Shown: piece by piece, positions 1-64,000 of the stretch
Numbering within the stretch: the stretch's first letter is position 1
Layout of the letters: each line of letters opens with the position of its first letter
Assembly: GCF_026151205.1 (NCBI RefSeq)
Contig: NC_087074.1
Coordinates: 620,001-684,000, forward strand
Source: Bolinopsis microptera
Taxonomy: Eukaryota; Ctenophora; Tentaculata; Lobata; Bolinopsidae
Direction of reading: 5' to 3'
Length of the DNA: 64,000 nucleotides
Made by a program: the position numbers and the translations under genes
Notes under the pieces: model-generated
Databases searched by the model: none
Told to the model about the DNA's origin: nothing
Seen by the model: only the letters and a program-made list of their open reading frames with translations

Positions 1-1668
1 CACCCCCTCCCCTCAGCAGTTACGCCACTGAGTTCCACCCCCTCCCCTCAGCAGTTACACCACTGAGTTCCACCCCCTCCCCTCAGCAGTTACACCACTG
101 AGTTCCACCCCCTCCCCTCAGCAGTTACACCACTGAGTTCCACCCCCTCCCCTCAGCAGTTACGCCACTGAGTTCCACCCCCTCCCCTCAGCAGTTACGC
201 CACTGAGTTCCACCCCCTCCCCTCAGCAGGTGAGCCACTGAGTTCCACCCCCTCCCCTCAGCAGTTGCTCCACTGAGTTCCACCCCCTCCCCTCAGCAGT
301 TACACCACTGAGTTCCACCCCCTCCCCTCAGCAGGTGAGCCACTGAGTTCCACCCCCTCCCCTCAGCAGGTGAGCCACTGAGTTCCACCCCCTCCCCTCA
401 GCAGGTGAGCCACTGAGTTCCACCCCCTCCCCTCAGCAGTTACACCACTGAGTTCCACCCCCTCCCCTCAGCAGTTACGCCACTGAGTTCCACCCCCTCC
501 CCTCAGCAGGTGAGCCACTGAGTTCCACCCCCTCCCCTCAGCAGTTACACCACTGAGTTCCACCCCCTCCCCTCAGCAGTTACGCCACTGAGTTCCACCC
601 CCTCCCCTCAGCAGTTACACCACTGAGTTCCACCCCCTCCCCTCAGCAGGTGAGCCACTGAGTTCCACCCCCTCCCCTCAGCAGGTGAGCCACTGAGTTC
701 CACCCCCTCCCCTCAGCAGTTACTCCACTGAGTTCCACCCCCTCCCCTCAGCAGTTACGCCACTGAGTTCCACCCCCTCCCCTCAGCAGTTACTCCACTG
801 AGTTCCACCCCCTCCCCTCAGCAGTTACGCCACTGAGTTCCACCCCCTCCCCTCAGCAGTTACGCCACTGAGTTCCACCCCCTCCCCTCAGCAGGTGAGC
901 CACTGAGTTCCACCCCCTCCCCTCAGCAGTTACGCCACTGAGTTCCAACCCCTCCCCTCAGCAGTTGCTCCACTGAGTTCCACCCCCTCCCCTCAGCAGG
1001 TGAGCCACTGAGTTCCACCCCCTCCCCTCAGCAGTTACACCACTGAGTTCCACCCCCTCCCCTCAGCAGTTACGCCACTGAGTTCCACCCCCTCCCCTCA
1101 GCAGGTGAGCCACTGAGTTCCACCCCCTCCCCTCAGCAGTTACGCCACTGAGTTCCACCCCCTCCCCTCAGCAGTTACGCCACTGAGTTCCACCCCCTCC
1201 CCTCAGCAGGTGCGCCACTGAGTTCCACCCCCTCCCCTCAGCAGGTGAGCCACTGAGTTCCACCCCCTCCCCTCAGCAGTTACGCCACTGAGTTCCACCC
1301 CCTCCCCTCAGCAGTTACACCACTGAGTTCCACCCCCTCCCCTCAGCAGTTACACCACTGAGTTCCACCCCCTCCCCTCAGCAGGTGAGCCACTGAGTTC
1401 CACCCCCTCCCCTCAGCAGGTGAGCCACTGAGTTCCACCCCCTCCCCTCAGCAGTTGCTCCACTGAGTTCCACCCCCTCCCCTCAGCAGTTACGCCACTG
1501 AGTTCCACCCCCTCCCCTCAGCAGTTACACCACTGAGTTCCACCCCCTCCCCTCAGCAGTTGCTCCACTGAGTTCCACCCCCTCCCCTCAGCAGTTACAC
1601 CACTGAGTTCCACCCCCTCCCCTCAGCAGGTGAGCCACTGAGTTCCACCCCCTCCCCTCAGCAGTTGC
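1..1668. repeat. 35-bp satellite array, about 47 copies
   Basis: Uninterrupted head-to-tail array of a 35-bp unit that runs off the left edge of the window. The constant part contains CACTGAGTTCCACCCCCTCC and CCTCAGCAG. Only a short segment varies between copies (GTTACGC, GTTACAC, GGTGAGC, GTTGCTC, GTTACTC), so the array is highly homogeneous. On the plus strand each unit has a pyrimidine-rich stretch ending in CAG, and the GGTGAGC variants place CAG|GTGAGC right after it, resembling a 3' and a 5' splice site side by side. The variant GTTACGCCACTG matches the terminal repeat of the hAT element at 8823-9130. No coding potential is seen. Confidence 0.97.
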
Positions 1669-2128
1669 TTTAACGTGGCGGGGAGGAGATTGACGAAGGT
1701 ATCTGAAATTACCGTTCTTCAAACCAAGAGACCGCATAAACAGTCATCAAATTTAATTAAGGGGTAATAGCCTTTCCATGTTCGTTATGCGAGGGCTGTT
1801 TAGTCATTCAAACAAGGATTTGCACGAGACATTATTTCGACACTGATAATGAGCAAATAATACACGTTTTATTGCTTCTTCAAAGTTGTAATTAACTGAT
1901 ATTTGCTAAGTTATGACAATGTTCAATCTGATACATCATGAGGTTGCTAACAAGCGTAACCAATGGCTTGCCAGTCAATTCTCCACTTGTCAGCCTTGTA
2001 AAAACTGTGGATGTTGCCGTATTCTGCTCGCATATGAACGTAGTTCCTGTAAAGTTATGGTTCAAGATAGGGAAGATAATATGATGAAAACCTAAACTCC
2101 CTAGTTAATTCAACACATTAACACGGCA
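1669..2128. other. intergenic or intronic spacer without a recognised gene
   Basis: Unique AT-rich sequence between two repeat arrays. The only open frame (60 codons at 1913-2095) has no recognisable features. If the secreted-protein gene at 2577-3282 continues leftwards, this is part of its intron. Confidence 0.5.
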
Positions 2129-2540
2129 TGTATAGTGTATAGTGTATAGTGTATAGTATATAGTGTATAGTGTATAGTGTATAGTTTATAGTGTATAGTG
2201 TATAGTGTATAGTGTATAGTGTATAGTGTATTATAGTGTATAGTGTATAGTGTATAGTGTATAGTGTATAGTGTATAGTATATATAGTGTATAGTGTATA
2301 GTATATAGTGTATAGTGTATAGTATATATAGTGTATAGTGTATAGTATATAGTGTATAGTGTATAGTATATAGTGTATAGTTTATCGTGTATAGTGAATA
2401 GTGTATAGTGTATAGTATATAGTGTATAGTGTATAGTGTATAGTATATAGTGTATAGTGTATAGTGTATAATAGTGTATAGTGTATAGTGTATAGTGTAT
2501 AGTGTATAGTGTATAGTTTATCGTGTATAGTGTATTATAT
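2129..2540. repeat. 7-bp ATAGTGT tandem repeat
   Basis: About 400 bp made almost wholly of ATAGTGT units, with occasional ATAGTAT, TTTATCG and 2- to 4-bp phase slips. It lies just beyond the donor site of exon 2 of the minus-strand secreted-protein gene, so it is probably intronic. Confidence 0.95.
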
Positions 2541-2576
2541 ACGTAATTACAAATAAATGTAGTAAATTGTACTTAC

Positions 2577-3282
2577 ACGAAACTGGATGATGTGAGGGAG
2601 TATATTTCTGATCCACCAGTAGTCACCCAAAGGTGACTTTCTCCAGCCAATACAGATGTTACTATTGGAGTCAAACCAGGTTTGAAGTCGCAGTTTGTCA
2701 TGTCTACTTTAACATAGATTCCATCAGTACTGTAATATTTCCAGGGTGTCGAGCCTGCATTAGATCGAGAATGTTAATTTTACTCTCACATCTAATTCCT
2801 ACTCAACTAAGGCTAGTTGAAAATTATTACAGTAAAAACTAAAAAACAATGGTCCTATAATTTTTCCTGAAAGAAAGGTGAATCAGGTAAATTAGCCATC
2901 ATATAATAATAGGGGCTAGTTGGCCTAGTGGTTACAACCACTACAATATATATAAAATATATATACAAGTTATAATAATGGGGGGGGGGGGGGGGGGGGG
3001 GTGGTGACATGAAAAAGTTATAATACAATATATATATAATATACAAGTTATAATAATTGGGGGGGGGGGGGGGGGGGGTGATATGACAAAGTTATAATAA
3101 TGGGGGGGGGGGGGGGGTGATATAGAAAGTTATAATAATATGATACCTTTTCCTGTTGTCCCAGTGCAAAGTCTGAGACAAGGCTCATCTCCACCTTCTT
3201 CATAAGGGGCCGCCACTTTGATGTCGATACATTCGAGAAGGCCAAAACTAAGAACAAAAAAGAAGATACTGGCAAAGATCAT
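2577..3282 (-). CDS. secreted protein, first two exons of a partial gene
   Basis: Exon 1 is 3282-3147 and exon 2 is 2754-2577. Exon 1 starts with ATG and encodes a hydrophobic signal peptide (MIFASIFFFVLSFGLLEC) followed by an acidic stretch and CLRLCTGTTGK, ending at a GTATC donor. Exon 2 follows a GCAG acceptor; the split codon is completed as Gly, and the frame reads through GIYVKVDMTNCDF, LAGESHLWVTTGGSEIYSL and SSF to a consensus GTAAGT donor. The cysteines and the Trp/Thr/Gly-rich end suggest an extracellular beta-sandwich domain. I recall similar TTGGSxIY motifs in uncharacterised secreted proteins but cannot name the family. The gene must continue through the repeats towards or past the left edge; later exons were not found. 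The intron carries poly-G tracts. Start, signal peptide and splice phase are seen; function is unknown. Confidence 0.65.
2980..3118. repeat. poly-G / GTTATAATAAT repeats inside the intron
   Basis: Three poly-G runs of roughly 17-22 bases separated by near-identical AT-rich spacers containing AAGTTATAATAAT. The block sits inside the intron of the minus-strand secreted-protein gene, between its two exons, so the sense transcript would be C-rich. Confidence 0.9.
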
Positions 3283-4695
3283 AGTGTTATCGGAAAAAGG
3301 GACCTGCTGATAATGCCCGATTATTCAAGTGTTCCCCATTTATACTATTAAAGCGGCTTTCTTCTCACTTTGAAGATATGAAGGACAAGGTGTTATTAAA
3401 CCAGAGAATAATACAACAAAGCTCAGAATCCATCTGTTGAGTTCTTCCAGAGCTAGAGGTGTGATAAATTCGAAATAACTGACAAAAACAACACTCTTCT
3501 CTCTTTGCTGATATAATAGAAAAATATAGCGAACTATAAAGTCTTAAGAAAATCGATGTTTCAGAAAGATATTAAAGTTTAACAATACTTGTCAAAATAT
3601 GATAAACAATCGAAAATTCGGCGGAGGAAGAAGAAAGTTCTTTCTTTTGTACGATTAATTCGACCTGAAAATTGTAATTAGTAACACTATTCTCTTTCTT
3701 TGCTAGAAAAACAAGTAAACCGTATGATAACGATTCAGTGCATTGTTGTTATTGATAGATACTTCAGCAGAGGGAGAAGCTGGCGCAGAAAGTAGTGAGG
3801 CAGGTGAAATTCTTAGCTGTCTGATAGTTACAGAGTCTGCGGCAATAACTTGTTTGTGAGAATCATAGAACTGTATTTCGGCTCATAATAAAGATAATGT
3901 CATAATATTGCCACCAATTTTGGCTAACTGAGTTCATTTTAATTTTGCTACGAGTTACTGTAAACCTGCTTACTGGGTAAAAGTGGCCACAAATCATAAA
4001 ACCACAGATTTACCACGGCTATTTCCTTTCCTCCAAATAGGGCTGAATATACATAGATTGTCACTATGTAACATAGTGACAGTGTAAACACTTAAAACCC
4101 TGATTTACTGTGTTACTGTACAACCATGCAGTGGAATGAGTTCCGTCTGAACAGCAGTAATCACATAGTCAAGTACAGACAATTCCAAGGCCATCTGCTG
4201 AAGATATTTGACTGTATTATATTATAACTAATAACCATAATATCATAAGTTGGTGACTTAAAAATAGTTCTTACAAATTTGTTGTTAATGATACGCTTTT
4301 TAGAATCTCAAAAATAATAAAACTGAACTTCATTGGTAGTTGATTTAACAAATGTAACCAATGGCTTGCCAGTCAATCCTCCGCTTGTCACGTTTATAAT
4401 AACTTTTGATCCCACTCTGTCCTCAAATTAATGTAGTTCCTGTAAGGTAAGGGCACATTAAAAATACCTTTTACTGCAGCCAAATTATTATTATTTAATA
4501 TAGGGATAAAGACAGTACACAAACATAGAATCTTATAACATAGCCATGTTTCATATTTGAGACTTGTAACTTTGCATGTTACATACTGTAACTAATGAAC
4601 TACTGAATGAGAATTCTGCCGTCAACATTTAAATATTCAAATATTTAAAATCACGCTCATTCAATATTGAATTGCTCATACAGATTTAACCACAT
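3283..4695. other. intergenic region without a recognised gene
   Basis: No exon or RNA gene recognised. It contains a perfect 11-bp-stem palindrome at 4059-4081 (TGTCACTATGT, one base, then its complement). Around 4346-4400 there is a segment (AACCAATGGCTTGCCAGTCA) also present at 1955-1975, so a short dispersed repeat occurs in both places. The upstream side of the secreted-protein gene is here, but no TATA-like element can be assigned safely. Confidence 0.5.
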
Positions 4696-7646
4696 TACTC
4701 TAGTAGCAGAGAGGAGTTGAGTGTGCACTTCAATGTCCACAATTTTTGACCATACAGGGTCTTTCATTAGGTCATTCCAAACCAAAATCATCTAGGTAGC
4801 AATTTTGTGTCGCTAGTCCCAGTCCTACAGGGCGAAATTTCTAAATTGCCCTCAGGCGCCAATTTGGGATTTTTGTATCTCTGCTTCTAAAAGACTTAGA
4901 GACTTGAATATTGGCTTAAAATAACGGCAATACCCTTATTTATATACAAGTTATGAAGCAATATAAGGTCTCAAGTGCCTAGTTTTAAAGATATTTACGA
5001 AAAACTGTTTTTTGGCTCATCGCAGCCGGAATTATCGGATTATTTTTATATCTCGAGCTAGAAAGGTCGTAGAAACTTCTCCGATATTGAAAAATATTTG
5101 CAATGAGCACATTTATATAAGACTTATGAATCATTGTATGCTCTAAAATGCTTATTTGTAGAGATATTAGCAAAAATCGGTAATTTTGGCTACACCAATA
5201 CAAATTTGGTAATTCGTTTTGTCTTTTTTTTGCAAATTTTCACGTTGCAATTTTCAAGATGCGGTTTGTGGCTATCGATAGGGCTTTATATGCTATTGTA
5301 TGGTTTTGATACAATCCTTCAGCACCTAGGACATAGGCAATAGGGGTCACAAACCCTGAAATGTCAGGAACTGGGCAGTGGCCGAGATAAATATTTGATA
5401 ATTACTTGGACTCTTGACTCACATTCATCTTTTCAACGGTTAGTTAGACATCTTAAACCAGTATTGAACGTTGAGTAAAACTTCTAATCCATTAGTACTT
5501 TGTAGCTCAGGTCATGTGCCCCAGAAAAACACGCCTGAGTGACAGTGGGCCTTATCGATCATGAGCCGCAAATCACAAGGGCATTCGTACTCTTGGCTTA
5601 AATTGGCTCTTCGTTAGTATCATCAATTAGGTTTCTAACTTCTATTATATCATCTGCCTGTCCAGTGTCCAATGTCCATCCGTCTCTTTGAGATTCATTA
5701 TTAATTCAAGTTCAGTCATTTCGTTTCTGTTCAACTGTAGGCGCAATGAGGGACTTCAGTCCAGCAATAAAGTCAATATCTCTAGATTTAGCAATATTTG
5801 GTTTCGCTACTTTTAAGGTAATTGTGTTCAGCAAGCAAGGTTGTAAGTTTTCAGCCCTACGCCCCTACTGTAATGCACATGGTATAATGCTGATTTTTTG
5901 CTTAACATAGCTCATTTTAAAGTTCCTTTTTCAGCAGTCTTCCCTATCATAATTCATACTGGCATAAAAACAGATTCACCTCCTTTATCTCTAGATATAA
6001 TCTTGAACCTGGGCTCTACAGGTTATTGAATATCCACCAACCTCTTGCCCCAATTGTCAGCCTAAGGACCGCTGCCACCTGCAACTTTGGGTCCCAGAAC
6101 TTCGGGCCCAACGATACCTGTCCCTCAGTGACTTTGTGCCCCACATAATTCTAATTTATGACTCAATGTAAATTGTAAATGCTGAGATGGACATTAGATA
6201 ACCTGTATCTATCGCTAAATTATTTACTATTATTATTGTATTGCTGTGTAAATTTTATTCTAATTCTAATTTTAATTCTGTAGAGCCCAGGTTTAAGATT
6301 ATATTTAGAGATAAAGGAGGTGAATCTGTTTTTATGACAGTATGATATGGTACACTGCTGAAAAAGGAACTTAAAAATGAGCTATGTTAAGCAAAAAATC
6401 AGCATTATACCATGTGCATTACCAGTGCTCCAGTATAACTAGTGCCCCGGGGGTGGGGGGGGGGGCAATATTTTGAGGCAGTAGGGGCGTAGGGCTGAAA
6501 ACTTACAACCTTGCTTGCTGAACACAATTACCTTAAAAGTAGCGAAACCAAATATTGCTAAATCTAGAGATATTGACTTTATTGCTGGACTGAAGTCCCT
6601 CATTGCGCCTACAGTTGAACAGAAACGAAATGACTGAACTTGAATTAATAATGAATCTCAAAGAGACGGATGGACACTGGACAGGCAGATGATATAATAG
6701 AAGTTAGAAACCTAATTGATGATACTAACGAAGAGCCAATTTAAGCCAAGAGTACGAATGCCCTTGTGATTTGCGGCTCATGATCGATAAGGCCCACTGT
6801 CACTCAGGCGTGTTTTTCTGGGGCACATGACCTGAGCTACAAAGTACTAATGGATTAGAAGTTTTACTCAACGTTCAATACTGGTTTAAGATGTCTAACT
6901 AACCGTTGAAAAGATGAATGTGAGTCAAGAGTCCAAGTAATTATCAAATATTTATCTCGGCCACTGCCCAGTTCCTGACATTTCAGGGTTTGTGACCCCT
7001 ATTGCCTATGTCCTAGGTGCTGAAGGATTGTATCAAAACCATACAATAGCATATAAAGCCCTATCGATAGCCACAAACCGCATCTTGAAAATTGCAACGT
7101 GAAAATTTGCAAAAAAAAGACAAAACGAATTACCAAATTTGTATTGGTGTAGCCAAAATTACCGATTTTTGCTAATATCTCTACAAATAAGCATTTTAGA
7201 GCATACAATGATTCATAAGTCTTATATAAATGTGCTCATTGCGAATATTTTTCAATATCGGAGAAGTTTCTACGACCTTTCTAGCTCGAGATATAAAAAT
7301 AATCCGATAATTCCGGCTGCGATGAGCCAAAAAACAGTTTTTCGTAAATATCTTTAAAACTAGGCACTTGAGACCTTATATTGCTTCATAACTTGTATAT
7401 AAATAAGGGTATTGCCGTTATTTTAAGCCAATATTCAAGTCTCTAAGTCTTTTAGAAGCAGAGATACAAAAATCCCAAATTGGCGCCTGAGGGCAATTTA
7501 GAAATTTCGCCCTGTAGGACTGGGACTAGCGATACAAAATTGCTACCTAGATGATTTTGGTTTGGAATGACCTAATGAAAGACCCTGTGTGGTCAAAAAT
7601 TGTGGACATTGAAGTGCACACTCAACTCCTCTCTGCTACTAGAGTA
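4696..7646. mobile_element. long inverted-repeat (foldback) element
   Basis: Two arms, 4696-6021 and 6278-7646, are near-perfect reverse complements separated by a 256-bp loop. The outer ends read TACTCTAGTAGCAGAGAGGA and its complement. The right arm has an extra segment of about 57 bp near 6421-6478, including a poly-G run, that is absent from the left arm; otherwise only scattered substitutions are visible. No transposase or other protein is encoded: the open frames in the arms mirror each other and are chance frames. No clear target-site duplication flanks the ends. It could be a foldback transposon or a head-to-head duplication of one element. A transcript through it would form a hairpin of about 1.3 kb. 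Confidence 0.9.
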
Positions 7647-8166
7647 CATAGTTTGGGGGAAGGGAAACATCTGCGGTAAATCGGGATGGCCGCAGTTTTA
7701 CTGTTCTGCTCTTGAGAACATGCTAGACATTTTGTATTATATTGCAATCGATCATGAACTGTTGCATCTGCTCTAAAAAATGATATTTGAAATGAACAAA
7801 AATGTTGTTAAAATTAAGCAGATGTTAATATAAGATACAGCAATCAAAATGTACAGGGCGGGCCAAAAGTCAGTGTGCAAACGTTGGCCTTAATAGCTCA
7901 GTCACTGAGCGCCCAACTGAAATAATTCTTTCTGGTATGACTTAATACTTTTAACACTTCTTCTTCGTAGGGGGCTGTGGTCATTATCACTAATGGAAAG
8001 ATCGTGACCACTGTAAGATAGAGCATTGGAGCCCTGTGCTTACCCTGGTAAAATATTAATTAGTGGAGAAAAAGTTAAACTTTGTTTTCTCCACATTTAG
8101 TAAATCATTTTGTTGCTTGTATGAAGCCAATGATCCTTGGTAGTGAGAACTTGTCCACTATGTCTG
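7647..8166. other. spacer with a one-ended copy of the mariner-like MITE
   Basis: From 7854 to about 7960 the sequence matches the left end of the complete element at 9245-10011 (CAGGGCGGGCCAAAAGTCAG, then a CTCAGTCACTGAG segment and TTCTTTCTGGTATGACTTA). The right end is missing, so this is a truncated copy. The rest is unique sequence adjoining the decayed retroelement. Confidence 0.7.
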
Positions 8167-9190
8167 TCACACTAAGATAGAATGAGTCAAAGTATCCTCC
8201 TCATTGGTAAGACCATTTCGGGCACTGACCAATAAAGTGGTCTCCTCTTCCATAAGACAGTGTGGACAAGTTTTGGGGACTGTTGTCGGCTTGAACTTAT
8301 TAATGTGGTAGTTTAGTTCACAATGTCCAGTAAGGAATTGTGTTGCTGTTCTTGTGCTCTCTTTGCCAAGTTTCGGGATTGATCTGGCAAACTTATGTCT
8401 CCATAATCGTTTGAAGTGAGTGTTGGCCAACGTTCTCCATCTTTCCCTCATTTTCGATGATTTCCATAATACTTTTGGTATTGGTAGTAGCACTTAGGCA
8501 GAGTCTAAGTTATCAGAGCCTTTTTTGGCAAGAGAGTCTGCCTTTTCGTTACCACCATAGACTTTATGAGCTGGTATCCATCGTAGTAAGTTGCTAGTTG
8601 GTTCAGCTCACTTATTGCTGTGCTGATGCTTTTTGATTTGACTTTGATATTGCTCATTGCCATTATTGTTGCCTGGCTATAACAGTTTATGATGATTTTT
8701 CTAGTGTTGGTTCCAGATTCCCGTAGTATTTTTGCTGCTGTGCCTACGGCAAAGGTATCGGCCTGGAAGACGGTTTAGTTGGTTCCTAGGTGGTAGGACT
8801 CCTCACATGGCCTGGAGGGGTGCAGTGGCGTAACGTTGCCTGTTGGCGCCCCCCCACCCCCCCCCCCCCCCCCCCCCCGCCGAAGAAGCGCCCCCCTGTT
8901 GGCGCCCCCTCCCCTTTTGGTTCCCCTCCCTAAAATTGAACAAATTAGATGATTTTAGAGGATACGCCCGTAAATCTCTAAAAAAGTGTGTATCTAGAGC
9001 AAAACGTGCAGTTTTGCTAGTACTTTAGTTAAGTTTTCGAAATTGTCCCACATTCAAACGACGATTTGGCGCCCCCCCTAAGACGGCGCCCTCGCTGTGC
9101 GGGATCAGCGGGCCCTTCGTTACGCCACTGGAGGGGTGTCGTTATCCACAACGTACACTCCAGCTCCAACTTGTTCATTCATTTTGGAGC
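8167..9190 (-). pseudogene. decayed non-LTR retrotransposon, RNase H and C-terminal region
   Basis: On the minus strand, pieces in several frames spell a retroelement RNase H domain in order: TDGSKMNEQVGAGVYVVDN (near 9190-9135), QADTFAVGTAAKILRESG, a run ending ATIMAMSNIKVKS, then LRWIPAHKVYGGNEKADSLA with the ExADxLA signature. This is followed by an open frame (8493-8167) with TATQFLTGHCELNYHINK and a CPHC motif, typical of the region after RNase H in Jockey/I-like elements. Frameshifts and stops interrupt it, and a hAT element is inserted at 8823-9130. No reverse transcriptase or endonuclease domain is present, so it is a fragment, and clearly dead. Confidence 0.85.
8823..9130. mobile_element. 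non-autonomous hAT transposon (MITE), 308 bp
   Basis: Perfect 13-bp terminal inverted repeats, CAGTGGCGTAACG and its complement, are flanked by a perfect 8-bp target duplication, GAGGGGTG (8815-8822 and 9131-9138). Length-8 duplications and CAGTGGCGTA-type termini are hallmarks of hAT elements. The interior is GC-rich with a long poly-C run and has no transposase. It interrupts the RNase H pseudogene, so it is younger than that insertion. Confidence 0.93.
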
Positions 9191-9244
9191 CATCTGTGTA
9201 GCATTTTTTTTTATTTGAAAATTCAATTAATTATTATATATATA

Positions 9245-10011
9245 CAGGGTGGGCCAAAAGTCAGTACCCATACGTTGGCCTTTATAGCTCAGTCACTGAG
9301 TGCCCAATTTAAATACTTCTTTCTGGTATGACTTAGTACCACCACTGGTTCGAGGAATTTGTCAACTCGAAAAATATTCGCGTTCATTTTTTTCAAATGG
9401 AGGTTCATTTTCACATTTATTTGATAGTTTGGATAGTCGGATCAAGCTAAATATTATTGAATTGTGTTTGGCCATTCGAATTACGTTTGTCCTGAAAGAA
9501 TTAGAACTGTAGCTTCTCAGATGACCGAGATATGAAGCATAACGAGTTTATTCATTACGTGTGATCAGGTGATTGGTTTACCTAATCACGTGATAAGGTG
9601 CCCCCGTTAACTACCCCTTTAAACATTATGGGAATTGTTAAGGGTGCCCAATTAAGGTGTCGTGTCACGGTGTCACATAATCACCCAGTCAATATTGTTA
9701 ACGAGATACAGAAAATGCTTGATAACTTCGTCATTTCTAATCCGTTTTGCCTCATGTTTTCAGATCATATGCAACATTTGATAATCTACCGTCTCTGAAA
9801 AAATTAGGCGTTCAGCATGTTCAGAAAAAACAATATAGGTGTTTTAATATTGAATGGGCGTGGTCTAAAATATTCGAATTTTCAAATTTTGACGACGGAA
9901 TCCTCGAACCAGTAAGTACAGTATGCCATCTGCAAAGCAACAGCTCTCAAATATAAAACACGACGGAGCTATTAAGGCCAACGTATGGGTACTGACTTTT
10001 GGCCCACCCTG
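9245..10011. mobile_element. mariner/Tc1-like non-autonomous element, 767 bp
   Basis: Terminal inverted repeats of more than 35 bp begin CAGGGTGGGCCAAAAGTCAG on the left, and the same sequence is inverted at the right end. The element is bounded by TA on each side (9243-9244 and 10012-10013), as expected for TA-targeting mariner/Tc1 elements. No transposase motif appears in any frame; the short open frames inside are chance. A truncated relative lies at 7854-7960, and a distinct element with a related terminus lies at 57919-58370. Confidence 0.87.
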
Positions 10012-10318
10012 TATAAATCAAGCGTTACATTTCAGCCATGCAAAATTACAATGACATATTTTGATAAACTAATTGATAAATGGTACTGCAATATAAGTTG
10101 CTTAATGTTTGGCCGGATGACAACTAACTAAAAGAGAAAAATAAACTTGATTACATAATAATTAATTCGGCTGAACCAACACATAGCAAGAGCCACATTA
10201 ACGTTGGGGCCGTCATGGGGGCATTGTATGGTGTTGGTATCGTTATCGATTTCCTCATACGTTCAACACTACTATGTAACAAATAGTTTTATGCATGACT
10301 ACCGATGAGTAATTATAC

Positions 10319-10449
10319 CTTGGAGTAAAGACTGCCGGTGTCCTGGGTGTGATGGATCTGAGTTTGATGGCAGGTTGTGGAGGTGGCAATCGTTTCTTGT
10401 ACTGCCGGGGCTCCTGCGGTCTGCAGTCTGGTACGAGGTTAGTTTCCAT
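10319..10449 (-). CDS. possible coding exon, basic proline-rich, unknown
   Basis: An open stretch starting at ATG 10449 reads as a basic, proline-rich peptide (contains PRQYKKRLPPPQPAIKLR and SITPRTPAVFTP) and ends at a plausible donor, CCAAG|GTATAA. Codon composition differs from the AT-rich surroundings. No partner exon downstream was identified, and no domain is recognised. It could be the first exon of a gene running left through the transposon nest, or a chance frame. Confidence 0.3.
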
Positions 10450-10545
10450 GTTAGAGATCTATTGATGATTCAAATTTATTAACTCCTGTTTAGCTACCCC
10501 TCCTTACATTAAGTAGTGCATTCTTTGTTTTGCTTTACAGTTCAT

Positions 10546-10760
10546 TACTGATAGTTGGATAATATCCGGTTAGAAGAGACAAGGACTAATGAAACAGGAA
10601 GTTAGGAATGTAGGCAAATTTTTATTAAAATACTTTCAACACCAATATATAAAAAATAATTTGAGCCTGAAGATGTGCCTACATTTGACATTCCTAATTT
10701 CCTGTTTCATTTGTCCTTGACCCTTGTCTCTTCCAACTGGATATTATCCAACTATCAGTA
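10546..10760. mobile_element. hairpin MITE, about 215 bp
   Basis: Left part begins TACTGATAGTTGGATAATAT and the right part ends with its reverse complement; inside, AGAGACAAGG, AATGAAACAGGAA and AGGAATGT are mirrored as well. The arms are about 75-90 bp with small indels, around an AT-rich centre. There is no coding capacity. A further TACTGATAG copy follows immediately at the right border. Confidence 0.75.
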
Positions 10761-13025
10761 TTTCAATACTGATAGTTGATGATGACAGGGGTGATGATGA
10801 AGATGAGGAAGTTGATGATGAGGTTGATAATGTAGAGGAAGAGGTTGCAGAAGAGTGAGCTGAAAAGAAGACTAGATTCTATTCTAATTTATTGATTATC
10901 ATATTTATTGAAATAAACATATAATATCCATTACTCCAGGAGTGATGACAGGATATAAGAAAAAATCAGTATTTCAATCATGAGACTAATAAACAGCTAA
11001 GCGTACTACTTCATCATTTGACAGTCCATTACCCTTTGTACATTAAAATTTAAGATTTTTCATTCTGAACTATAAATTTTTGGCTTCTTAACTGTTTCAG
11101 ACCCGAATTGCCGGAATTATATCGATGCCACTAAAACATCCTGCTGTTGATATTTATCTGGGTCTCTCTTTGTTCCAAAAAAAAGGAAAATGCTTTTCCA
11201 AAAAAGTTGGATATTTGAAGCAATATCTTATTACCTCTCTCTCTCTCTTGGTAAACTGTACAACTTGGTAAACTGTACAACTTTAATAGTAGATTGTTCT
11301 AACCAGAGCACTCTCACTTGCACTAGCGCGGCGCGCGATCACCACCGAAGGCATCACGCAGTACGGTCCTGTCGACGAGGATATCCTAGTTTGGAGCAAA
11401 TATTTTACGAGTATCACCCCGTCACCCGTTAAGTTAATTGTTTGAAACAGATATTTTACGAGTATTACCCGTTAAATAATTTATTGTTCAATGCAATTGT
11501 ATAGTTCTTTGGAGGGCTTCTTATTTAATGATGCGCGGCTTTTTGAGCAAAAAAGCAGCTTATTTGAGCATTGATTCACGATGTCAATCGGCCTTCCCAG
11601 CTCGGCGAGGCCCAGTGGTGCATCTCGCCAATCTACGGAAGGTTGCGCGGCGCGGCCCAGTAGTGCATTGCGCTATAAATTTGAGCAATAACATAATGTC
11701 TGACAATTGGATATGCTCCAACCCTTTCGGAAAGTTTCCTTTTAAATATATTTAAAGGTTTCCGAAAATGTTTGTTAGGATTATATATTACTTGTCATAC
11801 GTTGTACATTGTATGACCCGCCGCGCACGAGTGCGCGGCTCCCCCTGTATCGTAGAAAATCTACAGGGGTCACCATAGTGGGGGTCACGACATGATACAA
11901 AGGATTACTAGACTGATGGAAGTTTATTAAATATTTACTTTTTGCTTGCCGAAATTAGCGCTAAACAACCATCCTACACTTACAGACACAGTCAGTTTGC
12001 GCGGCTCATTGTCGATGACATACACTTGGTCCGGCTGCAAATATAATAGCCACACGACTCCTGGAGCTGGACATATACAAGAGAGAAGCGAGTAATATAG
12101 GCTAACAAGCTAGGTAAATTGCTCTAACCTGAACCAGAGCCCTCGCGCTTGCAGTAGCCCGCGAAGACCCACGGTTAGTTGAACTAGGTAAAGCAGACCC
12201 ACAACTGTCTACCGTAATTTTTGTGTTTAGTAATTAAACAGATCAATTTTCGGAAGAAAATGGAAAATTACCACTGCTTTATTGGTTCAGGAAAGATACA
12301 AACCAAAAACACGCGACCGCAACCAGCTAAGTTAACTAATAGTAATATTATGGTGCAAGGAAAAAGTCATACGATAGGTTAAATATTAAATATTAAAAAT
12401 CAAACCGAATTTTAAGCACTCTCACTTTCAATACTCAATACTTGATACCATGTATTATATAGTTGACACATAATTCTGACGCTTTACAACTTCTAGTTCT
12501 AGTTCACAGCCAATCTGCAAAAGTATGTTTTCTAATTGCTTAAATGTGTCAAGACGTATGAATTAATAATATCAATAAATAATTCAAATATCACTTCTCG
12601 CAGAGACTTCTCACTTCTGGCTATGCCTGATATAACATTAGTATAACAAACCTGATACCATTAGTATTACAAACTATAGAGGACGATTACCATGGAGAGT
12701 TGACTGAAACTTCCTATCAAAATTGCAATCTGGGATCCCGCATAGGGAAGCCCACAATGTGGTGCCACATTTTCGCAATTGCCACATTAGTTTAAGTTTT
12801 TGAGTTATTTCAGTTTTATGGCGCATCTCCTCATGATGACCGTCATCTTATAATTTAACCAAAAGACCAAATGTTAAATACTGAATACTGATTAACATAT
12901 TGCTAATCTTAATCTCTGTAATTCAGAATCGTCAATCCTAAAAATGTCAAACATTTAATATCATTGAATTGCCAAATTAATTAAAATGCGTATTAGCACA
13001 TAAAAAACAAATGATCAACATCAAA
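10761..13025. other. intergenic region with GC-rich dispersed repeats, no gene called
   Basis: At 10776-10858 the plus strand reads a short acidic tail (DDDRGDDEDEEVDDEVDN and onward to a TGA), followed by AATAAA near 10911; this could be the end of a gene, but no upstream exon is visible. 11270-12200 contains GC-rich blocks (GCGCGGC, CCGCGCACGAGTGCGCGG) unlike the AT-rich background and two related segments starting AACCAGAGC (11299 and 12132). The 11791-11890 block recurs inverted at 63611-63713. 12200-13025 is AT-rich, with nothing recognised. Confidence 0.5.
11791..11890 (+). repeat. dispersed GC-rich repeat, copy 1
   Basis: Contains CTTGTCATACGTTGTA, then TATGACCCGCCGCGCACGAG with an 18-bp palindrome (CCGCGCACGAGTGCGCGG is near-symmetric), then CTCCCCCTGTATCGTAGAAA and GTGGGGGTCAC. 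The same order occurs in reverse orientation at 63611-63713. Probably the end or core of an unclassified mobile element. Confidence 0.8.
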
Positions 13026-13031
13026 TTTATT
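13026..13031 (-). terminator. poly(A) signal for LIG1
   Basis: AATAAA on the minus strand, about 150 bases beyond the LIG1 stop codon. This is a normal distance for an animal 3' UTR. Assignment to LIG1 rests on position only. Confidence 0.5.
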
Positions 13032-13179
13032 CCCTAACAACAGATGCTATTAAAGATTAATTGTCTTGATTTCTTATCAACACATATTGTGTCCGAACAG
13101 CCTGGCAACACGGGGTTCACACGTGCAGCACCAGACACTCGCCCACGTGCTGCAACACGGGGTCCACAACATTTCCAGC

Positions 13180-16100
13180 TCAATAATCATCCTCCTCATC
13201 AACTTGCTTCTTGTGCTCTTGCTTGTTGTCTTGTTTGTTGTACAACTCAGCCACCTGCTCCGCTGAGGTGGCCTCCTCTGCTGTTTTGTCATCTCTGATC
13301 CTTATAAAACGGGGGAACCTGAGAGAAATACCCTTATCCGGATCAACCTGCCCGACAGCAGCAGTATAAATAGGAGATATGGTCATGTCAGCACACTTCA
13401 CCTCCCACACCAGAGCCGGCTCAAACCACACATCAGGAGCACTAGACTCCGGGAAGGAGTAGTAAGGTTTAGCTTGAGTAACTATGTGTTGAGCGAGGGC
13501 TGCGTGGTGTCCTGCCAGGTCCTCGTCAGTAAAACCCGTCCCTATCTTACAGATAGCTTGATACTGCTCACTGTCCGGGTCGTAGCAAGCTAACAAGTAT
13601 CCACCATACGAACCTGATCTCTTACCCTTGCCGTTAAACGCTCCGATAACAACCAAATCTAGAGAATCACCACAGCCCTCCAGGTAGTCCTTCTTCACTT
13701 TCAGCCAGTTGTGTGATCGTTTAGCTATCTCATATGTCGCGTCCACGTCCAGTGTCTTGACCATGAGGCCCTCACACTGTCCTTTGATGGATTCTTCCAA
13801 AAAAATTTGGATCTCCTCCGTATCATTACAATCTTTGGCTGTAGCGAATATAAATTGTCCGGGTACTTCTTTAAAAGCGGAGTGGAGGAGTTCCCGTCTC
13901 TTCCTGAAGGGTTCTCTGATGAGACTTTCTCCGTTCAGATAGAGTAGATCAAACGCAAACAAACATACTATTACTTTGATCTCGTTGACGTCCGCATCTT
14001 TTCGTTTCCTTGTGGTCAGAATCTGAAGAAGATGATATAACATATCGTTTTCATTAGTGATATGATCACTTGATATAGCTAAATGGGCTGTTCTAAATAG
14101 AAACATAGGCTTAATTGTCGACTGCAAGAAAGCTTAAGTGTTAAATTAAAAGTACAAAACATAATTGAATTAATACGAATATAAACAAGTTGTTTAAAGG
14201 TTACCTGAAAAGGCAAGATTTGTTCCCTCTCCACATCCCACGCTACCACCTCACAGTCCAGCATGAAACTGTTGGTTCCCTCTGTCAAACAGCTTCCTAT
14301 CCTACTGATAATATCCGGATATTTAGATGTGTTGTTCTCCTGGTTCCTGGAGAAGATACTGATCTCTCCGGTCTCACTGCACTGGATCTGGGCTCGCTCC
14401 CCGTCGTATTTATACTCGCACGTAAATTTAGATCCTTCAAATCTGGTTAGAACCTGAAATCAGATAGATAATAAAGTAAAGAAATGTCAGCAAGCTCACC
14501 GCCCAGAAGCAACATATGAGTGCAGCAAAATTTTGCAATCCTGCACTTGCATAAAATTGCTTTATGTATGGCAAATTTAAAAAATTGAGCGGGCGATTAT
14601 TTGCAAAATGTGTGGCATGCGTGCGGATTCTACTGCAGTGAGTTTCCACAACCTCTGTAACCGCCTATATTGAGCTGCACTAACTGACGTAATTTATCAC
14701 TGCATAAAAAACTACAAACATGATTTAACGAAACTACAAACGCCAAAAAAGGATCCTGACCTCTGAAATACCCTTAGTGGGATGGGCTAACATGGGCTTG
14801 ACGGGAACTCCTGGTGTTAGTTTACAGTACGCAGCACTCTCCAGCACACCGTGTTCCCTGATCATCTCAATAATGTGCTCGAAGTTGGGGAACTCGCAGA
14901 ACGACGTCTTTACCACCTCAGCAGCGTCCTCCTTGGCTGACACCATGTTTTTGGAGGACACGGCACAGTCCTCACTACCCCCAGGAGGGGTGAGGACAGT
15001 GGCGTGGCCTAGAGACACAAGGACCGTCTGGTCTGCTAGACCACACCGCAACTTGCCGAGAAGGGAGCGGGTTATGTAGCGAGCTTCGCTCCCTTGTGCA
15101 GACACCAGCATCTTCTTTATCAGTGCTATCTTCTGGGCTGAGGGGAGAAGTCATTTAAACACGTGTTATAAAAACAAGGCAATAAGTTTACTTGCATTGC
15201 GATGTTCCGCTTTAATATATAACTTTGAAAAGTTAGCTCATAATTAGCACACATCAAGTTTGTTCACAACTTACATTGTCCTTGATTACCGCTTATGGCA
15301 GTTATTTTGAGAAAAGTCTCGAACACCAGCTTTACGGTAAGAGGCTTCGGTTTAAACATCATCTTTTGGTTGGACCGGGAGGATTCTGCTACCAAGCCCA
15401 GGTCTCCTGTAAATAATGCTTACAACTATTGGAGTTCATAGTTTCAGCTCTTAAAAAGAAAATCCTACAATCAGGTGATAATGGACTGACTTCAGTTTGA
15501 ATAGAACTACTACAAACTTACCGAGTTCACTCATTTTAGATTTCTGAGTCTTGATGTTTACCCCACATGCCTCAGCGACTGCCCTCATGACCACCGTCTC
15601 CCCCACACCTAGCTCCACTCCTTTATACGCTGGTGCTACCTGGTATGTTAATTAATTACCTGGTATGTTAATTAATTACCTGGTATGTTAATTAATTACC
15701 TGGTATGTTAACTAATTACCTGGTATGTACAAATATCCTTTGTAATATAATCCTGTGTATCTGAAGATTCAAGATATTTTGTGCAGTGTTCCACCTTATC
15801 TAACCCTTAAGGGATTGGTAGAATTAGCGAGGCTCGACCCTACAACCTATCCATTTTAAATTATCAAAGCTACCACTATACCACCAGCTCTTTAAAAAAT
15901 TATTTCTGACAGAAGTGGGATTCGAACCCACGCTCTTTCGAACTGGTGCCTAAAACCAGCGCCTTAGACCGCTCGGCCATCCTGCCATGAAACAAATTTC
16001 CAAGATGTAGAAGATAACATGTCCACTGCACTGGACATTGTCCAGTAACGTGTTTAATTATGCACACTACAATTATCGTTAAAATAAGTCTTTTATTAAG

Positions 16101-17561
16101 TAAGAAGCAGACCTGGTTAGTACACAGATAGACACAGAGATGTAGATCATCAGGTGTCAAAATACACACGGACCGTAAGAAGTTACTCAGCAACATTGTC
16201 TTTTCTAGTCGCTTTGTCGTTCCTTCTATAACCTGTAATTTGAAAATTACGTGTTTTAATTTAACGTTTTCTTAATAATGGCAGCAATTTAAAAAATAAA
16301 GCGGGCTGGTTTATGAACCATTGTTCGATGTAAAAAATGGCGAATTTTCTTACGAAATACCAGTTTGGTTTGTGTTTTAAGTCAATCGAAATAGAGGATC
16401 AGATTTATCATATAATTTATCAATTTGCTGGCAGTATCGCACGATATAAAATGATTATAAAATGTTCTACAAAAGAATATAGATTAACAAACCTTAAGGT
16501 ATCAGAAAGAGCTTTGTACGGTACATCCTGACCAGATTTCCAGATAGCATCCTTACTTGGAACGTAGCCAGATTTACCCGGATTATAACCACCTGTAGAG
16601 TTAGCTGACACAAGGGATACTCCTTTCGAACCCACACCAGGAGTTTCTATCTCTTTTTTCACAGGTTTAGATTCCGGAGTTTTTGTTTTGGACAATCGAG
16701 GCTTAGACTCCGGGGTTTTCGTTTTTGAGGCTGTGGGAGATTTTGTTTCTTTTTTTAGGACAGGAGACTTGCCTTTGCTTTTCGTGACAGAGGCCTCCTC
16801 GGAAGATTCGGGACATAAAGTTTCTTTAAGATTAACCTTCAGACTATTATCCTTAGTACTGTTGTCTGATTTATCAGCACAATTTTCAGAGCTCACTGCT
16901 CGTTTCTTGTAAGAGAAACTAGAGAGTTTAGAGGATACAGGAGATGGTCGGATGGCGGAGGATGGTGGAGGTGATGTTTCCATCTCCTCTGGAGATGAGA
17001 TATCCTCAGGTATCTGCACTTTTAGTTTGTTAACATGGGGGGTCTGGACCCTGTTCTTAAGTTTAGATCTGAATTCTTTAGACAGTTTGGCAGTTTTACG
17101 TTTAGGTATAGAGGAAGGGGCGGCAGGGCTCGGTGTGCAAGGAGATGCTGGTTTAGTGGTTATTAAGGTGTTTTCAGTATCTGACCCACTTTCGTCGGAC
17201 TCTAGTATTTGAACCCTTCTTCGTTTTCCTGATTTTATGGGAGAAGAGGTGGGTGAAGATTGCGGGTCCTCCCTCGGTTCCTCATCTGCTATTCTTACTT
17301 TTTTAACTTCCGTCACAGCTGCTTCAACCTCATCCCTTTTAACTCCTTTTGGCGAATTCTTTGATTTCCCGTTGTTTTTGCTTTTGAATTTTTAGTCTGG
17401 GGCTTTTCTTTCAAAACATTTGGAGATTTTGAAGATTTTGAAGAGGCGGAATTTGAAGAAGTGGTGGAATTTGACGGTGGAGATTTTAGTTGACTGAAAG
17501 GGCTTGAGGAAGAGGCCTTATTGGAGAAGAAGGAAGTGATGGACTTTTGATTCTCCGACAT
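13180..17561 (-). CDS. LIG1: DNA ligase I (ATP-dependent), complete seven-exon gene
   Basis: Seals nicks in duplex DNA, joining Okazaki fragments and finishing excision repair, in the nucleus. Exons: 17561-16489, 16232-16113, 15639-15522, 15406-15275, 15137-14761, 14453-14205 and 14022-13180; junctions 2 to 7 agree in phase. The start is ATG 17561 because the PCNA-binding PIP box QKSITSFF follows directly, as in other DNA ligase I proteins. A Ser/Pro/Lys-rich disordered region fills exon 1. Exons 2-5 form the DNA-binding domain. Exon 6 holds the catalytic lysine motif [11 protein letters not shown]. Exon 7 holds [28 protein letters not shown], the OB fold and an acidic end. Oddities: exon 1 needs one extra base between 17316 and 17394 to stay in frame, near T-runs, so a sequencing error or lesion; the exon 1 donor is ambiguous (AAG|GTTTGT leads to a stop, TTT|GTTAAT keeps frame). 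Intron 2 holds a tRNA gene. Confidence 0.96.
15640..15728. repeat. 20-bp tandem repeat at a LIG1 splice acceptor
   Basis: Four to five copies of TGGTATGTTAATTAATTACC abut the start of LIG1 exon 3. On the gene strand each unit ends in ACATACCAG|GTA, the same bases as the real acceptor ACCAG|GTAGCA, so every copy repeats the 3' splice site. Confidence 0.93.
15907..15986 (-). tRNA. tRNA-Leu, anticodon UAG
   Basis: An 80-nt cloverleaf: acceptor stem GGCAGGA pairing with TTCTGTC plus discriminator A, D arm TGGCCGAGCGGTC (box A), anticodon stem CTGGT/ACCAG around loop TTTAGGC giving anticodon TAG, a long variable arm typical of class II leucine tRNAs, and a T arm with GGTTCGAATCC (box B). No intron and no encoded CCA. 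It lies in LIG1 intron 2 in the same orientation; RNA polymerase III would transcribe it from its internal promoter. Sequence and fold look intact. Confidence 0.97.
16489..17561 (-). CDS. LIG1: LIG1 exon 1: PIP box and disordered N-terminus, with frameshift
   Basis: From ATG 17561 the frame gives [12 protein letters not shown] and a serine-rich tract, then runs into a stop at 17313. From 17394 downwards the next frame continues as a Lys/Ser/Pro/Glu-rich stretch (PEESSEEAS-type composition; repeated KTKTPESKP) and ends in [10 protein letters not shown], the conserved entry to the ligase DNA-binding domain. One missing base between 17316 and 17394, where T-runs are dense, reconciles the two frames. 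Upstream of the ATG, TATTTTAG|GAAAGG resembles an acceptor 30 bases before the start, so a 5' UTR intron or trans-splicing is possible. Confidence 0.9.
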
Positions 17562-19132
<1,571 letters not shown>

Positions 19133-20371
19133 TTATTTCGTCCTGCAAAGTCTCTCGGGCGTTCCGATGATATTGAGCGCTTTTACAGCAGCAGAGCGAA
19201 CATCGCTGATCATGTCATTCCTCCAGGTGTCCAGCAACGCGGTCACAGAACCAGGACTCTGAAACTTACCTAGAGCCACACACGCGCTCTCACGCACCAA
19301 CCTGTCTACATCTTTCAGCAGCTTGCTAACTTTATCAATAGTAGCAGGGCTGGAGTTACCGGTGTACGAGAGGGAAATACAGGCTACCGCACGTATGTTA
19401 GGGTCGTGGTCTCTCAGCAACTTACACAAGGCAGTCACAACCCGCTTGTTTTTAATTTGCCTTAAATTCTGAATACTATCATATCTCACTGAACTCTGAG
19501 CATTGAACACCTCCTGCATGCTCAGTCGGACACTGAACCCGTCCTTACAGCGAACCCAAAAGCTATCTGGCATCTCCCTCTGTTCCTCAGATTTCCCATT
19601 AGGGAAGACAAACTGGTCATACTGTTCACGGGTTATTGAAGTGGCACTGCGCTCCAAATCAAAACACCAGAATGTCAGAGCTTTTAGAGCCCATGCCTCT
19701 TCAAATTGCAACCGACTGTAGTCGTAAGTGTAGTCAGCTTCGATACGTGCTAACACTTTCTTTAATTCAACTCTCTTTTCACTGTCGCCGAAGTTACGGG
19801 TCCAAAATCCAACTAGGTGTAGGGAATTGGTTCGACGCAGAAACTTAGATTTAGACCTGGGAAAGGAAACAGATTCCTCCTCCGAGAAGAAAATGTCGTA
19901 GTTGGCTAATCTGGAGTCGTCAGATAGGTCCGATTGTAGGGTTTCATTCAAACTCTGGACTATTTGTCGATCATTTTCTTCATCGTCTAGTTTAGGATCA
20001 AGGCATATCCATTGCACACAACTCAAAATCAAGCGGAGACCCGCATCCATTTCAGGAGCAACGTCCTTGGGATCACAATAGGTGACAGGAAGTATTTTCT
20101 TGTTAGAAATCCGAGCTAACGACACCTCATCTTGGCAAAACTTGGAGGCTACAGAGTGCTCAGTCAAAATGTAAAAGAAAATGTCACATCCAATAACAGC
20201 ACTACCAATATTCTTGAAGAAGTTACTGCCACCCTTTAATTTCGTGTCCACCCAGACGTCAAAACCGTTAGCTGTTAGAAGATCTCTGATTCTCAACATT
20301 AGTTCGGAATCTTGGTGGGAGTAGCTGATCATGACATTGAACTTTGTTGAGTCTGTGAACGGAACAGTCAT
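19133..20371 (-). CDS. TIR domain-HEAT repeat protein 1, intronless
   Basis: A 412-residue open frame with no introns. Residues about 10-140 form a TIR domain: FNVMISYSHQD (strand A), GFDVWVDTKLKGGSNFF (BB loop), then EHSVASKFCQDEVSLA, where E82 aligns with the catalytic glutamate of NAD-cleaving TIR proteins such as SARM1. The middle (about 200-300) is a linker with conserved FWCFDL and DSFWVRCKDGFS motifs. The C-terminus (about 305-405) has HEAT-type helices (DPNIRAVACISL, DRLVRESACVAL, SDVRSAAVKAL). Its paralogue at 32670-33959 is about 70-75% identical over the TIR. An immune or cell-death NADase with a HEAT sensor is inferred, not shown. The C-terminus looks frameshifted: a second frame to 19098 encodes TLQDEINKLG, matching the paralogue's end. 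Confidence 0.88.
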   Translation of the reverse strand: MTVPFTDSTKFNVMISYSHQDSELMLRIRDLLTANGFDVWVDTKLKGGSNFFKNIGSAVIGCDIFFYILTEHSVASKFCQDEVSLARISNKKILPVTYCDPKDVAPEMDAGLRLILSCVQWICLDPKLDDEENDRQIVQSLNETLQSDLSDDSRLANYDIFFSEEESVSFPRSKSKFLRRTNSLHLVGFWTRNFGDSEKRVELKKVLARIEADYTYDYSRLQFEEAWALKALTFWCFDLERSATSITREQYDQFVFPNGKSEEQREMPDSFWVRCKDGFSVRLSMQEVFNAQSSVRYDSIQNLRQIKNKRVVTALCKLLRDHDPNIRAVACISLSYTGNSSPATIDKVSKLLKDVDRLVRESACVALGKFQSPGSVTALLDTWRNDMISDVRSAAVKALNIIGTPERLCRTK

Positions 20372-22607
20372 CTTGGAGCTATTGGAAAAATAATTGTTAT
20401 GTGGATTTTGAAGGCAATGTTCTCTATTACGTAATAATTGTTCTAAAGAAGATTCTAAACATTTTCACAACAGTCTGTATACTCTGTAAAGACCTATATT
20501 CAATTCAAATAAACGTTTGGTGAAGGAAATGACAACGTTAGCCACGAAAATAGGAACAACAGTCAACAGATGCGACGAGAACTCAAATAAAACATACCTA
20601 TAAATGTAAACAGTAGGATTTCAAATAACAATGAGTTTACGGTCACTTTTTGTTTTGATAGATCATAGAAGTTACATTAGCAGTAAGAGTTGAAATAATA
20701 TCCCGAGTACTTAAGTCTTAATTATGTTGAGCTGCACTTGTCCGCAATTGATGGACCATATTACGGTGGTCACGTGCTATTTTGGTCCGGTATTGGCTGA
20801 TCCAGAGTTTCATGTTTCGCTGTATCAATTATGAGAGTGAAAATTGGAAATGTGTACTCGGAAATTATCTCGTAAACCTGTCAAAATCAAATCAAATAAA
20901 ACTTGAATTGGCGCGATTTGAATAAATGCGCGCGAATTCGATAAATGAGCCAAAGCATATTGCTAGCAATAAGTAAAATGTAGACCCTCTCGATATTCTG
21001 GCCATACTCGGATCTGTGGTAGTGTGGCAGAAACTATAAATAGTGGCAAGAAGTTAAGTTGTTCAGTCACGTATCGTTGACAAACAACAGTTTAACATCA
21101 ACCACCGAGACCTAACAGTTAAAATATTCACAAAGACTCTCGTTAATCATTTTTTTCGTCCTAAGATCAGAGATGTATTACTGGTCATTGGATTGGCCAC
21201 GCTCAATTTAACATCTATATAAAAAGCCTTGCTGTTGATATGAGATAGTTTAAGCGGTTTCAACTTGTAAATTGTAAGTATTCCGATCCAGAAACCTGTG
21301 TGATTACTAGAGAGTAGGGGGGGATGGAACCATATTAAAGTACAGTAGACGACTAACAACTTTATTCGCAGTTGTTTTCCAAACTTAGCGAATACAAAGC
21401 AAAAAAACAATGGCATGTAAAGAAACACAAAGTTAGAGAACTAGCGAATAAAAAGTATGTAGTAGGTAATAACATATTGAATACCACTGCTAGGAAACAC
21501 AAATAAATTACATCAAACCTACAAACGATTAACCATGTAATATGTCATTACGAACCAACATTGGTTTCCAGAATAATCGAGCCAACATAATAGGAAGCAC
21601 AGTATATACATATAACATATATAGGATATCCAGGATATACTGTATATCCTGGATAGCAGATCATGCGACCACTTATCACGCTGAATGGCTGTTAAAATGA
21701 AACAATAATATTGGCTGAACAAAAACTAAAAACTGTGAGTGTTCGGTTTCAAATTCCATCAAAATTAGAGCAACCTCTAGACTGCAAACAGAGCAAACAG
21801 AGCAAACAGAGTGCCACAAACAAACCAACACACTGTGGTATGTGTCGAATATTGTGATGATACAGCGATAACACGATCTCAAATTAATTTGACTGTCATT
21901 CAAACGAGACCGTAATCAATGTCTAGCAGTAGTACAGCACATGCCGGATACTTGGAATATTTGCTGTCAGACGTACGGGAACATGGCCGAACTTGTTAAG
22001 CAGTATACTTATAACTTAATCACGTGAAATAGCAATCATATTGTATGCTAATAAGCAGTGGAGAGCACAAAGTCTGGCCAAAACTGCTTAAATATTCTTC
22101 ACAAGTTAGTTCAGGACTAAGGTATTATAGTAGAAAACTGGACAGAAGCTAATTTACCAGTGTTCAAATCTGTCAGCAGAATGGCTGCGGTTCTCAGAGT
22201 CCCCCACAATTTCCATCCCCACAATATCATGATCCCTCAATCTCATTTGTAACTACCAAAAAGACTAAACAGGGACAACCTCGAACAATTCAATGTTGAC
22301 AGATTGGACACACCGCAATGCATAATGCACAGTGCACAGTTCATAGTGCACAGAGCACCCACACCTTCAACAAGAGATCTCCAGGCAACACCTGGCAACA
22401 GACCTGACACATGAGGCTGCAACATGAAGCTGCCCCCCCCCCACTCCACTCCACACAGCTTCAGAGTACTGTACCCGTGAATAGCTGCTTAACTTTCAAA
22501 CTTGTGCATTTATATACTATTTACGGTTATACTATTTTCTTTTAAAAAAAACCTTTTGCCGATTTGCGTTATTATGGATGTGAGCCTTTCGGCAGGTTCA
22601 ACACAAT

Positions 22608-22638
<31 letters not shown>

Positions 22639-23978
22639 GGGATCATGAGTATTTTTGATCTCAGAATTTGACCATTTTCGCCGGGAATACTTAAGAATGT
22701 CTCTAAAATTATTTTTGAATCTGAGAAATTTTCTCCCTCTCCTGAAAACGTTTCTCAAAAATACTCAAAAACAACTTTTGAGAATGAGAATTTGGCCATT
22801 TTAGTCGGGACTCTCAAAAAAACTCATGATCCGCCTTCCCACAATAGCATCAAATCTGTGGCTTGCTACTAGCCTGCCCAGTCCTTATCTTAACCGAATG
22901 CAATACTGAGTCTGACTAATGGTATAGAAAACCACAGGCTATAAGTTAGATGTATAACTTATACTATAAGTTAACGCGTGGACTATTCTCAGATATTGAA
23001 CCCTCGATGCTCAGAGCATACACATCCTGAGGAGTGAGCTACCGTTGCCATGGTTATGGACCTATGGTTACACCGGTTTCTTGGTTATATCTTTAGTCTC
23101 CAAGCATGAGAGCAATAAAATTGTAACACCGGGGCAAAGCTTATCTGGTGCTCTTATTCTTCTTGTTTAAAGCTTCAATTCATTTTGCTCATTTTGCTAC
23201 AGCGGGCCCGCTAGTAAAAGGACTATTACAATGCATAACAGTTGGCACGTGTACCATATTTATTTATTCCCAGGCAATGAGGCAATAGTATTAGTAATAC
23301 AAATAATGTATCAGCTCACCTCCGGCTCTTAGCCCCTATATCACGCATGGCTGGCGCATGATTGGCTCATATTGAACACGTGACATATTTACAAAATTCG
23401 TGGCGACTTAAAGTCGGAGTCTCTAATCTCTATTAGTATTAATAACTGTTTACCATTTCTATAATTGCTCACTGTTTCAGTGATAAACCGTGAAATTTTA
23501 TGTCGTAGATGCTTACAGTTTACAAACTTGCCGAGTCATGCGGCAACTCGGCAAGTGGGGGGGGGGGGGGGGGGGGAAGTATTTTGATCGTTTACATGCA
23601 ACAATGAGCTGAATAGTTGTTTGATAGCGGCCGGTTTTTCGTGGGTTACTCTATCATATCTGTCTATTTGTGTTCTATAGTTTTGCCCTCTTCTTCATCT
23701 TAAACTATTTAAATAAGCAACATGATTTTCTCGCAAATTTGAAACTTTAGTCTGAAATCTTTTACTTTAATTAAAAGATAGCACTCGGGCCCTACTCCGG
23801 GCTATACGAAGATATGTCGTCCTTGGGCTAGTATAGCGCCCTCGAGGACATATATCTATATTATATGTCACACGCGCGGGCGCGTGCGATATATTGTTCC
23901 GCCTGCTGCGTTGATATATATTTATATAATAGTTATCATAGAACCGCTAAGTTTATATTTCACATTATTCATTCAGAT
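20372..23978. other. intergenic region without a recognised gene
   Basis: Contains the 5' flanks of TIR-HEAT gene 1 and of the secreted-protein gene at 23979. Notable items: a hairpin at about 21626-21655 (ATCCAGGATATA mirrored by TATATCCTGGAT), a poly-G run at 22609-22636, a hairpin at 23527-23555 (CTTGCCGAGT / ACTCGGCAAG) followed by another poly-G run, and an inverted segment near 23809-23855 (GATATGTCGTCC versus GGACATATATC). No exon could be supported. Confidence 0.5.
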
Positions 23979-25878
23979 ATGACAGGCAATAAACTTGGTG
24001 TATTTCTACTATTAATGTACATAAGAATAACATCAGCTGACTCCCTCGGTAAGTTCACTTAGTTGTAAAACTTTAAATACATAGTAAACAAAAAAGCAAT
24101 CTGATCATGCCATCATAGAAGCTCACTAAATTTCCTGTTTAGATGTGGTGTATTTTGTTGTTCCTCAAGTTCTTTGATCATAGGATTTCATTATTTCTAA
24201 TTAAAACAGTAAAATGGCGACTAATCCTCCAACCATCCTATCTTCAGCTCCATCGTACAGCGAGTGGATACAAGTTCCCTGCGCTAAACGCACGAGACGA
24301 GTGGGTAAACGAAATTATAGAGGGCAAGAAGTTCCAGATTAGACCGACAAGAAGATAGATAACGTTAACTTTATCTCATGGACGATACAATTTAAAGGAG
24401 GATCTAAAACAGCATTCTGGTTTAAAAGAGCGAGTATAAGTGCTGACACTTGTGACGGAGGTTATAAATTCTCTGACGAAAATAAAGATTTCTTCAAACA
24501 AGGTGGAGTTCTGACATTCTTTAAGACGTCCACTCAGCTCCAAGTCTGGTTTAACGATGTTGTGGAGGTTACCTGGGTCTACGAGGATGATGAAGACACT
24601 GCTGACAGATGTGGCATGAGAGGGGAAATGTCAGGATTAAAGTTCAAGACCAACTATAGGAAAGACAAGGTGTCAGCGGAGTATAGATATGAAATTGGTA
24701 AGACAAGTTGTATGATTTTTAAAACTCGTTTTTGATCTTGATACATAATCAAGATTGGTGTTAATTGAACAAGTAGTTGTAACAAAGTGAAACTAAGATA
24801 CAAAGAAACATGCGAATGACTGAAATTATCCCAGATCAATGCAGCATCAGCGGTTACCCAAACCACGTGTTCAAGACAGCAAGCACAACAATAACAGGTC
24901 CCGTGGGTGAGGGTAACAGAGTCTGGATCAGCTGCCTCTGTAACCCTCACAGAGTCAGCTGTCTCGATGATGGAAACCCAGGGACAGAGTTTACATGTAC
25001 GGGTGGTTCATTCAGAGACATTAAAAAGAGCGCTGAGTTGCTCGATATCCTAACTTGCCCTTCAACAGGTAACACTTATTAACACTACTAACACTTATAA
25101 CACGTACTAACCATTTAGTATAAATTATGCTGATCCAGCTTAACTTGGATATTTCCCCTCAAATACGGACTCATGCACACGTGACTAGCTGACCGCACCC
25201 TTTTCATCTGTCCTGTGAAACATATCATAGCTCAAGAAATAGGATGAAACCAGAATTATATCCCGATATTCCTTTACCTATCCTGCTCTACAACTTCGTA
25301 AACAGGTAATGGTAGATAAAACCTATGGAGAGAGAAATTCAGTGCGTCAGCTAAGTTAAATAGGGAATGTGTGTCTCTTTCATTTGAGGGTGGAATCCAA
25401 TTCTTTAATTAGTTAATCTTTACTGAAAATAATTGCGGAAATATTTTAAGAATTCCAGTTATATTTCCCTAACAAGCTACCACAGCTACAGGCAGTGTAA
25501 ATAAGCAAACAGCGCCGGCCGGCTTTTAACCAGCTATTAACCGGCTATTAGCCTGTGTTTTGTTATGGTTATTAACCGGCTATTAACCGGCTATTAACCG
25601 GCTATTAGCCTCTGTTTCGTTATGGTTATTAACCGGCTGTTGCCGTGTGAATATTACAATTCTCACTGTTTGTGGTAGTGGCGTCAGGTTCCTTTAAAGT
25701 GCTACTAAGCGAGTGCTTTGCATCTGAAACTACATCTGGGGCCGGGAAAACCAAGAGCTGGAGACAGAATGGATTGATCACTGGTGGTGCTGTGAAGTAC
25801 TAGGATAATGCAGGCAATCCAGAAGATGAAAATCTCCGCTTCATGGCGACTAACAGGGCCATGTTAGTGACTGACTAA
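23979..25878 (+). pseudogene. secreted Cys-rich protein gene, four exons, probably damaged
   Basis: Exons: 23979-24048, 24261-24697, 24835-25068 and 25679-25878, with GT-AG borders that agree in phase. Exon 1 is a signal peptide (GVFLLLMYIRITSADS). Exon 2 encodes YKFPALNARDEWVNEIIEG, then, one frame over, NVNFISWTIQFKGGSK and VWFNDVVEVTWVYEDDED; the frames join if one base is missing near 24335-24345. Exon 3 is cysteine-rich (RVWISCLCNPHRVSCLDDG, EFTCTGGS). Exon 4 reads SGSFKVLLSECFASE and GLITGGAVKY to an in-frame TAG at 25801, then stays open for 24 more codons to TAA 25876. The missing base and early stop suggest a young pseudogene, or a sequencing error plus a genuine stop. No family recognised; secretion is the only inferred property. 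Confidence 0.6.
25505..25640. repeat. short TTAACCGGCTATTA repeats in the intron
   Basis: Seven or so copies of AACCGGCTATTA or close variants, arranged as two blocks separated by GCCTGTGTTTTGTTATGGTT-like spacers. They lie in the last intron of the secreted-protein gene, about 40 bp before exon 4. Confidence 0.85.
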
Positions 25879-27578
25879 GATATAGGTAATTACTTTTACT
25901 AATTATAGCCTTATACGTAATTACTGTTACTAATTTGAGACTTGAACTATTTTTTTATTAAATTATAAGTCATTACAAAATTGATATTTCAGGAACTCGG
26001 CGGACGTGAAATTAGACGGAATCTGGTAAAAGAAGAAGAAGATGAAAGGGATGAATTTTCGGCTTAAATTGAATATAATCGCACGTTTTTAATGCTAATA
26101 CAAAGCAGAATCTGTGCAGCGCTTTAGTGTTATGACTTTATTTGTTGTCTTCACAGCACCACCAGTATATATCTTCAACAACTTGTGCTCTAATATACAA
26201 AAACAATAACTTGCCAAAGTGGACGGTATTACGCTGAAGACGAGCATATTTAATTTGATTCTGTTTTTATTCTTAATAACTAAATAACTGAGCTGTTCGC
26301 GGGAAAATTATATTCTTTTAATTCTTGTACGCATTTAAAACAAATTGCAGGAACTTGATATTGCAAAAGAGTTTATTCAGTTTTTCATGTTCATATAGTT
26401 GTATCTTATATATTATATATATTAGCAAACTTTCAATTCTCTTAACTTAAAATGAACTGTTAACAGACTAAAGATCACACTCGTATCAGGATTGTCAGAA
26501 GTAGCAAGTATTTAGATCATTTGCCCTCACGGAATACAGGCACGTAGCCAGGGGGGGGGGATAAACCCACAGTAAAGTGAGAAATAGGGAGTGTTATGCT
26601 GCTGTGAGATACTAGGACGGGGACCACCATTATAATTATATGTAATCTGACAGAGGAGAACTTTCAATTTAATGTTGTCTGTTGCCTAAAACAAGGCAGA
26701 GAATTTCTAGAATCAGGATGGTGGATGTGAATGATAAATAGGCAACGACAAGCGGCTTCGTAAAGCAAACAAACAACATTCCTAGTTTAATACTCACACA
26801 GAATGAAAAATAAGCAATTATCATTGAATATTGAAAACAAACCAACACTTACCTTTGTATAATGGGTGTAAAGACTCGAACTATCCGCACTATTCTATGC
26901 ATACATCACACCTAGTAAACAATGTAAATGTAAATATGTAAATTGTAAATGTAGAGATCACTTTATAAATAATGTAGATTGTAGTACATGTATGTATGTG
27001 TAGATTCATCACTTTATTTTAATTCCACATCATCCAAGACATTGCTAACATGCAAAGTGTGACGTCACACCACGTGATGTGACGTCACAAAGTGCCATGT
27101 ACGGAGTTCCGAGAATTCAGTAATACCCAATGATTGACGTAATTACAAAAATAGTAGAAAATAATTGCCATGCTATGATACACAAGTCAATGTAACAACA
27201 GTAAACAGTTAAAATATCATTTACCGATCAAAAGTAAACTGATTAATTAAATTTCAATTCAATTTAAACAAAAAGCAAGACAATGTAATATTAACTCAAA
27301 AGGAGGGGATCATGATCTCTCCAGCGTTTCATAAAAGTTTTGTTCACATTTTATAATTGTGTTGCTCTTGCTGTAAATAAATTAACTTGGTCACATATTT
27401 TGGATCTTTCAAGCCCCCCCCCCCCCCACTCACAGGTTCAGAAGATGGCTTGTTCTCAGGGACTTCAAACCGCAAAACTGAACTCTTGAATCTCACTTAG
27501 ATCTCGCAGAAGATGACTTGAATCTCACTTACATTACCCCCCCCCCCCCCCCCCCCCGGCCCCCACTCGCAGATTTCA
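25879..27578. other. intergenic region between the damaged secreted gene and the TTK 3' end
   Basis: No gene recognised. A hAT-like single end, CAGGCACGTAGCCAGGGGGG, occurs near 26537. Poly-C runs of 9-17 bases lie at about 27415-27428 and 27537-27557, the latter only about 20 bp beyond the TTK stop codon, so the TTK 3' UTR would start G-rich. Paired CRE sites lie at about 27058-27090. Confidence 0.5.
27058..27090. promoter_or_regulatory. paired CRE sites around an E-box
   Basis: Two perfect TGACGTCA palindromes flank CACGTG within about 30 bp. CREB/ATF proteins bind the first type and bHLH proteins the second. No start codon follows closely on either strand, so the target gene is unknown. 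Confidence 0.4.
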
Positions 27579-28009
27579 CTACATTTTAAGTAGCTGCGCA
27601 ACTGTGGCTCGCTTCGTCCTGTCTTTCTTCAGACATACTTCCAGAATCTGTCTGATATCTTGATACTGTAACTTTTCCGGAATGTTTATAGGTTCAGTTG
27701 ATGTTATCGCTAAATACTTCATCTATGGGGGTTGATTTTTGCGGTGAGGTTTTATAACATTGCTAGTTTGCTTAGGTAATACTCAGAATTTTATTTATAA
27801 TTATTACTTATTCAGATAAATTCCAAGTATAGTTAGCTTACGAAGGAAATGTTAAAAATGAGAGAAATAATAAAAACCTGCATTTTCTCTATGTGTTGAT
27901 AAGGAGTCACGCCAAAACACATTTTAAATAGAATACACCCCAGAGAATACACGTCACTCCTGTATCCCAACACGTTCGCTTCTGCATCTCCAAACGTTCC
28001 TGATAACAT
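27579..28009 (-). CDS. TTK: TTK exons 9-10: kinase C-lobe and C-terminus
   Basis: Exon 9 (28009-27878) encodes SDVYSLGCILFKMCFGVTPY; exon 10 (27716-27579) encodes INIPEKLQYQDIRQILEVCL, then KKDRTKRATVAQLLKM and stop. The protein ends right after the last kinase helix, so the long C-terminal tail of vertebrate TTK is missing. The exon 9 acceptor CCTACCTCAG|ATGTT is the one copied through the 28-32 kb array. Confidence 0.94.
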
Positions 28010-31000
28010 CTGAGGTAGGTAGCGTTTAGTATAAACAACTAGTTACCATAGTTACACTACTAGTTACCATAGTTACACTACTAGTTACCATAGTAACACT
28101 ACTAGTTACCATAGCTTAGTAACACTACTAGTTACCATAGTAACACTACTAGTTACTACAACATCTGAGGTAGGTAGCGTTTAGTATAAACAACTAGTTA
28201 CCATAGTTACACTACTAGTTACCATAGTAACACTACTAGTTACCATAGTAACACTACTAGTTACCATAGCTTAGTAACACTACTAGTTACCATAGTAACA
28301 CTACTAGTTACCATAGTTACACTACTAGTTACCATAGTAACACTACTAGTTACCATAGTAACACTACTAGTTACCATAGTTACACTACTAGTTACCATAG
28401 TAACACTACTAGTTACCATAGCTTAGTAACACTACTAGTTACCATAGCTTAGTAACACTACTAGTTACTACAACATCTGAGGTAGGTAGCGTTTAGTATA
28501 AACAACTAGTTACCATAGTTACACTACTAGTTACCATAGTTACACTACTAGTTACCATAGTAACACTACTAGTTACTACAACATCTGAGGTAGGTAGCGT
28601 TTAGTATAAACAACTAGTTACCATAGTTACACTACTAGTTACCATAGTAACACTACTAGTTACCATAGTTATACTTCTAGTTACCATAGTAACACTACTA
28701 GTTACCATAGTTACACTACTAGTTACCATAGTAACACTACTAGTTACCATAGTAACACTACTACTCTACTAGTTACCATAGTTACACTACTAGTTACCAT
28801 AGTTACACTACTAGTTACCATAGTTATACTTCTAGTTACCATAGTAACACTACTAGTTACCATAGTAACACTACTACTCTACTAGTTACCATAGTTACAC
28901 TACTAGTTACCATAGTAACACTACTAGTTACTACAACATCTGAGGTAGGTAGCGTTTAGTATAAACAACTAGTTACCATAGTTACACTACTAGTTACATA
29001 GTTACACTACTAGTTACCATAGTAACACTACTAGTTACCATAGCTTAGTAACACTACTAGTTACCATAGTTACACTACTAGTTACCATAGTAACACTACT
29101 AGTTACCATAGTAACACTACTAGTTACCATAGTTACACTACTAGTTACCATAGTAACACTACTAGTTACCATAGCTTAGTAACACTACTAGTTACCATAG
29201 CTTAGTAACACTACTAGTTACTACAACATCTGAGGTAGGTAGCGTTTAGTATAAACAACTAGTTACCATAGTTACACTACTAGTTACCATAGTTACACTA
29301 CTAGTTACCATAGTAACACTACTAGTTACCATAGTAACACTACTAGTTACTACAACATCTGAGGTAGGTAGCGTTTAGTATAAACAACTAGTTACCATAG
29401 TTACACTACTAGTTACCATAGTAACACTACTAGTTACCATAGTTATACTTCTAGTTACCATAGTAACACTACTAGTTACCATAGTTACACTACTATTTAC
29501 CATAGTAACACTACTAGTTACCATAGTAACACTACTACTCTACTAGTTACCATAGTTACACTACTAGTTACCATAGTTACACTACTAGTTACCATAGTTA
29601 TACTTCTAGTTACCATAGTAACACTACTAGTTACCATAGTAACACTACTACTCTACTAGTTACCATAGTTACACTACTAGTTACCATAGTTACACTACTA
29701 GTTACCATAGTTACACTACTAGTTACCATAGTAACACTACTAGTTACCATAGTAACACTACTAGTTACCATAGTTACACTACTAGTTACCATAGTAACAC
29801 TACTAGTTACCATAGCTTAGTAACACTACTAGTTACCATAGTTACACTACTAGTTACCATAGCTTAGTAACACTACTAGTTACCATAGTTACACTACTAG
29901 TTACCATAGTTACACTACTAGTTACCATAGTAACCTACTAGTTACCATAGTAACCATACTAGTTACCATAGTTACACTACTAGTTACCATAGTAAACACT
30001 ACTAGTTAACCATAGTAACACTACTAGTTACCATAGTTACACTACTAGTTACCATAGTAACACTACTAGTTACCATAGTTACACTACTAGTTACATAGCT
30101 TAGTAACACTACTAGTTACCATAGTAACACTACTAGTTACTACAACTTCTGAGGTAGGTAGCGTTTAGTATAAACAACTAGTTACCATAGTTACACTACT
30201 AGTTACCATAGTTACACTACTAGTTACCATAGTAACACTACTAGTTACCATAGTAACACTACTAGTTACTACAACATCTGAGGTAGGTAGCGTTTAGTAT
30301 AAACAACTAGTTACCATAGTTACACTACTAGTTACCATAGTTACACTACTAGTTACCATAGTAACACTACTAGTTACCATAGCTTAGTAACACTACTAGT
30401 TACCATAGTTACACTACTAGTTACCATAGTTACACTACTAGTTACCATAGTAACACTACTAGTTACCATAGTTACACTACTAGTTACCATAGTTACACTA
30501 CTAGTTACCATAGTAAGTAGTAACACTACTAGTTACCATAGTTACACTACTAGTTACCATAGTTACACTACTAGTTACCATAGTAAGTAGTAACACTACT
30601 AGTTACCATAGTTACACTACTAGTTACCATAGTTACACTTCTAGTTACTATAACATCTGAGGTAGGTAGCGTTTAGTATAAACAACTAGTTACCATAGTT
30701 ACACTACTAGTTACCATAGTAACACTACTAGTTACCATAGTTACACTACTAGTTACCATAGTAAGTAGTAACACTACTAGTTACCATAGTTACACTACTA
30801 GTTACCATAGTTACACTTCTAGTTACTATAACATCTGAGGTAGGTAGCGTTTAGTATAAACAACTAGTTACCATAGTTACACTACTAGTTACCATAGTAA
30901 CACTACTAGTTACCATAGTTACACTACTAGTTACCATAGTAACACTACTAGTTACCATAGTTACACTACTAGTTACCATAGTAACACTACTAGTTACCAT

Positions 31001-34000
31001 AGTTACACTACTAGTTACCATAGTAAGTAGTAACACTACTAGTTACCATAGTTACACTACTAGTTACCATAGTTACACTTCTAGTTACTATAACATCTGA
31101 GGTAGGTAGCGTTTAGTATAAACAACTAGTTACCATAGTTACACTACTAGTTACCATAGTAACACTACTAGTTACCATAGTTACACTACTAGTTACCATA
31201 GTAACACTACTAGTTACCATAGTTACACTACTAGTTACCATAGTTACACTACTAGTTACCATAGTAACACTACTAGTTACCATAGTAACACTACTAGTTA
31301 CCATAGTTACACTACTAGTTACCATAGTAACACTACTAGTTACCATAGTTACACTACTAGTTACCATGGTTACACTACTAGTTACCATGGTTACACTACT
31401 AGTTACCATAGTTACACTACTAGTTACCATAGTAACACTACTAGTTACCATAGTTACACTACTAGTTACCATAGTTACACTACTAGTTACCATAGTAACA
31501 CTACTAGTTACCATAGTAACACTACTAGTTACCATAGTTACACTACTAGTTACCATAGTTACACTACTAGTTACCATAGTTACACTACTAGTTACCATGG
31601 TTACACTACTAGTTACCATGGTTACACTACTAGTTACCATAGTTACACTACTAGTTACCATAGTAACACTACTAGTTACCATAGTTACACTACTAGTTAC
31701 CATAGTTACACTACTAGTTACCATGGTTACACTACTAGTTACCATGGTTACACTACTAGTTACCATAGTTACACTACTAGTTACCATAGTAACACTACTA
31801 GTTACCATAGTTACACTACTAGTTACCATAGTTACACTACTAGTTACCATGGTTACACTACTAGTTACCATGGTTACACTACTAGTTACCATGGTTACAC
31901 TACTAGTTACCATAGTAACACTACTAGTTACCATAGTTACACTACTAGTTACCATAGTAACACTACTAGTTACCATAGTTACACTACTAGTTACCATGGT
32001 TACACTACTAGTTACCATGGTTACACTACTAGTTACCATAGTTACACTACTAGTTACCATAGTAACACTACTAGTTACCATAGTTACACTACTAGTTACT
32101 ACTTTACTACAACATCTGAGGTAGGTAGAGTTAAATAATTTATATAATATATTTTTTATCAAGTCCTTTTTTTGGTTTAATAAGGTTAAAACGAAGGTGC
32201 ATACTGCATACTCGAGTATACTGAGTATACTCATTGAGTAGTTTCCCATTATTATAGAGTATAACTCAACTACAGTAAGCTTCTAAAGTAACAAGATAAG
32301 GGTACAGATATAATGGCTCCTGGGGTACCTCATGAAACAATAATTCGAGCATTCCTGCTTCACCATGTACGTGTGCTTCACGGTTATGACGTTGCCAGGC
32401 TTATAATTTGAAAATATCATCCCTATTGTTTTTCGATTAATCGAAGCTATCTCTGAAGAATACAATTTCGGGCTATAAATAATGCAGCTACTTTGCCTGT
32501 TCCTCTGTTCACGCTCATATTGTCCGAGCACATTGTTCTCGGCTGGTCTTAATTCGACCGTTTGTACTTCATATCTAGCTGTCCTGACTGTCGTTTTCTG
32601 TTTGAATTTGTAAACAATTGTGAGTCGTGATTTTTTATACCACTGTGAATTTATTTCCGGACCTGCAAGATGGATGAAACATACGTAGACTCTAGCAAAT
32701 TAAACGTAATGATCAGTTACTCCCACCAAAACACTGAGCTGATGTTGAGAATCAGGGACCTGCTATCTTCTAGCAACTACGAGGTATGGGTGGACACTAA
32801 CCTTAAGGCAGGGTGTCAGTTTTTCAAGAATATTGGCAGTGCTGTTATTGGATGTGATGTCTTCTTGTTCATTTTGACTGAGCACTCTGTTGCTTCCAAG
32901 TTTTGCGAAGATGAGGTGTCTTTGGCTCGGATCTCCAACAAGAAAATATTGCCTGTCACTTTTTGCAATCCCATGGATATTTCGTCGGAAATGAACCCTG
33001 GTCTTCGTCTAATTTTGAGTTGCACTCAATGGGTATGCCTTGATCCAAAAGTTGATGACGATCAAAACGATCGTCAAATTGTCCAAAATCTTAACCAAGC
33101 CTTACAATTAGAACATACTGAAAATTCGAGGTTGGATATCTATGATATCGCTTTCTCTGAAGAAGAATCTGCCGCTTCCGTAGGACAAAATAATAAAACC
33201 CTTCATCGAACTGATTGTAATCTATTTTTAGAACCATTTTGGAAGAGACATTTTGGAGAAACAAAGAAGAAAGTAGAGGTCAAGAAAGTGCTAGCGCATA
33301 TAAAGGAAGACTACAAGTTTGATTATGAGAAATTAGGTTTTGATGACACGCAAACGGCCAAAGCTTTGGCTCTGTGGTGCTTTGACTTACAACATCATGA
33401 TACAGTCGTTACAAGAGCTCAATATGACATGCTGGTGTACGCCAATGGATACTTGAAAGGGAAAGAAGAAGGGCCTGATACATTTTGGATACGATGTAAG
33501 GATGGATTTAGCATGGAGCTCACTATGGGGCAAGTTTTCAATGCAGAGAGTTCGGTGCGATACGATTGCATCGAGAATCTTGGCGAGATTAAGAACAAAA
33601 GATTTACCACCATGCTGTACAAATTGCTAAAAGACAGTGATCCAAATATTCGTGCAGTGGCCTGTATTGCTCTTCCCCGCACGGTAAACATGCAGACTAT
33701 GAACACAACAATTGAACGTGTTCTAAAGCTTCTCAAAGACCCAGACAGGTTAGTCCGTCAAAGTGCGTGTGTTGCTCTAGGTATCTTCAGAAAACCTGCC
33801 TCAGTTCCAGCCTTGCTCATCACCTGGAGAAACGATATGATAAGTGATGTGCGCAGTTCAGCACTGAAGTCGCTGGAGACTATAGGGACATCTGAGGCTC
33901 TTGAGGGCATCAAGGTTGTGAAGACACTGCAAGATGAAATTAAAAAACTTGGCATGTAAAAATATCGTTAGATAAGACTTACCGGATTTGTTTTAGCTAG

Positions 34001-37000
34001 AAACCTTTTGTATAGATAGGGCCCCCTCTCTTGTGTAAAAGCGACATGAACCCTAAAAGGTAGCCAGAAGCGACCCAAAAGCGACCGGAAGCGACCTAAA
34101 GGGCCCCCTTTCTTGTGTAAAAGCGACATGAACCCTAAAAGGTGACCAGAAGCGACCCAAAAGCGACCGGAAGCGACCAAAAAGCGACCAAAAGCGACCA
34201 AAAAGCGACTAGAAGCGACTAGAAGCGACCAGAAGCGACCAAAAAGCGACTAGAAGCGACCAAAAGCGACTAAAAGCGACCAAAATTTAAAAAGCGACCA
34301 GAAGCGACCAAAAAGCGGCCTCAACGTGAAAAAAGCGACCAAAAGTCGACGTTGTTAAAAAAAAAGTGACCCAAAAGGGCCACTTTTCGTCATCAAAAGC
34401 GACGGTCGCTTTTACACAAGAGAGGGGGCCCTAGATATTTTTATTTGTCTGATGTTACAATAGTGCATATATTTTACAAAAGTACATATTATGTATTTTA
34501 TAATGCATTTAACCATACATTTTGCTATATTTGTATTTTATTGCTGATATTAATAAATCTGTATTGTGAAATTGGGAATGTTATGTGTACAGGAATACAG
34601 TTGTGGTGTTCTCGAGAGCACGGTACATGGTGAGCATGGTGAGCATGGTACATGGTGAGCATGGTGATATCAGACACCTGACGACGCAATATAAAATAAT
34701 TTTCGTCTACAGCGATCTGAAACTACTAGTGACCATAGTAAGTAGTAACACTACTAGTTGCTATAGTAACACTACTAGTTACTATAGTAACACTACTAGT
34801 TACCATAGTAACACTCCTTCATAAACCTAACGATCTAAAACAACTGCTTTTGCCACCACAACAAATAGTCGCACCACTGATTTTACTGCTGAAATTATAA
34901 TCTTCTAATTTTGTAGATAATACCCCAGCGCAGTTAAGTACTATACGCTTGAGCGATTCGTGAATAACTATACTAAGTAGTGCGAAGTTGAACTGATAAT
35001 TTTACTTGAGTAACTTGTATATCTATTGAGTTTCTTTGGAAATCCATTATTGATAAAATCTACATTCCCATTAAGACAGGAATTCCGATAGCGGTATCCT
35101 AATAGTAGTCCCGTGCTTTGTACCCTATAAAACTCAAGTTCGGAAGGAATAAGCTTTAACTTAAAGCCACAGGTATTTTGAAACTTTCGGATATAATATG
35201 CTTTGAAGAAGATAAATCTGAAACTTACAGATTGCGGGATTGCCGCTAAGTTGTATTATATAGACACACGTGTCACCCCCCGGCCCCCCCCCCCTGTATA
35301 AAACCCTCACAATTATTGAGAAGGTTGTTTAGATGATCCTCTAGTAAATGTTGGGAAGACAGATACTATCTGACTAGTGACAAACATGAATAAATAGAGA
35401 AGCACGTGACGCTGTCACGTGACGTCACGGTCTACTAACCGGTCAGGCTTGACGCTGATTAACGTGACTAAATGTCCCTAAATGTGTTATCGAGCTGACT
35501 GATCGATTAGACTTTGCCCAGGTGGCATTATTGACATACAAAATATCCCATGCGGGAAGAAAACTCAACTTTTTCAAGCTACATCGGGCAGTTTACGTTG
35601 TAAAGTTGAGTGACGTTTTTATCTTTGGTTACCATCCGGCAAAATCATTATTTCAGAGATATCCACGTGATATTTTGTGGCTCTAGTAACTCGTAATGAC
35701 AGATTCTCAATTAATATTAGAATAATTTTGCTCTTACAACCTGATCAAGATAAAATGCAGCCTTCAAGGAAATGCAATACTGAACTTGTGGTAGAATTCT
35801 TATTTTCAAGACGAACGTCGTTGTTGAAAACCTTAAATTATCTAATAACTTTGATTTTTAATTAAGTTTGCCAACAGCTGAAAAAAAGTCCTCTCTTATG
35901 CGTATTTGAATTAAGCCAACAGTAACAGCTGCTGCACAGTTAGCTTTGAATTAGTCTTGAGGGTTCTGTATCAATAAATCAGGCACGGGTCTGGGTGGTA
36001 GTTGGTGAAGTTAACGGAAACATAGTGCTGCATAGTCTGCAGTCGAAGTCATGGATCCACAATAACTGTTATTGTGGATCTTCGACTGCACGTGATCGTT
36101 TCGTTATATTTGTTCCAACTGTTGCACGTCTAGCTCCCAAGCGTTATTTATATGTTCCTGCCCGGCAGTTAAAGAACTAATATCTTTCTGATATTGATAA
36201 GATTTGAGTCCGTTCATTTTCATAGTACAGTAGTAGTAGTATTATAGTACAGTAGTAGTACAGTAGTAGTACAGTAGTAGTAGTATTATAGTACAGTAGT
36301 AGTACAGTAGTAGTAGTATTATAGTACAGTAGTAGTACAGTAGTGGTAGTATTATAGTACAGTAGTAGTACAGTAGTAGTAGTATTATAGTACAGTAGTA
36401 GTACAGTAGTGGTAGTATTATAGTACAGTAGTAGTACAGTAGTAGTACAGTAGTAGTAGTATTATAGTACAGTAGTAGTACAGGGAGTAGTAGTATTTAG
36501 TACAGTAGGTATACAGGTAGTAGTAGTATTATAGTACAGTAGTAGTACAGTAGTGGTAGTATTATAGTACAGTAGTAGTACAGTAGTAGTAGTATTATAG
36601 TACAGTAGTAGTACAGTAGTAGTACAGTAGTAGTAGTATTATAGTACAGTAGTAGTACAGTAGTAGTAGTATTATAGTACAGTAGTAGTACAGTAGTAGT
36701 AGTATTATAGTACAGTAGTAGTACAGTAGTAGTAGTATTAAAGTACAGTAGTAGTACAGTAGTAGTAGTATTCATATTAATGAATTTAAAAGGTAGTCTG
36801 TTAAAGCAACGTAAAAATTCTGCAAATGAGCACATCTACAAAACAGTTCCATGTTCCATGTTAGTTCCACACGTTAAAGACCATGTATTGTTTTTTTGTA
36901 TATTAGAGCTTCAGCCACAGGTAGGTTGGTCTGCACGGAGCCCCACAGTTTCAATTCCTTGTTTAACTAGCCGTACAGCAAGGATATCCACTGTGCTCAC

Positions 37001-40000
37001 CATAATCAAAGACGATGATGTTATGAAGCAAACAATCCTAGTATTTGGCTTGGTTCTGCTGTGCAGGTTATCTGACCAAGGTAAAGATTGTCATGTTAAT
37101 TGTAGTAGCTTTAATTTTAGACAGTTCTTGAATTTATTATTATTATCTGCTACACTGCTACAGTCTAAAGCAAGCGAAAGTGTTTTCAATATACTATTTT
37201 TATGTGCAATCAATTTTAAACGTCATTTACTTCAGGACTACTGTGGCCTTCAGTGAGGATAACGCCGGTAGCAGCACAACAATCTAGCATATTACCAGGT
37301 CACGAGGCAGGATATGCTATAGATAACGACTTAAAGACCTACGCAGAAGTAACAAAAGATGGTTCACAGTGGTTGAGGGTGGACCTGGGAGGTATCTACT
37401 GCATCGACCAGGTTAGAATGAGTCACGTGACCAGGTTAGAATGGATCACGTGACCAGGTTAGAACGAGTCACGTGGAATAAACCAAGGAGGCCTTTAAAA
37501 CAATATGTGCAAAAATTGTGATAGAAATAATATATATCGGGTAAAGAATATAATTAGTTAACAATCCGTATCCCCTCCAGGTTGTCTGGTACCGTGGTAA
37601 CAAAACAGAGAGTAACCTAGAGCCCCGGATATACTCCTGCTCAAAGGAGGATTGTACTTGTGAAGGGAGTCACTGTAATGTCTTCCCACTGTCTGTCTAC
37701 TTATTCAATATTAAGTTTTACCAGCACAGCCCAAACAGAAGAGGAGGAACTCTGGAGTGTAAGATCGGAGACTCGGTTAAAGTTATGGTTAACTCTACCA
37801 AAACTGTTGTCTTGCGGGTGTATGAGATGGTGGTTACTGCTATACAAGGTTCGTTAACACTACAAGTGTCACCCCCCCCCACAACAAGTGTCACCCCCCC
37901 ACTACAAGTGTCACCCCCCCCCCACTACAAGTGTCACCCCCCCCACTACAAGTGTCACCCCCACACTACTACAAGTGTCACCCCCCCCCCCCCACTTCAA
38001 GTGTCACCCCCCCCCCCCACTACAAGTGTCACCCCCCCCACTACAAGTGTAACCCCCCCCATGCCACTACAAGTGTCACACCCCCCCCCCACTACAAGTG
38101 TCACCCCCCCACTACAAGTGTAACCCCCCCAACTACAAGTGTCACCCCCCCCCACTACAAGTGTAACCCCCCCCCCACTACAAGTGTTACCCCCCCCCAA
38201 CTACAAGTGGCACCCCCCACTACAAGTGTCACCCCCCCCCACTACAAGTGTCACCCCCCCCCCCACTACAAGTGTCACCCCCCCACTACTACAAGTGTCA
38301 CCCCCCCCCACTTCAAGTGTCACCCCCCCACTACAAGTGTCACCCCCCCCCACTACAAGTGTCACCCCCCACTACAAGTGTAACCCCCCCACTACAAGTA
38401 TAACCCCCCCCCCCCACAACAAGTGTCACCCCACCCCCCCCGCCCCCCCCCCCCACTACAAGTGTCACCCCCCCCCACTACAAGTGTCACCCCCCCACTA
38501 CAAGTGTCACCCCACCCCCCCCCCCCCCGCCCCCCCCCACTACAAGTGTCACCCCCCCCCACTACAAGTGTCACCCCCCCCCCCACTACAAGTGTCACCC
38601 CCCCCCCACTACAAGTGTCACCCCCCCACTACTACAAGTGTCACCCCCCCCCCACTTCAAGTGTCACCCCCCCCACTACAAGTGTCACCCCCCCCCACTA
38701 CAAGTGTAACCCCCCCAACTACAAGTGTCACCCCCCCCCCCCCCACTACAAGTGTCACCCCCCCACTACAAGTGTCACCCCCCCACTACAAGTGTAACCC
38801 CCCCCCCCCACTACAAGTGTCACCCCCCCCCCCCCCCCACTACAAGTGTCACCCCCCCCCCCACTACAAGTGTCACCCCCCCCCCCACTACAAGTGTCAC
38901 CCCCCCCCCCCACTACAAGTGTAACCCCCCCACTACAAGTGTAACCCCCCCACTACAAGTGTCACCCCCCCCCACTACAAGTGTCATCACCCCCCCCCCC
39001 CCCCCCCAACTAAAAATAAACCCATCTACCCAACAGTGGCGGCGTGCACCACTGCTACCCAAACACTCACAGATCTAAAAACAAAACCATTTTTGAAAGA
39101 TTTAAAAAAACACCACCATTGAAAAATCATAAATGCAATCGCATATTCCGAACGTTCAATATTGTACAGTAAAAGAGTTAAGGAACATCAGCTTTATTTT
39201 TAACTCAGATATCAATACCGTAATTTTGAGGGGAACAATTAATTTTACAAGTCATGTGACCAGGTTACAAAATAGACATTTGTGGACGGTCCAAGACAAA
39301 ATCTAGTGAGTGTAAGCTTTAATTAGATTGAGTGTCAGACGAGTCGATTATGAGTATTTTTATCGCGAAATCTTTGCATGCAACAATCAACCACAGATGA
39401 TCTAATCTATGAATATTTAAATTGGCAGTGTAATTAAAGGTACATACCTCTGGTGCAATGTAATTGGGCGTGCCCTCAGGTTGCTTGATTATCATACTGG
39501 TAACCTCGTCTTGTATCATTTGACTGATACCAAAGTCAATCAGCTTCAATTTCCCTTTCACTAACATAAAGTTCTGAGGTTTCAAATCCTGCAAGAATAC
39601 ATAATATTTTAGAGCCGAGCGTGCTTAAAATCAGATGTTGTAAATTTAACAAATGTTTTGACAATCTTAAACCTACACAATATAATGACAGCACAAACCT
39701 TGTGGACTATGCTATAACAAACCTTGTGGACTATGCTATAACAAACCTTGTGGACTATGCTATAACAAACCTTGTGGACTATGCTATAACAAACCTTGTG
39801 GACTATGCTATAACAAACCTTGTGGACTATCCTATAACAAACCTTGTGGACTATGCTATAACAAACCTTGTGAACTATGCTATAACATACCTTGTGGACT
39901 ATGCTATAACAAACCTTGTGGACTATGCTATAACAAACCTTGTGGACTATGCTATAACAAACCTTGTGGACTATGCTATAACAAACCTTGTGGACTATGC

Positions 40001-43000
40001 TATAACAAACCTTGTGGACTATGCTATAACAAACCTTGTGGACTATGCTATAACAAACCTTGTGGACTATGCTATAACAAACCTTGTGGACTATGCTATA
40101 ACAAACCTTGTGGACTATGCTATAACAAACCTTGTGAGTTGTGAACTATGCTATAACAAACCTTGTGGACTATGCTATAACAAACCTTGTGGACTATGCT
40201 ATAACAAACCTTGTGGACTATGCTATAACAAACCTTGTGGACTATGCTATAACAAACCTTGTGGACTATGCTATAACAAACCTTGTGGACTAAGCTATAA
40301 CAAACCTTGTGGACTATGCTATAACAAACCTTGTGGACTATGCTATAACAAACCTTGTGGACTATGCTATAACAAACCTTGTGGACTATGCTATAACTCT
40401 ATAACAAACCTTGTGGACTATGCTATAACAAACCTTGTGGACTATGCTATGGGAGTGTATACAGTGGACTGCTCGCAACATCTGCTGCCACAACAAGCAC
40501 ACCTCGTAATAGGACTGCTTGCAGGGCGACTTTACAAGCCAAGGCGTCTGCTGCATGTAGGTGTGCAGATCTGTCTCTCCAAACTCCAGTACCATACTCA
40601 GACGACAGCGCTCTACTCTAAACTGGGATACAGATATTGTTAGCTTGTACCATACTCAGACGACAGCGCTCTACTCTAAACTGGGATACAGAGATTGTTA
40701 GCTTGTACCATACTCAGACGACAGCGCTCTACTCTAAACTGGGATACAGATATTGTTAGCTTGTACCATACTCAGACGACAGCGCTCTACTCTAAACTGG
40801 GATACAGATATTGTTAGCTTGTACCATACTCAGACGACAGTGTTCTACTCTAAACTGGGATATAGATATTGTTAGCTTGTACCATACTCAGACGACAGCG
40901 CTCTACTCTAAACTGGGATACAGATATTGTTAGCTTGTACCATACTCAGACGACAGCGCTCTACTCTAAACTGGGATATAGATATTGTTAGCTTGTACCA
41001 TACTCAGACGACAGCGCTCTACTCTAAACTGGGATACAGATATTGTTAGCTTGTACCATACTCAGACGACAGTGCTCTTCTCTAAACTGGGATACAGATA
41101 TTGTTAGCGTGTACCATACTCAGACGACAGCGCTCTACTCTAAACTGGGATCTACAGATATTGTTAGCTTGTACCATACTCAGACGACAGCGCTCTACTC
41201 TAAACTGGGATACAGATATTGTTAGCTTGTACCATACTCAGACGACAGCGCTCTACTCTAAACTGGGATACAGATATTGTCAGGATGTACCATACTCAGA
41301 CGACAGCGCTCTACTCTAAACTGGGATACAGATATTGTTCGCTTGTACCATACTCAGACGACAGCGCTCTACTCTAAACTGGGATACAGATATTGTTAGC
41401 TTGTACCATACTCAGACGGACAGCGCTCTACTCTAAACTGGGATACAGATATATTGTTAGCTTGTACCATACTCAGACGACAGCGCTCTACTCTAAACTG
41501 GGATACAGATATATTGTTAGCTTGTACCATACTCAGTACGACAGCGCTCTACTCTAAACTCTGGGATACAGATATTGTTAGCTTGTACCATACTCAGACG
41601 ACAGTGCTCTACTCTAAACTGGGGATACAGATATTGTTAGCTTGTACCATACTCAGACGACAGTGTTCTACTCTAAACTGGGATACAGATATTGTTAGCT
41701 TGTACCATACTCAGACGACAGCGCTCTACTGTAAACTGGGATACAGATATTGTTAGCTTGTACCATACTCAGACGACAGCGCTCTACTCTAAACTAGGAT
41801 ACAGATATTGTTTAGCTTGTACCATACTCAGACGACAGCGCTCTACTCTAAACTGGATACAGATATTGTTAGCTTGTACCATACTCAGACGACAGCGCTC
41901 TACTGTAAACTGGATACAGATATTGTTAGCTTGTACCATACTCAGACGACAGCGCTCTACTCTAGACTGGGATACAGATATTGTTAGCTTGTACCATACT
42001 CAGACGACAGTGCTCTACTCTAAACCTGGGATACAGGTATTGTTAGCTTGTACCATACTCAGACGACAGCGCTCTACTCTAAACTGGGATACAGATATTG
42101 TTAGCTTGTACCATACTCAGACGACAGTGCTCTACTCTAAACTGGGATACAGATTTTGTTAGCTTGTACCATACTCAGACGACAGTGCTCTACTCTAAAC
42201 TGGGATACAGATATTGTTAGCTTGTACCATACTCAGACGACAGTGCTCTACTCTAAACTGGGATACAGATATTGTTAGCTTGTACCATACTCAGACGACA
42301 GTGTTCTACTCTAAACTGGGATACAGATATTGTTAGCTTGTACCATACTCAGACGACAGCGCTCTACTCTAGACTGGGATTACAGATATTGTTAGCTTGT
42401 ACCATACTCAGACGACAGTGCTCTACTCTAAACTGGGATACAGATATTGTTAGCTTGTACCATACTCAGACGACAGCGCTCTACTCTAAACTGGGATACA
42501 GATATTGTTAGCTTGTACCATACTCAGACGACAGGCGCTCTACTCTAAACTGGGATACAGATATTGTTAGCTTGTGCCATACTCAGACGACAGCGCTCTA
42601 CTCTAAACTGGGATACAGATATTGTTAGCTTGTACCATACTCAGACGACAGCGCTCTACTGTAAACTGGGATACAGATATTGTTAGCTTGTACCATACTC
42701 AGACGACAGCGCTCTACTCTAAACTGGGATACAGATATTGTTAGCTTGTACCATACTCAGACGACAGCGCTCTACTCTAAACTGGGATACTGATATTGTT
42801 AGCTTGTACCATACTCAGACGACAGCGCTCTACTCTAAACTGGGATACAGATATTGTTAGCTTGTACCATACTCAGACGACAGTGCTCTACTCTAAACTG
42901 GGATACAGTAAGGTTTTTTTTTTACAAATGTCTCAGACCCATAGCTAGATCTGTGAATTTTAGGCAGACCCACTCGACAGCGGCCAAATTTTGCGCATTA

Positions 43001-46000
43001 TGAGCCCCAAGCCCGATACCCACTTTGCCTCCCAATTATATTATCATCTCGTAACTTCATAATGAAGGTTCCGTTATTCATTTAAAGATTAAGTTTTTTC
43101 GATTCTCGGCACGTAGCCCGACACGACACGTAGCCGGGGCGAAGCTTCTTTGGTTGGCTAGGGAGGGGGGAAGGCGCAGCCCCCCCAGAAAATTTTTGAG
43201 AAATTATGTGTTTTAGACGACATTTGGCTTTAAAGAAATTTTTAGGACAGTAATAATCAGACATCACAATAATACAAAGTTGGGGGGCTAGGGGGGCGCA
43301 GCCCTGGCCTTCGGAAAATTTTTGAGAAATAGGGTGTTCCAGACGACATTTGTAGGACAGCAATAATCAGACATTACAATAATACAAGGTTGGTGGGCTG
43401 GGGGGGGGGGGGGGGGCGCAACCCCCGGAAAATTTTTGAGAAATAGGGTGATTCAGACGACATTTGGCATTAAAGAAATTTGTAGGAGAGCAATAATCAT
43501 ACATCAGAATAATATAAAGTTGGTGGGCTAGGGGAGCGAACCCCCAGGAAAATTTTTGAGAAATAGGGTGATTAAAACGGCATTTGGCATTAAAGAAATT
43601 TGGGGATAGTAATAATCAGACATCACAATAATATAAAGTTGGGGGGCCGGGGGGGGGGGGGGGGGGGCGCAGCCCCCCAGAAAATTTTTGAGAAATAATG
43701 TGTTTTAGACGACATTTGGCATTAAAGAAATTTGTAGGACAGTAATAATCAGACATCACAATAATCTAATAATACAAAGTTGGGAGGCTAGGGGGGCGCA
43801 CCCCCCGGAAAATTTTTGAGAAATAGGGTGATTCAGACGACATTAGGCATTAAAGAAATTAGTAGGGCAGTAATAATCCTGAGACATCACAATAATATAA
43901 AGTTGGTTGGCTAGGGAGGGGGGGGGGGGGGCGCAGCCAATCAGAAAATTTTTGAGAAATTATGTGTTTTAGACGACATTTGACATTAAAGAAATTTGTA
44001 GGACAGTAATTATAATCAGACATCACAATAATAAGTTGGAGGGCTAGGCAGGCGCAGCCCTGGCCTTCGGAAACTTTTTGAGAAATAGGGTGTTCCAGAC
44101 GACATTTGTGGGACAGCAATAATCAGACATTACAATAATACAAGGTTGGTGGGCTGGGGGGGTGGGCGCAGTAATAATCAGACATCACAATAATATAAAG
44201 TTGGGGGACTGGGGGGGGGGGGGGGCGCAGCCCCCAAGAAAATTTTTAGAAATTATTTGTTTTAGACGACATTAGGCATTAAAGAAATTTGTAGGACGGC
44301 GATAATACAAAGTTGGGGGTGCAGCCCCCGGAAAATTTTTGAGAAATAGGGTGTTCCAGACGACATTTGTGAGACAGCAATAATCAGACATTACAATAAT
44401 ACAAGATTGGTGGGCTGGGGGGGGGGCGCAGTAATAATCAGACATCACAATAATATAAAGTTGGGGGACTGGGGGGGGGGGGGGGGCGCAGCCCCCAAGA
44501 AAATTTTTAGAAATTATTTGTTTTAGACGACATTAGGCATTAAAGAAATTTGTAGGACGGCGATAATACAAAGTTGGGGGTGCAGCCCCCGGAAAATTTT
44601 TGAGAAATAGGGTGTTTCAGACGACATTTGGCATTAGAAATTTGTAATTTCAGACATCACAATAATACAAAGTTGGGGGCTAGGGGGGAACTCAGTACTT
44701 GTCACATTGAATAAGTACATATTGTATAGTGGGATTTGGGAATAATTTACGAAATGCTAAAGTCGATTGCCTGTCGTGTCGTTTAATCAAACAGTCATAA
44801 ACACAGCCCACTTACCAGGCGACCATTGCATGGGGACTAGGGGGCTTATTTTTTTTGGGGTTCAATTTTTTTCCGGGGGTCTTCCCCTTGGCTACGTGTC
44901 TGCATTCTAGTTGCCAGACCCACTCTATTAGAGTGCAGACTCAACATTTTGGTTGCCAGACCCACTATTCTAGAGTCCAGACCCACAATTCTGGTTGTCA
45001 TATCTCCTATATTCTAGTTCATAGACCCCCAATTCTGGTTGACAGAGTGAAGAATTACCATTCTGGTTGCCAGATTCACTCTTCTAGAGAGGAGACCCAC
45101 TCTTCTAGTAGGTACAGAGTCAAGACCCACTATTCTAAAATGCAGACCCACCATTCTGGTTGCCAGACCCACTCTTCTGAGGCGAAGACCTACCATTCTG
45201 GTTGCCAGCCCCACTCTTCTAGAGTGTAGACGCACCATTCCGATTGCCAGACCCACTATTCTTGAGTGAACACCCACCTTTCGGGTTGCCGGACCCACTA
45301 TTCTAGACTCTAGACTCCAGACGCACAATTCTGGTTGCCATATATCCTATATTCTAGTTTAGACCCCCAATTCTGGTTGACACTTGACAGAGTGTAGACT
45401 TACCATTCTGGTTGCCAGACCCACTCTTCTAGAGTGAAGACCCACTATTCTAGAATTCTTACCCACCATTCTTGTTGCCAGACCCACTCTTAGCTAGAGT
45501 GAAGACCCACTATTCAAGAATTCTGACCCACCATTCTTGTTTCCAGACCCACTACCCTAAGGTGCAGACCCACCATTCTGATTGCCAGACTCACTCATCT
45601 TGATTCCCTTGATTGCCGACCCACTATTCTGGTTGCCAGACCCACTCTTATAGATTGCAGACACACCAATCTAGTTGCCAGACCCACTCTTCTAAAGTGT
45701 AGACCCACCTATTATTCTAGAGTGAAGACCCACCATTCGGGTTGTCAGACTCACTCTTCAAGGGTGTACGTACACCCACCATTCTGGTTGCCAGACCAAC
45801 TTCTAGATTGCAGACCCACCATTCCAGCTGCCAGACCCTCTCTTCTCAAGTCCAGACCCACTACTCTGGTTGTCAGACCCATTCTTCAAGGGTGTACGTA
45901 CACCCACCATTCTGGTTGCCAGACCAACTTCTAGATTGCAGACCCACCATTCCAGCTGCCAGACCCACCACTCGGGTTGTCAGACCCACTCTTCAAGGGT

Positions 46001-49000
46001 GTACGTACACCCACCATTCTGGTTGCCAGACCAACTTCTAGATTGCAGACCCACCATTCCAGCTGCCAGACCCACTCATCTCAAGTGCATATCTACCACT
46101 CTGGTTGTCAGACCCACTCTTTAAGGGTGCAGACTGCAGACCGACCGTTCTGGTTGCCAGACCCACTTATAGATTGCAGACCCAACATTCTAGCTGCCAG
46201 ACCCACTCTTCTCAAGTGCAGACCCACCACTCTGGTTGTCAGACCCACTCTTGATCTTGAAGCCTGAAGGGTGCAGACCCACCATTCTGGTTGTTAGACC
46301 AACTTCTAGATTGCAGACCCACCATTCCAGCTGCCAGACCCACACTTCTCAAGTGCAGATCTACCACTCTGGTTGTCAGACCCACTCTTTAAGCCTGAAG
46401 GGTGCAGACCCACCATTCATGTTGCCAGACCCACGTCTAGATTGCAGACCCACCATTCTAACTGCCAGACCCACTTCTAGATTGCAGACCCAACATTCTA
46501 GCTGCCAGACCCACTCTTCTCAAGTGCAGACCCACCACACTGGTTGTCAGACCCACTCTTCAAGGGTGCAGACCCACCACTCTGGTTGTCAGACCCACTC
46601 TTCAAGGGTGTACGTACACCCACCATTCTGGTTGCCGGACCCACTTCTAGATTGCAGACCCACCATTCCAGCTGCCAGACCCACTCTTCTCAAGTTCAGA
46701 CCCACCACTCGGGTTGTCAGACCCACTCTTCAAGGGTGTACGTACACCCACTATTCTGGTTGCCAGACCAACTTATAGATTGCAGTCCCACCATTCCAGC
46801 TGCCAGTTGAGTGCCAGACCCACTCTTCTCAAGTCCATACCCACCATTCTGGTTGTCAGACCCACTCTTAAAGGGTGCAGACTCACCATTTAGCGGCCAG
46901 ACCCACGCTTCTCAAGTGCAGACCCACCACTCTGGTTGCCGGACCCACTCTTCTAGAGTGAAGACTCATTATTCTCGAATGCAGATCCACAATTCTGTTG
47001 CTAGACCAACTTCTAGATTGCAGACCCACCATTCCAGCCGCCAGACCCACTCTTCTCAAGTGCAGACCCACCATTCTGGTTGTCAGACCCACTCTTCTAG
47101 AGTGAAGACTCATTATTCTCGAATGCAGATCCACAATTCTGGTTGCTAGACCAACTTCTAGATTGCAGACCCACCATTCCAGCCGCAAGAACCACTCTTC
47201 TCAAGTGCAGACCCACCATTCTGGTTGTCAGACCCACTCTTCAAGGGTGTAGACCCACAATTCTGGTTAACAGACCCACTTCTAGATTGCATACCCACCA
47301 TTCTAGCTGCCAGACCCACTATTCTCAAGTGCACACCCACCACTCTGGTTGTCAGACCACTCTTTAAGGGTACAGACCCATCATTCTGGTTGCCAGACCC
47401 ACTTCTAGATTGCAGACCCACCATTCTAGCGGCCAGACCCACTCTTCTCAAGTGCAGACCCACCACTCTAGGCAACAGGGGTGAATAATATCAACAAATG
47501 GGTCACGAAATCCTCTCCGAACCTCCACGTGGTGTGGCCTGGTTGGCACTAACGGGTGGTGTGCTCTCTTGTTGAGTACAAAGGTTGGGCCTTGCCAACT
47601 CAAAGTTCCCATAGGAACCAGGAAGTCAACACTAACAGCTACCAAGCACCAGGAAATTTCTCTTTCAGATATCAGGTTACAAGATAGTACACACACAAAT
47701 GACGATACATTGGACATTCCTGGTGATTTAGTAGCTCTAAGAGCTACTAAATCACCAGGAAATTCTCTTTCAGCTTTCAGGTCCCATCGAAGTCACCCAC
47801 CACAGAGCTAGGGATTCCAATTCGCTCATCCTGACTACAAGGACACACTGATATTGAGTAGTCCTGGCACTTCTCCCTCCAGTAACCACTTTTCAGGTCT
47901 TTTCAGTTAAAACAGCTAATGCGTAAGGGCTGACACACGCTAGACACAGGCTCGTGATAAGACAGAATTAGGGATTTAAACTCTGACTACGAGGACACAC
48001 TGATAGCGAGAATTCCTGACACTTCTTCCTCCAGTAACCACTTTTCAGGGGACCGGGTTAGCTTTGCCACACTCTTCATTGAAGTGTGACTGGACGCTCT
48101 ACAATCATCTAGTAGCAGCAGAGTTTGACTGACACCCTTACTGGTTCTATTCAGTTTCTACAGCGGAAGATCTCAACACTCGAAAACAGTTCATCTCGGA
48201 CATCCTGCAGAGCTGCTTTTTCACAGCCTGCCCCATTACACGGGGAACCCTTAGATCTACAGTACCCTGGTGGCGAGCATAGCTCACTAAAGCATAGTGG
48301 ACCTCTTTAGTTCTGAGACGCAAAGCTAACCGGATCAGGAATAAACATCAATGCAATGCTTAGGGGATGCAAATAGAACATACAATGTTTATCGAATGCA
48401 TTACTCAATCTTTTGATTCATTTTTTTAGCTCGACGTTACATGGTAACATTTCAGGACTGACATTCCTCCTTCAGGTTAATTGAGGAAATCATACCCGCT
48501 ATTTGCGTTATACATGGCAAGTATCTGGACTTATGATAACTTAGGATCTCCATCAATCATAAATTCCTCTCAGATTCCCAGGCTGCATTTAAAGCGCTTA
48601 ACAGCACCAGTTTTAACTCCAGGTTCGTTCTGAACATCTCAGACCAACTCACTAGGTATTCACATCGAGTAGGACTTCGTTCCAGGACATTAAGGAGTAT
48701 ACGGTAAAGAACTAGCGGAAGAATTCGCAAGGGACGATCAATCCAACAACATCCCCATAGGACCAGAACCCTTCCTCCCAAATAGGCCACACTCAGTGAC
48801 AAAGGAACATTCCACTTGTGATGTTCCTCCACAAATTAAATACAGGAACTTTTATTTTTCTGGAACTCACATCAGATGGCTAACATGGTCGCTTTCAGAA
48901 TAGGTCACAGCCCACTAGTTTATTTTCAGAACGTGGCAAACAACGTCAACTTCAAGACGCAAGATTGCGAACACTTTTCAGGAGAAGCAGCAACATCCCA

Positions 49001-52000
49001 GCACCTCCTCTACAAGTGCATCCAGATCATGACGTTCAGAATGAGAATAATTGGTAAACTCTACCTTAACACCAGTAAACTACATCATATCTTCAAATTT
49101 GTGGAACAGTCGACAAGACTGGATAGGGAAAACTCTTTTGGGTAACCTCCTTGGATTCTTCACCAGGAACTTTCGCTAAACCCCATACTAGGAACTCAAC
49201 CTAGGCCCATCTCCGCATAGAGACATATCTCCCAGGCTTTGACCTTGCTCGGAAGTCCCTTGTCTACCCGCAGAAGTACTACAACGGAAGTGGGTTTGCT
49301 CTGAGACAGGTAGTGACAGCTTCAAGACTCCAGGGGTCTGTTGCATTGATATTTATTATTTTATGATTTCGTATATACTTTGGGAGTCCTGGCGTGCAGC
49401 TAGCAGGAGTTGCATTCTGTGGGCACGGTGAGAAGGCCTCCATCTTAACGTAAGAGGCCAGAAACCGTTGACCAGAACAGAGAGAGAGAGAATATCAACA
49501 AATAAAGATTGTTTAATTTTTGCAAAAAATTTCTCGTCATGTGACAACCCTTCCCAACCCCCCTCAACCCCCTACCCCTCCCCCCCTAAAAAACTCATCG
49601 GATTTTTGCTTCCCGCGAACATGATTTTTTCTGAAAATTTTTGTCAAGCCAGATCTGTAAATCTATCAAATATGTAAAAAAAAAACCTTAGGATACAGAT
49701 ATTGTTAGCTTGTACCATACTCAGACGACAGCGCTCTACTCTAAACTGGGATACAGATATTGTTAGCTTGTACCATACTCAGACAACAGCGCTCTACTCT
49801 AAACTGGGATACAGATATTGTTAGCTTGTACCATACTCAGACGACAGTGCTCTTCTCTAAACTGGGATACAGATATTGTTAGCTTGTACCATACTCAGAC
49901 GACAGCGCTCTACTCTAAACTGGGATCTACAGATATTGTTAGCTTGTACCATACTCAGACGACAGCGCTCTACTCTAAACTGGGATACAGATATTGTTAG
50001 CTTGTACCATACTCAGACGACAGCGCTCTACTCTAAACTAGGATACAGATATTGTTAGCTTGTACCATACTCAGACGACAGCGCTCTACTCTAAACTGGG
50101 ATACAGATATTGTTAGCTTGTACCATACTCAGACGACAGCGCTCTACTCTAAACTGGGATACAGATATTGTTAGCTTGTACCATACTCAGACGACAGCGC
50201 TCTACTGTAAACTGGGATACAGATATTGTTAGCTTGTACCATACTCAGACGACAGCGCTCTACTCTAAACTGGGATACAGATATTGTTAGCTTGTACCAT
50301 ACTCAGACGACAGTGCTCTACTCTAAACTGGGATACAGATATTGTTAGCTTGTACCATACTCAGACGACAGCGCTCTACTCTAAACTGGGATACAGATAT
50401 TGTTAGCTTGTACCATACTCAGACGACAGCGCTCTACTCTAAACTGGGATACAGATAATGTTAGCTTGTACCATACTCAGACGACAGCGCTCTACTCTAA
50501 ACTGGGATACAGATATTGTTAGCTTGTGCCATACTCAGACGACAGTGCTCTTCTCTAAACTGGGATACAGATATTGTTAGCTTGTACCATACTCAGACGA
50601 CAGCGCTCTACTGTAAACTGGGATACAGATATTGTTAGCTTGTACCATACTCAGACGACAGCGCTCTACTCTAAACTGGGATACACATATTGTTAGCTTG
50701 TACCATACTCAGACGACAGCGCTCTACTCTAAACTGGGATACACATATTGTTAGCTTGTACCATACTCAGACGACAGCGCTCTACTCTAAACTGGGATAC
50801 ACATATTGTTAGCTTGTACCATACTCAGACGACAGTGCTCTACTCTAAACTGGGATACAGATATTGTTAGCTTGTACCATACTCAGACGACAGCGCTCTA
50901 CTCTAAACTGGGATACACATATTGTTAGCTTGTACCATACTCAGACGACAGTGCTCTACTCTAAACTGGGATACAGATATTGTTAGCTTGTACCATACTC
51001 AGACGACAGCGCTCTACTGTAAACTGGGATACAGATATTGTTAGCTTGTACCATACTCAGACGACAGCGCTCTACTCTAAACTAGGATACAGATATTGTT
51101 AGCTTGTACCATACTCAGACGACAGCGCTCTACTCTAAACTGGGATACAGATATTGTTAGCTTGTACCATACTCAGACGACAGCGCTCTACTGTAAACTG
51201 GGATACAGATATTGTTAGCTTGTACCATACTCAGACGACAGCGCTCTACTCTAGACTGGGATACAGATATTGTTAGCTTGTACCATACTCAGACGACAGT
51301 GCTCTACTCTAAACTGGGATACAGATATTGTTAGCTTGTACCATACTCAGACGACAGCGCTCTACTCTAAACTGGGATACAGATATTGTTAGCTTGTACC
51401 ATACTCAGACGACAGTGCTCTACTCTAAACTGGGATACAGATTTTGTTAGCTTGTACCATACTCAGACGACAGCGCTCTACTCTAAACTGGGATACAGAT
51501 ATTGTTAGCTTGTGCCATACTCAGACGACAGCGGTCTACTCTAAACTGGGATACAGATATATTGTTAGCTTGTACCATACTCAGACGACAGCGCTCTACT
51601 CTAAACTGGGATACAGATATTGTTAGCTTGTACCATACTCAGACGACAGCGCTCTACTCTAAACTGGGATACAGATATTGTTAGCTTGTACCATACTCAG
51701 ACGACAGCGCTCTACTCTAAACTGGGATACAGATATTGTTAGCTTGTACCATACTCAGACGACAGCGCTCTACTCTAAACTGGGATACAGATATTGTTAG
51801 CTTGTACCATACTCAGACGACAGTGTTCTACTCTAAACTGGGATACAGATATTGTTAGCTTGTACCATACTCAGACGACAGCGCTCTACTCTAAACTGGG
51901 ATACAGATATTGTTAGCTTGTACCATACTCAGACGACAGCGCTCTACTCTAAACTGGGATACAGATATTGTTAGCTTGTACCATACTCAGACGACAGCGC

Positions 52001-55000
52001 TCTACTCTAAACTGGGATACAGATATTGTTAGCTTGTACCATACTCAGACGACAGTGCTCTACTCTAAACTGGGATACAGATATTGTTAGCTTGTACCAT
52101 ACTCAGACGACAGCGCTCTACTCTAAACTGGGATACAGATATTGTTAGCTTGTACCATACTCAGACGACAGCGCTCTACTCTAAACTGGGATACAGATAT
52201 TGTTAGCTTGTACCATACTCAGACGACAGCGCTCTACTCTAAACTGGGATACAGATATTGTTAGCTTGTACCATACTCAGACGACAGCGCTCTACTCTAA
52301 ACTGGGATACAGATATTGTTAGCTTGTACCATACTCAGACGACAGCGCTCTACTCTAAACTGGGATACAGATATTGTTAGCTTGTACCATACTCAGACGA
52401 CAGCGCTCTACTCTAAACTGGGATACAGATATTGTTAGCTTGTACCATACTCAGACGACAGCGCTCTACTCTAAACTGGGATACAGATATTGTTAGCTTG
52501 TACCATACTCAGACGACAGCGCTCTACTCTAAACTGGGATACAGATATTGTTAGCTTGTACCATACTCAGACGACAGCGCTCTACTCTAAACTGGGATAC
52601 AGATATTGTTAGCTTGTACCATACTCAGACGACAGCGCTCTACTCTAAACTGGGATACAGATATTGTTAGCTTGTACCATACTCAGACGACAGCGCTCTA
52701 CTCTAAACTGGGATACAGATATTGTTAGCTTGTACCATACTCAGACGACAGCGCTCTACTCTAAACTGGGATACAGATATTGTTAGCTTGTACCATACTC
52801 AGACGACAGCGCTCTACTCTAAACTGGGATACAGATATTGTTAGCTTGTACCATACTCAGACGACAGCGCTCTACTCTAAACTGGGATACAGATATTGTT
52901 AGCTTGTACCATACTCAGACGACAGCGCTCTACTCTAAACTGGGATACAGATATTGTTAGCTTGTACCATACTCAGACGACAGCGGCTCTACTCTAAACT
53001 GGGATACAGATATTGTTAGCTTGTACCATACTCAGACGACAGCGCTCTACTCTAAACTGGGATACAGATATTGTTAGCTTGTACCATACTCAGACGACAG
53101 CGCTCTACTCTAAACTAGGATACAGATATTGTTAGCTTGTACCATACTCAGACGACAGCGCTCTACTCTAAACTGGGATACAGATATTGTTAGCTTGTAC
53201 CATACTCAGACGACAGCGCTCTACTCTAAACTGGGATACAGATATTGTTAGCTTGTACCATACTCAGACGACAGTGTTCTACTCTAAACTGGGATACAGA
53301 TATTGTTAGCTTGTACCATACTCAGACGACAGCGCTCTACTCTAAACTGGGATACAGATATTGTTAGCTTGTACCATACTCAGACGACAGCGCTCTACTC
53401 TAAACTGGGATACAGATATTGTTAGCTTGTACCATACTCAGACGACAGCGCTCTACTCTAAACTGGGATACAGATATTGTTAGCTTGTACCATACTCAGA
53501 CGACAGCGCTCTACTCTAAACTGGGATACAGATATTGTTAGCTTGTACCATACTCAGACGACAGCGCTCTACTCTAAACTGGGATACAGATATTGTTAGC
53601 TTGTACCATACTCAGACGACAGTGCTCTACTCTAAACTAGGATACAGATATTGTTAGCTTGTACCATACTCAGACGACAGCGCTCTACTCTAAACTGGGA
53701 TACAGATATTGTTAGCTTGTACCATACTCAGACGACAGCGCTCTACTCTAAACTGGGATACAGATATTGTTAGCTTGTACCATACTCAGACGACAGCGCT
53801 CTACTCTAAACTGGGATACAGATATTGTTAGCTTGTACCATACTCAGACGACAGTGCTCTACTCTAAACTGGGATCTACAGATATTGTTAGCTTGTACAA
53901 TGTACCATACTCAGACGACAGCGCTCTACTCTAAACTGGGATACAGATATTGTTAGCTTGTACCATACTCAGACGACAGTGTTCTACTCTAAACTGGGAT
54001 ACAGATATTGTTAGCTTGTACCATACTCAGACGACAGCGCTCTACTCTAAACTGGGATACAGATATTGTTAGCTTGTACCATACTCAGACGACAGTGCTC
54101 TTCTCTAAACTGGGATACAGATATTGTTAGCTTGTACCATACTCAGACGACAGCGCTCTACTCTAAACTGGGATACAGATATTGTTAGCTTGTACCATAC
54201 TCAGACGACAGCGCTCTACTCTAAACTGGGATACAGATATTGTTAGCTTGTACCATACTCAGACGACAGTGCTCTACTCTAAACTGGGATACAGATATTG
54301 TTAGCTTGTACCATACTCAGACGACAGCGCTCTACTCTAAACTGGGATACAGATATTGTTAGCTTGTACCATACTCAGACGACAGTGTTCTACTCTAAAC
54401 TGGGATACAGATATTGTTAGCTTGTACCATACTCAGACGACAGCGCTCTACTCTAAACTGGGATACAGATATTGTTAGCTTGTACCATAGTCAGACGACA
54501 GTGCTCTTCTCTAAACTGGGATACAGATATTGTTAGCTTGTACCATACTCAGACGACAGCGCTCTACTCTAAACTGGGATACAGATATTGTTAGCTTGTA
54601 CCATACTCAGACGACAGCGCTCTACTCTAAACTGGGATACAGATATTGTTAGCTTGTACCATACTCAGACGACAGTGCTCTACTCTAAACTAGGATACAG
54701 ATATTGTTAGCTTGTACCATACTCAGACGACAGCGCTCTACTCTAAACTGGGATACAGATATTGTTAGCTTGTACCATACTCAGACGACAGCGCTCTACT
54801 CTAAACTGGGATACAGATATTGTTAGCTTGTACCATACTCAGACGACAGCGCTCTACTCTAAACTGGGATACAGATATTGTTAGCTTGTACCATACTCAG
54901 ACGACAGTGCTCTACTCTAAACTGGGATCTACAGATATTGTTAGCTTGTACAATGTACCATACTCAGACGACAGCGCTCTACTCTAAACTGGGATACAGA

Positions 55001-58000
55001 TTATATTGTTAGCTTGTACCATACTCAGACGACAGTGTTCTACTCTAAACTGGGATACAGATATTGTTAGCTTGTACCATACTCAGACGACAGCGCTCTA
55101 CTCTAAACTGGGATACAGATATTGTTAGCTTGTACCATACTCAGACGACAGCGCTCTACTCTAAACTGGGATACAGATATTGTTAGCTTGTACCATACTC
55201 AGACGACAGCGCTCTACTCTAAACTGGGATACAGATATTGTTAGCTTGTACCATACTCAGACGACAGTGCTCTACTCTAAACTGGGATCTACAGATATTG
55301 TTAGCTTGTACAATGTACCATACTCAGACGACAGCGCTCTACTCTAAACTGGGATACAGATATTGTTAGCTTGTACCATACTCAGACGACAGTGTTCTAC
55401 TCTAAACTGGGATACAGATATTGTTAGCTTGTACCATACTCAGACGACAGCGCTCTACTCTAAACTGGGATACAGATATTGTTAGCTTGTACCATACTCA
55501 GACGACAGTGCTCTTCTCTAAACTGGGATACAGATATTGTTAGCTTGTACCATACTCAGACGACAGCGCTCTACTCTAAACTGGGATACAGATATTGTTA
55601 GCTTGTACCATACTCAGACGACAGCGCTCTACTCTAAACTGGGATACAGATATTGTTAGCTTGTACCATACTCAGACGACAGTGCTCTACTCTAAACTAG
55701 GATACAGATATTGTTAGCTTGTACCATACTCAGACGACAGCGCTCTACTCTAAACTGGGATACAGATATTGTTAGCTTGTACCATACTCAGACGACAGTG
55801 CTCTACTCTAAACTGGGATCTACAGATATTGTTAGCTTGTACAATGTACCATACTCAGACGACAGCGTTCTACTCTAAACTGGGATACAGATATTGTTAG
55901 CTTGTACCATACTCAGACGACAGCGCTCTACTCTAAACTGGGATACAGATATTGTTAGCTTGTACCATACTCAGACGACAGTGCTCTACTCTAAACTAGG
56001 ATACAGATATTGTTAGCTTGTACCATACTCAGACGACAGCGCTCTACTCTAAACTGGGATACAGATATTGTTAGCTTGTACCATACTCAGACGACAGCGC
56101 TCTACTCTAAACTGGGATACAGATATTGTTAGCTTGTACTTTATTATGCCTCAAATAAGAATTACTAAGAATGATATGCTTCATCGACACGATGATAAAA
56201 TCTAAGGAAACTCACCGTGTGTAAAAATATAATACCGATATTTAATTCTGTTAAATTATAAAATTTTGCAACACGAATAAATATTCAATGAAATATTCAA
56301 TGAAATGGTGCTTCTCATATGTTGCAGAATGCTCCTGTAAAGCTATAATAAGAATCCTGTTCTTTTCGTGGGGCAGCTAATTCAGTACCGTAGCACCATA
56401 CTTGTAGTACATACAGTACAAATGTATATATTATACATGTAGTACATACAGTACTAATGTATACATTATACAAAGTAATAAAATATTCATTATAAAATAG
56501 AATTCTTCACCTCGTGATAAAAGAGATTAATAATACAGTCCTCACCTCGTGATAAAAGAGATTAATAATACAGTCCTCACCTCGTGATAAAAGAGATTAA
56601 TAATACAGTCCTCACCTCGTGATAAAAGAGATTAATAATACAGTCCTCGTTTTTCAGGTTTTGTAAAAGTTCGATCTCCCGCCTCATCTCGTCATTACTC
56701 TGAGGATTGAGCTTTTGCAGGCTCACCACTTTAATTGCCACCATGACGTCACGTGATCTATCTACACCTTTGTAAACCATACAGGAGGCTCCTTTTCCTA
56801 TCTCCTTCTAAAAATAATTTGTCTCTAATAAAATGTAGATTACAAATGTAATATTGTGTTACGTATATATTATGAATAATATTCTGTCTTCAAAAATAGC
56901 AACTAATAAATTTCCAGACTACAGATCTACAGGTACACACTTTAATTCCATCATATTTACTGAAATCTAAGAAGTTAGCTACCTTCCACACATCGAACTC
57001 GTTGCCAGCAATAGTGACTGGTGCCATAGCTCCGCTATAGTGCTCCTTTGCAGGGAATACAGACTTCAAACTGGCCGCTTCTTGCATCTTCTTAACTTGA
57101 TTCTGGGATAATATTAAGATAATTAATCGTGCATCACTACGAATAAAAGATTTTCATCTTTTACCTTGGCTAAATCTAAAACATCGCCAAGTTAACTATC
57201 AGCAAACAAAACCACAACTTTTCAGATATTTATCCTAAACTTACCGCAAGATATTTGTTCTCTTTTTCGAGCTCATGTATTTTATTTTTCAAATCGTTTA
57301 GTTGTCCATCGGGAGAGAATGCTGCTTTCAAGCTTGCTTGTTCTTGCATCTTTTTAACTTGTGCCTGTAGGTAAGTTATCAAAATTAATCAACTTAACTA
57401 GGATGTAACATATCCATTCTTACTTTATATAATTATAGGAGTATCTACACTCATCAGTCGCTTCTTCAATAAAAGTAAATATCAGTTCTCAACTTAACAA
57501 AAGCAAATTAAACAAGTTTCATTACAAACCACCAAATATTCGTTTTCTTTCTTTAATCGTGCTTCCATTTCTTGAGCCTGTTTCTTCAGTGCATTGTAAG
57601 CAGCTTGATTACCTAAAGTGAAACAAGATAATCATCAAGAATATTTCAAGAAGATTTTCAAGGATGGCCATCTTCTCAATTTTTTCAGGATGTCGATTTT
57701 TTTAAAGAGGTCGGTGAAACAAAAACTAATACTTTACTTGGTGGAGTATTTTCATCATTTTCTCCTTTCATCAGATTAGCCTGCACACCTTTTTCGAAAA
57801 ACTTGATCTGAAATTCAACAATCTGTGATACATAGTATAGACATTTTTATACTCAGAAATTGTCATAACACTTATAATAATACTACTACTGAATTTGGTT
57901 AATAAGATTATACAGGTGCAGGGTGGCCCAGAAGTAACTGCCCACACGCAACCCTTTAATAACTCACGTAATTCTTCTTAGAATTGCACAGAAATTTCAG

Positions 58001-58771
58001 AGATTATACCCACTGTCATATTTAATTAATTACAGTGGGTGTGGCACGCCACTCCCTCTTTTTCACTATTTTCACCATAAAGTGAGAACGATTTCAGCAG
58101 AGGAACTTCAAAGTTTCTACTAGACACATTTGGTTTGATAATTGAAGTGCTTTCCCAAAATTTCAAGTTGGTTGTTCACAATTTAACCGAGTTATGACCC
58201 TTTTTAGATCTTGCAGATACGTGATCCAGCACTTAATCAGTGATATCAGTGAAAAAGAGGGATTGGCGTGCCACACCAACTGTAGTAAAACAATTTTTTT
58301 TGCAATTTTAAGAGGAATTATGTGAGTTATTGAAGGGTTGCGTGTGGGCAGTTACTTCTGGGCCACCCTGTATTACATGGGTATTGTTCCAAATCAACAA
58401 ACCTTTGTAACAGAATTGATCTTTCTAGGTCGCGGAGTTATACGAGCACTATAAGACAAAGGAGGTCTAGTTCTGACAGACGCAACATTTGGAGCAGGCG
58501 TAAAAGATGCAGGTAACACGGAACTATTAGATGATGTAGAACAGACCGAATTAAGTGAGATCGATAGACTTGGCACTGGGTCTGACTGTTGGCGTTCTCT
58601 AGTCATTTGAAAGGGAAGTTTCATTGATACACAGCTATCTTCAGCCTTTGTTTTCCTACCATCTGATCCATATTTATTCAACAACTCTTGAATTCTAGTA
58701 GTGCTAACTTCTCCATGTTTGGAACTGCTCACATCACTTATCTCCGACATTTTAACATCAGCATCTTCCAT
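27579..58771 (-). CDS. TTK: TTK/Mps1 dual-specificity spindle-checkpoint kinase, complete ten-exon gene
   Basis: Phosphorylates kinetochore proteins such as the KNL1 MELT repeats to recruit checkpoint complexes when chromosomes are unattached. Exons: 58771-58403, 57807-57738, 57612-57530, 57364-57245, 57102-56983, 56807-56616, 40622-40434, 39588-39448, 28009-27878 and 27716-27579. All nine junctions are GT-AG and agree in phase, giving 517 codons. The assignment rests on the kinase domain: GKGASCMVYKG (P-loop), VAIK lysine, MVLEFGETDL hinge (human TTK has a similar MVMECG), VHKDLKPQNF, LIDFG, GTPNYIAPE, SDVYSLGCILFKM, and a closing INIPEKLQ motif as in vertebrate TTK. The N-terminus is disordered, then coiled coil; no TPR domain is seen, unlike human TTK. 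Introns 6 and 8 are about 16 and 11.4 kb, filled with satellites, transposons and two opposite-strand genes. Confidence 0.95.
28010..32127. repeat. 21-bp array with about twelve embedded copies of a TTK splice acceptor
   Basis: About 4.1 kb of 21-bp units (AGTAACACTACTAGTTACCAT and the GTTACACT variant). At irregular intervals of about 100-1000 bp there is a longer block containing ACATCTGAGGTAGGTAGCGT and TTTAGTATAAACAAC; copies lie near 28163, 28479, 28588, 28940, 29231, 29360, 30150, 30287, 30657, 30836, 31099 and 32115. On the gene strand this block is the acceptor of TTK exon 9 (CTACCTACCTCAG|ATGTT). Because 21 is a multiple of three, long open frames (MVTSSVT repeats, up to 378 codons) appear on both strands; they are artefacts, not genes. 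The copy at 32115 has a distinct AT-rich upstream context. Confidence 0.95.
32128..32669. other. 5' flank of TIR-HEAT gene 2
   Basis: Unique sequence inside the large TTK intron that should hold the promoter and 5' UTR of the plus-strand TIR-HEAT gene. No clear core promoter element is visible. Open frames here have no recognisable features. Confidence 0.5.
32670..33959 (+). CDS. TIR domain-HEAT repeat protein 2, intronless, nested in a TTK intron
   Basis: A 429-residue open frame on the strand opposite to TTK, wholly inside TTK intron 8. TIR domain: LNVMISYSHQN, EVWVDTNLKAG, EHSVASKFCEDEVSLA with E82 at the position of the NADase catalytic glutamate, then KKILPVTFCNP. The middle carries ALWCFDL and DTFWIRCKDGFS. 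The C-terminal HEAT helices include DPNIRAVACIAL, DRLVRQSACVALG and SDVRSSALKSLE, and the protein ends KTLQDEIKKLGM. It is the intact member of the pair with 19133-20371 (opposite orientation). Lack of introns in both suggests descent from a retrocopy or an intronless founder. NAD hydrolysis or innate immune signalling is inferred from the TIR family. AATAAA occurs near 34549. Confidence 0.92.
   Translation: MDETYVDSSKLNVMISYSHQNTELMLRIRDLLSSSNYEVWVDTNLKAGCQFFKNIGSAVIGCDVFLFILTEHSVASKFCEDEVSLARISNKKILPVTFCNPMDISSEMNPGLRLILSCTQWVCLDPKVDDDQNDRQIVQNLNQALQLEHTENSRLDIYDIAFSEEESAASVGQNNKTLHRTDCNLFLEPFWKRHFGETKKKVEVKKVLAHIKEDYKFDYEKLGFDDTQTAKALALWCFDLQHHDTVVTRAQYDMLVYANGYLKGKEEGPDTFWIRCKDGFSMELTMGQVFNAESSVRYDCIENLGEIKNKRFTTMLYKLLKDSDPNIRAVACIALPRTVNMQTMNTTIERVLKLLKDPDRLVRQSACVALGIFRKPASVPALLITWRNDMISDVRSSALKSLETIGTSEALEGIKVVKTLQDEIKKLGM
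34019..34431. mobile_element. MITE with 27-bp TIRs and an internal AAGCGACC minisatellite
   Basis: Ends are GGGCCCCCTCTCTTGTGTAA and onward AAGCGAC, with the inverse at the right. The 6-bp duplication TAGATA flanks it (34013-34018 and 34432-34437). The interior is largely degenerate AAGCGACC repeats of 10-12 bp, plus a second internal copy of the end sequence at about 34101-34127. No coding capacity. It inserted 60 bp beyond the stop codon of TIR-HEAT gene 2, so it may lie in that gene's 3' UTR. Confidence 0.88.
35403..35430. promoter_or_regulatory. E-box / CRE cluster
   Basis: CACGTGACGCTGTCACGTGA is followed by CGTCACGG, giving two CACGTG E-boxes and a TGACGTCA-type CRE in about 28 bp. It lies upstream of the plus-strand lectin gene (1.6 kb) and resembles the cluster at 27058-27090. 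Function inferred only. Confidence 0.35.
36038..36090. other. imperfect hairpin of about 53 nt
   Basis: TGCAGTCGAAG and GATCCACAATAA on the left pair with TTATTGTGGATC and TTCGACTGCA on the right, with a 5-nt bulge on one side and a tiny loop. It could be a small MITE or a short hairpin RNA; nothing favours either. Confidence 0.5.
36226..36773. repeat. AGTAGTACAGTAG minisatellite
   Basis: About 550 bp of AGT-based repeats (AGTACAGTAGTAGTACAGTA with TAGTATTATAGTACAG spacers), giving a loose higher-order period of about 45 bp. Non-coding; open frames here are artefacts. Confidence 0.93.
37023..37848 (+). CDS. secreted discoidin-like (F5/8 C / fucolectin-type) protein, first three exons
   Basis: Exons: 37023-37080, 37236-37411 and 37581-37848; all borders are GT-AG and in phase. 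Exon 1 encodes a signal peptide (MKQTILVFGLVLLCRLSDQ). Exon 2 has AAQQSSILPGHEAGYAIDND and QWLRVDLGGIYCIDQ, the hallmark start of F5/8 type C and fucolectin domains (AIDxxxxT, WxRVDLG). Exon 3 continues VVWYRGNKTESNLEPRIYSC, a Cys-rich KEDCTCEGSHC stretch, and VLRVYEMVVTAIQ, ending ATACAAG|GTTCGT. Such domains bind sugars or phospholipids outside the cell. The gene is nested in TTK intron 8 on the opposite strand; its next exon was not found beyond the C-rich array, so the model is partial at the 3' end. Confidence 0.8.
37405..37476. repeat. 23-bp tandem repeat at a lectin-gene donor site
   Basis: Three copies of CCAGGTTAGAATGAGTCACG+TGA (one with GGATCACG, one with AACGAGTC) starting at the exon 2 border. 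The first CAG|GTTAGA is the real donor; the other two copies repeat it within the intron. Confidence 0.93.
37855..39008. repeat. ACTACAAGTGTCACC + poly-C minisatellite
   Basis: About 50 copies of CACTACAAGTGTCACC, each followed by a C-run of 6 to 16 bases, giving units of about 19-28 bp. It begins 7 bp after the exon 3 donor of the lectin gene; its TACAAG|TG resembles that donor (ATACAAG|GT), so it may derive from it. In the TTK transcript (minus strand) it is G-rich. The proline-rich frames read from it are artefacts. Confidence 0.95.
39009..39447. other. TTK intron 8, proximal end
   Basis: Unique AT-rich sequence between the C-rich array and TTK exon 8. No other exon or RNA gene seen; the exon 8 donor GAG|GTATGT is at its right edge. 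Confidence 0.55.
39448..39588 (-). CDS. TTK: TTK exon 8: catalytic and activation loop
   Basis: 47 codons: DLKPQNFMLVKGKLKLIDFG contains the catalytic aspartate and the Mg-binding DFG, followed by the activation loop with Thr/Ser sites (VTSMII) and GTPNYIAPE. The tail sequence resembles vertebrate TTK (GTVNYMPPE) rather than other kinases. Confidence 0.96.
39690..40440. repeat. 24-bp array copied from the TTK exon 7 donor
   Basis: About 31 units of ACTATGCTATAACAAACCTT+GTGG. On the gene strand each unit is AGCATAGTCCACAAG|GTTTGT plus TAT, that is, the last 15 bases of exon 7 joined to its 5' splice site. The array begins exactly at the exon 7 border and fills intron 7 almost to exon 8. Being a multiple of three it shows long open frames on the plus strand (340 codons) that are not genes. 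Confidence 0.97.
40434..40622 (-). CDS. TTK: TTK exon 7: hinge and helix E
   Basis: 63 codons in phase 0, from TTTAGAGTAGAG after CCCAG to CACAAG before GTTTGT. Encodes MVLEFGETDLHTYMQQTP (hinge), and AVHCIHSHSIVHK, which leads into DLKP of the next exon. Both borders of this one exon have been amplified into satellites: its start into the 58-bp array and its end into the 24-bp array. Confidence 0.95.
40594..42908. repeat. 58-bp array copied from the TTK exon 7 acceptor, left block
   Basis: About 40 units. On the gene strand a unit is CAAGCTAACAATATCTGTAT, CCCAG, then the first 34 bases of exon 7 (TTTAGAGTAGAGCGCTGTCG onward to GTAC). It therefore contains a branch-point-like GCTAACA, a 3' splice site and exon sequence. 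The array merges seamlessly into exon 7. Variants include TGTTCTAC, CTCTTCTC and GGGATCTACAG. The short frames (MLACTILRRQ) are artefacts. Confidence 0.97.
43125..44900. mobile_element. inner element with poly-G-rich internal repeats
   Basis: GACACGTAGCC at the left is mirrored by GGCTACGTGTC at the right, a terminus type seen in hAT-like elements. The interior consists of about twelve degenerate copies of a 110-240-bp unit containing AAAATTTTTGAGAAATAGGG, CAGACGACATTTGGCATTAA, AATAATCAGACATCACAATA and a GGGGGCGCAGCCCCC-type palindrome after poly-G. No clear target duplication was found. No protein is encoded. Confidence 0.65.
44905..47475. repeat. CAGACCCACCATTCTGGTTGC minisatellite, about 2.6 kb
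   Basis: Degenerate tandem array with a basic period of about 21 bp and a frequent dimer of about 42 bp (CAGACCCACTCTTCTAGAGT, then CAGACCCACCATTCTGGTTG). From 45740 on, a longer unit with AAGGGTGTACGTACACCCAC recurs, including the palindrome GTGTACGTACAC. Copies diverge more than in the neighbouring 58-bp array, so it is older. Open frames on both strands are artefacts. Confidence 0.92.
47476..49680. other. unique sequence in the 6.8-kb insertion, no gene recognised
   Basis: Holds a 41-nt perfect palindrome at 47719-47759 (CCTGGTGATTTAGTAGCTCT, one base, then its complement). Two similar segments, about 47813-47905 and 47970-48045, share GACTACAAGGACACACTGAT-like text, so a short duplication exists. 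Open frames of up to 91 codons show no known motif. It may be the relic of the insertion's coding part, but nothing in it supports a named family. Confidence 0.45.
49691..56138. repeat. 58-bp array copied from the TTK exon 7 acceptor, right block
   Basis: About 110 further copies of the unit described for 40594-42908. The order of variants CTCTTCTC then GGGATCTACAG at 49855-49930 repeats that at 41078-41165, showing that the two blocks shared multi-unit amplification. A longer variant, GATCTACAGATATTG followed by CTTGTACAATGTACC, recurs near 53875, 54925, 55295 and 55815, marking higher-order duplications. Many stretches are identical over several units, indicating recent homogenisation. Confidence 0.97.
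56139..56504. other. distal part of TTK intron 6
   Basis: AT-rich intron sequence with a direct duplication of about 45 bp (GTAGTACATACAGTAC at 56404 and 56437). No exon or RNA gene seen. Confidence 0.55.
56505..56640. repeat. 35-bp repeat copied from the TTK exon 6 donor
   Basis: Four units containing CTCACCTCGTGATAAAAGAG and ATTAATAATACAGTC. On the gene strand each reads GAGGACTGTATTATTAATCT, CTTTTATCACGAG|GTGAG, which is the last 35 or so bases of exon 6 plus the donor. The innermost copy is the exon itself; three lie in the intron. The repeat reads in the exon frame for some way, so choice of donor would change the protein. Confidence 0.95.
56616..56807 (-). CDS. TTK: TTK exon 6: ATP-binding lobe
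   Basis: 64 codons: glycine-rich loop GKGASCMVYKG, catalytic lysine in VMVAIKVVSL, and helix C glutamate in EMRREIELLQ, ending IINLFYHE before GTGAGG. The exon end and donor are repeated four times downstream (see 56505-56640). Confidence 0.95.
56983..57807 (-). CDS. TTK: TTK exons 2-5: coiled-coil region with a duplicated exon
   Basis: Exons 57807-57738, 57612-57530, 57364-57245 and 57102-56983. Exon 3 reads as a helix with heptads (QAAYNALKKQAQEMEARLKK, then ENEYLV). Exon 4 starts AQVKKMQEQASLK and exon 5 starts NQVKKMQEAASLK; both are exactly 120 bp with identical phase, so they arose by exon duplication. Exon 5 ends with the lead-in to the kinase domain (TIAGNEFDVWK). The acceptor of the next exon offers a choice, TTTTTAG or TTTTTAGAAG, adding or dropping one lysine. 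Confidence 0.85.
57919..58370. mobile_element. MITE with CAGGGTGGCCC termini, 452 bp, in TTK intron 1
   Basis: Inverted ends of about 45 bp: CAGGGTGGCCCAGAAGTAAC at the left and its complement at the right (ending CCACCCTG, then TA). The interior has a second inverted segment (GTGGCACGCCACTCCCTCTT versus GAGGGATTGGCGTGCCACAC). Right flank is TA, left flank is TG, so one copy of a TA duplication may have mutated. Mariner/Tc1-like by termini; no transposase. Confidence 0.82.
58403..58771 (-). CDS. TTK: TTK exon 1: N-terminal disordered region
   Basis: Starts at ATG 58771 with MEDADVKMSEISDVSSSK and runs 123 codons, Ser/Thr-rich with basic patches (RITPRPRKINS), ending ACAAAG|GTTTGT. The ATG is immediately preceded by AAAATTACAG, a good 3' splice site, so the real transcript either has a 5' UTR intron or receives a trans-spliced leader directly before the start codon. 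Confidence 0.85.
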
Positions 58772-58977
58772 CTGTAATTTTCATAATAAGAACATGAATA
58801 AAATTGTAATAATGAACAAGTTTTCAATTCTATACTTTATTGACAGTTTATTTAAAAATAAGATCCTTTATATTGTATTATGTACTAACTTATTAACTTC
58901 AGGGGTTCAGCTTTGAGCTAAATGACTAGTTTCTCTGAGTACTATAGAAGACACTTTATTGGCGACGAGGAGAAAAG

Positions 58978-60030
58978 ATGGCACACGTGGGTATGAGAGT
59001 ATTTGCTGAGGGACAGAATTATGAGGAATGGGTCGAGGATCTCGAGTTCTTCATTATGGGGATGGGACTGGGAAGTGGGAGAGACAGATGATACTAGGAA
59101 GTTGGGGCTATTTATCACTTGCGGGGGAGCCAAGGTGAAGGAAGTCTACATGCTAAATAAGAGTGAGACAAAAGCTAAAAAGGAGGATGAAACAACTGAT
59201 GTTTCAGAATACCAACATGCAAGAAACGTGGTAGACAAAAAGATGAAGGTGAGCAAGAATGCAACTTATGAAGCATTCCGGTACAGAAACCTAAGTCAAC
59301 GAGAAGGTGAAAGCTTCGCTCATTTTGTGCACAGATGTGAGGTTGGTGTAAGCAGTTGTGGTTTCAATGCTGGAGACAAGAACAGACACATCCAGGATCA
59401 AGTAGTGTTTGGGACGACTAACACGGCGATAAGAGAGAAGGCCCTGTCAGAGAATTTAGAGTTGAATGAGCTTACTCAGAAAGGCTTGGGAATTGAGTCT
59501 TCTACCAAGCTTGGATCGTCTATGAGGATAAAAGAAGAGCCAGCGTTTGCGGTGTTTGGAGGTAATTCTGATAGAGGAGGTAATTCTGATAGAGGAGCTA
59601 GAAGAGGGTCGTCTCATGGTTGTTATAGAAACTTGGAGTATTACAAATGTGGCGGAGTGTATCCACATGAAGGGAGTTGCCCGGCTAGAGATTGAAATAA
59701 ATTTTCGTGCACATACAGAATGAATGGTTAATAATTTAATATATATGTAGACCAAGCTCTGTGCACGGGATGCTTCCTGGAAGAATCCAGTTCTTTTAGC
59801 GGGGCACCCTACCTAAAGCCAAATTGAGATCATCAGTGCCCAAGTTGTAAGCGTTATGGACACTTCAAAGAATTTTGCAACGGAAACCCAGGGTTTGGTA
59901 GAGGTCAAAGGGGTGGCTGGAGAGGTTCCCGAGGTTATGGTTCCCGAGGCTATAATGGACAACGAGGTAATCAAAGTAGGGGTTACAATGGGCAGCGTGG
60001 TGGTTGGTCAGGAGCTAACAATGTGACGTA
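58978..60030 (+). pseudogene. gag-like region with zinc knuckles, frame-broken
   Basis: Starts at ATG 58978 (EGQNYEEWVEDLEFF) and shifts frame near 59075 into a long frame to 59695 that contains YEAFRYRNLSQREGESFAHF, typical of retrotransposon capsid. A Cys/His knuckle begins at about 59620; a second (CPSCKRYGHFKEFC) lies near 59835 in another frame, followed by an RG-rich stretch (GWRGSRGYGSRGYNGQRG). At least two frameshifts break it. Confidence 0.75.
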
Positions 60031-60149
60031 TGAGGGTGAAGGCCAGGAGTATGAACAGACAGAACAACAAGTTGAGGTGGCACAGTCGTTACAGGCTGCT
60101 ACAGTCGTTACAGGCTGCTACGGAGAGCGATATGTGGGTCTTCGCTGCT

Positions 60150-60410
60150 TCTGATGCCAGTAAGTTGAAGGGGAGGGTGAACATTCTTTTTGACAATAAG
60201 GTCCCCGTGCAGTTTCTGCCAGACACCGGGGCCTCTGTAAATATAATAGATAGGTCAACTTATGATATTTTGTGTCAATCAGGGTCCTACCCTTTATTTG
60301 AAACTAATACCCGAATTTTTGCGTATGGGAGTGATGAACCATTGAAACTTAGAGGGTACTTTAGTGCTAAATTTTTTATCTTGTTTTTATGGATGTATTT
60401 AATTATTTGA
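60150..60410 (+). pseudogene. retroviral-type aspartic protease fragment
   Basis: The frame contains VQFLPDTGASVNIID, with the DTGA active-site motif at about 60222, then ILCQSG and a glycine/serine-rich flap-like region. It ends at a stop at 60408, and no polymerase follows, so pol is deleted after the protease. Confidence 0.75.
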
Positions 60411-60454
60411 CAAAGTGACATGTTTTATCTCAAATGTTAACATTTTGGGGGGGG

Positions 60455-62440
60455 TGTCATGTCCGTCTATGTCCGCCTATGTCCTGTCCTTTTTGGATTC
60501 TATGAGACAACGGACGTGTTTTTTGGGACATTGGCGGACACGGACGGACATTGGCGGACTCGGACGGACATTGGCGGACTCGGACGGAAATTGGCGGACT
60601 CGGACGGACATTGGCGGACCCGGACGGACATTGGCGGACTTGGATGGACATTAGCGGACATTGGTGGACATTAGCGGACAAACATTTTGAGGACTGAAGA
60701 GTACTGAAGAGTACTGAAGAGTACTGAGGAGGATGGCTGAGAAGGATGGCTGAGAAGGATGGCTGAGGAGGATGGCTGAGGAAAATGACTGAGGAGGATG
60801 ACTGAGGAGGATGACTGAGAGGGAGGAGAAGGATCAGGAAGACCCAGGAGGAGGAGGAGGAGGAGGAGGACCCAGAAGGAGGACCTACGAGGAGGAGGAG
60901 GAGAACTGAGGAGGATGACTGAGGAGGAGGAGGACTGAGGAGGAGGACTGAGGAGGACTGAGAAGGAGGAGGACTGAGGAGGATGGCTGAGAAGGATGAC
61001 TGAGAGGGAGGAGGAGGAGGAAGAGGACTGAGGAGGAGAAGGAGGACCCAGGAAGAGGAGGACCCAGGAGGAGGAGGATCCAGGAGGAGGACCAAGCAAA
61101 AGACCCCAGGAGGAGGAGGAGGACTGGGAGGAGGAGAACTGTTGAGGACTGATGAGGAGGACTGAGGACGAGGAGGAAGAGTAGGAGGAGGACTGAGAAG
61201 GGGAGGAGGAAGAGGACTGGGGAGGATCAGGAAGACCCAGGAGGACCCAGGAGGAGGAGGAGGAGGACCCAGGAGGAGGAGGAGGACTGAGAAGGAGGAC
61301 TGACGATGACTGAGAAGGAGGAGGACTGAGGAGTACTGAGGAGGATGGCTGAGGAGGATGGCTGGGGAGGATGGCTGAGGAGGATGACTGAGGAGGATGA
61401 CTGAGAGGGAGGAGGAGGACTCAGGAGGAGGACTCAGAAGGAAGAGAAGGAGGACTGAGGAGACCTGAGGAGGAGGAGGAGGAGGAGGACTGAATAGGAG
61501 GAGGAGAAAGAGGGGGACTGGGAGAGGACTGGGGAGGAGGAGGACTGATGAGAAGGATGAGGAGGAGGACCCAGGAGGAGGAGGACTGAGGACCGAGGAG
61601 GAAGAGGAGGAGGATGAAGAGGAGGAGGATGAAGAGGAGGAGGAGGACCCAGGAGGAGGACTGAGGAGGAGGACTGAGGAGGACTGAGGAGGACTGAGGA
61701 GGATGGCTGAGGAGGATGACTGAGAGGGAAGAGGAGGAGGAGGAGGAGGAGGACTGAGGAGGACTGAGAAGGAGGAGGAGGAGGAGGAGGACTGAATAGG
61801 AGGAGGAGGAGGGGGACTGGGGGAGGACTGAGGAGGAGGATGGAGGACTGAGGAGAATGATGAGGAGGACTGAGGACTGAAGAGGAAGAGGAGGACGATG
61901 AAGAGGAGGAGAAGGACCCAGGAGGACTCAGGAGGAGGAGGAGGACTGGGGAGGAGGAGGACTGTTGAGGACTGATGAGGAGGACTGAGGACGAGGAGGA
62001 GGAGTAGGAGGAGGACTGAGGAGGGGAGGAGGAAGAGGACTGAGGAATATCAGGAAGACCCAGGGGGAGGAGGAGGAAGAGTAGGAGGAGGAAGCATCTA
62101 AATGTTATTTCCATTTTTGTCCGTTTTTGTCCATTTTTGTCCGTTTTTGTCCGCTCTATTTTTTGTCCGTTTTGAAAATATAGGGTACCGAACGGACAAA
62201 AAACATGATCCCCCTATAACAGCAAAAATTGAACATTTTATTTAGCAATTTAGGTGTCCATTAATGTCCGCCTATGTCCGCATATGTCCGTCTATGTCCG
62301 CCTATGTCCGCCTATGTCCGCTTATGTCCGTCTATGTCCGCCTATGTCCGCCTATGTCCTGTCCTTTTTGGATTCTATGAGACAAGCGGACATAGACGGA
62401 CGTGACACCCCCCCCCCCCCATTTTCTACATTTTTTTACG
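60455..62440. repeat. GGACATTGGC and (GGA)n-rich arrays inside the 3' LTR
   Basis: 60520-60670: tandem GGCGGACTCGGACGGACATT-type units. 60690-62098: 1.4 kb of almost pure purine, GAGGAGGACTGAGGA and GGAGGAGGA, with ATGGCTGAG/ATGACTGAG variants. 62100-62400: TTTTTGTCCG and CCTATGTCCG units. The text CCTGTCCTTTTTGGATTCTA occurs at both 60482 and 62358. The purine strand could form triplex or quadruplex DNA. The serine-rich frames on the minus strand are artefacts. Confidence 0.93.
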
Positions 62441-62796
62441 ATTTCGAGGCTGTAGAAAGTATCTTGTTGTCAACATTTCAGTCGCCGCACGCGCGCCGCG
62501 CCGTTTGTATGTTGATCGGTAAAGAGAGTTTCTAGCTTTGACTTTTGGGGGACAGTTAAATTATTAAAATTAGTCTTGTTTCTGGAACTCTTGGAAGAAG
62601 GAGTGTGACCGGATCTAATATCATTTTGTATGTTTTTGAATTTTTGGCTTGTTCCAGACGCGCGCTGCGTTGGATTTAATATTTATTAAAATATTTAAAG
62701 AGGAGTGATATTGTATTATGTACTAACTTATTAACTTCAGGGGTTCAGCTTTGAGCTAAATGAATAGTTTCTCTGAGTACTATAGAAGACACTTTA

Positions 62797-64000
62797 CTTT
62801 AATACTTCGGAACTCAGTGTAATGAATATATTAAAGGTTTTCAAAACTGCAAGTTTTGAATTTCCCAATTCACCATTGATACTAGTTTCAATGTACTATA
62901 ATTCCTTCATAATGGATTCAGTGTAAATTGCTCCATCACCGACTAACAACCCAGGTGCCTTCTGTCGGGACACTGGTCCGGGGATAACTTAACAGGTTGG
63001 TTTCTAACTCAATTATTTTTGTTTGTAAAATTATTCAAACAATATACACATAATTGTCACAATGTCCCTTATATAAAAATACCCTTTAAAAAATCAATAT
63101 ATTCCCTATCTCAAATATTGGGAGAAACATTTGAATATTAACCTTGGCCTTGTGGCTCCAAATTCAATTATAACTCAATTATACGTTATAAATGTTATTA
63201 TCATTGGATCACTCAGAGAGCAGTGGAGGGAAACATCGTAAAAACTTTATTTTACAGTTACACTGTGTAGAAAAACCTGGCAACCTTGTTGCCTGCACAA
63301 ATCAATTCAACCTGTACATTCGCATTCTTGTTCAAATTATTATTATATCTAAAATAAGTAATAATTTAACAATTATAAATCATCCCTTTCAAGTGAGTAA
63401 TAACATACTTTTAGCTAATCATCTTTGGAATCTTATTTTTGTAAATAAAAGACATTGCTTTATTTTGATTTTAAACTATGCTGATTTTTAAAATTTACCT
63501 TTTTGTCAATTTCAGAAAACTTTACTGGCTAGACCCTATTTTCAAAAATAAAAGAAATAAAAACATTTTTCAAACAGTTCGTCTCGTAAAAATAACGTTT
63601 TCGCCAGGGGTAAAATTTGTATCACGTGGTGACCCCCACTGTCGCTTCACTATAGTTTCTACGATACAGGGGAGCCGCGCACTCGTGCGCGGCGGGTCAT
63701 ACAACGTATGACAAGGTAAAATTTGGAAAAATGTACATTTTGAGTTATCCCGAAAAGTTTCACTTTGAGCCGAATAAAAGTTCGAAACTTTTACTTTGTA
63801 CTTTGCAGATTCCACTTAACTAATTCCTGTCCTCTGATTGGCAGATTGGCTGAATTGTGTCACATAAAACTTAAAATGCTTCACCATTCACGTGTAGTTT
63901 GCAATAAACATAAGTGCGCACGAGCATGAGGAAAACAAGTTTTGAATTTTGGTATTTATTAATAACAATAAAGCATATCATATTATATTAACAAGTGATA
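62797..64000. other. intergenic region without a recognised gene
   Basis: AT-rich sequence. It holds the inverted second copy of the GC-rich repeat at 63611-63713. Short open frames (up to 99 codons) show no features. A GATTGG (inverted CCAAT) lies near 63835, but no gene start follows in the window. Confidence 0.5.
63611..63713 (-). repeat. dispersed GC-rich repeat, copy 2
   Basis: Reverse-orientation copy of 11791-11890: GGGTCATACAACGTATGACA at its right side, GCCGCGCACTCGTGCGCGGC in the centre and GTGGTGACCCCCACTG at the left. Similarity is high in the central 60 bases. Confidence 0.8.

Follow-up and report, generated by a model that had tools for sequence, protein, structure and literature searches.

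Repeats that cross a splice border have so far been known as single cases and, in human paralogs, as a class. Internal tandem repeats at exon-intron boundaries were described in these paralogs together with 27 intron modifications (PMC2812944). Under the Rogers model, introns are gained by tandem duplication, and the account consulted in part here describes a potato RdRp duplication that crosses an intron-exon boundary and cites a 24-bp AGGT segment present in several copies in fission yeast (PMC4974935). Furthermore, when the flanking introns are long, the splice sites nearest across the exon are reported to be preferred, an exon-centric proximity rule (PMC9225289). Among ctenophores, 13% of the Hormiphora genome was assigned to repeats by TRF, and nested intronic genes were found to be common (PMC8527503). 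The literature searched yielded no description of splice-border arrays in ctenophores, nor a published case of arrays as long as those described below on both sides of one exon.

The genome of Bolinopsis microptera, a lobate ctenophore, has been described (PMC10232365), and its assembly comprises 264.65 Mb in 232 contigs. The window, i.e., the whole stretch of DNA analysed here, is a 64 kb segment of scaffold C3 (C3:620001-684000) that contains a TTK/MPS1 gene, spliced by hand (Table 1). Its introns 1 to 9 measure 595, 125, 165, 142, 175, 15993, 845, 11438, and 155 bp. Residues 244-517 of the model matched the human TTK kinase domain (E=1.2e-46), and the NCBI protein P0001 ("probable serine/threonine-protein kinase mps1", 512 aa) was 100% identical to the hand-spliced product, beginning at model residue 8, so that the sole difference lies in 7 residues ahead of its first Met. 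Among the genome matches listed for P0001, where the best candidates were scored, close ones (65-98% identity) fell at this locus only, and the others were kinases with identity of at most 47%. Exons 4 and 5 (56983-57364) are each 120 bp long and encode similar starts (AQVKKMQEQASLKAAF and NQVKKMQEAASLKSVF), which makes a tandem exon duplication likely. Intron 1 carries an inverted-repeat element (57920-58375, ends CAGGGTGGCCCAGAAGTAACTGCCC) with many relatives genome-wide; a query containing it gave at least 152 matches.

Table 1. Gene model, junction arrays, and the insert in the window (positions 1 to 64,000), followed by border-crossing arrays found in other sampled stretches.
Feature	Position	Strand	Unit and copies	Basis or remarks
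TTK/MPS1 coding region	27579..58771	-		10 exons, hand-spliced open frame, 519 aa
TTK exons 1-5	58771-58403, 57807-57738, 57612-57530, 57364-57245, 57102-56983	-		hand splicing
TTK exons 6-10	56807-56616, 40622-40434, 39588-39448, 28009-27878, 27722-27579	-		hand splicing
Array crossing TTK exon 6 donor	56507..56648	-	35 bp x4.1	TRF; 33 exon bp within array
Array block 1, exon 7 acceptor copies	49691..56139	-	58 bp x110.4	TRF
Insert of 6782 bp splitting the 58-bp array	42909..49690	.		terminal inverted repeats TAAGGTTTTTTTTTTACA; 8-bp target duplication GGATACAG
Array block 2, reaching 34 bp into exon 7	40589..42908	-	58 bp x39.8	TRF
Array crossing TTK exon 7 donor	39693..40450	-	24 bp x31	TRF; 17 exon bp within array
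Array with interspersed exon 9 acceptor + ATGTT copies	28005..32124	-	21 bp	TRF
Array crossing exon 2 donor, nested F5/8 type C-like (lectin) gene	37406..37475	+	23 bp x3	TRF; 6 exon bp
Array touching LIG1 exon 3 acceptor	15637..15728	-	20 bp x4.6	TRF; 3 exon bp
L017 donor			30 bp x69	unit open, in frame; no family support above cut-off
L017 acceptor			46 bp x4	exon matches EDC4 C-terminal, 1.2e-13
L009 donor			five copies, variable spacing	found by eye, missed by detector; no family support above cut-off
L021 acceptor			34 bp x9	crosses by ~4 bp; no family support above cut-off
L038 myosin donor			40 bp x22	myosin family support
L038 myosin donor, second			26 bp x2	crosses by ~4 bp; myosin match 1.5e-7, below Pfam cut-off

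A preliminary description of this DNA held that four of nine TTK junctions carry an array built from the junction itself. All four arrays were present, their unit sizes and copy numbers in TRF were close to those claimed, and comparison of the units with the exon borders showed copies of the junction; the denominator was wrong, as 10 exons and 9 introns make 18 junctions, of which 4 (in 3 of the 9 introns) have junction arrays. These are the three introns longer than 800 bp, the remaining six measuring 125-595 bp. Head-to-tail repetition of units of about 10-100 bp, as reported by TRF, places the TTK arrays among minisatellites, and at three TTK borders the array overlaps the splice border by 17-34 exon bases, as in the boundary tandem repeats of human paralogs (PMC2812944), an overlap that rests on the hand-made gene model. 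It had also been claimed that each unit spans the border and contains the splice motif. This was true of the exon 6 donor and of both exon 7 junctions, but not of exon 9, whose border is not spanned by the 21-bp unit: the 12 exact copies of CTACCTCAG/ATGTT found there, the working one included (13 for CTACCTCAG alone), are a separate segment interspersed in the 21-bp array, which TRF placed at 28038-32099.

Exon 7 shows in which direction such an array was copied. Its 58-bp unit holds CTAAC, which we take to be a branch-site-like motif, and then CAG/TTTAGAG...TATG. The exon starts with FRVERCRLSMVLEF, which has the counterparts IRVNKSQLLIVLEF in P0002, a JGI metagenome relative, and YRLDKARVSLVLEY in the EukProt protein P0004. 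Since the exon part of the unit is conserved in both proteins, it is old coding sequence, which indicates that the array derived from the junction; judged by this conservation, the direction of copying at exon 7 is from the junction into the intron. Moreover, the array is split by an insert with a target duplication, and thus predates the insertion; the insert itself carries 264-bp and 42/21-bp arrays. With one 58-bp copy added to it, the mRNA would be thrown out of frame and would reach a stop where the following copy starts, so a working mRNA must use the last of about 150 acceptors.

The same conserved coding sequence bears on whether a satellite from elsewhere settled beside the junctions. 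Such an origin would agree with a 21-bp unit like that of exon 9, which recurs at 34743-34815 and, more loosely, in two sampled stretches (L020 and L034), and it may be part of the explanation at exon 9. For the locus as a whole we give it a negligible probability, because the exon 7 acceptor unit includes conserved TTK coding sequence and because, in a genome DNA search in which the best candidates were scored, the 24-bp unit was matched at the exon 7 donor locus alone and the 40-bp unit of a myosin gene at one place. The latter two units are therefore likely to have arisen in place. Nor do they resemble introners, which have similar copies in many introns: against the single places of the 24-bp and 40-bp units, the 58-bp unit had 425 genome matches in all, and those listed fell either on C3 or within two blocks, one on C5 and one on C1. 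For the 35-bp unit, the search for copies covered 287 kb of fetched DNA and allowed substitutions only.

The two blocks, at C5:5080812-5153014 and C1:19015000-19031554, raise the question of whether the arrays were made by the assembler and by gap closing. The assembly was produced with wtdbg, gap-closed with TGS-GapCloser, and then polished with Illumina reads (PMC10232365), and the 58-bp array is noisy in the pieces of both blocks that were read. Three array pieces from them (L041, L042, and L044) had about 4-5% mismatches, 5-6% insertions, and 2-3% deletions, and the unique edge of the inserted element showed 5.8-6.8% indels in L041 and L044. Paired hits on C1 and C5 had equal scores, and in four pairs, summed by hand among the matches listed, the coordinates added up to one constant, so one block mirrors the other. 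We had considered the 58-bp array as a travelling satellite with copies on C5 and C1, and rejected this, as the error profile and the mirrored hits point to gap-fill; the blocks are probably unpolished long-read gap-fill from the TTK intron. For the TTK array, in contrast, two measured stretches contained 0.09 and 0.65% insertions, with 1.1-1.4% mismatches, and its insert has a clean 8-bp target duplication. In addition, the noisy copies, if they are raw reads, put the array beside the insert edge within long reads. An artefactual origin thus appears extremely unlikely, and the TTK array seems real in long reads, although its assembled copy number may be wrong.

Two other genes in the window had been credited with one such junction each. 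Arrays do reach the borders of LIG1 and of the nested lectin gene, but the overlap is small (3 and 6 exon bp, respectively) and LIG1 is a weak case; the exon ends of the lectin gene were set by eye, and its F5/8 type C domain matches are below Pfam cut-offs. In LIG1, the reading frame of exon 1 changes at 17320-17400, by a sequence error or a real defect, and a tRNA-Leu gene (15906-15987) lies within intron 2 on the same strand. Two long single-exon ORFs, at 32670-33959 and 19133-20374, resemble the second half of P0004, a protein with precomputed TIR and HEAT domains; the domain scan covers P0004, and the window ORFs were compared with it by resemblance. The first of these ORFs sits within intron 8 of TTK. 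In P0004, TTK sequence reaching to the exon 8 end is joined to a gene of this kind, a hint that the gene nesting in this intron may predate Bolinopsis microptera.

Outside the window, sampling covered ten blocks of 20 kb, placed by hand at round coordinates and spread over 8 scaffolds, together with 64 kb of sequence surrounding myosin exons. Arrays with a period of at least 9 made up 2 to 42% of each block and 38% of the window. Junction-derived arrays do recur elsewhere in the genome, as six border-crossing arrays were found: four in the 200 kb of blocks, two of them sharing one block (L017), and two in the myosin loci. Family support was obtained for three of the six exons (EDC4 and two myosin). 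Scaled up, four border arrays per 200 kb correspond to about 5,300 genome-wide, with a Poisson 95% range of about 1,400 to 13,500. This estimate may be far too high, given that two of the four lie in the same block, one reaches only 4 bases into its exon, and a single one of the four exons has an above-cut-off Pfam match. The impression that the majority of large introns are satellites of their own splice sites fits TTK but not the myosin sample, in which 10 paired introns exceeded 700 bp and none of them had an array taking at least 3 exon bases; one unpaired myosin intron, which opens with an 885-bp array, did have a border array. Among the myosin sequences, two adjacent exons (L029 3012-3203 and 3255-3485) match the same motor-domain stretch (105-167 and 102-167) and are possibly alternative exons.

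How often chance alone would put arrays on borders was estimated with a detector that demands a splice site in the edge unit and an open, coding-like, bounded exon, the expectation being drawn from 60 random seeds of equal size per array. Codon statistics by themselves discriminate weakly (scores of 5-16 for the TTK exons), so the counts include false positives, and the expected numbers carry the same fault. The detector returned 11 candidates (5 in the window, 2 each in L017 and L038, and 1 each in L021 and L027) and missed the L009, LIG1 exon 3, and TTK exon 9 arrays. The L027 candidate (score 17.7) was dropped as too weak, being under all three thresholds, and the window candidate at 59558-59597 is a probable false positive within an ORF resembling gag by eye; the ORFs at 58997-60154 look like a retrotransposon gag, with a putative CysHis knuckle.

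At threshold 24, border-crossing arrays numbered 3 in the blocks against 1.27 expected (109 arrays), 2 in the myosin loci against 2.23 (38 arrays), and 4 in the window against 1.93 (38 arrays, P=0.13, with the probable false positive among the four). This amounts to 5 seen and 3.5 expected outside the window (P=0.27) and to 9 seen and 5.43 expected in all samples (P=0.10); over all samples, thresholds 20 and 28 gave 10 against 7.21 (P=0.19) and 7 against 3.53 (P=0.07), respectively. The window exceeded expectation at every threshold (5/2.48, 4/1.93, and 3/1.23 seen/expected; P 0.11-0.13), as did the random blocks (3/2.1, 3/1.27, and 2/0.68; P 0.14-0.35). A border enrichment of about two- to threefold would be compatible with these counts. 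An earlier sample of paired myosin introns (12 arrays in 35 introns, with one crossing array, by 1 bp, against 0.89 expected) was superseded by the detector, since it missed the two L038 arrays, whose partner exon lay outside the fetched stretch; 3 of its 35 hand-typed introns had no GT/AG ends. The same paired-intron method gave 3 crossing arrays for TTK against 0.78 expected and 1 for LIG1 against 0.09, with expectations based on present-day intron lengths, inserts included.

These counts bear on the central claim of the preliminary description, that junctions act as seeds for the arrays. If they were preferred seeds, duplication would begin at junctions more often than elsewhere, owing to the AG/GT-rich border, to R-loops, or to co-transcriptional breaks. 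The idea draws on the single window that holds four TTK junctions, one lectin and one LIG1 junction, on the surplus, not significant, in the random blocks and the window, and on the breaks of the 58-bp and 40-bp units, which by eye share 4-5 bases. Nevertheless, the breaks of the 35-, 24-, 30-, 46-, and 26-bp units share 0-2 bases by eye, and break microhomology (0-5 bases) was set aside as not diagnostic. The myosin loci were, moreover, at expectation. When 94 arrays of period 15-120 from the 200 kb of blocks were compared with matched non-array DNA, their units had no excess of donor-like motifs (score at least 8; 2 versus 3.0) or of acceptor-like motifs (score at least 6; 15 versus 12.3). 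With no motif excess in these 94 units, and with borders crossed about as often as random placement would produce, the claim was not upheld, and we regard preferred seeding as unlikely.

Arrays lying wholly within exons were depleted, with 1 seen against 11.3 expected (76 arrays, P=1.5e-4; myosin 0 against 5.13, window 1 against 6.21). For this test 55 of 62 myosin matches were taken, leaving out 7 with internal stops or doubtful ends; one array (L032 3649-3685) falls in one of the matches set aside, within a stop-containing part that lies upstream of the likely acceptor. As within-exon arrays are depleted and border-crossing ones are not, selection seems to purge duplications inside exons and not those at borders.

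We therefore consider it probable that the arrays are minisatellites which arose from chance tandem duplications spanning an exon-intron border, purged within exons and tolerated at borders. The unit contains the border, and the extra copies sit on its intron side. After one border-spanning duplication, one copy would keep the old exon edge, making the event nearly neutral; later slippage or unequal exchange would add copies within the intron. If the spliceosome stays with the exon-nearest copy, i.e., the first donor or the last acceptor, the mRNA would be unchanged and the intron would grow while the protein remains the same. The exon-centric proximity rule would render such arrays harmless and let introns lengthen. 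Against this explanation, the intron on the far side of exon 6 is short (175 bp), so that this exon does not have long flanks on both sides, and composite arrays of the exon 9 type fit simple slippage less well.

Retention for a function, with in-frame copies extending the protein or many sites tuning splicing, might be suspected from the 24-bp unit, which is open, in frame, and encodes VCYSIVHK, from the L017 30-bp unit, likewise open and in frame, and from the splice AG, which is unchanged in 128 full-length 58-bp copies counted. Yet P0001 is without the repeat, the lengths of the 35-, 58-, 40-, 26-, and 46-bp units are not divisible by three, and the mean change per column is also about one copy, which makes the unchanged AG uninformative. 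We accordingly judge a functional role very unlikely and favor chance duplication tolerated at borders. A far broader proposition, that thousands of Bolinopsis introns carry copies of their own borders, above chance at borders, with the spliceosome ignoring tens to more than 100 identical sites through exon-nearest choice, strikes us as doubtful; were it true, growth from their own edges would be a main route by which ctenophore introns lengthen and would put exon definition to a natural test. Provided that the estimate of about 5,300 holds, this genome would supply many natural constructs with competing identical splice sites, in which the frame shows the winner, and proximity and exon-definition rules would be directly testable in an early-branching animal. 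Border arrays would likewise be, if they are as common as that, a simple route from short to long introns with the protein unchanged.

Compared with described systems, the Bolinopsis arrays resemble the human paralog repeats in that tandem repeats overlap the splice border and alter the intron; the latter were read, in the portion of that report considered here, as novel introns and alternative transcripts, whereas existing introns in Bolinopsis seem to reach kilobases with the protein unchanged (PMC2812944). Tandem copies that include the branch site, the acceptor, and the start of the exon are common to Bolinopsis, the Rogers model, and the potato RdRp duplication, but in the latter two a new intron is made, with both splice sites coming from one duplicated segment (PMC4974935). 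This is not the situation of the TTK introns, where some partner splice sites lie outside arrays (the intron 7 acceptor and the intron 8 donor), about 104 bp of intron 7 is non-array, and intron 6 has different arrays at its two ends. By the proximity rule, the copy nearest across the exon should be the one used; in the part of that study consulted the rule concerns competing pairs of sites, while Bolinopsis presents tens to more than 100 identical sites known from DNA alone (PMC9225289). Hormiphora shares the ctenophore load of tandem repeats and the nested genes, splice borders not being mentioned in the part of its genome report consulted (PMC8527503). In brief, border-crossing repeats are already in print, and it is their apparent commonness in one genome that is new.
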